NCBI GenBank assembly: GCA_025354165.1
Contig: JANXNI010000028.1
Location: forward strand, 62,001 to 126,000
Reading direction: 5' to 3'
Origin: Burkholderiales bacterium
GTDB taxonomy: Bacteria; Pseudomonadota; Gammaproteobacteria; Burkholderiales; Casimicrobiaceae
DNA length: 64,000 nucleotides
Made by a program: the position numbers and the translations under genes. Positions within the stretch are counted from its first letter, which is position 1; each line of letters opens with the position of its first letter. Positions 1 to 64,000 of this stretch are shown one piece after another. A model generated the notes under the pieces. It did no database searches and was not told the DNA's origin. It saw only the letters and a list, made by a program, of their open reading frames with translations.

Positions 1-1
1 C

Positions 2-430
2 ATCAGCAACGATTTCTATACCTTCGTTGACGGTCGCCCCTACAGCTGGACCGTCGCGGGCGACGCGCGAACGTTTGGCGCCATGCTAACGCCCGCAGGT
101 TTGGCGGAGATCAGAACCTACGCTGATGGCATCGGCCCGTGGAAGCCACAAGTCATGCTCGAATCTATCGTGCCCGCCAAGGACGGAGGACTCGCCGACG
201 TCAATACGATCCAGCCAACAAGTCTCGTTACGGACGCGCACAAAGCAGGACTGTTCGTTCATGTCTACACCTTCCGCAATGAAGGAAAATACCTGGCTGG
301 CATCTTTAAGGGCGACCCGATTGCGGAGTATCTTGCCTTCTTACGGCTGGGCGTTGACGGTGTGTTCAGCGACTTTACGAATACAGCGGTCACAGCTCGC
401 ACAATGTATCTCAAAGAAACCGGTCGCTAG
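2..430 (+). CDS. Glycerophosphodiester phosphodiesterase, C-terminal part (5' truncated by window)
   Basis: Only the last 142 codons are inside the window; the frame is open from base 2 and ends with TAG at 428-430. The segments [29 protein letters not shown] and the final NTAVTAR are typical of the end of the GDPD TIM barrel, where the last strand carries the [10 protein letters not shown]-like motif. The enzyme hydrolyses deacylated phospholipids (glycerophosphodiesters) to glycerol-3-phosphate and an alcohol, usually in the periplasm, so it fits the phosphorus-scavenging genes that follow. The metal-binding HRG and ENT motifs lie outside the window and cannot be checked. Family assignment is fairly sure; cell location and substrate are inferred. 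Confidence 0.8.
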
Positions 431-440
431 CAGCCGCGCT

Positions 441-1481
441 TTGACCGCGCTTCAAAAACTTGCGGAAAACACCTACGGGAGCGATGAAGCGGGATTGATT
501 TGCGGCTATCTGTTTAATGCAAGTGGGCCGCAGCCGGTCTCTGCGGTGGATTCTGCTCAGGCTGCATCATGGCTTGCCGAATCCACGGAACGTAACAATA
601 CGACGAGCAGCGCCTATATGTGGCTGCACTTCAACTTGAGTCACGTGCGGGCTGAGCCGTGGCTCAGGCAACATGCCAGGCTCGCTGACACGTTTTTTGA
701 AGCGCTACATGACGGACTTTATTCGACGCGCATTGAGCGCTCGGATGACGCTTTAATCGCCATCATCAACGACGTTCATTTTGATTTCCGTTTCGAGCCA
801 TCAGACATCTCGACGCTGTGGATCAGCGTTGGCCCGCGTCTGGTGATCACAGCTCGCGCGACGCCACTGCGCTCAGTCGATGCGCTCCGCGCTGCGGTAA
901 AAACCGGTGATGCACCGCGCTCGAGCACCGAATTATTGGAGCACCTGCTGCGCGCGCAGGCCGATGTACTGGTCAACATCGTGCGTGGCGTCACCACCCG
1001 AATTGACGACATTGAGGACGCCCTGCTCGCTGGAAGGCTTGATCACAAACGCGCACGACTCGGTCTATTGCGCCGCTTGCTGGTGCGGCTGCAACGATTG
1101 TTGGCACCGGAGCCAGCCGCCTTGTTCCGATTACTGCAGAGCCCCCCCTCATGGATGGCAGATCCGGATGTTCAGGAGCTACGCGGCTCGACCGAGGAGT
1201 TTTCGCTGGTACTACGCGATATGTTGAGCCTGCAGGAGCGCATCAAACTGTTGCAGGAAGAGATTGCCGCCAACATCAACGAAGACAACAACCGCAGCCT
1301 CTTTGTGCTGACAGTTGTCACCGTGCTGGCGCTGCCGATCAATATCCTGGCGGGCCTGTTTGGCATGAATGTCGGCGGCATTCCACTGGCACAAGATCCG
1401 CGGGGCTTCTGGATCGTGGTGGCAATCATTGTGAGCTTTACTGTGATCGCCGCCTGGGTGGCCTTTCGGAAGAAACGGTGA
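441..1481 (+). CDS. zntB: CorA/ZntB-family divalent cation transporter
   Basis: A protein of about 346 residues with the CorA/ZntB layout: an N-terminal cytoplasmic domain beginning near AGLICGYLF, a long helical stretch rich in Leu/Arg (LLRRLLVRLQRLL), then two C-terminal membrane segments (FVLTVVTVLALPINILAGLF and WIVVAIIVSFTVIAAW) separated by a GMNVGG loop, the GMN signature of CorA channels. The open frame runs further upstream inside the preceding gene, but homology to the family starts just before AGLICGY and there is no ATG there, so the TTG at 441, 10 bp after the GDPD stop, is the most likely start; this is uncertain. Family members move Mg2+ or export Zn2+; the substrate here is not determined by sequence. 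The zntB symbol rests on the AGLICGY-type N-terminus. Confidence 0.8.
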   Translation: MTALQKLAENTYGSDEAGLICGYLFNASGPQPVSAVDSAQAASWLAESTERNNTTSSAYMWLHFNLSHVRAEPWLRQHARLADTFFEALHDGLYSTRIERSDDALIAIINDVHFDFRFEPSDISTLWISVGPRLVITARATPLRSVDALRAAVKTGDAPRSSTELLEHLLRAQADVLVNIVRGVTTRIDDIEDALLAGRLDHKRARLGLLRRLLVRLQRLLAPEPAALFRLLQSPPSWMADPDVQELRGSTEEFSLVLRDMLSLQERIKLLQEEIAANINEDNNRSLFVLTVVTVLALPINILAGLFGMNVGGIPLAQDPRGFWIVVAIIVSFTVIAAWVAFRKKR

Positions 1482-1498
1482 TGTGCAATCGGTCTTTA

Positions 1499-1516
1499 CT
1501 GTAAACGCCTTGCAAT
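1499..1516 (+). promoter_or_regulatory. Candidate Pho box upstream of the exported protein/alkaline phosphatase genes
   Basis: CTGTAAA and TTGCAAT are separated by CGCC, giving the 7-4-7 layout with 11-bp period of a PhoB site. The match to the CTGTCAT consensus is only moderate. It lies 44 bp before the ATG at 1560 and in front of two genes ending with the alkaline phosphatase, which is the expected place. Confidence 0.4.
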
Positions 1517-1559
1517 AGTTGTAGTTCAAACTCTTGATTTGCACAATTTAGAGCAACAC

Positions 1560-2111
1560 ATGTACCGCAGTCGATTTGGTCAACTCACAGCACTGCTTAT
1601 CTCAAGCGGTTTATCGCTCTCGTTATGGGCACATGGCACTACTGCAACGGTTGCGCCGCCCGCAGCGCTGACCGCCGCCAGTGCGTTAGCCGAAGGCGTC
1701 ACCGAGTTGACCTTTCGCGAGCTGTACCAAATGCCCGTCGGGCCGCGAGGTCTGGTGCCGAGCCCGAAGTTACTCGCGCTTGACGGCAAGCAGGTGCGCG
1801 TAACGGGTTTCATGGTCGCCGAAGATGAACCCCTGGCAGGTCGTCTGATTTTGGCTCCGATACCGACACAGCTGTTGGGCGAGGATGAGCCCGAGTCCGA
1901 CGATCTGCCGCCAAATGTGATCTACGTCAATTTTCCGTCCGGCATTCAAGCGCATTCGATGCGCGGGCAGATACGACTTAACGGCATTTTGCACCTCGGT
2001 GCAGTACCGCAGCCCGATGGCCGCCTGGCTGCCGTCCGCCTGGAACTTTCACCTCAATTGGTGCCGTACTTGCCCGCCGTACCGGCGACACCAACGCATT
2101 CTTCCCACTAA
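1560..2111 (+). CDS. Exported protein of unknown function preceding alkaline phosphatase
   Basis: A 183-residue protein. The ATG at 1560 is preferred over the in-frame TTG at 1539 because it places a normal signal peptide at the N-terminus (Arg residues, a hydrophobic run LTALLISSGLSLSLW, then AHG). The mature part has a segment LDGKQVRVTGFMVAEDEP resembling the small beta-barrel of DUF3299-like lipoprotein families, and a predicted strand-rich C-terminus ending in a Pro/Thr/Ser/His tail. I do not recognise a specific family with confidence. It stops 31 bp before the alkaline phosphatase start on the same strand, so the two are probably co-transcribed; a role in the periplasm or outer membrane is inferred. 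Confidence 0.6.
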   Translation: MYRSRFGQLTALLISSGLSLSLWAHGTTATVAPPAALTAASALAEGVTELTFRELYQMPVGPRGLVPSPKLLALDGKQVRVTGFMVAEDEPLAGRLILAPIPTQLLGEDEPESDDLPPNVIYVNFPSGIQAHSMRGQIRLNGILHLGAVPQPDGRLAAVRLELSPQLVPYLPAVPATPTHSSH

Positions 2112-2142
2112 TTGCCCTCCCGTTTTCACAGCGAGATTCACT

Positions 2143-4131
2143 ATGTTCCGTTTCGTTCCAAAACTCACGCTCGTAGCCATAGCGTGGGCGCTCACAGCAA
2201 GCGCCTATGCCGCACCCACGGTGTCACGTCTCACACCACCGAGCGAACTGTTCGCCAGTGGTCGCAACGAACCGCCGATCATCGCCCGCTTTTTGCCCGA
2301 CCAGCGATTTGATTTGCAGGCGACTGTTCAGCCTGATGCGGGGCAAAGCATTTCCAGTTTTAGTTTCGCGGTGGATGGCGTCAAGCTCAACGTCGATGCT
2401 AAACGCACTAGCCTCGTCGCCACCGATTTGGTCAAAGGGCTCGCCGCAAATAGCGCTGTTGTGTCGCTCCGCGCGTACTCAAACACCTGGCCGGGCGTAC
2501 ATGAATTTAGCGTAACAGCGGTGCAATCGAACGGCCAAACCGTCACGGCAAAAGGCAATTTTGAAGTGGTGGCGTTGTTGGCAGGCAATGGTCGTCCAGC
2601 GAAAAACATCATCTTTTTGCTGGGCGACGGCATGGGCGCAACCCACCGTACCGCCGCCCGCATCATGGCGCAGGGCTACGCTCAGGGCAAAGCGAACAGT
2701 CTGCTGGCGATGGACACGTTTCCATTTACCGGCATGGTGATGACCTCATCGCTCAATTCTATTGTTACTGACTCCGCGCCCGGCATGTCGAACTACGTTA
2801 CCGGCAATAAGGCATCTAACAATCAGGAGGGCGTGTGGCCGGATGACACCATTGATGCATTCGACAATCCGCGCGTTGAATATTTTTCCGAATACATGCA
2901 TCGCAAACAGGGTAAAGCTTTAGGCATTGTCACCACGTCCGATGTGTTCGATGCCACGCCTGCCGCAAATGCTGTGCACACCGCAAATCGTGGCTTTGGC
3001 ACTGGCATTGTCGATCAGTATCTGGACGACCGCCAGCTCACCGGTCTGACCGTTTTGATGGGCGGCGGTCGCAAATGGTTTTTGCCAAATGCGTCTGATA
3101 GCGTGAAACCGCAGGCCCTGAATGGCTCCCAACGTCGCGCCGCGAATGACTATGTGTTGCCCGACGATATCGTTGCCGGGTGGGGTGCGAGCAAAGGCAC
3201 GAAGGATCCGGGTCGCGACGTCATTGGTGACTTTGAAAAGGCCGGTTTCGCTTATGCACCCGATGCGACCGTATTGAAAAAAGTTGCTGGTAGCGCGGAC
3301 AAATTGTTAGGCCTGTTCAGTTACTCGAACATGAATGTAGCCTTCGACAAGATTAACGGACGACGTGGCGCGAGCACTGTCGTCAACGATTACGGCTTCC
3401 CCGATCAACCGATGCTCGACGAAATGGCCACTGCCGCTTTGTCAGTGCTTGCCAAACAGCGCAAAGGCTTTTTCCTGATGATCGAAGGCGCATCGATTGA
3501 CAAGCAATCGCACTTGATGGATTCGGATCGCTGGATACTGGAAACGCTGGAATTTGATCGCGCCGTCAAGGTCGCACAGGATTTTGCAAAACAACACAAA
3601 GATACGCTGGTAATCGTTACGGCAGATCACGAATGCTCCGGCGCGGCCATCATCGGTGCCGCCACGATCACCGCAGAGCAATTGCGCAGCAAGATTGGCA
3701 CGGGCACGGCAGCGAGCCAGCGCGACGAAGTCGTGGGCACTTCTGAAGCGGCCAAATTTCCGAAGTACGTCATGGTGGCTGACGGCTATCCACAAACCAC
3801 CGACGTGGATCGCAAGATGCTCATCGGCTACGGTGCCAATGCAGATCGCTACGAGACGTGGCTCGCCAACGAAAAACCCACGCAGGATAGCCAGCAACCT
3901 TTTATCGGCCAGGCGCCGCTCAACAGCTATCCGCTCGACCCGAATGTGCGCGACAGGGATCGCGGCTTCCTGATCACTGGTCAGGTACCTGGCGACAACG
4001 CCGTGCACACGGCAACGGATGTCCCGCTGTCAGCGTTCGGCGTCGGCTCAGAGCGCTTCAGCGGCGTGTTCGACAACACCGACGTCATGTTCAAGATGGG
4101 CAGCGTGATGATGGGCAAGCGGTTGCGCTAG
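2143..4131 (+). CDS. Alkaline phosphatase (PhoA-type fold) with N-terminal extra domain
   Basis: 662 residues. The ATG at 2143 gives a clean signal peptide ending AYAAP; the open frame extends upstream inside the preceding gene and is not used. Residues about 20-150 form an extra Ig-like or carbohydrate-binding-like module. The catalytic domain follows: IIFLLGDGMG (metal Asp), TDSAPGMSNYVTG (Ser nucleophile in a DSA motif), MIEGASIDKQSH (Asp/His zinc ligands) and VIVTADHECSG (Asp-His zinc ligands). These are the marks of the alkaline phosphatase superfamily, which releases phosphate from monoesters in the periplasm or outside the cell. The extra N-terminal domain makes it longer than E. coli PhoA (about 470). 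A candidate Pho box lies upstream of the preceding gene. Confidence 0.92.
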   Translation: MFRFVPKLTLVAIAWALTASAYAAPTVSRLTPPSELFASGRNEPPIIARFLPDQRFDLQATVQPDAGQSISSFSFAVDGVKLNVDAKRTSLVATDLVKGLAANSAVVSLRAYSNTWPGVHEFSVTAVQSNGQTVTAKGNFEVVALLAGNGRPAKNIIFLLGDGMGATHRTAARIMAQGYAQGKANSLLAMDTFPFTGMVMTSSLNSIVTDSAPGMSNYVTGNKASNNQEGVWPDDTIDAFDNPRVEYFSEYMHRKQGKALGIVTTSDVFDATPAANAVHTANRGFGTGIVDQYLDDRQLTGLTVLMGGGRKWFLPNASDSVKPQALNGSQRRAANDYVLPDDIVAGWGASKGTKDPGRDVIGDFEKAGFAYAPDATVLKKVAGSADKLLGLFSYSNMNVAFDKINGRRGASTVVNDYGFPDQPMLDEMATAALSVLAKQRKGFFLMIEGASIDKQSHLMDSDRWILETLEFDRAVKVAQDFAKQHKDTLVIVTADHECSGAAIIGAATITAEQLRSKIGTGTAASQRDEVVGTSEAAKFPKYVMVADGYPQTTDVDRKMLIGYGANADRYETWLANEKPTQDSQQPFIGQAPLNSYPLDPNVRDRDRGFLITGQVPGDNAVHTATDVPLSAFGVGSERFSGVFDNTDVMFKMGSVMMGKRLR

Positions 4132-4221
4132 TACGCACTATTTTCGCCGAAAACTTTGTGCTTCGCGGAGACATTGATGCCGCGCAGCCTGTAGTCAACG
4201 ACATATTTCAAGGGATTCCAC

Positions 4222-6009
4222 ATGACCGATTTAGTCAACACCAAGCGTCGCGAATTTTTGGTTAGTTCAACGTCCGCAGCAGCCGCGTTAGTCATTAGCA
4301 GCTCGCTCGTTGGCTGTGGCACCGGTGAAGAGCCGTTTCCAATTCCGCCTGCCTTTACTTATGGCGTCGCCAGCGGTGACCCACTCATTGACCGTGTCAT
4401 TCTCTGGACGTATGCCAAGGCGCCCGACAACGTGCGCACCGTTCCGTTGACGTGGCAGGTCGCGCTAGCCCAGAATTTCGTTTCCATTGTCAGCAGCGGC
4501 AGCGTCGACGCAGCCGAAGCCAACGGGTTCACAGCCAAGGTTGATGCGACCGGACTCACTCCCGGTGCGAGCTACTTCTATCGCTTTCTGGGGCCGCGCG
4601 ATACGGTGTCACCCGTGGGGAAAACCCGCACATTACCGGCAGCAAGCGTCGCATCGCTCAAGTTCGCGGTGTTCTCCTGTTCGCTGTATTCGGAAGGCTT
4701 TTTTAATGCCTACGATGACGCGCTGAAAACCGATGCGCAGTACGTTTTGCATATCGGCGATTACATCTATGAATACGGCTCGGGTCCGACGCAGTACGGC
4801 AACACCGACGCGGCAGCTCTGGGCCGCGTTGTCACGCCCGCCAACGACATCGTGTCGCTCTCGGACTATCGCACGCGCTATGCGCTGTATCGCTCTGACG
4901 CGAACGTTCGCGCGCTGCACGCCGCGATGCCGTGGATCACGATTTGGGACGATCACGAGTTCGCCAACAACGCCTACTTTAACGGCGCAGAAAATCACAA
5001 ACCCGCAACGCAAGGCGACTGGACCACGCGCAAGAACATTGCAGCGAAGGTTTATCACGAATGGATGCCGATTCGCACTGACACCTCGAATCTCTTGAAG
5101 ATTTATCGTTCCTTTGATTTTGGCTCGCTGTTTTCGCTGCACATGGTCGACACCCGCATCGAGGGTCGCGACCAGCAGTACGACAACTTTGGCGACGCGG
5201 ACGGCGGTTTTGGTCGCTACATCGCGGGCATCACGCCGAACGCCAGCGGCGTGCTTGCCGATGCGTCGCGCCACATGATCAGCGCAACCCAGCAAGCCTG
5301 GCTCACTTCGCAAATGTCCACGTCGAAAGCGACGTGGCAAATTCTGGGCAACCAGGTCATCATGGGGAAAATGTGGATTCCCGTGTCGGTCACGCAGAAT
5401 TTCAACACCGGCAACGCCGCCGGTTTTGTCGCCGCTACGCAGGCCTATCTGACGGCCAAAGCGACGCGCGCGGCAGGGGGCGCGGCGGCGCTGACACCCA
5501 CACAAGTCGCGTTGCTTGACCCTTCCAGGAACCCACGCTTGCCGTACAACCTCGACTCGTGGGACGGCTACCCCGCCGAGCGCGAACGCGTATTGCAATC
5601 GGTTAAATCACTGAACAAAAAACTCGTCGTGCTTTCGGGCGATTCACACGACGGCTGGTTCAATAACTTGACCACACTCAGCGACGAAAAAGTAGGCGTC
5701 GAATTCGCAGGCACGTCAGTGACCTCGACTGGGTTTGAAGCCGTTGGTCTGGGCGCGGTGGGTAGTGCGCTCGATGGCAGCGCTCTGGTACCCCAGTTGG
5801 GCAACGCAGCGATTGGCGCAGGCTTAGGGCTGATTGACGATCTGGGATACGCCAACAGCAGTCAGCGTGGCTATTTGCTGATGACGGTCACCGCCGATAC
5901 CGTCAAGGGCGAATACGTTTACATGAGCACCGTGAAATCCAGTACCTACACCCGAAGCATCGGACGCACAATCACTGTGGATACCAGCGGCAAAACGACA
6001 TTTGGATAA
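4222..6009 (+). CDS. phoD: PhoD-family alkaline phosphatase / phosphodiesterase, Tat-exported
   Basis: 595 residues. The N-terminus carries a Tat signal (TKRREFLVSS followed by an Ala-rich hydrophobic stretch) that ends in LVGC, a possible lipobox, so the product may be a lipid-anchored Tat substrate. The PhoD N-terminal domain is seen in FTYGVASGDPL and the YFYRF strand. The catalytic core contains FAVFSCSLYSEGFF, HIGDYIYEYG, WDDHEFANN and, later, VVLSGDSHDGWFNN, matching the metal-binding residues of PhoD (Fe/Ca dependent). It hydrolyses phosphate mono- and diesters extracellularly. It begins 90 bp after the alkaline phosphatase on the same strand; the downstream hemolysin III gene overlaps its stop, suggesting one transcript. 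Confidence 0.92.
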   Translation: MTDLVNTKRREFLVSSTSAAAALVISSSLVGCGTGEEPFPIPPAFTYGVASGDPLIDRVILWTYAKAPDNVRTVPLTWQVALAQNFVSIVSSGSVDAAEANGFTAKVDATGLTPGASYFYRFLGPRDTVSPVGKTRTLPAASVASLKFAVFSCSLYSEGFFNAYDDALKTDAQYVLHIGDYIYEYGSGPTQYGNTDAAALGRVVTPANDIVSLSDYRTRYALYRSDANVRALHAAMPWITIWDDHEFANNAYFNGAENHKPATQGDWTTRKNIAAKVYHEWMPIRTDTSNLLKIYRSFDFGSLFSLHMVDTRIEGRDQQYDNFGDADGGFGRYIAGITPNASGVLADASRHMISATQQAWLTSQMSTSKATWQILGNQVIMGKMWIPVSVTQNFNTGNAAGFVAATQAYLTAKATRAAGGAAALTPTQVALLDPSRNPRLPYNLDSWDGYPAERERVLQSVKSLNKKLVVLSGDSHDGWFNNLTTLSDEKVGVEFAGTSVTSTGFEAVGLGAVGSALDGSALVPQLGNAAIGAGLGLIDDLGYANSSQRGYLLMTVTADTVKGEYVYMSTVKSSTYTRSIGRTITVDTSGKTTFG

Positions 6010-6682
6010 GGCTGCGTTGCTTACCCCTGTGACTCAGCGCGCGACGGGCCGCGCGCAAAGCAGCGCCGAAGAAATCGCGAACAGCGCCAGCCACGGGCTG
6101 GCGCTGTTCGCTGTAGTCAGTGGTACAGCGTATTTATCCGTCGCGAATTCCGGGCACTCGCGAAGCGTCGCCAGTGTCGTCGGTGGTGCGGTGTTTGCTG
6201 TGACTATGATGCTTCTATATCTGACGTCCACGCTGTATCACGCGCTCCCTGCAGGACGCGCCAAAGCAATTTTTCTCCGGCTCGATCTCGCTGCGATCTA
6301 TCTCTTCATTGCGGGTACCTATACCGCGTTTGCCATGACCGCCAGAGGCGGAGGCTCAGGATGGGTGCAACTTGGCGTGATCTGGTCACTTGCGCTCACC
6401 GGAGCCGCACTTAAGGTGCTTGATCGCCTCTCGCATCCCGTCGTATCGACAGGTCTTTATCTCGTGATAGGATGGGTGGCACTGATCGGCGTTTTGCCGC
6501 TCGCTGAACAGGGCCCCGTTACCAGCGTCGTCTGGCTGGTATCTGGTGGGATCGCTTATTCGGTGGGGATCCTATTTTTCGTGTTCGATTCGCGGCTACG
6601 ATTTGCCCATGCGGTATGGCACGGATTCGTAATCGCAGGCTCGGGTTGTCACTTTGTAGCGGTAGTGAACTTCGTCATCTGA
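6002..6682 (+). CDS. Hemolysin III / PAQR-family membrane protein
   Basis: 226 residues with about seven hydrophobic segments. The PAQR motifs are present: SAEEIANSASHGLALF near the N-terminus, LYLTSTLYHALP after the second segment, and HAVWHGFVIAGSGCHF at the C-terminus, with the conserved His/Ser/Asp residues proposed to bind Zn in this family (Asp in LDLAAIYLFIAGTY). Start is a TTG at 6002 that overlaps the phoD stop by 8 bp; no better ATG exists upstream of the first motif. Bacterial members (YqfA, hly-III) are linked to membrane homeostasis or ceramidase-like hydrolysis, but function here is open. It is probably translated from the phoD message. Confidence 0.85.
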   Translation: MDKAALLTPVTQRATGRAQSSAEEIANSASHGLALFAVVSGTAYLSVANSGHSRSVASVVGGAVFAVTMMLLYLTSTLYHALPAGRAKAIFLRLDLAAIYLFIAGTYTAFAMTARGGGSGWVQLGVIWSLALTGAALKVLDRLSHPVVSTGLYLVIGWVALIGVLPLAEQGPVTSVVWLVSGGIAYSVGILFFVFDSRLRFAHAVWHGFVIAGSGCHFVAVVNFVI

Positions 6683-6688
6683 TTCCCT

Positions 6689-8098
6689 TCATTTCACCGG
6701 GTGACAGCGGCTTTTTGAATCGCGAATTTCGCAGCCGATCACGACATTGCCCCGGATGTCGTACTCAGTGAGCGTCCAATGGCTGGCCTTACCGTCGTCG
6801 ACTTTGTCGAGCGTCGCGAACCCGTACTCGGAGCGCGCGACATAGTCGTCGACCAGCGCGCCGGGGAACGCTTCTGTGCCTGAGGCGACGTTCGCGGGAG
6901 CGCGACCTTCGTTGGCTGATCCGGAATTGCCCAACACCAGCGACGCGGGGTGAGCACTCGAAAAACTGATTGCTTCAAAGAGGTGAATGTGACCGTGCAT
7001 CAGCACGCTGACTTTGTCCGGGAACAGACGCTGCGGATGCACGCTGGCGAAAGCGCTTTGCAGGCCCCCACTACCGCCGGCTTTTGCTTCAGCATTATTC
7101 TTCCCGGGCGCGAATGCGAGTAGCGGATGATGACTGAGGAAAAAGCTGTGCTCTGCCGCGTCGGCAAGTGTTGCGACTTTTCGGATTTGCGAAACGTAAT
7201 TGCGGTAGGCGGGATCGGTCACCGCATAGGTTTTTCCGCTGGATTTCGACGAGTCGAAAATGATGAATTGATTGCCGTGGCCGACCGACACCGCGTACGG
7301 TTCTGAGAAATCGGCCATTGCGTCCAGGTCGGTTGAATCGCACGTTCGTTCGGCCACCAGTGGTGCGCCGTCAATGAATCGGAACCAGCCTTGCCCTGCA
7401 CGAAAACAGGACTCGTGATTGCCACGTACAAACACCCAAGGCGCTGCCGCCAGCAACGGCGCTGCGGGCGTGAACAAGTCGGCCTGCCAGGCATCAAATC
7501 CATAGCCCCACGGACTGCCCACACACGCCTTGTTGCCTTCTGGGCATGGGCTTTCGCGGTAGTGGATGTCGCCGACGTGGACGACGAGATCGGGCTTCAA
7601 GGCTGCCGCGCTGCGCGCCACCGTAGCGAACGGCCACAGCACGTTATCGTTGCACGCCTGATAGGCGTTTTCGGACGCTTTCATGCGGCAACCGGTGTCG
7701 CCGATGAGAACGATGCGGCGTATATCTTTGCGCGGCGCAGGGACGGCTCGGCCCGCCACAGTAGCGCTCTTTGCGCCCGTCTTCCAGTCGACCTCACAAG
7801 TCACTACATCGAACACGGCGGGTTTGGCGTCGCTCTGTGCACTGTCACCTCGCAATGGTACCGTCGCGGCCACTGCGCGTACCTGCATGCTGGCGCGCAC
7901 GCCGTCGGCCCACACAATTTCCGGGCACTGACTTGCGCGCGTGATGACCCGCACGACGGAGCGCTCGTCGGCGGCAGTCACGGTGAAGAGCGCTTCCAGC
8001 GGCGAAGTGTTGGCGCTACGGGGTGCCGAGCCGCAACCCGCTAAACCCAACATGGCAACCATCATTGTGAACGCGGGTTTGAAAAGATCATTGACCAT
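6689..8098 (-). CDS. Metallophosphoesterase lipoprotein, purple-acid-phosphatase-like
   Basis: 469 residues. The ATG at 8098 gives a lipoprotein signal peptide with the lipobox LAGC; the frame extends to a TTG at 8158, but that would lie inside the terminator of the upstream receptor gene. The calcineurin-like core has VLIGDTGC (GD motif), VHVGDIHYRESPC (GDxHY), VFVRGNHESC (GNHE), FLSHHPLL and LMHGHIHLFEA (GHxH), so all five metal-binding blocks are present. The GDxHY form resembles purple acid phosphatases, which cleave phosphate esters. It is convergent with the hemolysin III gene, 6 bp apart, and likely sits on the outer membrane. Substrate is unknown. Confidence 0.85.
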   Translation of the reverse strand: MVNDLFKPAFTMMVAMLGLAGCGSAPRSANTSPLEALFTVTAADERSVVRVITRASQCPEIVWADGVRASMQVRAVAATVPLRGDSAQSDAKPAVFDVVTCEVDWKTGAKSATVAGRAVPAPRKDIRRIVLIGDTGCRMKASENAYQACNDNVLWPFATVARSAAALKPDLVVHVGDIHYRESPCPEGNKACVGSPWGYGFDAWQADLFTPAAPLLAAAPWVFVRGNHESCFRAGQGWFRFIDGAPLVAERTCDSTDLDAMADFSEPYAVSVGHGNQFIIFDSSKSSGKTYAVTDPAYRNYVSQIRKVATLADAAEHSFFLSHHPLLAFAPGKNNAEAKAGGSGGLQSAFASVHPQRLFPDKVSVLMHGHIHLFEAISFSSAHPASLVLGNSGSANEGRAPANVASGTEAFPGALVDDYVARSEYGFATLDKVDDGKASHWTLTEYDIRGNVVIGCEIRDSKSRCHPVK

Positions 8099-8132
8099 CG
8101 TCGGCGTCGTCCGGAAAAATCTGTCGATAAAA

Positions 8133-8166
8133 CTAAAAAGGGTTGCCGCGTAGTGCAAGGCAACCC
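8133..8166 (-). terminator. Rho-independent terminator of the TonB receptor gene
   Basis: The sequence holds an 8-bp inverted repeat (GGGTTGCC at 8140-8147 and GGCAACCC at 8159-8166) with an 11-nt loop. Read on the minus strand the stem is followed by a run of T (8133-8139). It begins 27 bp after the stop of the receptor gene at 8194, and it argues against the metallophosphoesterase starting at 8158. Confidence 0.8.
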
Positions 8167-8193
8167 CACTTCGTTGCGCTACAGCGACGCCCG

Positions 8194-10458
8194 CTAGAAC
8201 GTCAGCTTCGCCGAAATCTGGAAGCTGCGCGGTGCCTGGAACAGATACTGATCGCCCGCCAACAACTTACCCGGACTGACCGAGGTTACCTTGCCTGAGT
8301 CGAAGAGGTTAAACACGTTGGCCTGAAGCTTCAGGCTCTTGCCAAACACGCCTAGACCCGTCAACGTGTACGACACGCCGAGGTCGGCGTTGTCGTAGGA
8401 TTTGGTGCGGTAGTAGTCATAGTTGGCTGGTTTAGCTGCGTCGTACTCCTGCTGGTAGACCGCTCCGGTGCGCTTCATGATGAACGAGGCCCCGACCGGA
8501 CCACTCGAATAAATCAAGCCGAGCGCAGCCGTCATATTTGGAGCGCCAGAGATTTGTTTGCCAGTGTCGTTCGCGGTGGCCTTGTTGCTCGAACCGTTGG
8601 CGTAAATCGCGAAGCCATCCAGCAGCGCATACGTAGCCTGCGCCTCAAAGCCCTGATACGTCGCGCCGCCGATGTTGACATACGCAGCCGCTGTACCGCC
8701 CAGACCGTTCGAGACGTACTTATTCTTGAAATCGATGCGGTAAACGTCTGCGTCCCACGTAAAGTCACGGCTCTTGCCCACGACGCCCAACTGATAGTTG
8801 GTCGATAGTTGCGGGGCGGCGCTGTTCTTGGTGGGATCAGCGATATAGAACGATTTCAGATCGGGGATCTGGAAGCCCTTGGCGTATTGGCCGTACACGG
8901 CGATGTTTTGACCAAGCTGCCGATTGACGGTGAGGAAGGGCAGCGTAGTTCGGTAATCCACCGACGCGTTTTGCGGGACGCGCGTCGTCTGGTTCACCAC
9001 GGCATCGACCGAGCGCGTCATCATCACCTGCTTGATGCCCGGTGTAATGGTCGTGCTTGGTGTAATTTCCCATTCAAATTCAGCGAAGGGTTGCGCGGTG
9101 GTAATTTTTGATTGCTGGTCGAATAGCACGCTTGGGAACTGCACCGGCGTAGGTTTCGTTTCGCGTGGGTCACGAATGTTGCCGAGCGTCAGGTCGATGT
9201 CGTACTGATGACGATCCGTATCTGATTTTTCCAGCCACACACCAGCGCGCAAAAGACCCATCGAAAACTGTTTGCTGCCTTTAAGAATTGCACCAAAAAC
9301 CCGGTACTTATTCTGCTTGTCGATACCCGGAATGTTCTTGTTGCCCTTACCACCGATCACCGTACCTGGCGCGGTCAAGCCCGTGGGATCGGTCGATGAA
9401 ATCGTCTGATTGTTGTAGGCATAGGTGTAGGCTGTTGCCTCCGTCGTGAGGCTGTCGCTCCAGTTGCTCCTCAGACGCAGGTACTCGAAATCGGTGTCTT
9501 TGTGCGTGTAGTTGATACCGACGAAATTGAAGCTGGTGGGATCATTATTGAGGCTGTAGTTTCGACCATACAGGGCGATCTGCGCGAGCGTCGGGCCTTT
9601 GCCGTTGTCGTTCTGGTCATACTTGATTTGATTGACCGAGCTGAACGCAGTCAGCGTGGAATTGTCACCGACGGGCATTTGATATTTGAGCGTCAGGTTG
9701 TCGCTGCGAATGCCGTTGTTGGTGAGGTAGCCATCCGATTCGAGATGCTGAAAATTGGCCTGCAAAGTGCCGCCGTTGGCAAGTTTTCCGCTTTCAGCGG
9801 AAGCGCCATAGAGCCGTGTATTCCACGTGCCGAACGAGGTAAACACGCTAAATGCGCGCTCATCGAGTGGCTTTTTCGAGAACAGATTGATCGATCCTCC
9901 GAAGGTCGCAAAGCCGATATTGCTAGCGTTTCCGGGACCGCGTTCGATAACCGCTCCACCGAGCGTGGACGCCGGGAAGAACGAGGTCGAATGGTGCGCG
10001 GGATTGTTAGTGTCGCCCCACGGGATACCGTCGAACGTGACGTTGTACTGATCATCGCTGAAGCCGCGCATGATCGTTTTTGTTTCGCTCAAGCCCGGCC
10101 CGTTGGCCGAGTCGCCCGACATACTGGGCGCGATGTTGACCACACGGCTGTATTCGGCGGTGGGTGCGACCGAGCTCTCGATGAACTCGCGCGTAATCAC
10201 CGCTTGCGGTTGCGTAGCGCTCATGCTGGCCTGCGAAGGCGCGAGTGCGGAGGCACCTTTTTCGCCATTGCGATACGCACCGTTAGTAGCGGAAACAACG
10301 ACGGGTTCCAGCTTGACGGCAGCGTTGGGGGATTCTTTTAACGGTTCGTTTGCCGCCATAACGGGCGAGGGCGACGATTGCGCGAAAAGCGCTGCGGGCG
10401 ATACGCCTAAAGTGGCTAGACAAGCGATTGCTAGCGCACGTCTGGTTGGCTGTTTCAT
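8194..10458 (-). CDS. TonB-dependent outer membrane receptor, phosphate-starvation type
   Basis: 754 residues starting at the ATG at 10458, which gives a signal peptide (MKQPTRRALAIACL to LFAQ); the frame upstream of it is noncoding. A TonB box-like EPVVVSA follows at about residue 50. The plug domain contains KTIMRGFSDDQYNVTFDGI and GGSINLFSKKP, and the remainder is a strand-rich barrel ending in ISAKLTF with the expected terminal Phe. Such receptors take up siderophores, vitamins or organic ligands using TonB energy. A good Pho box about 100 bp upstream and the surrounding phosphatase genes suggest that it imports a phosphorus-containing compound; that is inference. It has its own terminator. 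Confidence 0.93.
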   Translation of the reverse strand: MKQPTRRALAIACLATLGVSPAALFAQSSPSPVMAANEPLKESPNAAVKLEPVVVSATNGAYRNGEKGASALAPSQASMSATQPQAVITREFIESSVAPTAEYSRVVNIAPSMSGDSANGPGLSETKTIMRGFSDDQYNVTFDGIPWGDTNNPAHHSTSFFPASTLGGAVIERGPGNASNIGFATFGGSINLFSKKPLDERAFSVFTSFGTWNTRLYGASAESGKLANGGTLQANFQHLESDGYLTNNGIRSDNLTLKYQMPVGDNSTLTAFSSVNQIKYDQNDNGKGPTLAQIALYGRNYSLNNDPTSFNFVGINYTHKDTDFEYLRLRSNWSDSLTTEATAYTYAYNNQTISSTDPTGLTAPGTVIGGKGNKNIPGIDKQNKYRVFGAILKGSKQFSMGLLRAGVWLEKSDTDRHQYDIDLTLGNIRDPRETKPTPVQFPSVLFDQQSKITTAQPFAEFEWEITPSTTITPGIKQVMMTRSVDAVVNQTTRVPQNASVDYRTTLPFLTVNRQLGQNIAVYGQYAKGFQIPDLKSFYIADPTKNSAAPQLSTNYQLGVVGKSRDFTWDADVYRIDFKNKYVSNGLGGTAAAYVNIGGATYQGFEAQATYALLDGFAIYANGSSNKATANDTGKQISGAPNMTAALGLIYSSGPVGASFIMKRTGAVYQQEYDAAKPANYDYYRTKSYDNADLGVSYTLTGLGVFGKSLKLQANVFNLFDSGKVTSVSPGKLLAGDQYLFQAPRSFQISAKLTF

Positions 10459-10554
10459 GTGTGTAATCCCCGGATTTTTGTTGACGTGCCGAACCACCGG
10501 CAACACCCGAAGGCGCGGGGCTCTCTGCACAAGATCAAACGTTAGTTCGGACGC

Positions 10555-10572
10555 GTGACAGGATCGTGACAA
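10555..10572 (-). promoter_or_regulatory. Pho box upstream of the TonB receptor
   Basis: Read on the minus strand: TTGTCAC, GATC, CTGTCAC. This is a clear 7-4-7 PhoB box with both half sites matching TGTCA exactly. It lies 97 bp upstream of the receptor ATG at 10458, in the 135-bp gap after sixA, and no other gene on that strand starts here. Confidence 0.75.
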
Positions 10573-10593
10573 CACTGCGTCAAAAAGCGCGGA

Positions 10594-11058
10594 CTACAAA
10601 AGCTCCGGCGTCGCGACCGCACGAATGATTACGTCGTTGACGCCATCACGCTCTCTCGATTGCAGCCACCACACCGCGCCCTTGCGCACGGTCAACGGTG
10701 CCACTGCATCCATGAGCAACCAGTGAATGCATTCACCAATCCACGGCTGATGACCCACGATCACAATCGGTTCAGTCTGCACTCCCCAGCCTACGGCTGC
10801 CAACACTTCTTCCGGGCGAGCATCGGGGATTAGTTCGTTCAGCGTCTTGTTTTTGCGTGACAGACAACGCACTGTTTGTTGCGAGCGTTTCGCGGGGCTC
10901 GCGAACACGCGACACTGCTGCGGCAAGTTGCGATCCAGCCAGAACGCGATGCGTTCGGCTTGACGTTGGCCTTTGACCGTTAGTTTGCGATCAAGGTCGT
11001 CCTGACCTTCGGTCGCGTCATGAGCCTCGGCATGTCGCCAGAAGATGATTTCGCTCAT
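10594..11058 (-). CDS. sixA: Phosphohistidine phosphatase SixA
   Basis: 154 residues, the usual size for SixA. The N-terminus has IIFWRHAEAHD, where RHA is the form of the RHG catalytic motif used by SixA, followed by DLDRKLTVKGQRQAERIA and a second conserved His block at VGHQPWIGE. SixA removes phosphate from phosphohistidine proteins in the cytoplasm. Its start codon overlaps the ppk stop by 4 bp (ATGA type), so the two are translated together; a ppk-sixA pair is common in proteobacteria, and polyphosphate kinase itself works through phosphohistidine intermediates. Confidence 0.9.
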   Translation of the reverse strand: MSEIIFWRHAEAHDATEGQDDLDRKLTVKGQRQAERIAFWLDRNLPQQCRVFASPAKRSQQTVRCLSRKNKTLNELIPDARPEEVLAAVGWGVQTEPIVIVGHQPWIGECIHWLLMDAVAPLTVRKGAVWWLQSRERDGVNDVIIRAVATPELL

Positions 11059-13124
11059 GCCGCCTCAGAATTGTGAGCACCAAGGCCAAGCTTGTCGGCT
11101 AACTGATACTGCGCAACGACTGGCTTTTGTTTGCCGGGCGGACGCAGCAGACGATACGCGCCACTTCGCTCCAGCCGCCACGCCTGCGAGTTGTCGCGCA
11201 GCGCGACATGCAGGCCTTCATCAATCACGCGCGCTCGGAGCGGCCCATCGAGTATCGGTGTGGCAACCTCAACGCGGCGATCCAGATTGCGACTCATCCA
11301 GTCGGCCGATGAGATGTACACGTTCGGCTTGCCGCCGTTTTCAAAATAGTAGATGCGGCTGTGCTCCAGAAAGCGTCCAACGATGGAGCGGACATGAATG
11401 TTCTTTGTGCTCTCATCCACATCCGGGCGCAGGCAGCAGGCGCCGCGTACGATAAGCTCAATGCGAACGCCGGCCTGTGAGGCCTCGCACAGTGCAGCCA
11501 TCACGGCCTCGTCGGTGAGCGCATTGATTTTCGCCATGATGAGTGCGGGCTTGCCCGCCTTCGCGGCACGTGCTTCGGCGCGAATGGCTGCAAGCAAATT
11601 CAACTTCATGGTGTGCGGCGCCCACCACAAATGCTTAAGCTTCGGCGGCTGCGACAAACTCGTCAGATGATGAAAAATTGCAGCAACGTCTTTGCCGATT
11701 TCGGCGTTCGCCGTGAGTAACCCAAAATCGGTGTAGAAGCGCGCGGTGGACGGGTTGTAATTGCCGGTACCGATGTGCGTATAAGTGCGAATGGCATTAC
11801 CTTCTTTGCGTAACACCATCAACATTTTGGCGTGCGTTTTCAGGCCGACCAGGCCGAACACGACTTGCGCACCGGCCTGCTCCAGCTTGTCGGCCCAGTT
11901 GATGTTGGTTTCCTCGTCGAATCGCGCTTGCAACTCGAGCACAACGGTCACCTCTTTGCCAAGGCGCACGGCCTCCAGCAACAGATCCATCAATACGGAT
12001 TTTGAGCCCGTACGATAAATCGTTTGCTTGATGGCGATAACACTTGGGTCCGCTACCGCAGTGCGCAAAAATTGCACGACGGGCTCGAACGATTGATAGG
12101 GGTGATGCAGCAGCACGTCGCGCTGACGCAAATCTGCGAACAACCGATCGTCAGTAACTTCAGGCAACGACGGTCCCGGTGTGAACGGTGCGAATCGCAG
12201 CTCTGGATGCTCGGTCGCTTCGGCCAACGCTGCGAGACGCGCCAGATTGACCGGACCATCAACGCGGTATACCTCATGCGGTTCGAGTTTGAAGTGCTGG
12301 GTCAGAAGCGTCATCACTGATTCGCTGCAATCAGCGTTAATTTCGAGGCGCACCGCTCGTCCATAGGGGCGACGGCGCAACTCACCGGCCAGCGCGTGGC
12401 GCAGGTTGGTCATCTCCTGTTCGTCGACCCACAAATCACTGTCGCGGGTGACACGAAACTGCGAATCACTGACGACTTCGCGACCGGGAAACAGGCGAGC
12501 CAGTTCAGTTTCTATTAACGTCGTGAGCAGGATGAACGACCGTCGTCCGTTGCTCGTTTTGCTCTTGATTTCAAACAGGCGCGGCAAACTGCGCGGCACT
12601 TTCACAATGGCAATGCTCGTCTTGCCAACGCTCCTCTTTGACTTCAGCTCAACGATGAAGTGCAGGCCCTTGTTAGCCACCGAAGGAAACGGATGCGCGG
12701 GATCGAGCCCTATCGGCGTCAACACGGGCGCAATCTCACGGGCAAAAGTTGCCCGCGCCCAGCGCCGTTGTTCGGGTGTCAGGTCTACGCCGCTGACGAG
12801 ATCAATACCGGCGTCGCGCAGCGACGGCAGGATTTGCGTGTTGAGCAATTGATACTTGTGTACGACCAAAGCACGCGCACGATCCGCGATCTCGAGCAAA
12901 TCATTGTTAAGCACAGCCGCTTCGACTGAGTCCGATGATTGCAATTCCTGCAATCGGTCTTTTTGCTCAGCGATCCGTACCTCAAAAAACTCATCGAGGT
13001 TTGAGCTGACTATCGTCAGATAGCGCAAACGCTCAAGCGCAGGCACCCAGGGCAGCTCACACTGCGCGAGCACGCGCTCGTTGAAGGCGAGCATCGACAG
13101 CTCGCGGTTGATCACTGGCATCAT
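11055..13124 (-). CDS. ppk1: Polyphosphate kinase 1
   Basis: 689 residues, full length. It starts with NRELSMLAFNERVL, the N-terminal domain signature (NRELSWLxFN). The catalytic C-terminal half has two phospholipase-D-like domains with LVGLKTHAKMLMV (phosphorylated His), THIGTGNYNPSTARFYTDF and RFLEHSRIYYFENGG (second His). It builds polyphosphate from ATP reversibly. Two adjacent ATG codons (13124 and 13121) are possible starts. A good Pho box lies 55 bp upstream. The position next to phosphatases and pst genes fits storage of phosphate taken up during starvation. Confidence 0.96.
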   Translation of the reverse strand: MMPVINRELSMLAFNERVLAQCELPWVPALERLRYLTIVSSNLDEFFEVRIAEQKDRLQELQSSDSVEAAVLNNDLLEIADRARALVVHKYQLLNTQILPSLRDAGIDLVSGVDLTPEQRRWARATFAREIAPVLTPIGLDPAHPFPSVANKGLHFIVELKSKRSVGKTSIAIVKVPRSLPRLFEIKSKTSNGRRSFILLTTLIETELARLFPGREVVSDSQFRVTRDSDLWVDEQEMTNLRHALAGELRRRPYGRAVRLEINADCSESVMTLLTQHFKLEPHEVYRVDGPVNLARLAALAEATEHPELRFAPFTPGPSLPEVTDDRLFADLRQRDVLLHHPYQSFEPVVQFLRTAVADPSVIAIKQTIYRTGSKSVLMDLLLEAVRLGKEVTVVLELQARFDEETNINWADKLEQAGAQVVFGLVGLKTHAKMLMVLRKEGNAIRTYTHIGTGNYNPSTARFYTDFGLLTANAEIGKDVAAIFHHLTSLSQPPKLKHLWWAPHTMKLNLLAAIRAEARAAKAGKPALIMAKINALTDEAVMAALCEASQAGVRIELIVRGACCLRPDVDESTKNIHVRSIVGRFLEHSRIYYFENGGKPNVYISSADWMSRNLDRRVEVATPILDGPLRARVIDEGLHVALRDNSQAWRLERSGAYRLLRPPGKQKPVVAQYQLADKLGLGAHNSEAA

Positions 13125-13178
13125 GCGCTGCGGTCCGCTCTGGTGTAATTCTATCTAGCGTTAGTGTGACGATGTGTC

Positions 13179-13196
13179 GTTACAGTCTGATGACAG
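13179..13196 (-). promoter_or_regulatory. Pho box upstream of ppk1
   Basis: Read on the minus strand: CTGTCAT, CAGA, CTGTAAC. The first half site is identical to the E. coli consensus and the spacing is the canonical 4 bp. It ends 55 bp before the ppk1 start. The remainder of the 645-bp gap up to the next receptor gene holds no gene I can support between 13197 and 13458. Confidence 0.75.
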
Positions 13197-13458
13197 CGCT
13201 ACGGGTGGCTCCTGTAATTGGCGCTTTGATGGCAAGGCAGAGGCGGTGCCGTTGACGGGGGATTTCGCGGGCACGAGCTGGAACCCGATGCGTTCTGCGG
13301 ATCGTGTTTTTGAGTGATCGCGAGGGTACAGCGAACCTCCGGTCGATGAGCCTGAATGGTCGCGATCTCAAACAGCACACGCGCACAAAGCTGACAATGA
13401 GTTTGACATCCGCCGCGCTTCATTGGCCGGGACGCGCAACTTCGCGATACCAGATTTA

Positions 13459-13574
13459 CAGCTTTTGTCTGTAATGACCACTCCGTTTGGGCAAGCCATG
13501 CATTTCGATAGTTATCGACTTTGCGCGATTATCGCGTTCAGCCCATGTCCGATAAGACGTTGATGCAAAAGTCA
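13459..13574 (+). repeat. Dispersed 116-bp intergenic element, copy 1
   Basis: This copy has CAGCTTTT at positions 1-8, TTGGG at 29-33, TCGAC at 57-61, GCCC at 83-86 and AAAAG at 109-113, the same spacing as the other five copies. TGGGC (30-34) can pair with GCCCA (83-87), a G-C to U-A change at the outer pair relative to copy 2. Two perfect small hairpins lie inside (CGATA/TATCG and CGCGAT/ATCGCG). It lies between ppk1 and a TonB receptor, 197 bp before the receptor start. Confidence 0.75.
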
Positions 13575-13689
13575 TTAACTACGCCCCAACTGGGTGCTGG
13601 TGCGCCATCTTTGTGTCGCAGCGCAGCATATTCGTGCTTGCCTTGCGGAAATACAACATGTTTGTTACAGGCAAATCCGATCCAGACCG

Positions 13690-13707
13690 TTTGTCATGGA
13701 ACGATCA
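13690..13707 (+). promoter_or_regulatory. Weak candidate Pho box upstream of the second TonB receptor
   Basis: TTGTCAT, GGAA, CGATCAT in 7-4-7 spacing, about 64 bp before the ATG at 13771. The second half site is poor, so this is only a candidate. If the gene started at the alternative ATG 13696 the site would fall in the coding region. Confidence 0.3.
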
Positions 13708-13770
13708 TTAATGCGGCGCACAAATGTGAAATATTCAAGAAACCCATTCATTCAAATTGCAAACAATTCC

Positions 13771-16212
13771 ATGCTTCCCGATCATTCTGTGTCCCCGTTT
13801 AGCGGTCTTCGCTTGAAAACCCTCGCGCGTGCCGTCGCCTTCGCTGTCGCCAGCGCCGCAGTCACTGGCGCGCTGGCCCAAACCGCCCCTGCCACTGAAG
13901 AGGCCGCGCCGCGCGCCAAAGACGATGCAGTGCGTCTCGGCACCATCACCATCACCGGCAGCGGCGACAAGCTCGGAGCCGGCCAGATATTGAATGAAGA
14001 CTCGGTCAAAGGCCGCAGCACGGTGACCAAGGCCGCGACCGAAAAGGATCGCGCGACTGGTAATCCGTACCAGGCGCTCTCGTTGTTGCCCGGCGTCAAC
14101 ACTTTTAACTACGACGGCACGGGCCTCTTCGGCGGCGGTTTCACGATGCGCGGGTTTGATGCGACCCAGATAGGCTTCACCATCAACGGTGTGCCGGTGA
14201 ACGATTCCGGAAGCTACTCGGTGTTCCCGCAGGAATACGTTGATCAGGAAAACATTTGCACGCAAAGCATCTCGCAAGGCTCGCCTGACGTCGAAGCGCC
14301 ACACGTAGGTGCCACTGGCGGTGCCGTGAATATCGTGATATGTGACCCGGAAAACACGCGTCGTTTCCGTGTTGCGCAAACGGTCGGTCAACTCAATCTC
14401 TCGCGCACTTATGTACGCGCAGACTCCGGCCGTTTCGCCAACGACATGGCCAAGGTCTTCATGAGCTTTTCGCACACCGAGGCTGACAAGTGGAAAGGCT
14501 CTGGCGCCGCGAAACGTGATCACTTCGATGCCGCGTTCTCATTTGATTTCTCACCAGAGAACCGCATCCTCGGGTCGGTCATGTACAACAGGGCTGTCAA
14601 CAATAACTTTCAGTCGTTCAGTCTGGCTCAGCTCAACACGCTGGGCTACAACGCCGACTATTCGTCCACCTTCACGCCCGGGCATTTGACGCCGGTGGCA
14701 GGCACCGCGCAGCTCGAAACCGGCCCGAAGTCGCCGCAACAGTTCTACAAGCTGGCGGTCAACCCGTTTGAAGACGCAGTGGTTTCGTTGTCAGGCTCGT
14801 TCAAGCTCGCTGAAAACACCTACCTTAAAGTGCAGCCTTACCTCTGGTATGGCTACGGTACTGGCGGCGTGCAGCAGCGCGCTCTGTCAGAGACAGGCTT
14901 CCTTAACCGTGCGACGGGCAGGCTTGGCGCAGGCCGTGACTTAAACGGCGACGGCGATACGCTTGACACCGTGATTGTTGCTAACAGCAGCGTCACCAAA
15001 ACCAATCGCCCTGGTATCACCGCTGAAATCAATCGCAGCTTCGATGCGCATCAGGTCAAAGTCGGCGTCTGGTACGAACGTGCCGAGCACCGGCAGACCG
15101 GGCCGGCTGTTGCCGTTGACGCCAACGGTAATCCCGCCGATATATGGTTGCGTGACGGCAAAATCCTGCGCCCCGATGGCACCCCGTTTGAATCCCGCGA
15201 CTGGCTGACGGTCAGCCCCGCGTGGCAGGCCTATTTCTCCGATTCGTACAGCTTCATGGGTGATCGCGGCCTGCTGCAATTGGGCGCGCGCGCCCTGCAA
15301 GTAACCCGTCAGTTCACCAACACCGCCAACGAAGGCGGCAGCACGGTGAACTTCAACAGTACTTATACCGTCCAGAAGACGTACCGCGATGTGTTGCCAC
15401 AAATCGGCGCTCGCTTCAATCTTGACTCGCAACAGCAATTGTTTGCGAACATTGGCAAGAACTTCCGCGCACCCCCTAACTTTGCTTATGCCCCGACCAA
15501 CGGCAACGTCACGATCGTCAATGGCGTAGCCTCACTGACCGGCGAGATTAAGGCTGAGACCTCGATCACAACCGACGTGGGCTACCGTTTCCAGAGCAAG
15601 GCAATCACCTTCTCGGCAACGGCTTTCAATGTGGATTTCAAGGATCGTCAGGCCAACGCGTTTGATCCAAACACGCTTAAGTCGATCTACACCAACGCCG
15701 GCAAGGCACGCACTCGTGGCGTCGAGTTTGAGTTGGGTACGGTGCCCGTGAACGGCTGGTCGGCGTATGCATCGCTCACGCTTCAGAAAAGCAAAGTGCT
15801 GAACGACATTCGCTCCAACGCCACACAGGTACTGCCAACGTCGGGCAAACAATTTTCGCTTACGCCGCAAACGCTTGCTGGCCTATCGATACAGTATGCC
15901 GATGGCCCGTACTACGTTCGCCTGAAAGCCAAGCACACGGGTAACCAGTTTGCGTCGCTGATGAACGATGAAGAAGTGCCGAGCTATATGACGGCCGACT
16001 TCGATGCAGGTTACAAGTTTGGTGACTTCGCGTTCGCGAAAAACACGATGCTTCGCTTGAACATCAGTAACGTTGGCAACACCAAGTATCGGAACCCGAG
16101 CTCCAACACAGTGCTGAACACGGTTGCGGTTGGTACACAAACCGCTAGCAGCGTGTTCTACTACCTTGGCGCACCGCGCTTCTTCTCGGTCACACTGAGC
16201 GCTGATTTCTAG
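13771..16212 (+). CDS. TonB-dependent outer membrane receptor
   Basis: 813 residues from the ATG at 13771, chosen because it puts a signal peptide near the N-terminus (LKTLARAVAFAVASAAVTGALAQ); ATGs at 13696 and 13711 are in frame and possible. After the signal comes LGTITITG, a TonB box-like segment, then a plug with LSLLPGVNTFNYDG, FTMRGFDATQIGFTINGVPVND and GATGGAVNIV. The barrel ends with FFSVTLSADF and a terminal Phe. The plug contains two Cys (NICTQS and VICDPEN) that may form a disulfide. Ligand unknown; the neighbouring nucleotidase and phosphatase genes suggest a phosphorus compound, but this is inference. A strong terminator follows. Confidence 0.92.
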   Translation: MLPDHSVSPFSGLRLKTLARAVAFAVASAAVTGALAQTAPATEEAAPRAKDDAVRLGTITITGSGDKLGAGQILNEDSVKGRSTVTKAATEKDRATGNPYQALSLLPGVNTFNYDGTGLFGGGFTMRGFDATQIGFTINGVPVNDSGSYSVFPQEYVDQENICTQSISQGSPDVEAPHVGATGGAVNIVICDPENTRRFRVAQTVGQLNLSRTYVRADSGRFANDMAKVFMSFSHTEADKWKGSGAAKRDHFDAAFSFDFSPENRILGSVMYNRAVNNNFQSFSLAQLNTLGYNADYSSTFTPGHLTPVAGTAQLETGPKSPQQFYKLAVNPFEDAVVSLSGSFKLAENTYLKVQPYLWYGYGTGGVQQRALSETGFLNRATGRLGAGRDLNGDGDTLDTVIVANSSVTKTNRPGITAEINRSFDAHQVKVGVWYERAEHRQTGPAVAVDANGNPADIWLRDGKILRPDGTPFESRDWLTVSPAWQAYFSDSYSFMGDRGLLQLGARALQVTRQFTNTANEGGSTVNFNSTYTVQKTYRDVLPQIGARFNLDSQQQLFANIGKNFRAPPNFAYAPTNGNVTIVNGVASLTGEIKAETSITTDVGYRFQSKAITFSATAFNVDFKDRQANAFDPNTLKSIYTNAGKARTRGVEFELGTVPVNGWSAYASLTLQKSKVLNDIRSNATQVLPTSGKQFSLTPQTLAGLSIQYADGPYYVRLKAKHTGNQFASLMNDEEVPSYMTADFDAGYKFGDFAFAKNTMLRLNISNVGNTKYRNPSSNTVLNTVAVGTQTASSVFYYLGAPRFFSVTLSADF

Positions 16213-16261
16213 ATTGGCGCAGCGTTGTCGTCTCGGGTCAAACCCGGGTGACGAAGATAAT

Positions 16262-16291
16262 AAAGCCGCGCCAAAGCGCGGCTTTATTTTT
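16262..16291 (+). terminator. Rho-independent terminator after the second TonB receptor
   Basis: A perfect 10-bp stem (AAAGCCGCGC / GCGCGGCTTT) with a CAAA loop is followed by ATTTTT. It starts 50 bp after the receptor stop and 35 bp before the nucleotidase start. Confidence 0.9.
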
Positions 16292-16325
16292 GGTAGTTTG
16301 TTGAATGAAGACTATGGAACACGCG

Positions 16326-18353
16326 ATGAAACGATTTCTCTCTCTTTCCCTTTTTGCCTCAGTTGTTTTGCTGTCAGCATGCAGCACAACGGGCGAGCAC
16401 CGCGCTTTGGTTGTTGACGGAACGCGCGCCGAGGTCGCGCTGCTTGAGACGACCGACTTGCACTCCAACGTGCTGAGCTACGACTATTTCCGTCTCGAGG
16501 AGGACAAAGCGGTTGGCTTCGAGCGCACGGCCACGCTCATCACCCAGGCGCGCAAGCAGTTTGCCAATTCGATGTTGTTCGACAATGGCGACACCATTCA
16601 AGGCACCGCGCTTTCGGACTATCAGGCGCAAGTAAATCCGCTGTCGTGCAAAGAAACGCTGGCGATGTACAAAGTGATGAACGAGATGGGCTACGACGCT
16701 GGCGGCATCGGTAACCACGAATTCAATTACGGACTCTCGTTTCTGTCGCAAGTGACGGGCAATCGCTTCAACGTCAATCTGCGCGAGGGCGAAAAGCCGA
16801 TCTCCGCGCAGTCCTGCGCCGGGCCAAATTTTCCGCTCGTGCTGGCGAATCTGTTGTCGGTGAAGGACCGGCTGCCTTTGTTCAAACCGTACGTCATTCT
16901 CGACCGCACGCTCAAGGCCGTCGCTGTCGACGGCAAGCCCGTAAATGTCGCAATCAAGGTGGGCGTGATTGCGTTTACGCCACCGAAAATTCTCGACTGG
17001 GACAAGCGCTGGCTTGATGGCGTTGTCTACACCGATGGCATCAAAGAACTGGCCGAAAAATACATCCCCGAAATGAAAGCGAAAGGTGCGGATCTCATCG
17101 TAGCGATTTCGCACGGCGGGCTGGACGCCAACCCGTACACGCCGTCGCTCGAAAACGCGAACTGGCATCTGGCACAGGTGCCCGGCATCGACGCTATGCT
17201 GATCGGCCATTCGCATCAAGTGTTCCCCAACGCCGCAAGCACGATGAATCAGTTCAACTTGCCCGGCGTCGATAAAGCCAAAGGTTTTGTTCACGGCGTG
17301 CCAACCGTCATGGCGAACTTCTGGGGCAAAACGCTCGGGGTGATTCAGTTGAATCTCGTTAGCCAAGGCGGACAATGGAGCATCGACAAGGCAAAAACTG
17401 TCGTTGAAGCGCGCCCGATTCAGAACGCAGACAAAACCTTTGTCCCGCCACTGCCAGCGGTGGCCACCGCGATTATGGCCGAGCATCAGGCTACCATCGC
17501 GTACGTGAAAACGCCGATCGGCAGCAGTGATTTTCCAATGACGTCGTACTTCGCTGACGTAGGTGATGTGTCGGCGATGCAAATCGTCAATCAGGCGCAA
17601 ACGGACTACGTCGCACGCTACGTCAAAGCGAGCCTGCCGCAGTACGCATCACTGCCCGTGCTCAGCACGGCGTCGCCGTTCAAGACGGGTTTCGCCGGTG
17701 GCACCGATTTCACCGAGGTCGCTGCAGGAGACATCGCGATCAATCATGCCGCCGATTTGTACCTGTTCCCGAACACGCTGTACGCCGTCAAAGTGACCGG
17801 TGCCGGTTTGAAAGATTGGCTTGAGGCCGCATCACGCCGCTTCCGCCAGATTGACCCGAAACTCACCACCGAGCAATCACTCGTCGGCACTGCGCCGGGT
17901 TACACCTTTGACATGATTACGAACAAAGATCTGGCTTATGAAATCGACGTGACACAAGCGCAAGGCAGCCGCATCACGAGCCTGATGTACAAGGGCGCGC
18001 CAGTGGCACCCACCGCTGAATTCATCGTCGCCACTAACAATTACCGAGCCAGCGGCGGCGGCAATTTCCCCGGTCTCGACGGCACCAAAACCATCATCGC
18101 CTCGCCGGATACCAACCGCGACGTACTGATCCAATACATCAAAACCGCGAAGACGCTCACGCGAAAAAACAACGGCCTGGATCGGAGTTGGCACTTCGCA
18201 AAAGTGAATGCCGCCGGTCCGCTTACCTTCAAATCCGCGCAGGGAAAATTGCCGGTCGCGATCGCTGCTGGCCTCACCAATGTCAGCGTGTTCAAAGCGG
18301 ACGACGGCAGCGGCAAAGGCCTCGCGATTTATCAGATTGACTTGTCAAAGTAG
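16326..18353 (+). CDS. 5'-nucleotidase / 2',3'-cyclic-nucleotide phosphodiesterase lipoprotein (CpdB-like)
   Basis: 675 residues. The ATG at 16326 gives a lipoprotein signal with the lipobox LLSAC; the upstream in-frame ATGs add only a few residues. The metallophosphatase half has LETTDLHSN (DxH), FDNGDTIQGTAL (GDxxQG), GGIGNHEFNYG (GNHE), VAISHGG and LIGHSHQVFP (GHSH). The C-terminal nucleotide-binding half has SLPVLSTASPFKTG and AADLYLFPNTLYAVKVTG, close to CpdB-type proteins. It would release phosphate from nucleotides and cyclic nucleotides at the cell surface. A Sel1 gene follows after 4 bp, so both are probably one operon. Confidence 0.92.
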   Translation: MKRFLSLSLFASVVLLSACSTTGEHRALVVDGTRAEVALLETTDLHSNVLSYDYFRLEEDKAVGFERTATLITQARKQFANSMLFDNGDTIQGTALSDYQAQVNPLSCKETLAMYKVMNEMGYDAGGIGNHEFNYGLSFLSQVTGNRFNVNLREGEKPISAQSCAGPNFPLVLANLLSVKDRLPLFKPYVILDRTLKAVAVDGKPVNVAIKVGVIAFTPPKILDWDKRWLDGVVYTDGIKELAEKYIPEMKAKGADLIVAISHGGLDANPYTPSLENANWHLAQVPGIDAMLIGHSHQVFPNAASTMNQFNLPGVDKAKGFVHGVPTVMANFWGKTLGVIQLNLVSQGGQWSIDKAKTVVEARPIQNADKTFVPPLPAVATAIMAEHQATIAYVKTPIGSSDFPMTSYFADVGDVSAMQIVNQAQTDYVARYVKASLPQYASLPVLSTASPFKTGFAGGTDFTEVAAGDIAINHAADLYLFPNTLYAVKVTGAGLKDWLEAASRRFRQIDPKLTTEQSLVGTAPGYTFDMITNKDLAYEIDVTQAQGSRITSLMYKGAPVAPTAEFIVATNNYRASGGGNFPGLDGTKTIIASPDTNRDVLIQYIKTAKTLTRKNNGLDRSWHFAKVNAAGPLTFKSAQGKLPVAIAAGLTNVSVFKADDGSGKGLAIYQIDLSK

Positions 18354-18357
18354 CGTG

Positions 18358-19086
18358 ATGCGCCGCACTCTGGTGATGGTTGCACTGTTCGCAGTAACGA
18401 GCAAGTGCGTAGCCGCGTCGGTCGCTACACCTGCCGAAATCGACCGCTTGCGCATGCACGCAGACGCCGGTCGCGACGCGCAGGCAGGGACTTCATTGCT
18501 CGCCCTTGCGCGAACGGGCGACGCAAATGCCCAGCGCGCGATTGGCGAAGTATTGCTACGCAGGAACGACGCGACGCGAGTGAGCGAGGCGCTTGATTGG
18601 TTGCAACGAGCTGCTGCGCAAGGCGATTCGCGCGCGGCGTTGCTGCTTGGTAAGACCTGGCTGTACGGCGCGCCGGGTGTTACGCCCGATGGCGTCAAGG
18701 CGCGCCATTGGTTTGAGAAGACAGGAACCGACAGTGCACCGCAAGCGGCGTATTACCTTGGCCTGATTGAGAAGGGCGGATACGGCACGCCCGTCGATCA
18801 CGAGGCAGCGGAACGACATTTCCGCTTTGCGGCAGAACGGGGTTTGCCCGACGCGATGTATCAGCTCGGCAACCTGTATGCGAGCGGCGAAGGGGTGGAC
18901 GCTGATCCGCGCGAAGCCATGCGCTGGTACCTGCGCGCCGCCGCGTTCGAGCACCCGCAGGCGATTCAGGAACTCGCCAACGCTTTCACGCGCGGCGACA
19001 CGCTGCTACCGCAAAGCGAGCTACAAGCCGCGAACATGCGCCTCGCAATCGAACACGCGCTCAGGCACCCGCAGGCGCTTCCCTAA
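18358..19086 (+). CDS. Exported Sel1-repeat protein
   Basis: 242 residues. The ATG at 18358 lies 4 bp after the nucleotidase stop and yields a short signal peptide (RRTLVMVALFAVTSKCVAAS). The body consists of Sel1-type (TPR-like) helical repeats, seen as repeated A..LG..Y..G.G...D...A..W...AA patterns, for example YYLGLIEKGGYGTPVDHEA, MYQLGNLYASGEGVDADP and REAMRWYLRAAAFEHPQA. Sel1 proteins act as protein-protein interaction scaffolds. Its close coupling to the nucleotidase suggests a helper role in the same envelope compartment; this is inference. The last 26 bp overlap the convergent cupredoxin gene. Confidence 0.85.
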   Translation: MRRTLVMVALFAVTSKCVAASVATPAEIDRLRMHADAGRDAQAGTSLLALARTGDANAQRAIGEVLLRRNDATRVSEALDWLQRAAAQGDSRAALLLGKTWLYGAPGVTPDGVKARHWFEKTGTDSAPQAAYYLGLIEKGGYGTPVDHEAAERHFRFAAERGLPDAMYQLGNLYASGEGVDADPREAMRWYLRAAAFEHPQAIQELANAFTRGDTLLPQSELQAANMRLAIEHALRHPQALP

Positions 19087-19486
19087 CGATCAGCACGCCG
19101 CTCATGTCGTCGTGCCCGTCACCACAAAAATTATCACAGGCGAATACAAAACGGCCCGCCTTGTCGGGCGTAAATGTCAGCTCAACGTCTTTGCCGGGAA
19201 TCAGATCACGGCGCACATTGAAGTCCGATAGATTGAAGCCGTGAGCGTAGTCGGTTGCAGTGATGACCAGCGTCACCGGGCTTCCGCGCTCGACGCTCAC
19301 TTCGGCCGGTGAGAACTCAAATTTGCTGGCTTTGATCGCGATGCGTCGAGGCGCTGTCTGACTGGTTGCCTGATATGCCGCGCCACCGACCCATGCGCCG
19401 ACGGCAACCGGAGTCAGTGCCGCTCGCGACAAGAAGCTGCGGCGATTCACTGGTCCGCTGCCTTTTTGCCTAGCACTTGTGCGCAC
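19061..19486 (-). CDS. Tat-exported cupredoxin-domain protein with a CuA-like site
   Basis: 141 residues from a GTG at 19486; a second GTG at 19450 would give a more usual Tat start (NRRSFLSRAALTP) and is a good alternative. The cupredoxin fold is seen in AIKASKFEFSPAEVSVERG and a YAHGFNL block. The copper loop reads C-DNF-C-GDG-H-DD-M, the C-x3-C-x3-H-x2-M pattern of the binuclear CuA centre in cytochrome oxidase subunit II and nitrous oxide reductase, and the upstream His of HGF is also present. No membrane helix is evident other than the Tat signal. It follows the metallophosphoesterase stop at once, so both are co-transcribed. Role unknown; periplasmic electron transfer or copper handling is possible. 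Confidence 0.85.
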   Translation of the reverse strand: MRTSARQKGSGPVNRRSFLSRAALTPVAVGAWVGGAAYQATSQTAPRRIAIKASKFEFSPAEVSVERGSPVTLVITATDYAHGFNLSDFNVRRDLIPGKDVELTFTPDKAGRFVFACDNFCGDGHDDMSGVLIVREAPAGA

Positions 19487-19487
19487 A

Positions 19488-20408
19488 TCATGATTTCGTC
19501 AGGGCAATATCGACCCATTTCGGAGCCGCAGCGCCACCTGCATCGATACTGCGCCAGCCCATGCCGTCATAAGGTTTTTCAGCGTTCCACAGCAATTGCG
19601 TTTTCTTCTCCATCGAGCCGAACGGCGAGATCGGGAACATGGTGGACATCGCGGCATGGTGGCCGATGTGCCCGGTCATGTGATGGTGCGCATTGTGGAT
19701 ATGGCCATAGAACACAGTGACGTTTTTGAACGGCATCAGCAGATTAATAGCCTGTCCGCCGTCGCGCGTCGCCCAGTCCCATTGTGGCGCCAGCGCGAAC
19801 AACGGGCGGTGAGTAAACACCACGATAGGCTGCTCCGGCTTCTGCGCAGTGAGATCGGTCTTGAGCCATTGCAACTGTGCGTCACCGAGAATCGCCGCTG
19901 GGTCAGACGTGTTGTCGAGCACGATGAAGTGAATGCCTTTGTGATCAAACGTGTAGTGCATCGCGCTGCCGAAAAACTCCTGATACGCCTCACCGCGATC
20001 GAGCGCCGCGTCGTGTTCGCCGGGCATGTAGCGCACCGGCACGTTAATACCGCTAGCCATCTCGCGAAATTCCTTGAGCCGCATTCGACGTACTTTCGGA
20101 TCGTCGGTCGTATGCGTAAGATCGCCCGTAAACATCACGAAGTCCGGCTTGTTGGCAAGGCTGTTCACGGCGGCAATCGCCTTGAGCAAGGTGCCCGTGA
20201 AATCAGGATTCACCGAGGCATTGTTGTAGCCCCAGTGAATGTCCGAGAGCTGCACAAAATTGAAGTCTGCGTTCACAGCGCCGCCCGAAGTGCTCTGCTG
20301 TATCCCTGCGCATCCAGGCAGTGCAGAGGCAAACACCACACCGCCGCCAACGGCCGCGAGTTTCACGAAATCGCGCCTTGAGTAGCCGTGTTCTGTGATG
20401 TCGTTCAT
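19488..20408 (-). CDS. Tat-exported metallophosphoesterase
   Basis: 306 residues. The ATG at 20408 has a good Shine-Dalgarno (GGAGAACC) and gives a Tat signal (YSRRDFVKLAAVGGG) ending in LPGC, a possible lipobox. Calcineurin-like blocks are FVQLSDIHWG (DxH), FVMFTGDLTHT (GDLTH), MPGEHD (in place of GNHD), VVFTHRPL and VFYGHIHNAHH (GHxH). The enzyme family cleaves phosphate esters; the substrate is not known. It is divergent from the ECF sigma gene with a 79-bp gap and is followed by the CuA-like cupredoxin gene. The GEHD variant of the third motif is typical of the MPP branch often paired with such redox proteins. Confidence 0.88.
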   Translation of the reverse strand: MNDITEHGYSRRDFVKLAAVGGGVVFASALPGCAGIQQSTSGGAVNADFNFVQLSDIHWGYNNASVNPDFTGTLLKAIAAVNSLANKPDFVMFTGDLTHTTDDPKVRRMRLKEFREMASGINVPVRYMPGEHDAALDRGEAYQEFFGSAMHYTFDHKGIHFIVLDNTSDPAAILGDAQLQWLKTDLTAQKPEQPIVVFTHRPLFALAPQWDWATRDGGQAINLLMPFKNVTVFYGHIHNAHHHMTGHIGHHAAMSTMFPISPFGSMEKKTQLLWNAEKPYDGMGWRSIDAGGAAAPKWVDIALTKS

Positions 20409-20462
20409 AGGTTCTCCGTCGGTTGAGCTGACCTCTTGCCAGACGTAGGCACGCGCGCAAAT

Positions 20463-20485
20463 ATTCCCGGACGCCGTTCGGGAAT
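20463..20485. promoter_or_regulatory. Inverted repeat in the divergent promoter, touching the sigma-factor start
   Basis: ATTCCCG (20463-20469) and CGGGAAT (20479-20485) are perfect inverted repeats with a 9-bp spacer. The right arm ends 2 bp before the ATG at 20488, where a ribosome binding site should be. It may be an operator for the divergent promoters or an RNA hairpin that limits translation of the sigma factor. Confidence 0.45.
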
Positions 20486-20487
20486 AA

Positions 20488-21087
20488 ATGACAATCCCGC
20501 TGCGTCTCTCTAGCATTGACGCGAATTCGGTGAAATCGCAATTGCAACAGCCGCACGACCACGCCAACTTGAGGCGCTTCGAATCGACCGTGTTGGTCCA
20601 CCTCGACGCGGCGTACAACCTTGCGCGCTGGTTACTCAACGACCCTGCGGCGGCGGAAGACGCCGTGCAGGACGCTTGCATTCGTGCATTCAGGTTTTTC
20701 GACGATTTGTCCGGACCGAGCCCGAAGGCGTGGTTCATGGCGGTAGTGCGCAACACCTGCATCGACAGCTTGCGCAGCAACAAACATCACAACGCGGCGC
20801 ATGAATACGATGAGGAAATTGATGGCATTGCGGGTGCACAGGTGCACGACAACCCGGAGCAGATTGCCGTTCGCGCGTCAGACGCACGTTGGGTGCGCGC
20901 GGCAATCGCGGCTTTGCCCGTAGAGTTTCGCGAAGTGATCGTGTTGCGGGAGCTGGAAGAAATGACTTACAAGGAAATCAGTGTGATCGTAAAAGTCCCC
21001 ATCGGAACCGTGATGTCGCGTCTGTCGCGCGGGCGCGATCTGTTGTCGCAGCAACTTGGCGCTGACGTGAAACGAGTGAGTCCATGA
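20488..21087 (+). CDS. ECF RNA polymerase sigma factor
   Basis: 199 residues. Region 2 is visible in YNLARWLLNDPAAAEDAVQDACIRAFRFF and AWFMAVVRNTCIDSLR; region 4 in IAALPVEFREVIVLRELEEMTYKEIS, followed by VPIGTVMSRLSRGRD. These are standard ECF (sigma-70 family group 4) features. It directs RNA polymerase to a small set of promoters when released by its anti-sigma partner, whose gene overlaps its stop by 4 bp (ATGA). The divergent metallophosphoesterase-cupredoxin operon is the obvious target candidate. The start at 20488 leaves about 30 residues before region 2. Confidence 0.93.
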   Translation: MTIPLRLSSIDANSVKSQLQQPHDHANLRRFESTVLVHLDAAYNLARWLLNDPAAAEDAVQDACIRAFRFFDDLSGPSPKAWFMAVVRNTCIDSLRSNKHHNAAHEYDEEIDGIAGAQVHDNPEQIAVRASDARWVRAAIAALPVEFREVIVLRELEEMTYKEISVIVKVPIGTVMSRLSRGRDLLSQQLGADVKRVSP

Positions 21088-21890
21088 GCTGCATCCGCAC
21101 CCAACAGATGATGGACGCGTGGCTCGATGGCGAGCTAGACCCGTCCACCGGCGAGGAGATTTCGCACCACGTCGGGCAGTGCGCGGATTGCGCTGCGCTC
21201 AAGGCCAGGCGCGAACAACTGCGCGCAACGCTGCAAGCCGCCGCGCCGCGCTACGCCGCACCGCCAGCACTGCGAAGCGCCGTGTTGAATCAGTTGCAAG
21301 CGGCGCAACAACCACCTGTCGCCCGCCCGCTTACGACCTCGCGCGGCCCCTCGTGGTGGCAAGCGACGGCGATGGCCGCTGCGACAAGTATCGTCACAGC
21401 GCTCGTCACCTGGGGCACGCTAGGCAAGCTGAGCGCGCCGTCGGGTGAACAGGTAGCCTTGGCTGATCAGGATCGGCGTCCCGTGCGCGAGCAGCTCGTC
21501 GCCCGTCACGTCGCCTCGCTGTCCGCGCCCAGCCTCATCGAAGTGCCCTCAAGCGACAGCCACGTCATCAAGCCGTGGTTTCAGGGCAAGATCGATTTCG
21601 CGCCCGTGGTTCGCGACTTGTCAGCGCAGGGCTTCACCTTGCTAGGGGCGCGCATGGAGCGCGTCTCCGGCCAGCGCGCCGTCGCCGTCGTCTACAAAAT
21701 TCGCGAACATCCGATCAACCTGTTCGTCTGGCCCGACATCTCGGGCCGCGACAGCGGCGCCGAACTCGCGACAGTGCGCGGTTTCAGCATGGGCAGTTGG
21801 GCCGCAGGCGGGCTCAATTTTGCGGCCGTATCCGATGTCGATGCGCATGACCTGGAGCGGTTTGTCATGGCGCTGCAAGCACCACGCTGA
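21084..21890 (+). CDS. Membrane-bound anti-sigma factor (zinc-finger type)
   Basis: 268 residues. The N-terminus holds a putative zinc anti-sigma domain: MMDAWLDGELD followed by ISHHVGQCADCAAL, the H-x3-C-x2-C motif. A single membrane segment follows (WWQATAMAAATSIVTALVTWG, about residues 90-111), and the C-terminal periplasmic domain has PWFQGKIDFAPVVRDL and the RAVAVVYKIREHPINLFVW block common to RsiW-like anti-sigma factors. It should hold the sigma factor at the membrane until a signal, possibly redox or metal given the Cys/His ligand set, releases it. Translation is coupled to the sigma gene. Confidence 0.9.
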   Translation: MSCIRTQQMMDAWLDGELDPSTGEEISHHVGQCADCAALKARREQLRATLQAAAPRYAAPPALRSAVLNQLQAAQQPPVARPLTTSRGPSWWQATAMAAATSIVTALVTWGTLGKLSAPSGEQVALADQDRRPVREQLVARHVASLSAPSLIEVPSSDSHVIKPWFQGKIDFAPVVRDLSAQGFTLLGARMERVSGQRAVAVVYKIREHPINLFVWPDISGRDSGAELATVRGFSMGSWAAGGLNFAAVSDVDAHDLERFVMALQAPR

Positions 21891-21904
21891 ACCGCCCGAC
21901 CTAA

Positions 21905-22020
21905 CAGCTTTTCCGTAAAACCCTTATTTTATTGGGGCTACAGGCCGTTTAATTGATAAACCGACAAAGTGTATTTCTCGCCATTTGCCCCTGTGACACA
22001 GCGCTTTCAACCAAAAGCTG
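21905..22020 (+). repeat. Dispersed 116-bp intergenic element, copy 2
   Basis: The best-paired copy: CAGCTTTT at positions 1-8 is fully complementary to AAAAGCTG at 109-116, GGGGC (30-34) to GCCCC (83-87), and GTTTA/TAAAC forms an inner hairpin before CCGAC (57-61). It fills the gap between the convergent anti-sigma gene (stop at 21890) and the exported protein gene (stop at 22030), so it may also end transcription there. Confidence 0.75.
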
Positions 22021-22029
22021 CTGACCTGC

Positions 22030-24717
22030 CTACTGCGCCAAAACGGCGTCCGTCACGTTCACCGAACAAAACACAGCGCCCTCATCGACCCAGCCTAGCG
22101 CCAGCATCTTCGCCTTCGTCGCGGCGCTAACGACGTAACGATGATTGCCTTCGTTGGTTGCTGATTTGTTGTTGAACAAGCGGTAGACCGCGTTCGGCGC
22201 GGGAGCGGAACAAACCGTCCCGGTCGGCTTTGTCGCAGCAAAATCGAACCCTTCAAACCGCAACGCGCTCGACGTATTCAACAGCGCACAATCGTCGCCC
22301 GTGCCATAAAAATGCGTGTTGCTGCCACCCCTATCTGGCGCTGCATAGAAGCGGCAGATCGGCGTCTCCGGCCGATCAGCGAAGCTGGCCGCGCTGCGTG
22401 CGCCAAACCTCATGCCGGTGCGTACAAAAGACGCTGGCAGCGCGTCCAGCGTGCTCTGTTCGTCGGCCCGTCCGGTCAAGAAATACCGCCCGGCATCGCG
22501 ACTGAAATATTCAATCACGGTCTTATCCTCGCTGGTCAGGCTTCGCGTGGTGATCATCTTGATGTCGTCGCCCTGACTGGCAACATATTCAATATCGTCG
22601 GAAGACTGCAGCTCGACGTCTTTGGTGAAGGCCGCATTCAAGCCAGCAGTGCGTGGAGCCGGTGCCGACCACGCAGGATCAGCGTCACCATTGCCTGATA
22701 ACGATGATCGACGAAGTGTCAATGTGTTGGTTTGATCAACAAGTTGCGTCCAATAAAGATAGTTGGCCGACAGCGTTTGCGCTGCCCAGCCCGAGTCTGA
22801 CGTTGCGGGCCGCCGCTGCCACGCTGGATCTTCCACGCTCGCTTGAGTAAGACCGTAGCGCTTTTCAGCGATGTATGCATGTTGGCGCGAACTGAGCAGC
22901 GACCTCGTCTGAAATGAAATGCGCCTGTTGGGAATGCTCGCGGTTTGCGCCCGCACCGCGAAATCAAAGCGCTCAATGAGATTTACCGTTGGGTTACCAA
23001 ACCCCGATACGTCCCAAAATAACCACAATCCGCCGAGCCGATCCGTATCAAGAGAGACGCCCTCGCCACGAAACGGCACCGACCACTCGGGGCTCAACAT
23101 ATTGTTGCTCACACTAAGCGCCTGCAGCGAAAGCAGGGCTGGCGTACCTGATGCTGCGTAAAACTGATCAGCACCATCGTAGGTGATTTGATAGGCACTC
23201 CGGGGCCATTGCGCCCCCCACTGTGGATCGACCGACGCGCCGGATGCAAGCGACACCAGCGCCACACTGGGTTTGAAGAACCCGGTAGCCGACGAAGCGC
23301 TGTTACTCGCAGCAACGCCATTGATCGACGTCATTGAACCGAAAACAACGACACCGCGCGGCGTCAAAAATGCATCTTGGATGTTCCCGTCCACGGTCAC
23401 TCGCCAGTCCTGCCTGACGTTGCCGTCGGCACCGATTCGCAGCAAGTTGCGGTAGCGCTGGCCACCATAGAACGCGTCAAATTGCCCCAAAATCAGGCGG
23501 CCGCCATCGGGCAGCGCGAGGACTTTGTACACCTCGGCGGTTCCCCCCAAAACATAGGGATAGGAATTTTTCAGGCGCAGCGTTGCAACATCAAACAACC
23601 AAACCGCGTCTGCAGTCGCGAAGTGAACTGCACCATTCGCCACCCCCATCAACGGGCGCTGAAGATACGATCGCCCAGCTGACGCGGCAGCAGGCAACGT
23701 CGCTCGCATCACCTCCGCGCCGCGATTGTCGAATCGCGCCATCTCGACCGGCAAAGATCCGGTCACCACGTCACGCGAAATGGTGACCAACAGTTCGTCG
23801 CCTGTTGCGAGCATGTCAAAGTTTTTGCCAGTCGCCGAAAGCGCCAGAAACGAATTCACCGACTGTTGTGAAGTCCAGGCCGTGTCAAGCTCGCCATTCG
23901 CGTCAAGCCGGATGATTTCAGCTTGGTAACCGTATGTGCCTTTCGTGAGCACGTACAGTCGACCCCGCGCGTCCGCCTCGACCTTTGAACGGGCCGTGAA
24001 AATTTCCTGCCGCCACAGCGGAGTGGCGTCGCCAACGGTACTCAGCCGCATGAATATCCTCGGCCATGCGGCATCACCTCCTGTGGAGGAACTCACCATG
24101 TATACCGCACCATCAGCACCCACTACCGGTATCGAATACTCCAACGGCAGTTCATACGTCCAACTGTCAACCTGATGGTTTCGGGTATCAAGCCGGCCGA
24201 TACGCACTTTGCTGTTTATTCCGACAGACTCGCGAGTCGTGAAGTAAAGCCAATGATCGTAGCCTCCAGCAATAGCCAGCAGTTGGGCTCGCGCGCCTAC
24301 AGCGTCTGGCGCAGGCGGGGTAAAGCGGACGACCGGCTCACTACCAGGGGCGGTGGACACGCTGACTACCGAAACGCCGTTCACGCTTCCAGCGGTTTGA
24401 CCGACGACGTAAACGTTGCCATTGGGCGCGAACACCGGTGCGCCTTGAACATAAAGCCGAAGCGCAGGACGCCAACTCAAGTCGGGAATGCCATCAAAGA
24501 CCCGGCCCAATCCGTTCGTCTTCACACCACTCAGCAGCGTGGAAAAGTTGGTCGCATAAATCAAACCACTCCTCGGATCGACGCTCAGTTGCCCGCTTTC
24601 GGGCCTGGTGAGCGTTGACAAATCAGGCAACGTTAGAAAGCGCTGCGCATGTAACTGCATCGAACCCAAACCGAGAAGCAACGCCAACAACCATCTACTC
24701 ATACCGCGAATCTCCAC
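22030..24717 (-). CDS. Large secreted beta-propeller-like protein with C-terminal DUF5648-type domain
   Basis: 895 residues. A signal peptide is clear (SRWLLALLLGLGSMQLHAQ); the ATG at 24702 is an alternative start. The middle is made of repeated strand-rich units with patterns such as RLDANGELDTAW, RIGADGNVRQDWRV and DGGRLILGQFDAFYG, similar to delta-60/propeller repeat proteins. The last 130 residues contain PICRFYAAP..NTHFYGTGDDCALL and PNAVYRLFNNKS..NHRYVVSAATKAKMLALGWVDEG, two copies of the YRFxN..HFYT pattern of DUF5648 lectin-like repeats. Probably exported to the surface; function unknown. It has no close operon partner. Confidence 0.8.
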   Translation of the reverse strand: MEIRGMSRWLLALLLGLGSMQLHAQRFLTLPDLSTLTRPESGQLSVDPRSGLIYATNFSTLLSGVKTNGLGRVFDGIPDLSWRPALRLYVQGAPVFAPNGNVYVVGQTAGSVNGVSVVSVSTAPGSEPVVRFTPPAPDAVGARAQLLAIAGGYDHWLYFTTRESVGINSKVRIGRLDTRNHQVDSWTYELPLEYSIPVVGADGAVYMVSSSTGGDAAWPRIFMRLSTVGDATPLWRQEIFTARSKVEADARGRLYVLTKGTYGYQAEIIRLDANGELDTAWTSQQSVNSFLALSATGKNFDMLATGDELLVTISRDVVTGSLPVEMARFDNRGAEVMRATLPAAASAGRSYLQRPLMGVANGAVHFATADAVWLFDVATLRLKNSYPYVLGGTAEVYKVLALPDGGRLILGQFDAFYGGQRYRNLLRIGADGNVRQDWRVTVDGNIQDAFLTPRGVVVFGSMTSINGVAASNSASSATGFFKPSVALVSLASGASVDPQWGAQWPRSAYQITYDGADQFYAASGTPALLSLQALSVSNNMLSPEWSVPFRGEGVSLDTDRLGGLWLFWDVSGFGNPTVNLIERFDFAVRAQTASIPNRRISFQTRSLLSSRQHAYIAEKRYGLTQASVEDPAWQRRPATSDSGWAAQTLSANYLYWTQLVDQTNTLTLRRSSLSGNGDADPAWSAPAPRTAGLNAAFTKDVELQSSDDIEYVASQGDDIKMITTRSLTSEDKTVIEYFSRDAGRYFLTGRADEQSTLDALPASFVRTGMRFGARSAASFADRPETPICRFYAAPDRGGSNTHFYGTGDDCALLNTSSALRFEGFDFAATKPTGTVCSAPAPNAVYRLFNNKSATNEGNHRYVVSAATKAKMLALGWVDEGAVFCSVNVTDAVLAQ

Positions 24718-25012
24718 TGCCTACAACATCAAAAAACAAACCAATGATCGTTCATACATGGTGTGATCTTTACCGCATTTACCGCTGTGAGGTGCGAGCA
24801 AAAAACAAGCCGCATGACGTGGGCATAACTTTATACGACCGTCGTCGGCACGCAGGTAGGACAAACCACCACCCGCTGCAATATTGCTGTCACAAATTCT
24901 TGTCAAACTACCCGGACTAGAAAAGGGAAGGTGTTCCCTCTCCTCCTCGCCCCTCACCGAGACTAAAAAAACCAAACAAGTCTCGGCGGCTCAAGTTCAT
25001 AAAGGACATTTA
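24718..25012. other. Intergenic region with the pstS promoter
   Basis: About 295 bp between the divergent secreted-protein gene and pstS. It holds the irregular Pho site at 24887-24907 and a purine-rich leader just before pstS with the ribosome site AAAGGA. I see no further gene here. Confidence 0.5.
24887..24907 (+). promoter_or_regulatory. Irregular Pho-like site upstream of pstS
   Basis: CTGTCAC and TTGTCAA occur in direct orientation but 13 bp apart rather than the canonical 11 bp. They lie 106-126 bp before the pstS ATG. The location is right for PhoB control, while the spacing is unusual. Confidence 0.4.
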
Positions 25013-26053
25013 ATGCGTTTCACACAAAAGTACTTTGCCGTTGCTGCCGCCGTTGCAGTAAGCATGTCGGCCTCATTCACGGTCTCAGCCCAGCAAATCA
25101 CTGGTGCCGGTGCGACCTTTCCGTTCCCGATCTACGCGAAGTGGGCTGACGAATACAAAAAGACGACCAATGTGTCGCTGAACTATCAGTCCATTGGCTC
25201 CGGCGGTGGTATCAAGCAGATTCAGTCGAAGACGGTTGATTTCGGTGCCTCCGACATGCCTTTGGCAGCCGACGCACTGGCCAAAGACGGCCTGGTGCAG
25301 TTCCCGGCGATCATCGGCGGCGTGGTGCCGGTCACCAATATGGACAGCGTCAAACCGGGCGAGCTGAAGCTCACGGGCCCAGTGCTGGCAGACATCTTCC
25401 TTGGCAAAATCAAGAACTGGAATGACAAGGCGATCACCGACCTGAATCCTGGCCTCAAAATTGACGGCCCGATCACGGTGGTGCGCCGTTCCGATGGTTC
25501 GGGTACGACTTTCGGATTTGTCGATTACTTGTCTAAAGTGTCGCCCGAGTGGAAGTCCAAAGTAGGCGTCGGTACGGCGGTTGCCTGGCCGGAAGGCGTG
25601 GGCGGAAAAGGCAATGAAGGCGTGGCGCAATACGTGCAACGCATCAAGGGTTCGATTGGTTACGTAGAGTACGCATACGCCAAAAAGAACAAGCTTGACC
25701 ACATTTCACTGAAGAACAAAGACGGCCAGTTTGTGCAACCGGAAGAGGCAAGCTTCGCCGCTGCGTCTGCCGGTGCCGACTGGAAAAATACAGCTGGCAT
25801 GGGCGTGATCCTGACCGATCAGGCAGGTGCCAAGAGCTGGCCGATCACGAGCGCATCGTTTATTCTGATGCACGCAAAAGCCGAGAAACCAGCGCAGTCG
25901 AAAGAAGCGCTCAAGTTCTTCGAATGGGCGCTCAAAAATGGGCAGAAATCGGCGATCGAACTTGACTACGTACCGATGCCTGCCGCGACTGTTTCGTTGA
26001 TTCAGGCGGAGTGGAAGAAGATTGTGGATGGTTCTGGCAAGGCTGTGTTTTAG
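25013..26053 (+). CDS. pstS: Phosphate ABC transporter, periplasmic binding protein PstS
   Basis: 346 residues from the ATG at 25013, with a ribosome site AAAGGA 7 bp upstream. Signal peptide QKYFAVAAAVAVSMSASFTVSAQ is followed by the PstS start ITGAGATFPFPIYAKW. Phosphate-binding blocks are YQSIGSGGGIKQI, FGASDMPL and VRRSDGSGTTF. It binds inorganic phosphate in the periplasm with high affinity and delivers it to PstCA. It is first in pstSCAB-phoU; a strong hairpin separates it from pstC. Confidence 0.97.
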   Translation: MRFTQKYFAVAAAVAVSMSASFTVSAQQITGAGATFPFPIYAKWADEYKKTTNVSLNYQSIGSGGGIKQIQSKTVDFGASDMPLAADALAKDGLVQFPAIIGGVVPVTNMDSVKPGELKLTGPVLADIFLGKIKNWNDKAITDLNPGLKIDGPITVVRRSDGSGTTFGFVDYLSKVSPEWKSKVGVGTAVAWPEGVGGKGNEGVAQYVQRIKGSIGYVEYAYAKKNKLDHISLKNKDGQFVQPEEASFAAASAGADWKNTAGMGVILTDQAGAKSWPITSASFILMHAKAEKPAQSKEALKFFEWALKNGQKSAIELDYVPMPAATVSLIQAEWKKIVDGSGKAVF

Positions 26054-26075
26054 GCATTGACTGGCGCGATGAGGA

Positions 26076-26106
26076 CGAAGGGTGCGCACAAGGTGCGCAC
26101 CCTTCG
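26076..26106 (+). terminator. Strong hairpin between pstS and pstC
   Basis: A perfect 14-bp inverted repeat (26076-26089 and 26093-26106) with a 3-nt AAG loop, 22 bp after the pstS stop and 100 bp before pstC. Only a short T-poor sequence (TTCGTT) follows, so it is more likely a partial terminator or a 3' mRNA stabiliser that raises pstS above the permease genes. Confidence 0.6.
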
Positions 26107-26206
26107 TTCGTTGGATCAAAACGATTTGCGTGAGGAGCCAGAGTGTGCATTCTGATGCACCCGCTACGGACATCGTGCAACCTCTTAAAAAGTAGAAAGC
26201 CGGACC

Positions 26207-27157
26207 ATGGATGCCGCTTCAACCCGCACCTTCGCGTTGCAGGACGCGATCTTCGCGCGCAGCACGCAGTTCTTCGCGATGCTCGTGCTCGTTACGCTTT
26301 TGGCCATTCTCGGCTCGCTGGTTTACGGCGCGTGGCCGACGATCACACAGGTCGGGCCCAAATTTCTTGTTGATGGCACATGGGATCCGGTGCGCAGGCT
26401 GTTTGGTGGGCTCGCCCCGCTGTGGGGTACGATCATCACGGCCACCATTGCGATGGTCATCGCGGTGCCGGTGAGCTTCGGCATTGCGATATTCCTGACC
26501 GAAATGTGCCCGCCGGTTTTGAAACGTCCACTCGGCACCGCCGTTGAATTGTTGGCAGCGATCCCTTCGATCATTTACGGCATGTGGGGCCTGTTTATTT
26601 TCGCGCCGCTGTTCGGCGAATATGTGCAGCCCGCGCTTACGGCGACTGTGGGCAAACTGCCCGTCGTCGGAACATTATTTCAAGGACCACCCATTGGCAT
26701 TGGCGTGCTCTCTGCGGGCATCATTCTGTCGGTGATGGTGATTCCATTCACGGCGTCGGTGATGCGCGACGTATTTGAAACAACGCCTGCGATCCTCAAG
26801 GAATCAGCCTACGGCCTCGGTGCCACCACCTGGGAGGTCATGTGGAACGTGGTGCTGCCCTACACAAAAACCGGCGTGGTTGGCGGCGTGATGCTCGGCC
26901 TCGGCCGCGCACTTGGTGAGACGATGGCGGTGACGTTTGTGATCGGTAATGCCTACAACATCTCGCCCAAATTGTTTGAGCCGGGTAACTCGATTGCCTC
27001 ATCGCTAGCGAATGAATTTAACGAAGCGTCGGATCCGCTGCATCTATCCGCACTGATCTCGCTGGGTCTGGTTCTATTCATCCTTACGTTCTGCGTATTG
27101 GCCGCGTCGCGCTGGATGCTGGCAAGTCTTGCCAAGCGTGAAGGAAAGCGCACATGA
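26207..27157 (+). CDS. pstC: Phosphate ABC transporter permease PstC
   Basis: 316 residues, six membrane segments. Typical PstC parts are [54 protein letters not shown], and the EAA loop region at [32 protein letters not shown] followed by [17 protein letters not shown]. It forms the inner-membrane channel for phosphate with PstA. The start at 26207 gives a short cytoplasmic N-terminus before the first segment. The last 4 bp overlap pstA (ATGA). Confidence 0.96.
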
Positions 27158-28032
27158 GCGACGTCGCAAAAGCAGTCAGTAACGACCGCGCAAACAACCC
27201 GATTTATCGTCGTCGTGTCTGGGTAAACCGTTTCAACATGACGATGTCGATGGCCACGATGGCATTCGGCATGGTCTTCCTGATCTGGATTTTGATCACG
27301 CTGTTCAGCAAGGGGTTCGCGGCGTTTGGCCCGCAGCTATTCACGCAGATGACACCGCCACCGGGCTCCGATGGTGGGCTGGCGAACGCCATCTTCGGCA
27401 GCGCGCTGATGGTGGGCGCTTCGGTGTTGATTGCCACCCCCGTCGGCATCATGGCGGGCATCTATCTTGTCGAGGTCGGTCGTGATAACTGGGTCGCGAA
27501 GATTACGCGCTTTGTAAACGACATTCTGTTGTCAGCGCCGTCGATTGTGATTGGTCTCTTCGTCTACAGCCTTATCGTGTTTCAGGTGAGGCATTACTCC
27601 GGCTGGGCCGGTGCGGTGGCGCTTGCGATCATCGCCGTGCCTGTGGTCGTTCGCACGACAGAGAATATGCTGATGCTGGTGCCCAACAGCCTGCGCGAAG
27701 CGGCGGTTGCGCTCGGTGCGCCGATGTGGAAAGTGGTGTTGATGGTGACGCTGAAGGCCGTGCGCGGTGGCGTGATCACCGGCATTCTGCTGGCACTCGC
27801 GCGAGTGTCGGGAGAGACGGCGCCGCTGTTGTTCACGTCGCTGAACAATCAGTTCTGGAGCACCGACATGAATGCGCCGATGGCGAATCTGCCGGTGGTG
27901 ATCTTCCAGTTTGCGATGAGCCCATATGAGGATTGGCAACGGCTGGCATGGGCTGGCGCGTTGTTAATTACATTGACCGTTTTGCTTCTAAATATCCTGG
28001 CGCGCACCGTGTTCCGCCAGAAAACACAATAG
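27154..28032 (+). CDS. pstA: Phosphate ABC transporter permease PstA
   Basis: 292 residues. Membrane segments include [17 protein letters not shown] and [20 protein letters not shown]; the ABC-contact loop is [31 protein letters not shown], followed by [18 protein letters not shown], a PstA signature. It pairs with PstC in the inner membrane. Start ATG overlaps the pstC stop, so the two are translationally coupled. Confidence 0.96.
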
Positions 28033-28046
28033 GCAAGAGATTACAC

Positions 28047-28847
28047 ATGGCATTCCAAGTCAGCCTCGGTGACACTGCTGTTGCCGAACGCGCAGCGACC
28101 AAACTCAAAATCAATAACCTGAATTTTTTCTACGGAACATTTCAGGGCTTGCGCAATATTTCGCTTGAAATTCCAGAGAAGCAGGTCACCGCTTTCATTG
28201 GTCCGTCGGGCTGCGGCAAATCCACCCTGCTGCGCGTGCTAAATCGCATGTATTCGCTCTATCCCGGCCAGCGCGCGGAGGGCGAGGTTCTGTTTAACGG
28301 ACAAAACGTGCTTGATTCAAAGTACGATTTGAACGCCTTGCGTGGTCAGGTAGGCATGGTGTTTCAGAAGCCAACGCCGTTCCCGATGTCGATTTACGAC
28401 AACATCGCTTTCGGAGTGAAGCTCTACGAGAAACTTTCGCGGAGCGACATGGATGAGCGCGTGGAGTGGGCGCTAAAAAAAGCGTCGTTGTGGACTGAAG
28501 CGAAGGACAAATTGAATCAGAGTGGGTTGTCGCTTTCCGGCGGTCAACAGCAGCGTTTGTGCATCGCGCGTGGCATTGCCGTGAAACCGGAAGTGCTACT
28601 TCTTGATGAGCCAACCTCTGCGCTGGATCCAATTTCAACGGCTCGCATCGAAGAACTGGTGAGCGAATTGCGCACCGACTACACCATCGTCATGGTGACG
28701 CACAATATGCAACAGGCCGCGCGCGTATCGCAGCACACGGCGTACATGTATCTCGGCGAACTGGTCGAGTTCACACCAACGGCACAGATTTTTGTCAAAC
28801 CGAAAGACAAGCGCACTGAGGACTACATCACAGGAAGGTTCGGTTAA
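28047..28847 (+). CDS. pstB: Phosphate ABC transporter ATP-binding protein PstB
   Basis: 266 residues from the ATG at 28047, 14 bp after pstA; the frame upstream lies inside pstA and is not used. It has Walker [11 protein letters not shown]-loop [17 protein letters not shown] (typical of PstB), signature [16 protein letters not shown], Walker [13 protein letters not shown] and the H-loop [14 protein letters not shown]. It drives phosphate import with ATP. The phoU ribosome site (AGGAAGG) lies within its last codons. Confidence 0.97.
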
Positions 28848-28851
28848 TCGC

Positions 28852-29520
28852 ATGGAACACACCTCAAAACAATTCGAGATCGATCTGGAAGACTTGCGCA
28901 GTGGTCTGCTCGCGATGGGCGGCCTCGTTGAAGCCCAACTGGAACGAGCGCTGGAGGCGATCGCTTCGCACGAAGATGAGCTGGTAGAAGTCGTTCTTCG
29001 AGAGGAAAAGCGGGTCAACGACAAGCAGATCGAGCTTGATCGAAAAGCCATGGAAATCATCGCCAAGCGCCAGCCTGCCGCCGTGGATTTACGCCAGATT
29101 ATCTGCACGATGCAGGCGGTAAATGACCTTGAGCGAATCGGCGATGAGATTAAAAAAGTAGCGCAGCGTGCCCGACAGTTTCAGGCGTCAGAGCGCTTTC
29201 AGCTGCTGCGCCTGAACGAAGTGAAACACATTGGCACGCTGGCGCAGGACATGCTGAAGGAAGCGCTCAACGCGTTCGCACGACTCGACGTGATTTCAGC
29301 GGGCGAGGTGATCGGCCGCGACGCTGCGGTCGACGAAGAATTTGATCGCATCATGCGATTGCTCGTTACGTACATGATGGAAGACCCCCGCACCATTGGT
29401 GCAGGGCTTGACGTGGCGTTTCTCGCGAAGGCCATTGAGCGCGTCGCGGATCACGCCAAAAACATCGGCGAATACGTGATTCACATCGTGCAGGGACAGG
29501 ATCCTCGACACGCCGGCTAA
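28852..29520 (+). CDS. phoU: Phosphate signalling protein PhoU
   Basis: 222 residues starting at the ATG at 28852, 4 bp after pstB. Two PhoU helical bundles are present, each with an E-x3-DxxR-type metal-binding segment: QIICTMQAVNDLERIGDEIKKVAQ in the first and FLAKAIERVADHAKNIGEYVI in the second. PhoU couples the Pst transporter to the PhoR kinase and turns the Pho regulon off when phosphate is plentiful. It is the last gene of the pst operon; phoB and phoR are not in the window. Confidence 0.96.
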   Translation: MEHTSKQFEIDLEDLRSGLLAMGGLVEAQLERALEAIASHEDELVEVVLREEKRVNDKQIELDRKAMEIIAKRQPAAVDLRQIICTMQAVNDLERIGDEIKKVAQRARQFQASERFQLLRLNEVKHIGTLAQDMLKEALNAFARLDVISAGEVIGRDAAVDEEFDRIMRLLVTYMMEDPRTIGAGLDVAFLAKAIERVADHAKNIGEYVIHIVQGQDPRHAG

Positions 29521-29524
29521 TCGA

Positions 29525-30598
29525 TTATCTCGGCAGGCGCGGTGCGGTCTGAAGTAAATCGGCCAGTTCTTTCTTCCAGAACTTCGCCTGCCCCGTCGTG
29601 CCGTGCCCGGCGGTCAGTTCGCTGGCCGGGATCAAAAGTACCCGGCCATTTTTTACACGCTTGATCTCCCGATCCAGCACGCCTACTTCCGGCGGATTGC
29701 GTTCATCGTCGGCGGAATTGATCGCGAGCAGCGTAGCCTGAATGCGCTCCAGCCCCGCCGATGGATTGAAATCTCCTGACGACGCCCATTGATAGAGATG
29801 ATCGTTGGCATCGCCCACGAACGGCGCACTCAGGCGCTGATCCAGTAATTGGTCGGCTTTGACGCGCGTCGGCGCTGCCTTGAATATTGCCTGGTTACCG
29901 CCGCTGGTGGCGATCCCGAAAAAGACTGAAGCGAACTGCAAACTCTTCGGTTGGCGTGTGTAGTTACCACTCATCCATTCAGGATCGTTCTGGATTGAAT
30001 CGACGATCAGACGGCGCAGCATCCAGTTGCGGCTAGACATTTCGGTCGGCACAGATGCCATGGGTACGGCAACGTCCATGAACGCAGGATACTTTTGCGC
30101 CCAGATCCACACTTGCATGCCGCCCATCGAATTGCCCAGCGCGAGGCGCAAATGCTTCACGCCGAGATGTTCGGTGACAAGGCGATACTGCGCGTCGACC
30201 ATGTCGTCGTAGTTGTACTTTGGAAATTTGGTACGCAAGCCGTCCGAGGGTTTGCTCGATTTTCCGGTTCCAATCGCGTCCGGCAGAATCAGGTAATACT
30301 TACTGGCGTCGAGCGGCTGTCCAGGCCCGAACAGCTCACCGGCGAACGCCGGATTGACCATGCCGATGCCCGAACCCGTCGTGCCGTGTAGGATGAGCAC
30401 CGGTTCTCCTGACGGTTCGCCAACCGTTGTGTAATTGAGCCGCAGTTCCGGCAACACTTCGCCAGTGTGAAAGCGGAAATCGCGGACAACCCAGCTCGCT
30501 TCCTTCGGTGCGGGGTAGTCCGCAGCCAGAAGTGGAAACGCAGCTACTGTGACGAGCAGCCCGAATACTGCTCGCGCCGAATGCCTGATTGATCGCAT
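29525..30598 (-). CDS. Secreted alpha/beta hydrolase, homoserine acetyltransferase (MetX)-like fold
   Basis: 357 residues. The ATG at 30598 has a GGAG ribosome site at good distance and yields a signal peptide (RSIRHSARAVFGLLVTVAAFPLLAAD). The fold matches MetX-type hydrolases: LILHGTTGSG, YYLILPDAIGTGKSSKPSDGL, and the nucleophile elbow LALGNSMGGMQVW (Ser in GNSMGG). A late GHGTTG would supply the catalytic His. True MetX is cytoplasmic, so export suggests a hydrolase rather than a methionine-pathway enzyme. Substrate unknown. It is convergent with phoU, 4 bp apart. Confidence 0.85.
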   Translation of the reverse strand: MRSIRHSARAVFGLLVTVAAFPLLAADYPAPKEASWVVRDFRFHTGEVLPELRLNYTTVGEPSGEPVLILHGTTGSGIGMVNPAFAGELFGPGQPLDASKYYLILPDAIGTGKSSKPSDGLRTKFPKYNYDDMVDAQYRLVTEHLGVKHLRLALGNSMGGMQVWIWAQKYPAFMDVAVPMASVPTEMSSRNWMLRRLIVDSIQNDPEWMSGNYTRQPKSLQFASVFFGIATSGGNQAIFKAAPTRVKADQLLDQRLSAPFVGDANDHLYQWASSGDFNPSAGLERIQATLLAINSADDERNPPEVGVLDREIKRVKNGRVLLIPASELTAGHGTTGQAKFWKKELADLLQTAPRLPR

Positions 30599-30740
30599 GA
30601 TTTGCTCCATTTTGTCCGCTTGTTGATGGCGGGTGACGTAATTTATCTCGGTAGCGTAATCCCGTTTTGTGGTTAGAAACGCCTCGCATCTCGGTTTGCT
30701 TCGTAGCGCAATATTGGCGTTGCAGGCATCCACTGGGATA

Positions 30741-31595
30741 ATGCAGGCAATGAAAGCCCCCAAGAGACTTCAAGCGCTGATCGACGAAGGCCTCATCGAC
30801 AGCGTCGTTCGCCAACTAATGAGCGGCAAAGAGGCGATGGTGTTTGTCGTTCGCTGTGGCGACGAGACGCGCTGCGCCAAAGTCTACAAAGAGGCAACCA
30901 ACCGCAGCTTTCGGCAAGCGGTTGACTACACCGAAAACCGCAAGGTCAAGAACACGCGCGCCGCGCGCGCGATGGCGAAAGGTAGCCGCTTCGGGCGGCA
31001 GGCGATGGAAGAGGCGTGGCAAAGCGCCGAAGTGGACGCGCTGTACCGCTTGGCCGCGGCGGGCGTGCGGGTGCCGAAGCCGTACAACTTTCTCGAAGGC
31101 GTGCTGCTCATGGAGCTGGTCGCAGACGCGGACGGCGCCGCTGCCCCGCGACTGAATGATTGCGTGTTTACGGCAGAAGAGGCGCGCAGACATCACTCAA
31201 CACTGTTGACCGAAGTCGTGCGGATGCTCGGCGCGGGTGTGGTGCATGGCGATTTGTCCGAGTTCAATATTCTGCTCGCAGCAGACGGCCCGGTGATCAT
31301 CGATCTGCCGCAGGCGGTCGACGCAGCAGGTAACAACCACGCCAAGCGCATGTTGTTGCGGGATGTGAACAATTTGCGTGACTTCTTCGGTCGCTCCGCA
31401 CCCGAGTTGCTAAAGACTGACTACGGCCACGAGATTTGGGATTTGTACGAGCGCGGTTTGCTTGACCCTGCCGTTCCGCTCACCGGCCAATACGAACACG
31501 ACACCGGCCCGGTTGACCTGGAAGGCGTGATGGATCAGATCGAAGACGCGCGCTTCGAGGAAGAAGCGCGGCGGTTGCGAATGGCGACGGGCTAG
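30741..31595 (+). CDS. RIO-type serine protein kinase
   Basis: About 284 residues; the start is either the ATG at 30741 or the one at 30750. RIO kinase features: KEAMVFVVRCGDETRCAKVYK (ATP-binding Lys), EEAWQSAEVDALYRLAAAGVRVPKPYNF, the catalytic loop VVHGDLSEFNILL (Asp and Asn) and the metal-binding VIIDLPQAVDA (Asp). There is a C-terminal acidic/arginine-rich tail. Proteobacterial RIO kinases are small and conserved, with roles proposed in ribosome or stress biology; the target here is not known. It stands alone between oppositely oriented genes. Confidence 0.9.
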   Translation: MQAMKAPKRLQALIDEGLIDSVVRQLMSGKEAMVFVVRCGDETRCAKVYKEATNRSFRQAVDYTENRKVKNTRAARAMAKGSRFGRQAMEEAWQSAEVDALYRLAAAGVRVPKPYNFLEGVLLMELVADADGAAAPRLNDCVFTAEEARRHHSTLLTEVVRMLGAGVVHGDLSEFNILLAADGPVIIDLPQAVDAAGNNHAKRMLLRDVNNLRDFFGRSAPELLKTDYGHEIWDLYERGLLDPAVPLTGQYEHDTGPVDLEGVMDQIEDARFEEEARRLRMATG

Positions 31596-31607
31596 CAGTT
31601 GCGCGCG

Positions 31608-32645
31608 TTAACGAATCGGATCGGCGTACATCAACCCACCCTGATTCCACTGATTGTTCAATCCACGCGGTAAGCCGATCGCTGATTTCGGGCCAAGATT
31701 GCGTTCGAACATTTCGCCGTAGTTGCCGCTGGTTTTGATGGCGCGCACCATCCAGTCGCGATCAAGCCCGAGCAATTTGCCGGTGTCTTCTGTGCTGCCG
31801 AGAATACGCTGCACGGCGGGGTCCTGGCTGGTCGCCTTCATGCTGTCGACGTTGGCGCGCGTGATGCCGTATTCCTCGGCCTCCAGCAGACCGTAAATCA
31901 CCCACTTGACGATGGCGAACCATTCGTCGTCACCGCGCCGCACCATTGGGCCAAGCGGTTCTTTCGAGATGAGTGTGGGCAGGATCACGTGATCTTTCGG
32001 ATTCTTGGCTTCTTTGTTGCGTACCGACGCGAGACCCGATGCGTCCGTGGTGTAGCCGACGCAGCGGCCACCAAAATATGCACCGATCAGCGCGTCGAGC
32101 GATTCAAACACGACGGGCCGGAAGCCAAGATTGTTGGCGCGCGAGAAGTCGGCGAGATTCTTCTCGGTAGTGGAGCCCGAAAGCACACAGATGGTTTGCC
32201 CCTTGAGTTGGCGCACATCCTTGATGCCGGATTTGGCGGGCACCATGAAGCCCTGACCGTCGTAGTACAGCGGCGCGGTAATGTGCAGGCCAAGCGAGGC
32301 ATCACGCGTGAGCGTAAACGTGGTGTTGCGAGAGAGCACATCGATCTCGCCGGATTGCAGCGCGGGCAGACGTTGTTGGGAATTCAGCGGCACCCATTTC
32401 ACCTTGCTCGCGTCGTTCAAAATCACTGCGGCAAGCACCTTGCAGAAATCCGCGTCAAGCCCGCTCCAGTTGCCCGCCGTGTCCGCCTGAGAAAAGCCCG
32501 CCAAGCCCGTGTTCACGCCGCAGCTCAGTTGCCCCCGAGCCTTGATGGTGTCGACGGTTTTGCCAGCGTACGCCGGCAGAGCGGCGGCGGAGAGCGTGAC
32601 TGCGGCGGCGATGGCGAGTAGCGGTTTTAAAGCAATGTGTGTCAT
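31608..32645 (-). CDS. Amino-acid ABC transporter substrate-binding protein (AapJ-like)
   Basis: 345 residues. The ATG at 32645 with AGGGG upstream gives a signal peptide ending ALPAYAG. The protein matches the general L-amino-acid binding family: TIKARGQLSCGVNTGLAGFS, WSGLDADFCKVLAAVIL, GEIDVLSRNTTFTLTRD, and QLKGQTICVLSGSTTEKNLADFS. Two Cys (SCGV and ICVL) may pair. Normally this gene is followed by aapQMP (permeases and ATPase), but no permease is present here, so it is an orphan binding protein. It is convergent with the RIO kinase. Confidence 0.92.
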   Translation of the reverse strand: MTHIALKPLLAIAAAVTLSAAALPAYAGKTVDTIKARGQLSCGVNTGLAGFSQADTAGNWSGLDADFCKVLAAVILNDASKVKWVPLNSQQRLPALQSGEIDVLSRNTTFTLTRDASLGLHITAPLYYDGQGFMVPAKSGIKDVRQLKGQTICVLSGSTTEKNLADFSRANNLGFRPVVFESLDALIGAYFGGRCVGYTTDASGLASVRNKEAKNPKDHVILPTLISKEPLGPMVRRGDDEWFAIVKWVIYGLLEAEEYGITRANVDSMKATSQDPAVQRILGSTEDTGKLLGLDRDWMVRAIKTSGNYGEMFERNLGPKSAIGLPRGLNNQWNQGGLMYADPIR

Positions 32646-32823
32646 GGTGGCCCCTTGATGTGTTTTGAACTTCATTGTCGGCGATTGGCAGATTGCGTCG
32701 ACATTATTTGCGAGCGGGGGGACGAATCGACGTCGCGGGTTCGATTACGACCCAACCCCGGGTCAGTCCAGCGCGCAGCGAGCACAGCCCTGCTCGGCTG
32801 GTTTCAACGTCACGTCTTGGATA
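32646..32823. other. Intergenic stretch before element copy 3
   Basis: Contains the likely promoter of the binding-protein gene on the minus strand. Short open frames on the plus strand have no recognisable product. With element copy 3 the whole gap is 336 bp. Confidence 0.4.
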
Positions 32824-32939
32824 CAGCTTTTACGTGTAGCCCTTATTGCATTGGGATTACACGATATATTTTGTATAAGTCGACTTGTGACGTTTCGCGT
32901 CAATAGCCCCTTTGCAGCGGTAATTGTGGCGCGAAGTTA
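32824..32939 (+). repeat. Dispersed 116-bp intergenic element, copy 3
   Basis: CAGCTTTT at 1-8, TTGGG at 28-32, TCGAC at 57-61 and GCCCC at 83-87. CGTGTA/TACACG with GCCC/GGG around a 10-nt loop forms a clear hairpin, and TGACG/CGTCA makes a second one after TCGAC. The 3' block (109-116) is CGAAGTTA, which still pairs partly with the 5' block. Both flanking genes run on the opposite strand. Confidence 0.75.
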
Positions 32940-32981
32940 TAAAACTCAGATTCGTCCAAAAGTGCTTCGCAGCACTGTGCC

Positions 32982-33206
32982 TTAGTAGGCAGCTCCGCAC
33001 CGCAGGTTGACGTTGCCGCGAACGGTCGACCCCGTTGTGTAGACCGCGCCCACGGGCAGCCGAATCGCATTGAGCAAAACCGACTCCGGAACGCCTGACA
33101 TCACGCGCAGCAGCAGGCCGTCGTTGTCGGCGGTGATTGCGCTATCACCGTTCGAAAGCCTGAGTGCAGCCACCCGCGTTCGTGCTGGCGGCTCAGTAGC
33201 AGGCAT
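32982..33206 (-). CDS. Small hypothetical protein, possible detached dockerin-like fragment
   Basis: 74 codons directly behind the beta-helix gene on the same strand (37-bp gap). The segment LSNGDSAITADNDGLLLRVM resembles the dockerin-like unit of the upstream protein (VSLATDANDGVLILRYL), and the C-terminus has VRGNVNLRCGAAY. There is no signal peptide. It may be a decayed 3' repeat of the upstream gene after a stop or frameshift, or a chance frame. It was not recognised as any known family. Confidence 0.35.
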   Translation of the reverse strand: MPATEPPARTRVAALRLSNGDSAITADNDGLLLRVMSGVPESVLLNAIRLPVGAVYTTGSTVRGNVNLRCGAAY

Positions 33207-33243
33207 TCGTATGGCGGGTCCAACGAACGAAGTTAGTCGTCAG

Positions 33244-35553
33244 TCACGGTGGGAGCAGACCCGTCAGATAGTTTTCGATTGGGGTGAACGTGATGCGAGT
33301 CGCCCCAACGCCGAGTGCCCCTACGATGAGCGCCGGGCCGCGAATGCCAAGTAGAAAGCGCGAGATCAACAGGCCGTCGGTGAGAGCGTCAACCTGGCCG
33401 TTGCCGTCGATATCGAGCATTGGTTTCAGATCGTCGAGATACGCTGTGAGTGCCGCTGCGGTGCTGCGCGTGGCATCGCCTGAAACCACGTTGCCGCTGA
33501 TCAGCGCGGCTCCGCTTATCCCGTTCAAGTAGCGCAGGATCAGCACGCCGTCATTGGCGTCGGTTGCAAGCGAGACGGGCGCGTTGCCTTCGACGTCCAG
33601 ATTGAACGGACCGTTGCTGGTCAATGCAAACGTGGCGGAGACGTTAGCTGCTGCGCTCAATGTCTTCGTGCAGGGCAAGGTGCCGCTGCAACCATTGCCG
33701 AGCCAACCAGTGAAGGTTGACGCCGCGCTGGTAGGCGTGGCGGTGAGCGTCACTGCGGCGCTCGCACCGAACGTGGCGCTGCACGCTACCCCGCAGTTGA
33801 TGCCTGCGGGCGATGACGTCACCGTGCCGCTACCAGAGCCGTTTTTAACCACTGTGAGCGCAACGGGCAACGCAGCCGTCACGCATTGCGAAAACTCGGA
33901 GGTATTTCCCACTGAATCGGTCGCAGTGGCTGTAACCACCGATTGTCCTGCGGGTAGGGCGGCAAACGTCGCATTGAAGCTGGCGTTGCCGCTGCCGTCG
34001 GTCGTGACTGATTGAAACCCGATGAACGTTTTGCCCTCGCCGTATCCCGACGGATCACACGCTGCGTTGGCGAAAAATTCAAGGCGGTACGTAGCACTGG
34101 CGATGCTGTTGAACGTGCCTTGCACATTGCCTGTCGCCGTGACAGTAGTAAGCACTGGAAAATTTTGCTGGCCGTTGACACCAAAGTCGCCGTCGCCAGT
34201 GTCGTTGAAGGTGACGCCTAAGCTGTTTTCGCTGCCCGGTGAATACAAGTTGATACCCAGTTGTGCATTCGAAAAAATCGAATTGCCAAGAATGGAATGG
34301 CCGTTGCCCGCTTGATCGCTGAGCAGTACGCCGGGGCCAGTGTTGAACGCGATGACGTTGCCTGCGCCTGCGGCCGTGCCACCTATCTGCGTGCCGATGA
34401 CCGCCGCGTTGCCCGAAACGTAAATGCCAGGCACACGAAACGCACTTGGCACGAATCCAGCAGGCGCGCTGCTGCCGGACACATCGGTGCCGATCCAGTT
34501 GCCCTGCACTACGACGTCGCTAGTCTGAATGACCACATTGGCCGTCGTAACGCTCGCGGCGATGACGTTGCCTGCACCAACCGCGCTGCCACCGATCACG
34601 CCGCCGCGACTGCTGATGGAAATACCGTATTGGCCGTTACCGAGTGCTGCCGCGCCTGTCACGTCAACACCGATGTAGTTGCCGGAAATCGTATTGTTGC
34701 TGGAGGCACCGGGGATGAAGGATTCGTCGTAGATGCCCGACGTGTTGCCGGAAATCACGTTGCGCGCGGCGGCTGTGCTGCCGCCAATGACGGTGTTTTT
34801 GCCTCCCGATTGCACGAACGCAATGGCTAATTCGTTGGCAATGGCGGCCGTTCCTGCGGCATTGGTTCCGATCACGTTCCCCAAAATCTGGGTGCCCAAA
34901 ATAGGATTGCTGGGCGACGAAATGAGGATTCCGGTGTTGTTGCCAGAAATCACATTTCGCGCAGCGGGCGTCGCGCCGCCGATCACGTTGTTGTGTGAAT
35001 TTGTCAGCACCGTCACACCGTTTTGAGCATCGGCAAAACCGGCACTGCCAGCCGCGTTGGTGCCCACAAAGTTGCCTTCAACCGCGTGATTGCCAGTGCC
35101 CCCAAGTGCGATACCTACGCGTCGGTTAAGTATGAGTCCACGCACGACACTACCGCTGACCCCCAAGACAATGTTGGTGCCGACGGTCGCCAGTGCACTG
35201 ATTTCCACGCGCAACGACGCGTTGCTGCCCACGTTCGGAGGATTGGTGTTTACCGTTGCACCAGACTGCGTGTAGCCATCAATCACCACGCTTTTCGTGA
35301 GCAGCGGCAGTCCGCTCAGCAACGAAATGGTGCAGACGCCGCTGGCCGCGATGCAGTTGGCGTCGGAGGCAGGAATGTTGAATGCGATGTTGTGTGGCCC
35401 GAGTGCAGGGACGGCATCGATGTCAAGAATCGCTTGCCGAAAACTACCAGGCAAGGCGTCGCTGGTGCTGTTGACTGTGAAGGTGGCTGCCTGTGCTGCT
35501 CCTGTCGCGAGCAAGACTACCGTTCCCAAACATTGGGCCATTAAGTGTTTCAT
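33244..35553 (-). CDS. Secreted right-handed beta-helix protein with C-terminal dockerin-like repeats
   Basis: 769 residues with a signal peptide (KHLMAQCLGTVVLLATGAAQAA). It begins with TFTVNSTSDALPGSFRQAI, a CSLREA-like opening common in surface beta-helix proteins. The helix is built from repeats of the type GNxIGTxxxG and xNVISGN (for example GNFVGTNAAG, RNVISGNNTG, GNYIGVDVTG, GNWIGTDVSG). A Cys-rich module similar to Big/FN3-like Listeria repeats follows (GINCGVACSATFGASAAVTLTATP). The tail has two Ca2+-binding dockerin-like units, one with LDIDGNGQVDALTDGLL. Likely an extracellular polysaccharide- or surface-associated protein; function unknown. Confidence 0.85.
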   Translation of the reverse strand: MKHLMAQCLGTVVLLATGAAQAATFTVNSTSDALPGSFRQAILDIDAVPALGPHNIAFNIPASDANCIAASGVCTISLLSGLPLLTKSVVIDGYTQSGATVNTNPPNVGSNASLRVEISALATVGTNIVLGVSGSVVRGLILNRRVGIALGGTGNHAVEGNFVGTNAAGSAGFADAQNGVTVLTNSHNNVIGGATPAARNVISGNNTGILISSPSNPILGTQILGNVIGTNAAGTAAIANELAIAFVQSGGKNTVIGGSTAAARNVISGNTSGIYDESFIPGASSNNTISGNYIGVDVTGAAALGNGQYGISISSRGGVIGGSAVGAGNVIAASVTTANVVIQTSDVVVQGNWIGTDVSGSSAPAGFVPSAFRVPGIYVSGNAAVIGTQIGGTAAGAGNVIAFNTGPGVLLSDQAGNGHSILGNSIFSNAQLGINLYSPGSENSLGVTFNDTGDGDFGVNGQQNFPVLTTVTATGNVQGTFNSIASATYRLEFFANAACDPSGYGEGKTFIGFQSVTTDGSGNASFNATFAALPAGQSVVTATATDSVGNTSEFSQCVTAALPVALTVVKNGSGSGTVTSSPAGINCGVACSATFGASAAVTLTATPTSAASTFTGWLGNGCSGTLPCTKTLSAAANVSATFALTSNGPFNLDVEGNAPVSLATDANDGVLILRYLNGISGAALISGNVVSGDATRSTAAALTAYLDDLKPMLDIDGNGQVDALTDGLLISRFLLGIRGPALIVGALGVGATRITFTPIENYLTGLLPP

Positions 35554-35790
35554 TTCGGTTTCAATCCTTAGCTACGGCTTGCATCGTTATCTCCGGCGAG
35601 CGTTCACATGTCTTAATCGTCCTGTGCACTGGGACGCAATGAGTCGACCAATGCGGACACCGGACAAACGCATTCGGACGAAAGCGCGGGGGCGAGCACG
35701 TCAAAAAATAAGAAGACCGCCGCCATAAAAACGGATTACGCGCCGTAACCGAAACAAATTGCGCTGATTCATAGTGTCTCCGTTGATTGA
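35554..35790. other. Intergenic region upstream of the beta-helix gene
   Basis: 237 bp between two minus-strand genes. It should hold the beta-helix promoter. A TCGAC and a GGGAC hairpin (GTCC/GGGAC) are present but not at the spacing of the 116-bp element. No gene is supported. Confidence 0.4.
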
Positions 35791-36681
35791 TTAAGCACCA
35801 TTGAGTCTGTTGCTCGCAGTCGCAGAGACCAACAGCAATTCATTCGGCCCCACCCAACCCTCGGGCGTGCCGAACTGATCAAGTTGTTGCGCCATGTCGT
35901 TCCACGCCTCCGCCTGGGCTTCTAGCGAAAGCGGGCTCAAAATCGCTCGCAGCGGCGAACCTGCAGCACGGACAAATTCGACGTAGTGCCGACTGGATGG
36001 CCAGCAAAACGGTGCTGACACCGGTCTCACTTCGACGTCGGTAAATCCTGCGTTCGCCAGCAGGCTCGTCATCAGGCCCGGCTTGCCAAGGCTCATGAGT
36101 GTGCCGGGTGCGTAAGGATTCGGAGGCGCGGCGCAGGTCGCCGATTGACCCGCATTCGCATGCTTGAGCGCGGTGCGGAGCGCAATGCCTAGGCAGGGAT
36201 TAGCGTCGGGATGCGAGAACACGACGGCACTAAACCGCCCCTTCGGTCGCAGCGCGAGATGCGCCTGTTGCAACGCAAGATGCGGTTCAGTGCAGAACAT
36301 CAGGCCGAGTCGGCTCACCACTGCGTCAAACTTTTTCCCGCCGAGATTCAGTGCCTGCGCATCGGCCACCAACGTGTCGAAATTGCTGAAACCAGCCGCA
36401 CGAAGGTTGTCATGCGCCAACGCGAGGATGCGCGGCGATAGATCGGTGGCGAGCACGTAGCCGTTGGAGCCAATCCGCTGTGCAATATCCAGCGTCTCGT
36501 CGCCCGCACCCGCAGCAATGTCCAGAACCTGCGATCCCGGCTCGATGTTGGCGGCGCTGATCATTGCGTCGGTCACATCGCGTAGCCATTCGCGGATGAC
36601 TGCTGTGTGCTCGTTCCACCCCGCTGCGGCTTCATCCCACGGTTGTGGCAGGGGCAGGGCAAGTTCCGCGCACATCATCAT
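35791..36681 (-). CDS. SAM-dependent methyltransferase (class I)
   Basis: 296 residues. Motif I is VLDIAAGAGDETLDIAQ, motif II LATDLSPRILALAHDNL, motif IV FDAVVSRLGLMF, and the post-motif LRPKGRFSAVVFS, a standard UbiE/COQ5-like class I fold. The C-terminal half (about 110 residues) is of unknown specificity. The start codon region overlaps the stop of the upstream Bug protein by 4 bp, so translation is coupled. Pairing of a Bug binding protein with a methyltransferase has no clear precedent for me; the substrate is unknown. Confidence 0.88.
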   Translation of the reverse strand: MMMCAELALPLPQPWDEAAAGWNEHTAVIREWLRDVTDAMISAANIEPGSQVLDIAAGAGDETLDIAQRIGSNGYVLATDLSPRILALAHDNLRAAGFSNFDTLVADAQALNLGGKKFDAVVSRLGLMFCTEPHLALQQAHLALRPKGRFSAVVFSHPDANPCLGIALRTALKHANAGQSATCAAPPNPYAPGTLMSLGKPGLMTSLLANAGFTDVEVRPVSAPFCWPSSRHYVEFVRAAGSPLRAILSPLSLEAQAEAWNDMAQQLDQFGTPEGWVGPNELLLVSATASNRLNGA

Positions 36682-37697
36682 TCCACTTTAATGCCGGTAG
36701 TGCGGACGACGCGCTGCCAATACTTTTGCTCGTTCGCAATGCGATCAGCGAGAGCCGATGGTGTACTGGCGACTGCCGCCATGCCTGCTTCGGCGAGTCC
36801 GTCGATTACTGCGGCCCCCGCGATCGCCTGCGACATCGACCTGGACATTTTCTCGACCGTCTCTACCGACGTCCGACCCGGCATAAAAATGGCGAACCAT
36901 TCGCGCATCACAAGCTCCGGGTAGCCTTGTTCTACAAACGTATGCACGGCGGGCAGATAGGCGCTGCGCACTGCGCCCGAGGTGGCGAGCACGCGCAGTT
37001 TGCCGGTCGCCTGATGTTGCCGAAACAGGCCTTCCGGCAGGATCAGTGAGGAAATTTGCCCGCCCATCAGCTCCACCAGTGCCGGTGGCCCCCCCGCGTA
37101 AACGACATGTTGCCATTCCACTTTGGCTTGTCGGAACAGCTCCGCGCCCAAGAGGTGCGGCAAGGTGCCGATGCCGGGTGAGCCGAAGTTCGCGAGCTTT
37201 GGGTTACGCCGCGTCCATTCAATAAAGTCGGGCAGCGTTTTTACTGTGTCTGGAACCGCCGCGCCGACGGCAAGAGCCAGCGTGGCCTCCGCCGCCATTG
37301 ACACCGGCTTCAAGTCAGCTGCGGGGTCGTAGCCGAGCTTTGCGTACAAGTACGGATAGACCGTGGCGATAGCCCCCTGCGCGAGCAACACGGTTGAGCC
37401 ATCGGCAGGTGCCTGTTTGAGCGCGTTGACGGAGATCTGTCCAGCCGCCCCCGGTTTGTTGTCAACCACGACACCGCCAGACAAGAACGTTGTCAACTGC
37501 TCGGCCACGCGACGCGCGACGATGTCGGGAATGCTGCCAGCGGGGCCGCTGCAGATGATGCGTAGCGGGCCCGAGCCTGATTGGGATTGCGCACGGCTGG
37601 CGGTCGGCGCACCGAGGCTGAGCAGGGCGGCGAATGCGGCACTGCGGCGAATGAATTCTCGACGTGAGAAATGAGACGGAAAGTAGTGGTTGGACAT
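36678..37697 (-). CDS. Bug-family (TctC-like) periplasmic solute-binding protein
   Basis: 339 residues from the ATG at 37697, which has an excellent ribosome site (AGGAGA, 5 bp before). The N-terminus is Tat-like (SRREFIRRSAAFAALLSLGAPTASRAQ). The Bug fold shows in GSIPDIVARRVAEQL, VVDNKPGAAGQISVNAL, ANFGSPGIGTLPHLLGAELF, HVVYAGGPPALVELMGGQI and RVLATSGAVRS. Bug proteins bind carboxylates or aromatic acids, usually with TctAB permeases, absent here. Abundant Bug proteins are typical of Burkholderiales. It precedes a methyltransferase in the same operon. Confidence 0.93.
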   Translation of the reverse strand: MSNHYFPSHFSRREFIRRSAAFAALLSLGAPTASRAQSQSGSGPLRIICSGPAGSIPDIVARRVAEQLTTFLSGGVVVDNKPGAAGQISVNALKQAPADGSTVLLAQGAIATVYPYLYAKLGYDPAADLKPVSMAAEATLALAVGAAVPDTVKTLPDFIEWTRRNPKLANFGSPGIGTLPHLLGAELFRQAKVEWQHVVYAGGPPALVELMGGQISSLILPEGLFRQHQATGKLRVLATSGAVRSAYLPAVHTFVEQGYPELVMREWFAIFMPGRTSVETVEKMSRSMSQAIAGAAVIDGLAEAGMAAVASTPSALADRIANEQKYWQRVVRTTGIKVE

Positions 37698-37829
37698 GAA
37701 AGTCTCCTGAGTCATCGGCGTGTGACACAACAGTAGGCGACGCTGACCTAAAGATGACTTAGAGATTCACAGGTTGATGAATTTTTTTGCGCTGGATTCA
37801 CCCGGCGGTCTGAATCGGCGCAACCGGTA

Positions 37830-40800
37830 CTAACGAAGCGTCGCCGCGAGCGCCTCAGTCTCCGCCGCCGGTTGAATGCCGAGCACCACGGACAAATGCT
37901 GTCGACAACTACGGTACGCCTCGCGTGCTTCCGCCGTGCGGCCCAGCCTGTGCAGGCAGGCCATGAGATGCCGCACCGCGACTTCCGACAAGGGCTCGCG
38001 CTCGATTACGCGGCGATACACCAGCGCGGCTGATTCATGCCGCCCCTGCGCTTCAAGCAACGCGCCGGACGCCGACAGCTGACGCACAAACATCGCCCGC
38101 AGACGATTGCGCGCCGTCATGACTTCGGGATAAGTTTCGTCCCCGGCGAGAAAGTCGCCTTGATACAGCGCCAGCGTGGTGGTAACGAACTGCTCGATCA
38201 CGTTCGCCTCCGAAATTTCCGTCAATGCTTCAGCCTGACGCAAACAATCCGTTAGCTCGGTAACGTCCGTCCAGCAGGTCGCCGTGTTGAGGCTGAGCGC
38301 GCCCGATTGCAAAACGATGTGACGCTCGCCGATGAGTTTGCGCAGCCGGTGTACCGCGTTGTCAAACGAGTTTTGCGCGGCATCGCCCGCCATGTCGGGC
38401 CAAAGCAATGCGGACAGGCGATCAACGCGAACCGCCGTGCCGCCCAGCGCGATCATGAGCTTCAGCAGGTCGAGCGGCTTCCGGCTTTCTTTGCGCGACT
38501 GCGCCATCGCTTTGCCGTCGCATTCAACCGCGAAATGACCGAAGCAACGAATGCGGATCGGCCACGGCCAATGTTCGCCCGCGTTCTTCGGGGCGGGCAA
38601 CGCGTAACGCTTGACGATGTCGGCCGCGAGCTGTCGGTCAATGTCATGATTCAGTGCCAACGCACATAAGCGCGACATCGTCTGGCCGCAACAGTAGGGC
38701 AGCGGCCCGTAGTCAAAACCATAGGTTCTGGCCACGGCAAATGCTTGCCGTAGCGCGCTCAGGCATTGCGGCATATCACCGCACTGAACTGCCAAATCGG
38801 CATGCACCAATCCGGCAATCCAGTGATGGAATTTGCATACTGCGTAGAACGGCTGTGCTCTGGCTTCCGCCAACGCCGAGTCGGCTTCAGCGAAGGCACC
38901 CGTCTGCGTCGCCGTCATCGCTACGCCGATCAGCGCAATGTTCTCGCGCAGCGGCCAGCCGCATTCGCGCGCGCTTTCGCGCGATGCCCGCATCAGGCGA
39001 TGCGCGAGGATCCAATTGCCATCAAGCAAGGCGAGCAGACTGCGCTGAAACTCGTACGTAGTGACGTCTATCGGGCTCGATGGCGCGACCAGCGCGGTGG
39101 CTTCGTCGAGATGTGTTCGCGCAAGTCCTGCATCGCGCGCCGCGAGTGCGGCGAGCACCATCAGCAGGTGCGCTTTAGCCATCATGGGCGGCTGGCCCGC
39201 TGCTACGACCAAGGAAGCACGGGCGTCGCTTAAAGCTTCATTGATCAGACCGCGCAACGAACGTATCAGCACGCCGATGCCGTACCAGCGCAAACGCGTT
39301 GACGCTGCCGTGTCGTCGCTCTGGCACATGCGATCAATTTTCGCCATCGTGCGATCCAGCCGATCCAGCTGCCCGGTCCACAACAGGAATATGGCGAACG
39401 TTCCAAGCAGAATGCGCTGGCTGCGCGCTTGGGGTTGGTCGAGCAGGCTCTCCGCGACGTCGGCGAGGCGAGCGGTCAACGGATCAGCCGTGCACCTGTG
39501 AACGTAGGCAGCGAGCAGGCCGGGTAGTACGCGCAGATCGAGATCAACATTGGGGCTAACCTCACGCTTCGCCAGATAGGCGGGCGCATGGGTCGCCAGA
39601 ATATGGATCCACGATTCAAGCGTGTCATAGCGTTCGCCAAGCGACACGATGGCGTCTGCAGCGGCGGCGGCGGTTTGAAAAAGGCCGTTGCTATCGGAGC
39701 AAGCCGCAAATCCGGTTTCGGCCTGTTTTAGCTCCAGCAACGCGTTCGCTGGATTCGATGCCATCTGGCAGACGCCGCTCCAGTACAGCATCGCCGGAAG
39801 CGCGTGTTGCTCAGCGGGAAGGGCGCGAATCCATTCGAGCACAGTCGCCGTTCGGCCCTGCACCACAAAACTGCCCGCGTGTTCCGTCAGCATCGCCGCC
39901 GCGTCGGTCCAGGCCGCTGCGCCCACGAATTGCGTGATGGCAACGTCTGTCTGTCCGCGAGCGGCCAGAAGCCTGGCAGCCGACAACCGCAGCGCTTGCA
40001 AATCAGACGGCGAAAGCGTGGCCACGGCTTGCGCACGCAGAAACTCGCCGAACAGCGCGTGAAAAGTGTAGACCGGCTCGGCGCCTGCGCGTCGATCAGT
40101 GAATAGACTGCGCGCGGTCAGGTCCGCCAGAACTAGCGCGGCACGATCATTGCCACTCAGAGCGACGGCCATTGACGCAGTCATGCTGGGCAGGAACGCG
40201 ATGCGCACCAGGGTCGCAGCATCATGCGGCGGCATTTTGGCCAACACTTCTGCGGCAAACAAGGCAAACAGTTGATTGCGCGCCGGTGCATCAGGACCCG
40301 TGGCATTCACGTCGATGGATACACGAGCGGCCATCATCAGAATCATCGCCGCAGCCCAACCGTCGGTACTCGCTTGCAAGACGTCCGCTGCCATTGTGTG
40401 GTCGTGCAGGTCAACGAGGGCGCGAGTTTCATCGAGCGTGAAACGAAGCGAGTGAGCGTCGATGACGCAGAGTTGCTGCGCCGCCAACGCCCGCGCGAAT
40501 GTACCGGACGGCAGATCGCGGCTGACAAAAATAATCTGGGCGTGACGCGGCAGCTCGTCCAGCACGGCGATCAGCCCGGCGTGTACTGCGGAGGTAGGGT
40601 GAACTTCCTGAAAATTGTCGAGCACCAACGTCCAGCGCGCTGAAATCGTGGCGTCCAGATGGCGGAAGCAGCGTCGAATGAATCCGGTGGTGTCGCGCAG
40701 ATCATCACTCGTCGGCGCGGGTAAGCGCGAGCGGCGACGCGGTAGTGCGTCAACAATGGCTAGATCGAGAAAATGCGCAAATGTGGCCGGGTCGGCATCG

Positions 40801-41027
40801 CCCGCATCCAGCTGCATCCAGAGGGTCTTTGCACGTCGCGACTCCAGATAAGTGGCCACCAGCGTCGTTTTGCCGACACCGGGCGGTCCCGCGACCCAAA
40901 TGCCCGACGTCTCGGCGGCGTCGTCAAGGCGTGCAAACAACCGCTCGCGCGCAAACACCCGTCCCAGTCGCGGCGGCATGAGTTTGCCGAGCGCGGATCG
41001 TTTGTTACGGGGAACGACAGTTGGCAT
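37830..41027 (-). CDS. Large STAND ATPase transcriptional regulator with C-terminal winged helix and BTAD domain
   Basis: 1065 residues. The N-terminal MalT-like NTPase has Walker A GPPGVGKTT (47-55) and Walker B TLVLDNFQEVH, with FVSRDLP after it. A long helical TPR-like middle follows (about 340-800). The C-terminus carries an OmpR-type winged helix (IRCFGHFAVECDGKAM..KPLDLLKLMIALGG..LWPDMAGDAAQNSFDNAVHRLRKLI) and a BTAD domain (LYQGDFLAGD..HLSVVLGIQPAAETE). Such proteins switch on nearby genes when the ATPase senses a ligand. The Bug/methyltransferase operon lies just downstream and is a plausible target. The start overlaps element copy 4 on the other strand. Confidence 0.88.
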   Translation of the reverse strand: MPTVVPRNKRSALGKLMPPRLGRVFARERLFARLDDAAETSGIWVAGPPGVGKTTLVATYLESRRAKTLWMQLDAGDADPATFAHFLDLAIVDALPRRRSRLPAPTSDDLRDTTGFIRRCFRHLDATISARWTLVLDNFQEVHPTSAVHAGLIAVLDELPRHAQIIFVSRDLPSGTFARALAAQQLCVIDAHSLRFTLDETRALVDLHDHTMAADVLQASTDGWAAAMILMMAARVSIDVNATGPDAPARNQLFALFAAEVLAKMPPHDAATLVRIAFLPSMTASMAVALSGNDRAALVLADLTARSLFTDRRAGAEPVYTFHALFGEFLRAQAVATLSPSDLQALRLSAARLLAARGQTDVAITQFVGAAAWTDAAAMLTEHAGSFVVQGRTATVLEWIRALPAEQHALPAMLYWSGVCQMASNPANALLELKQAETGFAACSDSNGLFQTAAAAADAIVSLGERYDTLESWIHILATHAPAYLAKREVSPNVDLDLRVLPGLLAAYVHRCTADPLTARLADVAESLLDQPQARSQRILLGTFAIFLLWTGQLDRLDRTMAKIDRMCQSDDTAASTRLRWYGIGVLIRSLRGLINEALSDARASLVVAAGQPPMMAKAHLLMVLAALAARDAGLARTHLDEATALVAPSSPIDVTTYEFQRSLLALLDGNWILAHRLMRASRESARECGWPLRENIALIGVAMTATQTGAFAEADSALAEARAQPFYAVCKFHHWIAGLVHADLAVQCGDMPQCLSALRQAFAVARTYGFDYGPLPYCCGQTMSRLCALALNHDIDRQLAADIVKRYALPAPKNAGEHWPWPIRIRCFGHFAVECDGKAMAQSRKESRKPLDLLKLMIALGGTAVRVDRLSALLWPDMAGDAAQNSFDNAVHRLRKLIGERHIVLQSGALSLNTATCWTDVTELTDCLRQAEALTEISEANVIEQFVTTTLALYQGDFLAGDETYPEVMTARNRLRAMFVRQLSASGALLEAQGRHESAALVYRRVIEREPLSEVAVRHLMACLHRLGRTAEAREAYRSCRQHLSVVLGIQPAAETEALAATLR

Positions 41028-41131
41028 GCCGGAATAGTAGTTCTACAGGATCAATGTAAAAATCTTCTTGATCGACTTGTGCACTTTTGACGGCATAGCC
41101 CACGTGAAATGGGGCGTTCAGCAAAAAGCTG
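41016..41131 (+). repeat. Dispersed 116-bp intergenic element, copy 4 (5' half eroded)
   Basis: The 3' half keeps all blocks at the family positions: TCGAC at 57-61 followed by TTGTG, GCCC at 83-86 and AAAAGCTG at 109-116. GATCAA/TTGATC forms the hairpin before TCGAC. The 5' block is not recognisable because positions 1-12 lie in the start of the regulator gene on the minus strand. The copy ends 74 bp before the rsmB start on the plus strand. Confidence 0.65.
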
Positions 41132-41204
41132 TACGGCTCGGATACACTGCCCGCTTCCCTGCTCTGCGCGCAACTTCTGCTGTTGCGCATTAAACCTTCG
41201 CGCG

Positions 41205-42599
41205 ATGAAACCTCCGTCGGCCACCGCTGCGCCAGTCTTTAAAAAAATTGCCGGTACGGCTGCGGCGGGTCGTCCCGCGTTCGATTCGACGAAACCGCCG
41301 TCCGTGGCGCTCGCTCTGGTGCAGCGCCGGGCGGCTGAGGCCGTGCTGGCGGTGCTTTCTGGCAACAACGCCGACGCCGCGCTCGCCCGTGTTGATACCT
41401 CTGCTTTTGACGGCGCGACGCGTGCCGCCCTGACCGATCTCACCTATGGCACGCTGCGATTTTTAGGCGAACTGCGCGCCATCGTGCGTCAATTTGTGCA
41501 CGCCAAACCGGAGCCGCTGATTGAAGCGCTACTGTGGGTGGCGATTTACGAATTGGCGCATAGCAAAACGGCGCCGCATGTGATCGTGTCACAGGCGGTC
41601 GCTGCGGTGGAAGCGGTCAATCGTGGTGCGAAGGGTTTCGCCAACGCCGTGTTGCGCAACTACATGCGCGAGCCGGAAGCTGCGCTGGCCAAGGCGATGG
41701 AGCACGACGAGGGTATGTGGAATCACCCCACCTGGTGGGTCGAGCGTGTGCGCCGCGAGCAGCCGGAGTGGTGGGAAGCGATTTTGCGCGGCGGCAACGG
41801 GCATGGCCCGCTGACGCTGCGGGTGAACCGGCGGCGGGCAACGGTTGAACAGGTCATGGCCGCGTTCGAAGCGAAAAAGATTGAGGCGGAAGCGTTGTCC
41901 GACGCCATGATCGTGCTCAAGCGGCCACGGCCCGTTGAGCGGCTGCCGGGGTTCCGCGACGGCCTTTTTTCGGTGCAGGATGCGGGCGCGCAGCTCGCCG
42001 CAACGCTGCTCGGCGCGAAAGATGGCATGCACGTGCTTGATGCCTGCGCTGCACCGGGCGGTAAGGCAGCGCACGTGCTGGAACTGGCCGATTGCAAGCT
42101 GATTGCACTGGATGTTGACGGAGAGCGCCTGAAGCGTGTGGCGGAAAATTTTGATCGACTTGGATTGGTGGGTGAAGTGCGCGCGGCCGATGCCGCGACG
42201 CCTGCGCCGTGGTGGGACGGCGTGCCGTTTGACCGGATCCTCATTGATGCGCCGTGCACCGGCTCCGGCGTGGTTCGACGACATCCTGATGGCAAATGGC
42301 TCAAGCGCGACAGCGACGTGGAGCAACTCGCGGCGCAGCAAAAACGCCTGATTGACGGTGTGTGGCCGATGCTGAAACCGGGCGGGCGATTGCTGTACGC
42401 CACCTGTTCGGTATTCAAGCCGGAAAACAATTTTCAGGTCGATGCCGCGCTGGCGCTACACGCTGACATGCGTCGTATCCGCATCACATTGCCCGGCGAT
42501 CCGGCGAGTGCGAGTGGTCAGTTGTTGCCGGGCGGCAACAGGAAGACTCACAATCACGACGGGTATTTTTACGCTTTGCTGGAAAAGATTGCTTCGTGA
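41205..42599 (+). CDS. rsmB: 16S rRNA (cytosine-967-C5)-methyltransferase RsmB
   Basis: 464 residues from the ATG at 41205; the frame upstream is noncoding. The N-terminal NusB-like RNA-binding domain (LVQRRAAEAVLAVL to GFANAVLRNYMRE) is followed by the methyltransferase: LDACAAPGGKAAHVLEL (motif I), ILIDAPCTGSGVVRRHPDGKW (catalytic Cys) and LLYATCSVFKPEN (second Cys). It methylates C967 of 16S rRNA. It is the first gene of rsmB-DUF4390-ntrY-ntrX, an arrangement known in Betaproteobacteria; the next gene overlaps by 4 bp. Confidence 0.95.
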   Translation: MKPPSATAAPVFKKIAGTAAAGRPAFDSTKPPSVALALVQRRAAEAVLAVLSGNNADAALARVDTSAFDGATRAALTDLTYGTLRFLGELRAIVRQFVHAKPEPLIEALLWVAIYELAHSKTAPHVIVSQAVAAVEAVNRGAKGFANAVLRNYMREPEAALAKAMEHDEGMWNHPTWWVERVRREQPEWWEAILRGGNGHGPLTLRVNRRRATVEQVMAAFEAKKIEAEALSDAMIVLKRPRPVERLPGFRDGLFSVQDAGAQLAATLLGAKDGMHVLDACAAPGGKAAHVLELADCKLIALDVDGERLKRVAENFDRLGLVGEVRAADAATPAPWWDGVPFDRILIDAPCTGSGVVRRHPDGKWLKRDSDVEQLAAQQKRLIDGVWPMLKPGGRLLYATCSVFKPENNFQVDAALALHADMRRIRITLPGDPASASGQLLPGGNRKTHNHDGYFYALLEKIAS

Positions 42600-43192
42600 T
42601 TCAGGTGACTGATAGTTTGCTGCGCCGATGTTTCAACGTGGGTGGTGTCGTCGCTTTTTTCGTGGTCGCGGCGCTTGCGTTTTCGTTTCAGGCGAACGCC
42701 GAAGTCATCAACGTAAAAAGCGCCGTGGTACGCACGCAAGATGATGCCTATGTGATGGACGCGGAGTTCGATTTTGCGCTGACCGCGCCGCTGGAAGAAG
42801 CGTTGGTGCGCGGCACGCCGCTGTACTTCGTGCTCGAAACTGACGTCACACGCAATCGCCCGTACTGGTTTGACGATCATGTGCCATCGCCGTCTTTTGT
42901 GCGCCGCCTCACCTTTGCCGCGCTGACCAACTCCTACCGCGTCGATACCGGTCGAAGCGTCGGCACGCCCAATAGTTACCCGACACTCGACGAGGCGTTG
43001 CGCCAGATTCGGTTGGTGCGTGGCCGCACGCTGATCGACAAGCGAGAGCTGCGCGCGGGAGAGCGCTACGAAGTGTCGCTGCGTCTGAAACTCGACACAA
43101 CGCAGCTGCCAAAACCGTTGCAGGTGAATACGCTGGTGTCGCGTGAATGGACGCTGTCCTCCGACTGGTACCGCGTGGTGGTGACGCCCTAG
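42596..43192 (+). CDS. DUF4390 family exported protein
   Basis: 198 residues, starting with a GTG at 42596 that overlaps the rsmB stop. A signal peptide (RCFNVGGVVAFFVVAALAFSFQANAE) is followed by a strand-rich domain with INVKSAVVRTQDDAYVMDAEFDFALTAPLEEAL and the conserved GTPLYFVLETDVTRNRPYWFDDHV block of DUF4390. The family is found between rsmB and ntrY in Betaproteobacteria, probably periplasmic; its function is not known. Confidence 0.9.
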   Translation: MIQVTDSLLRRCFNVGGVVAFFVVAALAFSFQANAEVINVKSAVVRTQDDAYVMDAEFDFALTAPLEEALVRGTPLYFVLETDVTRNRPYWFDDHVPSPSFVRRLTFAALTNSYRVDTGRSVGTPNSYPTLDEALRQIRLVRGRTLIDKRELRAGERYEVSLRLKLDTTQLPKPLQVNTLVSREWTLSSDWYRVVVTP

Positions 43193-43204
43193 CGGCATGA
43201 AGCT

Positions 43205-45424
43205 ATGAGCAGTTTCGATCCTGTGCCTGATGCTGCCGTAGCCGTCGGCCTGTCGCCGCCACGCTGGATGCGGGTGGCGTGGCTTACGCTCTCAATTGCG
43301 GGCATCGTATTCATCATCGCGCTGGCGACGGCGTCGAGCAATTCACCGTTGTTCACGCGTTACTACACCGAGATTTTGATCGCCAATGCGGCGATCGTGA
43401 TTGGCCTCGCCGTTCTCGTGATCTACCAGATCGTGCTGCTGCTGCGGGCACGTCGCGCGGCCGTGTTTGGCTCCAAACTGACGACCCGCATGATGATGTT
43501 TTTCGCAGTCGTCGCGGTGCTGCCCGGAGCTTTGCTGTATGCGCTGTCGGTGCAATTTTTGTCGTCGTCCATTGAAAGTTTTTTCGATACGCGTATCGAC
43601 AAAGCGCTCGACACCGGCCTGCAATTAGGCCGCTCTGCGCTCACACAACCGCTCAAAGAACTCTCGCGTAAGGCCGAAATCATCGCCTCAACGATGGCTG
43701 GTCTGGATGCCTCTGAAGCACGCGCGCGCCTCGGCAACTTGCGCGATCAGGCCGATCTCGCAAGTGTGTCGCTGCTCTCCGTGAATGGCTCGCTGATCGC
43801 GCAGGCCACCGAGAGTGTCATGGCGTTGCCACCTCCATTGCCGTCGCCGATGGAGTTGCGCCAGGTGCGCTCCGTACAAACCGTGACCTCAATTGAGCCG
43901 GTGGGCGACACGGGATTGCAGCTCAAGGTCATCGCGCCGGTCATTTCGACGGATGGTTCGCCGCTACGGTTATTGATCGTCACGCAGCCCGTTCCAACCG
44001 CTTTGCGCGAACAGACCGAGCGTGTGGAAGCGGGCTATCGCGACTATCAGGATTTGTCGTTTCAGCGTACGGCGCTAAAGCGTCTGTTTGCATTTACATT
44101 GACGCTGGCGCTGATGCTTGCTCTGTTGACGGCACTTGCACTGGCCTCTGTTTTCTCGGAGCGACTGGCGCAACCGCTAGCCCGTCTTGCAGACGGCACG
44201 CGTGCTGTAGCCGATGGTGACTTCTCGCGCAAGCAGCCGGTCGAAGGACGAGATGAACTGGCGGTGTTGACGCAATCGTTCAACACTATGACGTCGCAAT
44301 TGGCTGAAGCGCGGGACCGCGACATGGTTAATCGGCGCGAGATAGAAACGACCAATCTCTATCTGGAAAGCGTGCTCAAAAACCTGAACGCAGGCGTGCT
44401 GGTATTCACCGATGATTTTGTGTTGCGGGTGGCGAATGCGGCGGCAGCGGTGATCCTGCAGGCGCGCATTGACGAGCGCGTGGGCGAACCGCTGGGGCAA
44501 TGGCCAAAGGCAGAACCAGCGCTCGCGACCTTTGCCGAGATCGTGGCGCGCAACTTTGCCGCCGTTGGCGAGAGTGATTGGCAACGCGAACAGGAACTGA
44601 TGGTCGGCGGTATTGCGCGCACCTTCATTCTGCGCGGCGCACGGCGCGTGGTGGCGGACGTGGGCGCGCGCATTGTGGTGTTTGATGATGTGACCGAAGT
44701 GTTGCAGGCGCAGCGCGACACGGCGTGGGCCGAAGTGGCACGACGACTGGCGCATGAAATCAAAAATCCGTTGACGCCGATTCAACTCTCGGCCGAACGG
44801 CTGGAGATGAAGCTGGTGCCGAGGCTCGGCGAAACCGATGCGGCGGTATTGCGCCGCGGCACGCAGACCATCGTCAATCAGGTCACCGCCATGAAAAACA
44901 TGGTGAATGATTTTGCAATTTATGCGCGTCGCCCGCGTCCCGGTAGCTTGCTGGCGGTGGATGTTGAAGCGCTGCTCAAAGAAACGCTGGAGTTGTACGC
45001 GTCCTACCCGGTGAAATTGACTTTGAACTGGCGAGGCAATGAGCGCTACATTCACGGCGAGGCCACCCGGTTGCGCCAGATCGTACATAACCTGATGCAA
45101 AACGCCGTAGACGCTTGCGTGGATCGGCCAGATGGGCACGTAACCGTCGACGCACAAGCCCGGGATGTCGTGGGAAATCCCGGCGAGCGCGAGCTAGTAC
45201 TGCGATTCTGCGACAATGGCGTTGGATTCTCTGACACCGTCAAGCAGCGCGCCTTTGAGCCGTACGTGACGACCAAACCGAAGGGCACGGGCTTAGGCCT
45301 TGCCATCGTGAAAAAGATTATCGATGAACACAAAGGCCGCATCACTGTTGACAACGCGCCGCAAGGCGGCGCAGTGGTCACCGTCGTGTTTCCGTTAGAG
45401 GCGCTGGAGAAAATAGACCCTTGA
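43205..45424 (+). CDS. ntrY: NtrY-like membrane sensor histidine kinase
   Basis: 739 residues. Membrane segments near residues 20-45, 55-80, 95-115 and about 290-315 enclose a periplasmic sensor region. A HAMP domain follows (LAQPLARLADGTRAVADGDFS), then a PAS domain (NLNAGVLVFTDDFVLRVANAAAAVILQ), a HisKA with H-box EVARRLAHEIKNPLTPIQLSAERL, and an ATPase with NLMQNAVDAC, RFCDNGVGF and KGTGLGLAIVKKIIDEH. It autophosphorylates on His and passes phosphate to NtrX. Starts 12 bp after the DUF4390 gene; the ntrX TTG overlaps its stop. Confidence 0.95.
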   Translation: MSSFDPVPDAAVAVGLSPPRWMRVAWLTLSIAGIVFIIALATASSNSPLFTRYYTEILIANAAIVIGLAVLVIYQIVLLLRARRAAVFGSKLTTRMMMFFAVVAVLPGALLYALSVQFLSSSIESFFDTRIDKALDTGLQLGRSALTQPLKELSRKAEIIASTMAGLDASEARARLGNLRDQADLASVSLLSVNGSLIAQATESVMALPPPLPSPMELRQVRSVQTVTSIEPVGDTGLQLKVIAPVISTDGSPLRLLIVTQPVPTALREQTERVEAGYRDYQDLSFQRTALKRLFAFTLTLALMLALLTALALASVFSERLAQPLARLADGTRAVADGDFSRKQPVEGRDELAVLTQSFNTMTSQLAEARDRDMVNRREIETTNLYLESVLKNLNAGVLVFTDDFVLRVANAAAAVILQARIDERVGEPLGQWPKAEPALATFAEIVARNFAAVGESDWQREQELMVGGIARTFILRGARRVVADVGARIVVFDDVTEVLQAQRDTAWAEVARRLAHEIKNPLTPIQLSAERLEMKLVPRLGETDAAVLRRGTQTIVNQVTAMKNMVNDFAIYARRPRPGSLLAVDVEALLKETLELYASYPVKLTLNWRGNERYIHGEATRLRQIVHNLMQNAVDACVDRPDGHVTVDAQARDVVGNPGERELVLRFCDNGVGFSDTVKQRAFEPYVTTKPKGTGLGLAIVKKIIDEHKGRITVDNAPQGGAVVTVVFPLEALEKIDP

Positions 45425-46692
45425 TCGCACCCACCGAAATTCTGGTCGTCGACGACGAAATTGGCATCCGCGAGTTGCTGCACGAGATCCTCGAAGACGA
45501 AGGCTTTGTTGTTCGCCTCGCCGAGAACGCGGCTGCCGCACGCGCAATGCGGCTCAAACATACGCCTTCACTGATTCTGCTCGACATCTGGATGCCCGAT
45601 GCGGATGGCGTGACACTATTGAAAGAGTGGAAAGCGGCGGGACTACTCACCATGCCTGTGGTCATGCTTTCGGGTCATGCGACGATTGAAACAGCGGTGG
45701 AAGCGACGCGTATTGGTGCGTTCGATTTTCTGGAAAAGCCGATTGGTTTGCAGAAGCTTTTGTCCACGGTTCAACGTGCGCTCAAGGTCGGGCACGCCAA
45801 GCGCAGCAGCAGTATTAATCTCGGAGAAATTGGGCAGAGTCAAGCGATCACCGATCTGCGGGCGCGGCTTGAGTCGCTGATCAATGAGCGGCGGACGGTG
45901 CTGCTCACTGGCGAAGTCGGCGTTGGTTTCATCGAGTGCGCACGTGCGCTGCACGAAACCAATACGCCCTGGTTGACGCTTGAGAGTGGCCAGCGCCTGA
46001 TCAGCTCGCCACTGGAAATTCTTGAGAGCGCACGCAGCGGCACGTTGTTTTGCCCCGAGGTCGCGCTGCTGTCACGCAGCGAGCAGCGGTCGCTCGCGTT
46101 CATGATCGGCAAGACTAGCGCTTACGGGGTTCGCATCGTGTGTGCGAGCAGCGAGCCCTTGGGTCAGCTCTCAGGCGAAGGCCGTTTTGATCCAAATTTA
46201 TTTGCGCTGTTGTCGTCGAGCACGGTGGTGATTCCGCCGCTGCGTGCGCGTCGCGCCGACTTACCGGGGTTGATCGAGCGCTGTGCGCTGGCGTTCTCGG
46301 TGGATGCTCCGGCACGGCTGTCAGCGGAAGTGCGTCAGTTGCTGGAATCCGCACCGTGGCCAGGCAATCTGATTCAGTTGCAGAGCGTGTTGTCGAGTCT
46401 TTTGCTTTCGAGTAACGACGACATTACGGTCGATCACCTGCAAGCGATTCTCGGTGATTTGCGCGATACCTCCGCGCCTGAGCGGCCCGCGTTGCCACCG
46501 GAGTTTTTCGAGCTGCCGCTGCGCGAAGCACGCGAGGCATTTGAGCGCGTTTACTTCGAGAATTTGCTGGGTCGTGAGTCGAGCAATATGAGCAGGGTCG
46601 CCGACAAAGCAGGGTTGGAACGCACCCACCTTTATCGCAAGCTCAAGCAGCTCAATATCCGCTTCCCGCGCCGCGTCCCGGTCGCTGTTTAG
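45421..46692 (+). CDS. ntrX: NtrX-like response regulator with degenerate AAA+ domain
   Basis: 423 residues from a TTG at 45421 overlapping the ntrY stop. The receiver domain is normal: VVDDEIGIRELL, phospho-acceptor Asp in LLDIWMPDADG, LSGHATIETAV and the Lys in FDFLEKPI. The central sigma-54-activator domain is decayed: Walker A reads GEVGVGFIE instead of GESGTGKE, the GAFTGA loop is absent, and Walker B reads GTLFCPEV instead of GTLFLDEI, though the PPLRARRADLP block is kept. A Fis-type HTH closes the protein (NMSRVADKAGLERTHLYRKLKQL). It should bind DNA but not remodel sigma-54 by ATP hydrolysis. Confidence 0.92.
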   Translation: MIAPTEILVVDDEIGIRELLHEILEDEGFVVRLAENAAAARAMRLKHTPSLILLDIWMPDADGVTLLKEWKAAGLLTMPVVMLSGHATIETAVEATRIGAFDFLEKPIGLQKLLSTVQRALKVGHAKRSSSINLGEIGQSQAITDLRARLESLINERRTVLLTGEVGVGFIECARALHETNTPWLTLESGQRLISSPLEILESARSGTLFCPEVALLSRSEQRSLAFMIGKTSAYGVRIVCASSEPLGQLSGEGRFDPNLFALLSSSTVVIPPLRARRADLPGLIERCALAFSVDAPARLSAEVRQLLESAPWPGNLIQLQSVLSSLLLSSNDDITVDHLQAILGDLRDTSAPERPALPPEFFELPLREAREAFERVYFENLLGRESSNMSRVADKAGLERTHLYRKLKQLNIRFPRRVPVAV

Positions 46693-46742
46693 CACCTTTT
46701 CCTTAATGTTTTAAGGGCGCTTTGCGAGCGTCCTGATTTGCC

Positions 46743-47627
46743 ATGTCTCGCCGCAGCTGGATTCTGTTCCTCACGCCCGTCCTGATCTGGTCGACGACGT
46801 TTTATGCGATCACCCTGCAGCTCGGTAGCGTGACAACACCGACCTATGCCGTTGGTTTGCGCTTTGGTTGCGCTGCTGCGCTGTTATTTGCGTGGCTGGC
46901 GATCCGCAAGGAACCCATTGCGTTGTCCCTCGGCATGCAAGGCTTGACTGCGATATCGGGGCTTTGCTCGTACGGGATCAGCTATGTACTGACCTATATC
47001 GCGGAGGAGACGATTCCATCGGGGCTGGTGGCGATTGCGTTCACATTGATGGTGTTTTTGACACCCGCGCTGGCGCGTCTGACCTACGGCACGCCGATCA
47101 CGCGCCGCACCTGGCTCGGTGGCAGTCTTGGCTTGCTCGGCGTCGTTCTTTGCTTTCTGCCCGACGTGCTACGCATTGACGTGTCGATGAGCTTTGTTAC
47201 GGGAATGGCTGCAATGGCGGTCGCCGCGCTGGTGTCAAGCATTGGCGCGGTGTGTTCGATGCGCCTCAATTCGCAAAACGTCCCGGTTGTCACGTATACG
47301 GCTTGGGCAATGGCTTACGGTGCTGCGGCTGCGTTCGTCTACGGTGCCCTGTCAGGTCAGTCGCTTCACCTTGACGCAAGACCTTTGTTTTGGGCTGCGT
47401 TCGCCTATTTGGCCTTGCCCGGAACCATTGTCACCTTCCTGAGCTATCTCACGCTGTTGAAGCGTGAGGGCTCGGCGCGCACAATGTACGTCTCGGTGAT
47501 GGCACCGATTGGCGCAGTGATCGTTTCAGTTCTGTGGGAAGACTTCCATCCGCAAGCACTCACTTGGCTTGGAATCGTTGTGGCGCTTGCGGGCGCTTGG
47601 GTGACACTGCAGAGTAGAAAGGCCTGA
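46743..47627 (+). CDS. DMT-superfamily (EamA) permease
   Basis: 294 residues with ten predicted membrane segments in two EamA repeats; the opening ILFLTPVLIWSTTFYAIT and the later VVTYTAWAMAYGAAAAFVYGAL, LALPGTIVTFLSYLTLLKREGSARTMYVSVMAPIGAVIVS are typical. Such carriers export amino acids or metabolites across the inner membrane; the substrate is unknown. It stands between ntrX and dnaA, where many relatives carry rpmH-rnpA-yidC on the other side of dnaA. Confidence 0.9.
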   Translation: MSRRSWILFLTPVLIWSTTFYAITLQLGSVTTPTYAVGLRFGCAAALLFAWLAIRKEPIALSLGMQGLTAISGLCSYGISYVLTYIAEETIPSGLVAIAFTLMVFLTPALARLTYGTPITRRTWLGGSLGLLGVVLCFLPDVLRIDVSMSFVTGMAAMAVAALVSSIGAVCSMRLNSQNVPVVTYTAWAMAYGAAAAFVYGALSGQSLHLDARPLFWAAFAYLALPGTIVTFLSYLTLLKREGSARTMYVSVMAPIGAVIVSVLWEDFHPQALTWLGIVVALAGAWVTLQSRKA

Positions 47628-47667
47628 CTTCCAGCTTTCTAATTCGCGGGATGACGCGGTTTCAGCC

Positions 47668-47676
47668 TGTGGATAA
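47668..47676 (-). promoter_or_regulatory. DnaA box upstream of dnaA
   Basis: TGTGGATAA is an exact copy of the consensus DnaA box read on the minus strand (TTATCCACA). It lies about 120 bp before the dnaA start and probably serves autoregulation. Confidence 0.7.
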
Positions 47677-47794
47677 GTGCTCAGCGACAGTCCTGTTTCG
47701 CGGTAAAATAGCGGGTTAGACGGCGTTTTCTTCGCTGGCTTTTTTTGCCACCACTGCAACGTTTTTGAGTTGCCTCACTTATCGTAAACGCCTC

Positions 47795-49207
47795 ATGTCA
47801 TCGTTCTGGTCCCACTGCTTAAGCCACTTCGAAAGGGAACTTTCGTCGCAGCAGTTCGCGACCTGGTTTCGCGTATTGAGCGCGGAGGAAACCGATTCGA
47901 CCGTCACTGTGATGGCACCTAACGCGTTCATCAGCAAATGGGTGCGTGATCGCTATCTGGGCACCATTGATTCGTTGGCGTCCGCGTATTTTCCAGAGCC
48001 ACACACGATCCGCTTAACCGTTGCGGGTAATAGCCAAAACGCTTTCGTTATTACCGAACCGGCACCTACCGTCGCGTCAGAGCCAGTCGCCGTTATCGCG
48101 GCGTCAAACGGGTCTGTCCCGTCTCAGGAGCTGATTCAACGCTTTCCCTCAAGCACGGCTTCAACGGCAAGTCCTTTCTCGCAAAAAGAATCCACACTCA
48201 ATCCAACGTTTACCTTCGATAGCTTTGTCACGGGTAAGGCCAATCAATTGGCGCGCGCAGCGGCGATGCAAGTCGCCAGCAGCCCCGGCGAAGCCTATAA
48301 CCCGTTATTCATTTACGGCGGTGTTGGTCTGGGCAAAACCCACTTGTTGCAGGCGATTGGCAACGAACTGCTCCGTGAGCGTCCGTTAGCCCGTGTCCGC
48401 TACATCCATGCCGAGCGCTACGTGTCAGATGTGGTGAAGGCGTATCAGAACAAGGCCTGGGACGCGTTCAAACACAGCTACACCTCGCTTGATTTGCTGC
48501 TCATTGACGACATTCAGTTCTTCAACAATAAGAGCAGTACGCAGGAGCAGTTTTTCTATCTGTTCAATGCGCTGACCGAGGCGAAAAAGCAGGTCATCAT
48601 CACGTGCGATACCTACCCAAAGGAAATTGAAGGCATCGAAGATCGCCTCAAGAGCCGATTCAGCTGGGGTTTGACTGTTCAGGTAGAGCCGCCGGAAACC
48701 GAAATGCGCGTGGCGATTTTACTGGCCAAGGCGAAGGAAAGTCGGGTTGAACTGGACGAGCAGGTCGCGTTCTTTATCGCCAAACACATCCGCTCCAATG
48801 TGCGCGAACTTGAAGGTGGTTTGAAGCGCGTGATTGCCTACGCCGGCTTTCACAACGTATCCATCACACCGCAAGTCGCCAAAGAGGCGCTGCGCGACCT
48901 GTTGGCCGTGCAGTCGCGGCAGATCTCGATTGAGAACATCCAGAAGACAGTCGCCGACTACTACAAGATCAAGGTCAGCGACATGCATTCCAAGAAGCGT
49001 TCGCGCATCGTCGCTCGACCGCGTCAGATGGCGATGGCGTTGGCTAAAGAATTGACGCCGATGTCCTTGCCCGAGATCGGACAGAACTTTGGTGGACGTG
49101 ATCATACGACCGTGCTGCATGCCTGTCGGCAGATTGTGTCGCTGCGTGAAAGTACACCGCAGATTCAGCATGATTTCGCGTTTTTGTTACAAGTATTGAG
49201 AAGTTGA
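47795..49207 (+). CDS. dnaA: Chromosomal replication initiator protein DnaA
   Basis: 470 residues. The ATG at 47795 gives the standard N-terminus (SSFWSHCLSHFERELSSQQFATWF); an in-frame TTG at 47765 is less likely. Domain III has Walker A YGGVGLGKTHLLQAI and Walker B LLLIDDIQFF with the arginine finger region RLKSRFSWGL. Domain IV ends with MALAKELTPMSLPEIGQNFGGRDHTTVLHACRQI, the DNA-binding signature. It opens oriC in an ATP-dependent way. Followed by a probable oriC, dnaN and gyrB. Confidence 0.98.
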   Translation: MSSFWSHCLSHFERELSSQQFATWFRVLSAEETDSTVTVMAPNAFISKWVRDRYLGTIDSLASAYFPEPHTIRLTVAGNSQNAFVITEPAPTVASEPVAVIAASNGSVPSQELIQRFPSSTASTASPFSQKESTLNPTFTFDSFVTGKANQLARAAAMQVASSPGEAYNPLFIYGGVGLGKTHLLQAIGNELLRERPLARVRYIHAERYVSDVVKAYQNKAWDAFKHSYTSLDLLLIDDIQFFNNKSSTQEQFFYLFNALTEAKKQVIITCDTYPKEIEGIEDRLKSRFSWGLTVQVEPPETEMRVAILLAKAKESRVELDEQVAFFIAKHIRSNVRELEGGLKRVIAYAGFHNVSITPQVAKEALRDLLAVQSRQISIENIQKTVADYYKIKVSDMHSKKRSRIVARPRQMAMALAKELTPMSLPEIGQNFGGRDHTTVLHACRQIVSLRESTPQIQHDFAFLLQVLRS

Positions 49208-49448
49208 GTTGTGTAGTTGTCTGGTGTTATAAACAGTATTTTGGTGATTTGAAAAAGGTGTTGATAAAGCGATAGCGTTTGTGGATAAGTCTCGAAATGT
49301 CATGCGCAATATTTCTCATCCACAACTCACCCGCTTTCGTTACAGGTCGCTCAACCAGCCTTTGATCGCGCGCAAATCATTGAATTTGTTGTCTTTTTAG
49401 AGTTGTTAACAGCGTCCCCTGCACATTGTTAAATAGGATTACGTATAT
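49208..49448. other. Probable replication origin (oriC) between dnaA and dnaN
   Basis: An AT-rich stretch (49208-49265) is followed by a perfect DnaA box on the minus strand (TGTGGATAA at 49280-49288) and a one-mismatch box (TCATCCACA at 49316-49324); more AT-rich sequence with TTGTTAACA lies around 49400. This fits a DNA-unwinding element beside DnaA boxes in the dnaA-dnaN gap. Only two good boxes are visible, so the exact origin is not certain. Confidence 0.65.
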
Positions 49449-50552
49449 ATGCAATTTAAGAACATACCTCGCGATCTGGTGTTGAAACCTCTTCAGGCCG
49501 TATCCGGCATCGTCGAGCGTCGACAGACGCTACCGATTCTGGCCAACGTTCTGTTTGAGCACAAAGGCAATACGCTGACCACGATTGCGACCGATCTTGA
49601 GTTGCAGATTTCGGCGAAGGTCGAAGTGGCTGACAGTGGCGACCAGTCGATCACCGTGGCCGCGCGCAAATTGCAGGATCTTTTGCGCGCTTTGCCGGAT
49701 ACGAGCGAAGTCTCGCTGGACGCCAAGGACGGAAAGATGGCCGTCAAGGCCGGGAAAAGCCGCTTCAGCCTGCAAACGCTGCCTGCGGCTGACTACCCCC
49801 GCCTGACCATGAGCCAGGAGCAGCTACAGAGCTTCTCGCTGCCGCAGAAGCTATTGAAAGCCACGCTTCGTCTGGTCGAGTTCGCCATGGCGCAGCAGGA
49901 CATCCGGTTCTACCTCAACGGCATGTTGTTCGTGCTGGAGAAAGATCAGCTGGTGTGCGTCGCCACCGACGGCCACCGTCTGAGCTATGCCGTGATGCCG
50001 GTTGAAGGCAACTTCTCGAAACAGGAAATCATCGTTCCCAGAAAAACGGTGATTGAGCTGTCGAAGTTGATGGCGGATAGCGACGAGCCGATCACCATCG
50101 ACATCCTCGCCAATCAGGTTCGTTTCAGCTTCGGCAATATCGAACTCACGAGCAAAGTGATTGACGGCAAATTCCCCGATTACAACCGCGTCATTCCGAC
50201 TTCACACACCAAGCTCATCACCATTGATCGCTTGTTGCTGTTGAGCACGTTACAACGCGCGGCCATTCTCTCGAACGAGCGTTTCCGTGGTGTTCGCGTG
50301 AGCCTGTCGACCGGTGCTTTGAAAATTGCCTGTACCAACAACGAGCAGGAAGAAGCCGAAGAAGAAATCGAAGTTTCCTACGAAGGCAACACGGTCGACA
50401 TCGGTTTCAACATCAATTACCTGCTCGATGCGTTGGCGACGCTTTCATCGAATGAGATCACCATTGCCCTGCAGGATTCCGCAGCAAGCGCACTGTTCAC
50501 CGTGCCCGGTCGCACCGATTTCAAATACGTTGTGATGCCGATGCGGATTTAG
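49449..50552 (+). CDS. dnaN: DNA polymerase III beta subunit (sliding clamp)
   Basis: 367 residues, the usual clamp size. It begins with MQFKNIPRDLVLKPLQAVSGIVERRQTLPIL and contains KSRFSLQTLPAADYPRL, KQEIIVPRKTVIELSKLM and the C-terminal TDFKYVVMPMRI that forms the cleft for binding partners. The dimer encircles DNA and holds the polymerase on it. ATG at 49449 is preceded by GGATT. Last clearly assigned upstream member of the dnaA-dnaN-gyrB block. Confidence 0.98.
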   Translation: MQFKNIPRDLVLKPLQAVSGIVERRQTLPILANVLFEHKGNTLTTIATDLELQISAKVEVADSGDQSITVAARKLQDLLRALPDTSEVSLDAKDGKMAVKAGKSRFSLQTLPAADYPRLTMSQEQLQSFSLPQKLLKATLRLVEFAMAQQDIRFYLNGMLFVLEKDQLVCVATDGHRLSYAVMPVEGNFSKQEIIVPRKTVIELSKLMADSDEPITIDILANQVRFSFGNIELTSKVIDGKFPDYNRVIPTSHTKLITIDRLLLLSTLQRAAILSNERFRGVRVSLSTGALKIACTNNEQEEAEEEIEVSYEGNTVDIGFNINYLLDALATLSSNEITIALQDSAASALFTVPGRTDFKYVVMPMRI

Positions 50553-50564
50553 CCCAAGCGTTAA

Positions 50565-53054
<2,490 letters not shown>

Positions 53055-53062
53055 CCAAAGCA

Positions 53063-53461
53063 GTGACTTACGTCGCTAATCCACAACATCGGAACGCACA
53101 GTTTGCGTTCACTAAATCGCAGTGGACGATCTCCGTGAGCGAGGAGACGTCCTGCTATTCGCTCTCGTTGGCAAAAAACTGGAAGTGCCAAAAATCGCAC
53201 TACTGGGGGATTTACGTAGCCAATGCGCCGGCAACTTCGCTCTTGCCAATAGGTACTTCGACCCCACCGTCTCTCTCCACACTGTACATTGCGAAGTTTG
53301 TTAGCGACAATCAAGTTCAGTGGCATGGCTATCCTGTAGCGCACTGGCTTTCTACCTACGACAAACCGCCGGAGATTGTTGTGACTCAGTGGCGCGACGC
53401 TGGCTACATCAACACCGCTGCCATGAGCCGGATACTAAGGGGAAAAATATGCACTCTTTAA
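53063..53461 (+). CDS. Small conserved-type protein of unknown function (first gene of a two-gene unit)
   Basis: 132 residues from a GTG at 53063, 8 bp after gyrB; no better start is visible. The C-terminal half has VQWHGYPVAHWLSTYDKPPEIV, WRDAGYINTAAMSRILRGKIC, a pattern (HGYP..PPE.V..W...G.I......I.RG..C) I associate with small uncharacterised bacterial proteins; the family name is not known to me. No signal peptide or membrane segment. A different frame is open over 53122-53304, but it lacks these patterns. It overlaps the next gene start by 13 bp, implying translational coupling. Base composition is lower in G+C than neighbouring genes. Confidence 0.6.
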   Translation: MTYVANPQHRNAQFAFTKSQWTISVSEETSCYSLSLAKNWKCQKSHYWGIYVANAPATSLLPIGTSTPPSLSTLYIAKFVSDNQVQWHGYPVAHWLSTYDKPPEIVVTQWRDAGYINTAAMSRILRGKICTL

Positions 53462-54660
53462 AGGTGTCCATCCCTGGTTCGTTCTGGGACTCGCAGATCT
53501 ACTCAGGTGAGTTGACCGTGTTCGGTTCATCGGGAGAAATGCATCGCCTTAACTGGAAGGCGATGATTGACGAGTTGGCAGAGAGCAACCAGAACATTCG
53601 CACTGGCCTGCGAATTGCGTTCTCTGATAGCGACTTGCTTTACAACAATCAAGTACGTCGAATTCTCTTGGATCCGGCAATTCGTAGCCCCATAGATGCG
53701 CAGTTGCGAACGGCCGGTGCTTGTAATCTCGAATTTGATAGACAAACAATCGCTGCCAGGCTCCGTTGGCAAAAAGTACCGTCGCCTTTCGATTTTCTGC
53801 CTACCGATACGGATATCTACTACAACAAGATATTTGCGACCGGAGAATCGGGTTTGTTTTCAGCCTCGCGCTCGGCGGGCGGATCTAGTTTGGTGGAAGG
53901 CAGCGCGCAGAAGCACCACGATGCAAGCATGTTTCAAATTAAAGGTTCGCCCAGTTGTACCGCAATCGCTGCAACAGCCGCTGCTGATGGCTTATTCGAG
54001 TTTCCGGTGGAGAAGTCAGACCAGTCATACCGTCTTGGAACGGGAAAGCGGTTGACAGATCGAACGTGCGTCGTGTGCGATTGGACCTTCAATAGTGTTT
54101 TGGGCTCGGGCGACGGTACTGCGTTTCTGGCAAGTTTTGTTCAGGCTCCCGATCGATTGACGCGTAAGTCCGCTAGGGTCTTTTCACGTATTGTTGAAAC
54201 CGCAGAAATATTTGAGGAGCTGACCCCGGCAGAAGCGACCGTCTGGGGGTGCCGTGAAAAGATTTATCTCGCGAAAGATGGGTTTGTGCGGATCGCAGAC
54301 TACATGCCACAGGAGCCGGTAAAGGCCAACACGCCAGCGAGTCAAAGGGATAAATTCGAGCAACGCGGAGTTCACGAAAGTTCGCTGGCGGACGGACCGA
54401 TTGTTGCTACAGGCACTGCCCCTTTCGGCACAATCTTCGAGTATCCCAGTAGTCTGCGCGTTGAACGTAGCGATGGCGGCAGCGAGACATTCGATGGGGA
54501 ACTCGTTCATTGGCGAGTGTTTCCTCGATCAGAGCACTACAGTAACCAGTTGCACTTGATTTATGAAGATCGACTTGATGTTGTGTCATTTGTGCATGAC
54601 TACTTTGTTGATCAGCGGCAAAAGCTTTGGGGGTTTTCGCGAGGTGTGAGTAATCTCTAG
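53449..54660 (+). CDS. Unrecognised 403-residue protein, partner of the small upstream gene
   Basis: Starts at the ATG at 53449 with a good ribosome site (AAGGGGA); the frame upstream of it is shared with the small gene. It opens with LKVSIPGSFWDSQIYSGELTVFG and contains MHRLNWKAMIDELAE, blocks that suggest a strand-rich, propeller-like protein. A Cys pair (RTCVVCDWTF) and a C-terminal WGFSRGVSNL are notable. No signal peptide, membrane segment, or catalytic motif was recognised. The codon use and lower G+C than gyrB suggest acquisition by transfer. It ends at a good terminator, so the two genes form a compact unit. Confidence 0.75.
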   Translation: MHSLKVSIPGSFWDSQIYSGELTVFGSSGEMHRLNWKAMIDELAESNQNIRTGLRIAFSDSDLLYNNQVRRILLDPAIRSPIDAQLRTAGACNLEFDRQTIAARLRWQKVPSPFDFLPTDTDIYYNKIFATGESGLFSASRSAGGSSLVEGSAQKHHDASMFQIKGSPSCTAIAATAAADGLFEFPVEKSDQSYRLGTGKRLTDRTCVVCDWTFNSVLGSGDGTAFLASFVQAPDRLTRKSARVFSRIVETAEIFEELTPAEATVWGCREKIYLAKDGFVRIADYMPQEPVKANTPASQRDKFEQRGVHESSLADGPIVATGTAPFGTIFEYPSSLRVERSDGGSETFDGELVHWRVFPRSEHYSNQLHLIYEDRLDVVSFVHDYFVDQRQKLWGFSRGVSNL

Positions 54661-54685
54661 CGATGAAGTGTTGGCGTTGACGACG

Positions 54686-54717
54686 AGCGCTCGTCTGTCG
54701 AGCGCTGATTTTGTTTT
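54686..54717 (+). terminator. Rho-independent terminator after the two-gene unit
   Basis: An 8-bp perfect stem (AGCGCTCG / CGAGCGCT, loop TCTGT) is followed by GATTTTGTTTT. It lies 25 bp after the stop at 54660 and isolates the unit from the phosphatase gene downstream. Confidence 0.75.
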
Positions 54718-54799
54718 GCGTGGTGATCATGGCGAGAGCGAACAACTCGGCGACCCCGCATGCACATCGGTCTCGGGTGATCCTTACTAAACTCGGGCT

Positions 54800-55303
54800 A
54801 TGGCTTACGACAACATCAGCGTCCTCTTCATCTGCATGGGCAACATCTGCCGCAGTCCGACGGCTGAGGGGGTGTTTCGGCACAAGGTGCGCGCGGCGGG
54901 GCTGATCGATCACATTGCGATTGATTCGGCGGGGACGCACAACTACCACCCCGGCGAGCCGCCGGACGCGCGCTCGCAGCATCATGCGTTGCGGCGCGGT
55001 TATGACCTTTCGGACTTGCGGGCGCGGGCGTTACGCGAGGCTGATATCGAGCACGCGGATTTTCTTGTGGTGATGGACGATTTGAACTATTCGACGGTGC
55101 GCTCGCGCATGGCGGACGATCATCAACACAAGCTGCGGCGGCTGACCGAGCTCTGCCTGATTGATGCGCACAAGAGCGTTCGCGAAGTGCCCGATCCGTA
55201 CTACGGCGAGCGGGCGGATTTTGAGCGGGTGCTGGATTTGGTGGAGGATGGGTGTGACGGGTTGCTGGCGCAGGTTCGTCTGGCGATTGATCGCGAGACG
55301 TAG
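54800..55303 (+). CDS. Low-molecular-weight protein-tyrosine phosphatase
   Basis: 167 residues. The P-loop is FICMGNICRSPTAEGVFRHK (catalytic Cys and Arg of CxxxxCRS form) and the general acid Asp lies in VPDPYYGERADF. A DSAGTHNYHPGEPPDARS segment follows the P-loop as expected. It dephosphorylates tyrosine or small-molecule phosphates in the cytoplasm. A decayed copy of its last third lies downstream at 55995-56131, beyond the DUF922 gene. Confidence 0.93.
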   Translation: MAYDNISVLFICMGNICRSPTAEGVFRHKVRAAGLIDHIAIDSAGTHNYHPGEPPDARSQHHALRRGYDLSDLRARALREADIEHADFLVVMDDLNYSTVRSRMADDHQHKLRRLTELCLIDAHKSVREVPDPYYGERADFERVLDLVEDGCDGLLAQVRLAIDRET

Positions 55304-55416
55304 CGCGGACCTGCCATCGGCTGCCGGCGGATCACGATTTGCCGGAGAGGAACGCGAGTCAAATCGGTCGCCGCTCTCAACAAACCACTTGATCGACGAA
55401 TCTGATTTTTGTAAGC

Positions 55417-55884
55417 CTACAACGTGACGCCATTGACGGCGGCTGGCGGAACGGCCATAGCGAGCGCTGCAGCCAGCGCGATATTCCACGTGCCCTGGCT
55501 TGGGACGTTGGCGCTGTGGTTGGTTTCGTTGTCGTACCGTGTGTTTGCGGCCGCGAGACGCGCGAGATGCTGAACCTGGGCGTTTCTAGGGCTGGTGCCC
55601 GCTTCGATGTCACGCTTTATGCGCCGTGCTACGAGGATCCCGAGATCAAGATGCCCCTGCTCGTGTCGTAGCAAAGCGTCCGTTTGTGCCTTACCCCGCT
55701 CGACAATCGCGGTGGGCTCCACTTGAATATCGACCGCGAGGTTATTTCCGTTCTGAGTCCACGATAGTGAGATATGAGCGCCGGCCTCGGCGTCGCCATC
55801 GGGAATGTCGTCTTCGCCGACGACATCAAAGTCGGCCCAGACCAGGGTTTCCTTGGAAATGGTGATAGTTGCCACTCGTGACAT
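55417..55884 (-). CDS. DUF922-like putative zinc protease
   Basis: 155 residues from the ATG at 55884, which has a ribosome site GGAGAAG. The protein has TDALLRHEQGHLDLGILVARRIKRDI, with HEQGH matching the HExxH zinc-protease motif in the arrangement of DUF922 proteins, and a strand-rich N-terminal half (ISLSWTQNGNNLAVDIQVEP). No signal peptide is seen, though DUF922 proteins are often periplasmic. The gene lies between the intact phosphatase gene and its decayed 3' copy, which suggests it was inserted together with the duplication. Substrate unknown. Confidence 0.8.
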   Translation of the reverse strand: MSRVATITISKETLVWADFDVVGEDDIPDGDAEAGAHISLSWTQNGNNLAVDIQVEPTAIVERGKAQTDALLRHEQGHLDLGILVARRIKRDIEAGTSPRNAQVQHLARLAAANTRYDNETNHSANVPSQGTWNIALAAALAMAVPPAAVNGVTL

Positions 55885-55994
55885 AACTTCTCCGTACGAT
55901 GCAGGGACACACCTGTATAGACGCAAACGGTAACTGCCATGCGACACCGAGCCCATTCCGGCGAAAGCGTGGGCAAAGCACAGGTGCAGGGGCA

Positions 55995-56131
55995 GTAGTA
56001 CGGTGAGCGAGCCAATTTTGAGCGTGCGCTGATTGGAGCAGGATGGGGGCGACGGGTTGCCTGCGCAGGTTCGTCTGGCGATCAGTCGCGAGACACAGCG
56101 CTGAGCCACGATCGGCTACCGGCGGATTACG
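55995..56131 (+). pseudogene. Decayed duplicate of the 3' end of the tyrosine phosphatase gene
   Basis: Bases 55995-56131 align with 55198-55332, covering the last 35 codons and about 30 bp of the downstream flank. Matching blocks include TACGG.GAGCG, ATTTTGAGCG.G.GCTG, ACGGGTTGC, and GCAGGTTCGTCTGGCGAT. The reading frame is broken by indels, there is no start, and the P-loop is missing, so it cannot encode an active enzyme. It marks a partial tandem duplication around the DUF922 gene. Confidence 0.8.
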
Positions 56132-56145
56132 CTTCGCTAATCCGC
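56122..56145. repeat. REP-like palindrome
   Basis: GCGGATTA and TAATCCGC form an 8-bp perfect stem with the loop CGCTTCGC. This GCGGATTACGC...TAATCCGC type is a known extragenic palindrome in proteobacteria. It overlaps the end of the duplicated flank. Confidence 0.5.
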
Positions 56146-56171
56146 ACCGCGATTTGGATTTCTACCCGCTA

Positions 56172-56287
56172 CAGCTTTTTCGCGGAATAACGGCTGCATT
56201 GGGGCTGGCAGGCCATTATGCGCATTGTCGACAATGATCGTTTCATACGCCTAGCCCCGGTAAAATCGAGTTTTCAGCGAAAAGCCT
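56172..56287 (+). repeat. Dispersed 116-bp intergenic element, copy 5
   Basis: CAGCTTTT at 1-8, ATTGGGGCT at 27-35, TCGAC at 57-61, AGCCCC at 82-87 and AAAAGC at 109-114. GGGGCT and AGCCCC are fully complementary (6 bp), and CAGCTTTT pairs with AAAAGC. ATTGTCGACAAT is a 12-bp palindrome over the TCGAC block. Its last base is the first base of the DUF934 stop on the opposite strand. Confidence 0.75.
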
Positions 56288-56808
56288 TATGCCGCTAGAG
56301 GCATCGCCGAGCGATTCACATAGCGATCCGCCGCGTGCTGGTAGTACGACGAAAAGTCATTGAACGCGGCCAGCGATTTAGCGATGCTTTGATCGTCGCG
56401 CAGCGCGAAGGTGGTAAATCCTGCGCGCGCCATCAAAAAAATCTGGTCGCGTTGCACGTCACCGACTGCACGCAGCTCGCCGATGAAGCGATAGCGTTCG
56501 CGCAGGAGGGTTGCCGTCGAGTAGCCACGGCCATCGGTGTACGCGGGGAATTCGATGGCGATCAGCGCGAGCTTTTCGAGATCGTTGGCGATCAGCGCTG
56601 GATCGTCGGCGGGCGAAAGTTTCACGCCAAGTGCGCCGTTTACGCCCACGTGCTTCTGCCAGGTACCTGAGAATTCCCGGAATTCGGTGAGCGGCAACAA
56701 CACTTTGGCACCCACGGGAATGGCGTTCGCGTCGCCGGTGTATTCGATCCAGCCGTCGGTGCCCGCGACGGTATCAACGAGGCCGTAACGGTTAATTAGC
56801 TTCGGCAT
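56287..56808 (-). CDS. DUF934 protein, sulfite-reductase accessory
   Basis: 173 residues. The ATG at 56808 has AGGAG upstream and gives MPKLINRYGLV; upstream in-frame ATGs lie inside cysI. The conserved DUF934 core is LPLTEFREFSG, LEKLALIAIEFPAYTDGRGYSTATLLRERY, FIGELRAVGDVQRDQIFLMARAGF. The family always sits next to siroheme sulfite/nitrite reductase genes and is thought to help the assimilation of sulfur, but its biochemical role is unproven. It overlaps the cysI stop by 17 bp. Confidence 0.9.
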   Translation of the reverse strand: MPKLINRYGLVDTVAGTDGWIEYTGDANAIPVGAKVLLPLTEFREFSGTWQKHVGVNGALGVKLSPADDPALIANDLEKLALIAIEFPAYTDGRGYSTATLLRERYRFIGELRAVGDVQRDQIFLMARAGFTTFALRDDQSIAKSLAAFNDFSSYYQHAADRYVNRSAMPLAA

Positions 56809-58453
56809 AAACGCGCTCCTTGAAAGGTTCGATTCCGGTGCGTGCGACGACATCGACGAAGCGTTCGTCATCACGTTCACGCAGGCTGAGGTAAGTTTGA
56901 ATGAGGTTTTCTACGACGTCCGGCACGGCGGCGCGGGCGAACGACGGGCCGATGATCTTGCCGATCTTGGCGTTGTTGCCCTGAGTGCCACCAATGGTGA
57001 TCTGGTACCACTCTTCTTCGTGCTTATCGACGCCCAAAATGCCGATGTGACCGACGTGATGGTGGCCGCAGGCATTGATGCAACCCGAGATATTCAGATC
57101 CAGTTCACCAATGTCAAACTGATAATCAAGCGATTCAAAACGCTCGTGAATGGCCGCAGCGACCGGGATCGACACTGCGTTCGCAAGGTCGCAGAAATCG
57201 CCGCCGGGACAGGCAATGATGTTGCCGATAAGGCCGATATTGGGCGTGGCCATGCCGAGCGACTTCAGCTCGCGCCACAGCTCCGGGAGCGCGCTGACTT
57301 CGATGTCGGAGAACACGAGGTTTTGCTCGTGGGTGACACGCAGTTCGCCCTGATTGAATTTGTCCGCGAGTGCGGCCACACGATCCAGCTCGTCGGCCGT
57401 GATGTCGCCCGGAGGCACACCGATGCGCTTGAGCGAGAGCGTGACAGCGGCGTAGCCACTCACGCGATGCGCATGCACGTTGCGACGCTGCCAGCGTGCA
57501 AATTCGCTGTTTGCGGCGGTGAACGTAACCGTGGCCGCATCATCCGACGGCAGCGATTGGTAAACGGGCTGCGTGAAGCGCGCGGAGACCACATCAATCT
57601 CGTGTTGCGACAACAGCGACGCGCCGTTTTTGGTGGCTTCGAATTCGGCTTCAACCCATTCAGTAAATTGCGCAGGTGTGGATTCCTTCACCAGAATCTT
57701 GATGCGGGCTTTGTATTTATTGTCGCGACGACCGAGGCGGTTGTAGACGCGCAACACGGCTTCAAGGTACGTAATCAGGTGTTGCCACGGCAGGAATTCA
57801 CGGATCGCGGTGCCGACAATCGGCGTGCGGCCGAGACCGCCGCCGACGATCACGCGGAAGCCGATCTGGCCGGCATCGTTTTTAAGGGCGACTAGGCCGA
57901 TATCATGCACCAGAGTCGCGGCGCGGTCTTTGGCTGAACCGCTGATCGCGATCTTGAACTTGCGCGGCAGGTAGGCGAATTCGGGGTGGATCGTGCTCCA
58001 TTGACGAATGATTTCGGCCCACACCAGCGGGTTTACCACTTCGTCCGGCGCGACGCCCGCGAATTGGTCGGTGGTGGTGTTCCTGATGCAGTTGCCGCTG
58101 GTTTGAATGGCGTGCATTTGCACAGTCGCTAAGTCGGCCAGAATGTCCGGCACGCGCGACAGCTCGGGCCAGTTGAACTGGATGTTTTGCCGGGTGCTGA
58201 AGTGCGCGTAATCGCGGTCATACTTGCGCGCGATGTGCGCGAACATACGCACCTGCTTCGTGTTCACAAGTCCGTACGGAATCGCGACTCGCAACATCGG
58301 AGCATGCTTCTGGATGTAGAGCCCGTTTTGTAGGCGCAATACTTTGAAATCGTCACCCGATAATTTGCCCGCCAGATGGCGTTCGGTCTGGTCACGGAAT
58401 TGCGCGACGCGTTCGTCGACGAGGCGCTGGTCAAATGCGGTGTACTGATACAT
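56792..58453 (-). CDS. cysI: Siroheme nitrite/sulfite reductase, hemoprotein subunit
   Basis: 553 residues. The ferredoxin-like domain contains STRQNIQFNWPELSRVPDILADL; the siroheme-[4Fe-4S] ligands are ACPGGDFC and NISGCINACGHH (C-x5-C and C-x3-C). RNTTTDQFAGVA and LRVTHEQNLVFSDIE are further conserved blocks. With an electron donor it reduces sulfite to sulfide (six-electron) in cysteine synthesis; a nitrite reductase role cannot be excluded from sequence. It forms an operon with DUF934; cysH or cysG are not next to it. Confidence 0.92.
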   Translation of the reverse strand: MYQYTAFDQRLVDERVAQFRDQTERHLAGKLSGDDFKVLRLQNGLYIQKHAPMLRVAIPYGLVNTKQVRMFAHIARKYDRDYAHFSTRQNIQFNWPELSRVPDILADLATVQMHAIQTSGNCIRNTTTDQFAGVAPDEVVNPLVWAEIIRQWSTIHPEFAYLPRKFKIAISGSAKDRAATLVHDIGLVALKNDAGQIGFRVIVGGGLGRTPIVGTAIREFLPWQHLITYLEAVLRVYNRLGRRDNKYKARIKILVKESTPAQFTEWVEAEFEATKNGASLLSQHEIDVVSARFTQPVYQSLPSDDAATVTFTAANSEFARWQRRNVHAHRVSGYAAVTLSLKRIGVPPGDITADELDRVAALADKFNQGELRVTHEQNLVFSDIEVSALPELWRELKSLGMATPNIGLIGNIIACPGGDFCDLANAVSIPVAAAIHERFESLDYQFDIGELDLNISGCINACGHHHVGHIGILGVDKHEEEWYQITIGGTQGNNAKIGKIIGPSFARAAVPDVVENLIQTYLSLRERDDERFVDVVARTGIEPFKERVYAEAN

Positions 58454-58516
58454 GAAAGGTATTGTGGGTGTGGCAAACGAGTGTCTACCGTTGTTTAATG
58501 GAATAAGCTAATAGTG

Positions 58517-59032
58517 ATGAACGCAGTGATTCAAAGCTTTCCACCGATTGCGGACGCGAGGGCTACGCGGCTGATTCTGGGCAGCATGCCTGGCGTGGCC
58601 TCGCTGGCGGCGGGGCAGTATTACGCGCATCCGCAGAATGCGTTCTGGCGAATCATCGGTGAATTGCTGGGCTTTGCGCCGGATGCGCCATATGCGACGC
58701 GGGTTCTCGCGTTACGGCGCGCGGGAATCGCCGTCTGGGATGTGCTGCAATGCTGCGAGCGGCCCGGCAGTCTGGACTCGGCGATTCTTCGCGACAGCGA
58801 GGTGGCGAACGATTTTGCGGCGTTTTTTGCGCAATATCCGCTGATCACCGAGGTGTTCTTCAACGGTGGTGCAGCACAGGCGTGTTTTGCGCGGCACGTT
58901 GCTGACGCGGGCGGACGTTCCAATCCGAAACTGACGCGGTTACCGTCGACCAGCCCTGCGTACGCCGCGATGCGATACGAGCAAAAGCTTGCGGTCTGGC
59001 GGCAGTTGCTTGTTGGCACGACAAGCGCCTGA
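58517..59032 (+). CDS. DNA-deoxyinosine (hypoxanthine) glycosylase
   Basis: 171 residues from the ATG at 58517 (a GTG at 58514 is in frame). It shows the UDG-fold motifs of the deoxyinosine glycosylase family: ILGSMPGVASLAAGQYYAHPQNAFWRI, GIAVWDVLQCCERPGSLDSAI, VFFNGGAAQACFARH and LPSTSPAYAAMRYEQKLAVWRQLL. It removes hypoxanthine formed by deamination of adenine. It is divergent from cysI with a short promoter gap and stands alone. Confidence 0.9.
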   Translation: MNAVIQSFPPIADARATRLILGSMPGVASLAAGQYYAHPQNAFWRIIGELLGFAPDAPYATRVLALRRAGIAVWDVLQCCERPGSLDSAILRDSEVANDFAAFFAQYPLITEVFFNGGAAQACFARHVADAGGRSNPKLTRLPSTSPAYAAMRYEQKLAVWRQLLVGTTSA

Positions 59033-59147
59033 TGTTTTATTCACACCCATCGGCTCAGAGCTTCCTGTTTTATGGGGGCGAACGGCGCTTTTGCTGTACG
59101 CGCGTGCCAGAATTCATATTCCCTATTTGCCTGCACTGTCGTTCGTC

Positions 59148-59699
59148 ATGAAAGTTACTCAAGTTCTCGTTCTGTCCCTGCTCGCGGCGAGCGCCGTTGT
59201 TTGGGCACAGACGCCTGCTGCCACGCCCGCAGCCGCTGCGGCACCCGACGCCAAGGTCGCTCCGGCCGCTCCGGCCGCGACGCCAGCGGCTCCGGCTCCC
59301 GCCGTTGCGCCTGCTCCCGCTGCGATGCCCGCAGCCACCACTGCCGGTGACGTAACGACAGGCAAAGCGGCCTGGTACGGAAAAAAATTCAACGGCCGCA
59401 AAACGGCGAGCGGTCAGCGCTTCAATTCCGCTGCATTCACCGCCGCCAGCAACACGCTGCCGTTCGGTACCATGGTTCGCGTGACCAACGTCAAAACGAA
59501 AAAGAGCGTTACCGTGCGCATCAATGATCGCGGCCCCAAACAGGCTGATCGCATCATCGACGTTTCGCGTGCCGCCGCCGCCAAACTGGGCATGCTGAAA
59601 AGTGGTACTGCTGAAGTCGAAATTAAGGTCGTCGCGCCCGCCAGGGCAAAAGTTGCGAAAAAAGCCAAGGCCGCCGCGAAACCTGCGCCCAAGCAGTAA
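59148..59699 (+). CDS. RlpA-family septal/lytic transglycosylase-like protein
   Basis: 183 residues from the ATG at 59148; the frame upstream overlaps the glycosylase gene and is not used. A signal peptide (VTQVLVLSLLAASAVVWAQ) is followed by an Ala/Pro-rich linker and the double-psi beta-barrel: GKAAWYGKKFNGRKTASGQRF, FGTMVRVTNVKTKKSVTVRINDRGPKQ (catalytic-type Asp), RIIDVSRAAAAKLGM. A Lys/Ala-rich tail closes it. It lacks a lipobox and SPOR domain. Related proteins cut naked glycan strands at the septum. A strong terminator follows. Confidence 0.9.
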   Translation: MKVTQVLVLSLLAASAVVWAQTPAATPAAAAAPDAKVAPAAPAATPAAPAPAVAPAPAAMPAATTAGDVTTGKAAWYGKKFNGRKTASGQRFNSAAFTAASNTLPFGTMVRVTNVKTKKSVTVRINDRGPKQADRIIDVSRAAAAKLGMLKSGTAEVEIKVVAPARAKVAKKAKAAAKPAPKQ

Positions 59700-59715
59700 A
59701 CGCTTTTCAGCACGC

Positions 59716-59742
59716 AAAAAGGCGCCTTCGGGCGCCTTTTTT
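59716..59742 (+). terminator. Rho-independent terminator after the RlpA gene
   Basis: GGCGCC-TTCG-GGCGCC with A5 before and T6 after, a tight UUCG tetraloop hairpin starting 17 bp after the RlpA stop. The A-run means it could also work for the convergent radical SAM gene. Confidence 0.92.
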
Positions 59743-59865
59743 ATGGCTGCTTGATTTGCACCGGAGATTCGTGGTGATTGCGCGCGGAATCTTCAACGCG
59801 ATAGTTCCATTGCTGGTGTGTCGCTGACGCGGTATCCGGTTTGGTAATCGTGCCGTAGCGGATCT

Positions 59866-60954
59866 TTAAAACAATTGTCCTTGCGCGGTGTCTGCGCGCG
59901 GTGGTTTGAACTGTGTGAGGTCGAGCGCGGGCAGGCGTGTCGCAGACAAATTTAGTCGCGCACAGGTTTTGCGAAAGCGCTGCCGGATCAGGTCGGCGAA
60001 GATGCCGGTGCCGCGCATGCGCTCGCCGAACTCGCTCACATTTTCGCGACCGCCTTTCATGTCGCGAATGCGGTTCATGACGTGTTCTGCACGGTCAGGG
60101 AAATGCGTCGCGAGCCAGTCCTTGAACAAATCCTTCAACTCGTACGGCAGGCGAATCACGGTGTAGCTGCCGCACAGCGCGCCCGCCTCAGCAGAGGCTT
60201 CAAGCACGCGCTCGACGAATTCGTCGTTGATGAACGGGATGATGGGTGCGACGAGTACCGACGTTGGAATGCCTGCGTCTGCAAGTTCGCGTACTGCGCG
60301 CAGGCGGGTGGCCGGCGTTGACGCGCGCGGCTCGAGAATGCGCGTGAGTTCGTTGTCGAGCTGCGAGATCGAGACGAACACGTTGACCAGATTCTTCGCC
60401 GCGAGCGGCGCGAGCAGATCAATGTCGCGACAGATCAGCGCGTTTTTGGTGACAATGGTGAGCGGGTGATTGCACTCAGACAACACTTCGAGGAGGCTGC
60501 GTGTAATGCGTTCGGTTTTCTCAATCGGCTGGTACGGATCGGTATTCGCGCCTAAGTTAATTGCCGAGACAACGTAGCCGCGCTTGCCGAGTTCTTTGCG
60601 CAGCAATTCAGCGGCGTTGCGCTTGGCAAACAGTTGCGTCTCGAAGTCCATGCCGGGCGACAGGTTCAGGTACGAATGCGTGGGCCGCGCATAGCAATAA
60701 ATGCAGCCGTGTTCACAGCCACGGTACGGGTTGATTGATTGGGTGAAGCGCAGGTCGGGCGATTCGTTGTGCGAAATGATGGAGCGCGCCTGCTCGATGT
60801 GAATGACGGTTTTCGGTCGCTTCGCCGCACGCTCGATGGCCTCTTCTTCACCCCATCCGTCGTCGAACCACTCGGCATCACGCGACTCGAAGCGCCCCGC
60901 CATATTGAGCGTGGCACCGCGACCTTTTGCGGTGAGCGGAGGCGAATTTTTCAT
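59866..60954 (-). CDS. Radical SAM protein of the PA0069 (SplB-like) family
   Basis: 362 residues from the ATG at 60954; a longer frame extends to 61509 but overlaps the lipoprotein gene. The radical SAM cluster is INPYRGCEHGCIYCYARPTHSYL (CxxxCxxC), followed by VSAINLGANTDPYQPIEKT and LTIVTKNALICRDIDLL. ISQLDNELTRILEPRASTPATRLRAVREL and the C-terminal AGALCGSYTVIRLPYELKDLF match PA0069-type proteins, related in fold to spore photoproduct lyase. Function is not established; DNA repair or modification is possible. Confidence 0.92.
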   Translation of the reverse strand: MKNSPPLTAKGRGATLNMAGRFESRDAEWFDDGWGEEEAIERAAKRPKTVIHIEQARSIISHNESPDLRFTQSINPYRGCEHGCIYCYARPTHSYLNLSPGMDFETQLFAKRNAAELLRKELGKRGYVVSAINLGANTDPYQPIEKTERITRSLLEVLSECNHPLTIVTKNALICRDIDLLAPLAAKNLVNVFVSISQLDNELTRILEPRASTPATRLRAVRELADAGIPTSVLVAPIIPFINDEFVERVLEASAEAGALCGSYTVIRLPYELKDLFKDWLATHFPDRAEHVMNRIRDMKGGRENVSEFGERMRGTGIFADLIRQRFRKTCARLNLSATRLPALDLTQFKPPRADTAQGQLF

Positions 60955-61081
60955 GCTGTTATTATGTACAGTTACCAATGCAAAATGCAAGTGAGAATTG
61001 AACCATTCGGTGCGGCGCAGTTGGGCGGTTGCCATAGACTCTGAGCTTAAGTATTTTTTGCAGCTTGCAGAGGGAGAAATG

Positions 61082-61324
61082 ATGTTGACGAAATCAATTT
61101 TCGTGATGGTCGGTGTGGTGGTGTTCGGGGGGTTGGCCGGATGTGCCAGCGAGCCGCAGAAGGACGCTAGCGCGGGCACAGATGCGGTAGCGAAGAAGGA
61201 CGAGCGATGCATGGTGACGGGCAGCAATCTTCCCAAGCGCGATTGCCTGGCCGATGTCAAGGTACTGCCGCCGTCAGCGGTTGAAAGTGTTTTGCCGACG
61301 CTGCGTGGCGCGAGCCAGCAATAA
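61082..61324 (+). CDS. Small lipoprotein of unknown function
   Basis: 80 residues from the ATG at 61082, with GGGAG at the right distance; an ATG directly before it (61079) is also in frame. A lipoprotein signal ends in the lipobox LAGC. The short mature part is charged and ends with CMVTGSNLPKRDCLADVKVL, where two Cys may pair. Divergent from the radical SAM gene and convergent with the DegV-like gene. I do not recognise a family, though short Cys-pair lipoproteins of this kind are common in Burkholderiales. Confidence 0.7.
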   Translation: MLTKSIFVMVGVVVFGGLAGCASEPQKDASAGTDAVAKKDERCMVTGSNLPKRDCLADVKVLPPSAVESVLPTLRGASQQ

Positions 61325-61325
61325 A

Positions 61326-62426
61326 TTAGCCGTGAAACCGTTCGCTGGCGAAGGCGATGCAGATCGCGCCTGGGCCGAGTTTGACGCAGCCCATCATGCT
61401 CATCGGTGTCATGATGAGCTCGGCGCGGTGCAGTCTGCACTCTGCGCTGAGCAGACCGAAAGCTGGCAACGCCCGCAGCGCTTCGCCGTCGCCAGCGACG
61501 CTGATGCACACGGTCGGCGTCGATAATCCGAGCGCAACATGGCGCGTGGCAATCGACAGCGCGCGCTCACACGCACCATCGAAACTTTTGACCCGCGTCA
61601 GCATGCCGCCGCTGCCGCGCTCGGCGATCAGTACCGGCCGCAGATCAAGCATCTTTGCCCACCAGTATTTCCAGCGCGGCATGCCTTCGCCGCTCGCGCC
61701 CTGGCTGTGTAGCGTCCGATACAAATATCCCAGGTCGTCAGGCACGACCAGCGTGCGCACCTGTTTGCGAAAATTTTCCAGCGTCGTTGCGATGTCACTG
61801 GCCGGCATGCCACTGTCACGCAGGCGCACCGCGTGCGCGAGCAGCACGCCCATGCCCGCGAGGCCGGTGAACGAATCGATCACCCACGCCTTGAGCGGAC
61901 CGCTGCTGCCGAGCGAACGGCGCACTTTGTTGTGAATCAGCATCAGCGACTGGCTGGCCGCGAGCGAGCTTAAATAGACCGAGCTGCCGGTTGCAGAAAA
62001 CGCAATTTGCACTACGAAATCAATCGTGGGTGTCATCCAGGTTTGCACGTAATCGCGAATCTGTACCGGTCGCGACGGGCTGATTTCCAGCAGCGTCGGC
62101 CGTTCGTTTTTTGGTCCGTTGAGGCGGTCAGCAAACTGCATGCGATCAAGCTCGTCGCCCTCATCGCGAACCTGTTCGGCGTCGCGCGCGACATTAACGG
62201 GCACTATGGCGACGTTGTGTTTGGCCAGCCAGCCGCTTGGCATGTCGCAACCTGCGTCGACCACGAGCAAAATGCGCGCGGCGTTCGGCGAGATTTCATT
62301 TAACTCACGGCTCGCTGCGGCGCGACGTGCAGCGGCGGCGGCGGTGTCGCGCACGTATTGCAGCGCCGCTGTGGTGGGAACGTCGAGCGCCGAGTAACCT
62401 TCGTTGTCGTAGGAGGTGCGATCCAT
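61326..62426 (-). CDS. DegV family (fatty-acid-binding) protein
   Basis: 366 residues. The DegV fold is seen in ILLVVDAGCDMPSGWLAKHNVAIVPVNV, the SATGSSVYLSSLAAS block (like GLSGTYQSA), VIDSFTGLAGMGVLLAHAV and DLGYLYRTLHSQGASGEG, RPVLIAERGSGGMLTRVKSF. An N-terminal extension of about 50 residues precedes the fold. DegV proteins bind a fatty acid and may feed FakA kinases; no FakA is visible. The stop lies 1 bp from the convergent lipoprotein stop. Confidence 0.85.
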   Translation of the reverse strand: MDRTSYDNEGYSALDVPTTAALQYVRDTAAAAARRAAASRELNEISPNAARILLVVDAGCDMPSGWLAKHNVAIVPVNVARDAEQVRDEGDELDRMQFADRLNGPKNERPTLLEISPSRPVQIRDYVQTWMTPTIDFVVQIAFSATGSSVYLSSLAASQSLMLIHNKVRRSLGSSGPLKAWVIDSFTGLAGMGVLLAHAVRLRDSGMPASDIATTLENFRKQVRTLVVPDDLGYLYRTLHSQGASGEGMPRWKYWWAKMLDLRPVLIAERGSGGMLTRVKSFDGACERALSIATRHVALGLSTPTVCISVAGDGEALRALPAFGLLSAECRLHRAELIMTPMSMMGCVKLGPGAICIAFASERFHG

Positions 62427-62582
62427 GTCGTTGTCATTTCTATTGACGCGTTTTAAGCATCAGCGCATGCGCATGGGATAACGCGCACCGAAATCAGTGT
62501 AAATGCCTTGAGACGGATGTACAGCAAGATTGTGAAGACAATCGTGGTATCCGGTTTATCTTCAGTTTTTGTCGCAGCCGCG

Positions 62583-63506
62583 CTACACCTGACGCATCAA
62601 GGTCGATTTGCCAAACAGGCTTTCAATCAGGTCCACCGCCAACTGCGCGGTGCGATTTCGCACGTCGAGCGCGGGGTTTAATTCCATGACGTCAAGCGAC
62701 GCCAGACGCCCGGTGTCGGCGATCATTTCCATGCACAGTTGCGCCTCGCGATAGGTCGGCCCGCCGGGCACCGTGGTGCCGACGCCAGGCGCGATATCCG
62801 GATCCAGAAAATCAACGTCAAAGCTCACATGCAGATGGGTGTTTTCGTCGACCCCGGCGAGCGCGCGCTCCATCACCGCACGCATGCCGAGTTCGTCAAT
62901 CGAGCGCATGTCGAATACTTCCAGACCCTGTTCATGCACGAAGCGTTTTTCCTCGGGATCAACGCTGCGAATGCCGATCTGGATGATCTCATCGCGTTTA
63001 AGCGCAGGTGCCGGATCGGCGAGATTCACCAGCGCCCCGGCACCGAAACCAAACAGCGTCGCCACTGGCATGCCGTGAATATTGCCGGACGGTGTGATTG
63101 AGCTGGTATTGAAATCAGCGTGCGCGTCCAGCCAGAGCACCAGCAGACGCTTTTTCGCGCGTTCGCAGTGCGCGGCAATCGCGGTGATCGAGCCAATCGC
63201 TAGGCAATGATCGCCACCGAGTAGCACCGGAAACTCTCTCGCATTGAGTGCATGCGTCACCGCATCTCGCACCGCAACATTCCACGCCAGCGTCTCCGGC
63301 AAATGACGATAACCCCCCGACGGTGGCAACCAAGGGTTCGGCGGGCCGGACAGGTTGCCGTCATCAACGACATTCAAACCGCGCGCGCTCAATGCATCCG
63401 CCAGCCCCGCCACACGCAGCGCCTCCGGCCCCATCGAAGCGCCGCGCGAACCCGCGCCAATGTCGGTGGGCGCGCCGATCAGGCGGAGAGTAGGGTGAGA
63501 TTTCAT
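62583..63506 (-). CDS. rocF: Arginase
   Basis: 307 residues from the ATG at 63506. The Mn2+ ligands are present: LLGGDHCLAIGS (His), LWLDAHADFNT (two Asp and His), and VSFDVDFLDPDIAPG (two Asp). MELNPALDVRNRTAQLAVDLIESLFG closes the fold. The GGDHS motif has Cys in place of Ser, seen in some members. It splits arginine into ornithine and urea in the cytoplasm. It is upstream of the DegV-like gene on the same strand with a 156-bp gap, so it probably has its own transcript. Confidence 0.92.
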   Translation of the reverse strand: MKSHPTLRLIGAPTDIGAGSRGASMGPEALRVAGLADALSARGLNVVDDGNLSGPPNPWLPPSGGYRHLPETLAWNVAVRDAVTHALNAREFPVLLGGDHCLAIGSITAIAAHCERAKKRLLVLWLDAHADFNTSSITPSGNIHGMPVATLFGFGAGALVNLADPAPALKRDEIIQIGIRSVDPEEKRFVHEQGLEVFDMRSIDELGMRAVMERALAGVDENTHLHVSFDVDFLDPDIAPGVGTTVPGGPTYREAQLCMEMIADTGRLASLDVMELNPALDVRNRTAQLAVDLIESLFGKSTLMRQV

Positions 63507-63601
63507 GCGATGGATTGTAAGAGTCAAACGTGACTACGACGGGCAACAGGACGGAAGGCGTGGCCTCAATCGGCGCGGATAAGGGAGGGGAAATTTAGGA
63601 T

Positions 63602-63717
63602 TAGCATTTGGCTGTAAGCCTGGCTGAACTTGGGATAGCGTCGATATTTGGCGTTTATCGACTTGTGGCGGAACGGTGTGTGAGCCCCTGTTCCGCCGTC
63701 GTTAGCAACGAAAGTTG
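63602..63717 (+). repeat. Dispersed 116-bp intergenic element, copy 6
   Basis: TAGCATTT at 1-8, TTGGG at 29-33, TCGAC at 57-61 followed by TTGTG, GCCCC at 83-87 and GAAAGTTG at 109-116. The 5' and 3' end blocks pair with wobbles and one mismatch (7 of 8), and TCGATA/TATCGA forms the hairpin before TCGAC. The copy lies between the arginase start and the DUF4189 stop, both on the opposite strand. Confidence 0.75.
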
Positions 63718-63735
63718 ATAACGAGAAAGTAAAAA

Positions 63736-64000
63736 TTAATCGTCGCAGTCAGACACAACGACTTCACACGAGCTGCGACCGCACGCTTCGACGGCTTTGC
63801 GCTCAGCTTCTTTCACCGTTTTGCCCCAGCCCACGCCGTAATAACGCTTGCTGGCGGCATAGGCACCGCAGCCGTCAAAGCGCACTTTAAGTGCGCAATT
63901 TTTGTTGCCGTCCTTGCGGCAGGCCTTCAGCGCCTCAGCCGCAGCAGCGTCGCGCGATTTGCCGAAACCGATGCCGTAGCCGACGTCGTCCGGATGATCG
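63736..64000 (-). CDS. DUF4189-domain protein, C-terminal part (truncated by window)
   Basis: The last 88 codons are visible on the minus strand, ending with TAA at 63736-63738. The sequence has two DUF4189-like repeats: YGIGFGKSRDAAAAEALKAC and YYGVGWGKTVKEAERKAVEAC, plus FDGCGAYAA, with Cys pairs that are typical of this exported domain. The start and any signal peptide are outside the window. Function of the domain is unknown; such proteins are usually secreted. The frame is open across the window edge. Confidence 0.85.
   Translation of the reverse strand, partial: DHPDDVGYGIGFGKSRDAAAAEALKACRKDGNKNCALKVRFDGCGAYAASKRYYGVGWGKTVKEAERKAVEACGRSSCEVVVSDCDD

Follow-up and report, generated by a model that had tools for sequence, protein, structure and literature searches.

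The window analysed here is a stretch of 64,000 nucleotides (bases 62,001-126,000 of contig 53) from the 4.72-Mb, 97-contig genome of a Burkholderiales bacterium, referred to as G000. An earlier note had described six 116-bp copies of an element in the window, and both their coordinates and their internal spacings proved correct. Copy 1 (13459-13574; profile E 2.9e-15) lies between two divergent genes, for a polyphosphate kinase (-) and a TonB-dependent receptor (+), copy 2 (21905-22020; E 2e-20) in a 139-bp convergent gap, and copies 3 (32824-32939; E 2.4e-15) and 5 (56172-56287; E 5e-21) in tandem gaps, as does copy 6 (63602-63717; E 5.3e-13), which has a TAGC end and adjoins an arginase-family gene. 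Copy 4 (41016-41131; E 4.6e-10) is degenerate: its right half alone (41071-41132) matches the profile, and its decayed left half runs into the start of a minus-strand ORF (37830-41027) that encodes a BTAD regulator domain. We assign no strand to any of the six. That all had been placed on the plus strand carries little information, because the motif is nearly its own reverse complement, and an EM test revealed no asymmetry clearly beyond that of random half-site pairing (z 1.7). Two long ORFs in the window were also recorded, namely one of 769 aa (33244-35553, minus strand) with no Pfam family at E 0.001, and one of 895 aa (22030-24717, minus strand) whose sole match is a C-terminal DUF5648.

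We searched 60 further stretches of the genome, which together with the window amount to 1.237 Mb (26% of G000). A symmetrised profile HMM, built on 105 G000 copies that included five from the window and left out copy 4, recovered all six window copies (E 5e-21 to 4.6e-10) and found 126 copies in the sample, 125 of them at E <1e-6, against a best E of only 2.4 in the same 1.237 Mb after shuffling. An iterated, symmetrised, ungapped weight matrix gave 114 loci above 15 bits and zero above 10 bits on shuffled or reversed sequence. Further, a strict pattern matched 72+85 times in G000 (some copies being counted on both strands), and its reversed version 0+1 times. The element occurs far above chance. 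The density is one 116-bp site per 9.8 kb, and extrapolation from 126 copies in 1.237 Mb gives an estimated ~480 sites in the whole genome. Four of the 126 matches, only 53-66 bp long, consist of one recognisable half and a degenerate partner; the statistics given below for 105 copies refer to those above 60 bits with full flanks, drawn from the 114 (matrix) or 126 (profile) found.

Species-specific profiles, also symmetrised, were made for G005, G002 and G007. In G005 and G002, with 400 kb searched in each, they located 38 and 44 sites, and 39 were located in 325 kb of G007. Of these, 38, 30 and 32, respectively, had E <1e-8, and shuffled sequence gave no match for G005 and best E values of 2.9 and 1.5 for G002 and G007. 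The densities per 10 kb, 0.95, 1.1 and 1.2, are close to the 1.02 of G000.

Anatomy of the site and its reading as RNA or DNA

Each site has dyad symmetry, being composed of two inverted half-sites of ~58 bp joined at TCGA. From the end to the centre, the consensus runs through CAGCTTTT, TGAAA, C, a TGCA-like block and GGGGCTA, and then through an A/T block at columns 44-47 and another at 53-55 to GTCGAC at the centre; W-rich bases extend ~3 positions beyond each end. Since profiles and matrices were symmetrised, this consensus is symmetric by construction; the symmetry is also visible in single copies, as a pattern silent on the right end still retrieves AAAGCTG-like right ends. The information content amounts to ~87 bits across 122 columns and is sparsely distributed, with 34 columns above 1 bit. 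The 60 best ungapped copies align over the 122 columns without a gap, which is partly a matter of choice, and a second alignment comprised 95 copies from four species. Singling out 480 places in a genome of 4.7 Mb would take 13.3 bits, and the ~87 bits of the site are about six times that; ordinary regulator sites carry far less.

Identity among the 105 copies, compared in the same orientation, has a mean of 0.526 (0.53 for independent columns), an sd of 0.046 vs 0.041 and a maximum of 0.69. The mean is close to the independent-column expectation and therefore the variable positions are near saturation, with little family tree. The pairing of halves is nearly constant: a half-site search of the sampled 26% of G000 returned 245 matches at E up to 1, of which 244 fall inside the 126 elements, and the lone half-site outside them has an E of 0.068.

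The earlier note had offered a selected RNA structure as one explanation, with pairing between positions 1-8 and 109-116 and between 30-34 and 83-87. These pairings arise because the consensus is symmetric. Across the 105 copies, variation at one position is independent of that at its mirror position (64 pairs, mean z 0.03), and the arms are about as complementary as independent columns would be. Taking 60 copies, the two proposed helices pair in 87.2% of cells vs 87.1% in shuffles, and shuffling gives at least as much pairing in 247 of 500 trials, so there is no covariation; for the full set of mirror positions the figures are 60.8% and 61.8%. The other species agree, with no excess of mirror pairing in G002 (z -1.7), G005 (z 0.5) or G007 (z 0.3). 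There is no Rfam match in the window at the gathering threshold, and the interval around copy 2 (21850-22080) has none up to E 1. A structured RNA or transcribed hairpin element, for which the symmetric consensus can pair on paper, is therefore extremely improbable, given arms without covariation in four species, no Rfam match and no clear strand asymmetry.

Among local hairpins sought in the four species, the best value (z 4.1; paired fraction 0.36 vs 0.32) belongs to one local dyad in G007. This slight excess sits at a local centre near a sub-palindrome like GCCCAATTTAATTGGGC, which lies ~33 bp from the site centre in G007 half-sites (for example in locus L281, 13109-13232). Sub-palindromes of this kind hint at further dimer-like contacts.

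Neighbouring bases, on the other hand, are strongly coupled in the 105 copies, at columns 45-46 (z 32) and at 55-56 and 54-55 (z 26). Columns 45-46 of the 210 half-sites read TT in 91, AA in 71, AT in 26 and TA in 17 cases (162 being AA or TT), which is the behaviour of an A-tract or of shape readout. Moreover, the A/T fraction oscillates with a period of 9.6 bp (bootstrap sd 0.05; permutation p 0.0008 with periods of 8.5-12 bp searched). Coupled adjacent bases together with A/T patches every 9.6 bp point to protein-bound DNA. Simple wrapping is made less convincing by another peak in the spectrum, at 7.4-7.8 bp, which exceeds the first in the outer 45 bp.

Placement among genes and spacing along the chromosome

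Gene context in G000 was taken from a simple hexamer gene finder, which left seven of the 126 copies without a flanking gene on one side. The other 119 are intergenic: no overlap with a predicted gene exceeds 60 bp, and a single one exceeds 30 bp. They occupy 62 tandem, 31 divergent and 26 convergent gaps; as such gaps of 130 bp or more number 230, 104 and 48, this corresponds to an occupancy of 27%, 30% and 54%, respectively, and to an enrichment of sites in convergent gaps (OR 3.06, p 4e-4). In the tandem cases, the site lies closer to the 3' end of the upstream gene, at a median distance of 35.5 bp vs 120.5 bp on the other side (p 2e-4). The flanking genes that were scanned are mostly ordinary, such as those for polyphosphate kinase, TonB receptor, 16S methyltransferase, sulphite reductase and arginase. 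Readings as a promoter, a terminator or a peptide were considered on the basis of the consensus and dropped; the copies occupy convergent, divergent and tandem gaps alike.

Spacing is more even than intergenic placement would produce in two of the four species. In G000 (98 spacings on nine contigs, mean 10.4 kb) the CV is 0.68 vs 0.89±0.07 for a random choice of intergenic gaps, with none of 2000 random sets as even, and spacings below 2 kb make up 2% vs 13% in the null. In G005 the CV is 0.40 vs 0.84±0.11 (0 of 2000), and none of 33 spacings falls below 2.5 kb vs 21% in the null. Against the same intergenic null, G007 is marginal (CV 0.74 vs 0.95, p 0.035) and G002 is not significant (0.70 vs 0.78, p 0.23); a plain uniform null gives p 0.0375 and 0.0385, respectively. 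Overlaps with genes by more than 40 bp were seen for 8 of 44 profile matches in G002, 4 of 39 in G007 and 1 of 38 in G005, and hence some of the weaker matches in G002 and G007 may be false or gene starts wrong. Site density over the 61 stretches of G000 is under-dispersed, with a mean of 2.04 per 20 kb and a variance of 0.95. Two site-free gaps of ~42-44 kb were seen in G000, on contig 8 (~57-99 kb) and contig 17 (~34-78 kb). The 20-kb stretches wholly free of sites within them have slightly lower GC and codon score, and the gaps are possibly acquired DNA.

The ~10-kb interval raises the possibility that the sites are strong DNA gyrase sites, the genus's own version of a gyrase trap, as diffusible supercoil domains are put at ~10 kb in the abstract of PMC3420936 and the enrichment in convergent gaps would fit. 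The E. coli gyrase motif, described in passages of PMC6379681 as symmetric, 120-130 bp long and marked by a periodic A/T and G/C pattern, and given the same length in part of PMC12324340, resembles our site (116 bp plus W-rich edges) in symmetry, length and periodic A/T pattern. It differs in that our site is base-specific (~87 bits) and confined to one genus among the genomes searched. The -4G/+8C preference, consistent across the enzymes studied according to the same part of PMC12324340, is not seen here: if the cut is centred on the dyad, G has a frequency of 0.08 at column 53, and +1 is T at 0.96. For the -2A/+6T preference, column 55 has A at 0.65 and T at 0.35. Further, the period is 9.6 bp and not the 10-11 bp of the GC periodicity in the flanks of the gyrase motif, and GyrA shows no genus-specific feature, its C-terminal blades being ordinary and alike (6 matches) in G000 and in G016, a member of the genus that lacks the sites; G014 gave no GyrA C-terminal match. 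We therefore consider a gyrase trap very unlikely.

Conservation in place, turnover and mobility

At least 83 stretches from relatives carry the consensus pattern; the 80 listed belong to four sets of MAG records, JANXUB and JANXNO (Burkholderiales), JAPUER (Betaproteobacteria) and JAFEDD (Proteobacteria), the first two of which correspond by match coordinates to G001 and G006. Among the listed stretches there are 89 profile matches, and 35 of these have a syntenic flank in the G000 sample. In 21 of the 35, a G000 copy lies within 400 bp of the matching place. The other 14 have no G000 counterpart, so that copies can be gained or lost and there is turnover between species; 13 of these 14 places could be aligned, none of them a clean empty site, and one lies at a stretch edge. 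In 20 ortholog pairs (the weakest of the 21 being dropped, and two sharing one G000 site), identity is 580/673 at conserved, 552/891 at intermediate and 395/813 at variable columns, against 1227/1954 in aligned flanks, a comparison biased towards conservation as the relatives' copies were fetched by the consensus pattern and those of G000 had passed the profile. The saturation of variable columns within a single genome shows constraint on the sparse conserved columns free of this bias. The view of the earlier note that this is a selected intergenic element with rigid spacing is supported.

The same note had also considered a nested palindromic mobile repeat. Our results speak against it, as there is no clear target-site duplication, identity does not exceed 0.69 and conserved columns are kept at orthologous places. 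At the exact ends, duplications of 1-12 bp reach at most z 2.5. In a scan for flanking direct repeats at offsets from the ends, one of 78 tests gave z 3.7, uncorrected (identity 0.296 vs 0.259). No near-identical copies occur among the 105 compared, which represent ~22% of the estimated total; the one exception is a local cluster of duplicates that have diverged, where the best identity is 84% over 147 bp. No stretch with the exact consensus pattern was found in viral contigs. The copies do not behave like an active mobile repeat.

The cluster of variant copies lies at ~12265-15833 of locus L087 (contig 59, 20001-40000). Compared with the copy at 35646 of contig 59, two members show identities of 84% over 147 bp and 79% over 161 bp, spans that include extra 5' flank, and one matches in part; the CAGCTTTT end is replaced. 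The cluster adjoins a reverse transcriptase gene (PADLOC RT_UG19, E 2.9e-166). This enzyme was considered and rejected, being matched at E 1e-20 in G000 alone, one of 40 genomes. Near 15 kb of L087, and also in loci L063/L112 and L044, there is a second palindromic intergenic repeat, GTGGGAGCGGTTCCACCGCGA-like and REP-like in look.

It is conceivable that an ancient MITE family, with two terminal inverted repeats back to back, gave rise to the sites and that its copies are now bound by a domesticated transposase. The abutting inverted ends, the local cluster of duplicated variants, the turnover between species and the single uncorrected offset test at z 3.7 are all compatible with such an origin. 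Weighing against it are the exact ends without target duplication, the 0.69 ceiling on identity and the single orphan half-site in 245. Further, site density shows a weak positive correlation with GC (rho 0.37) and with codon score (rho 0.32), a trend partly confounded by gap number (rho 0.37), and the retention of conserved columns at fixed places is not explained by mobility alone. Keeping both sides in mind, we regard a MITE origin as unlikely. As part of the best explanation, we infer that the copies are DNA recognition sites, neither RNA genes nor recent mobile insertions.

Species dialects, a putative reader and known systems

The G000 model found matches in 16 of the 17 genus members. 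Under a stricter filter, which loses weak matches, none of 47 genomes from six other genera of the family matched, and in an order-wide set of 300 genomes 6 matched, all among the 7 genus members drawn. A model combining four dialects, run on 40 genomes, matched 16 of the 17 that belong to the genus and none of the 23 others, figures to be read with the proviso that a more diverged dialect in another genus would escape these models. Two members of the genus have genomes of 2.5-2.6 Mb; G016 has no site match and G009 has 11 weak places up to E 0.01, from which it follows that small genomes, at least, can do without the system. These may be lineages that lost the sites or, alternatively, lineages that predate their expansion.

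Within the genus, the architecture is kept and the wording changes. Measured from GGGCT to TCGA, the inner spacer has 21 bp in all 80 JANXUB arms and in 127 of the 137 G000 arms that could be measured; it has 22 bp in all 23 JAFEDD arms and is mixed in JANXNO and JAPUER (22 bp in 23 of 33 and 16 of 21 arms). For the outer spacer, 231 of the 239 arms from the five show a length of 22. These counts depend on a fetch pattern in which either inner length was permitted, the outer spacer was set in one arm and the consensus blocks were demanded. G007 has gcCCaaTTtaatTGGGCga in place of the TGCA..GGGGCTA block of G000, and in both G002 and G007 the centre reads tt.TCGA.aa. The same architecture and density, with wording changed at many sites together, call for a shared trans-acting reader.

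Such concerted change would be accounted for by molecular drive, if the sites were self-recognition or DNA-uptake tags read by a receptor or translocase, with dialects in the manner of USS and DUS. We regard this as a serious, if rather unlikely, rival because dialects are known there (DUS dialects, passages of PMC3630211), as is, according to Karlin as cited in part of PMC1939737, even spacing, the evenness of which PMC1939737 itself doubts in that part. Many copies and species dialects are common to both systems as far as these sources describe them. Unlike known uptake sequences, whose cores in the sources' accounts measure 9-12 bp and occur about once per kb in H. influenzae, the present site is 116 bp long, some ten times longer, occurs at the lower density of one per 9.8 kb and nearly always has its halves paired.

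Cumulatively, our findings favour chromosome-organising sites bound by a symmetric DNA-binding complex of ~120 bp with a putative reader protein, a reading to which we give a probability of roughly 0.55. In this model, a two-fold symmetric protein or complex would read the site as double-stranded DNA, contacting ~120 bp and probably bending or wrapping it. The ~480 sites, one per ~10 kb and outside genes, would be kept in place by selection, and the bound complex would anchor, insulate or load something on the chromosome at ~10-kb intervals. We infer the existence of the binding protein and its co-evolution with the sites; wrapping and a role in chromosome architecture are more speculative. 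A fuller version, which we put forward tentatively and hold to be somewhat more likely wrong than right, is an undescribed architecture system, a quasi-regular lattice of ~10 kb in which a genus-specific protein would wrap each site and, by co-evolving with hundreds of them at once, give rise to the species dialects. No genus-specific HU/IHF paralogue was found as a candidate, PF00216 being present in 2-4 copies per genome in 17 genus members and in 3 copies in each of 7 other family members. A known factor could turn out to be the reader.

Hundreds of sites per genome whose wording changes jointly between species represent a rare natural experiment in protein-DNA co-evolution, and this joint change makes the reader findable by comparing genomes. 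The boundaries of bacterial chromosome domains are usually thought to be independent of a fixed sequence. Were the ~10-kb lattice architectural, it would offer a sequence handle on these domains.

Among the titles and opening parts of abstracts listed from the literature, no description of the 116-bp element was found. We propose that it belongs to a categorically new class of sequence element with a putative function, because each known kind tested fails at least one defining feature; ERIC and RAYT/REP are set apart by description. ERIC, also called RU-1, and MITE-like repeats are likened to the site by size and placement, and the site differs from them in its saturated variable columns, its conserved position and the absence of a clear target duplication. 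RU-1, in passages of PMC2759123, is intergenic and, at 127 bp, of similar size to the 116-bp site. REPs are described in part of PMC3733652 as 20-40 bp long, a palindrome with a GTAG or CGTC tag. REP and BIME share with our element the many intergenic, symmetric copies; unlike them, it is 116 bp long, has CAGC/GCTG ends and is without hairpin covariation. The organiser sites matS, parS and those of Noc type are alike in being chromosomal sites read by a protein, which is putative in the present case, and they are much shorter than 116 bp.
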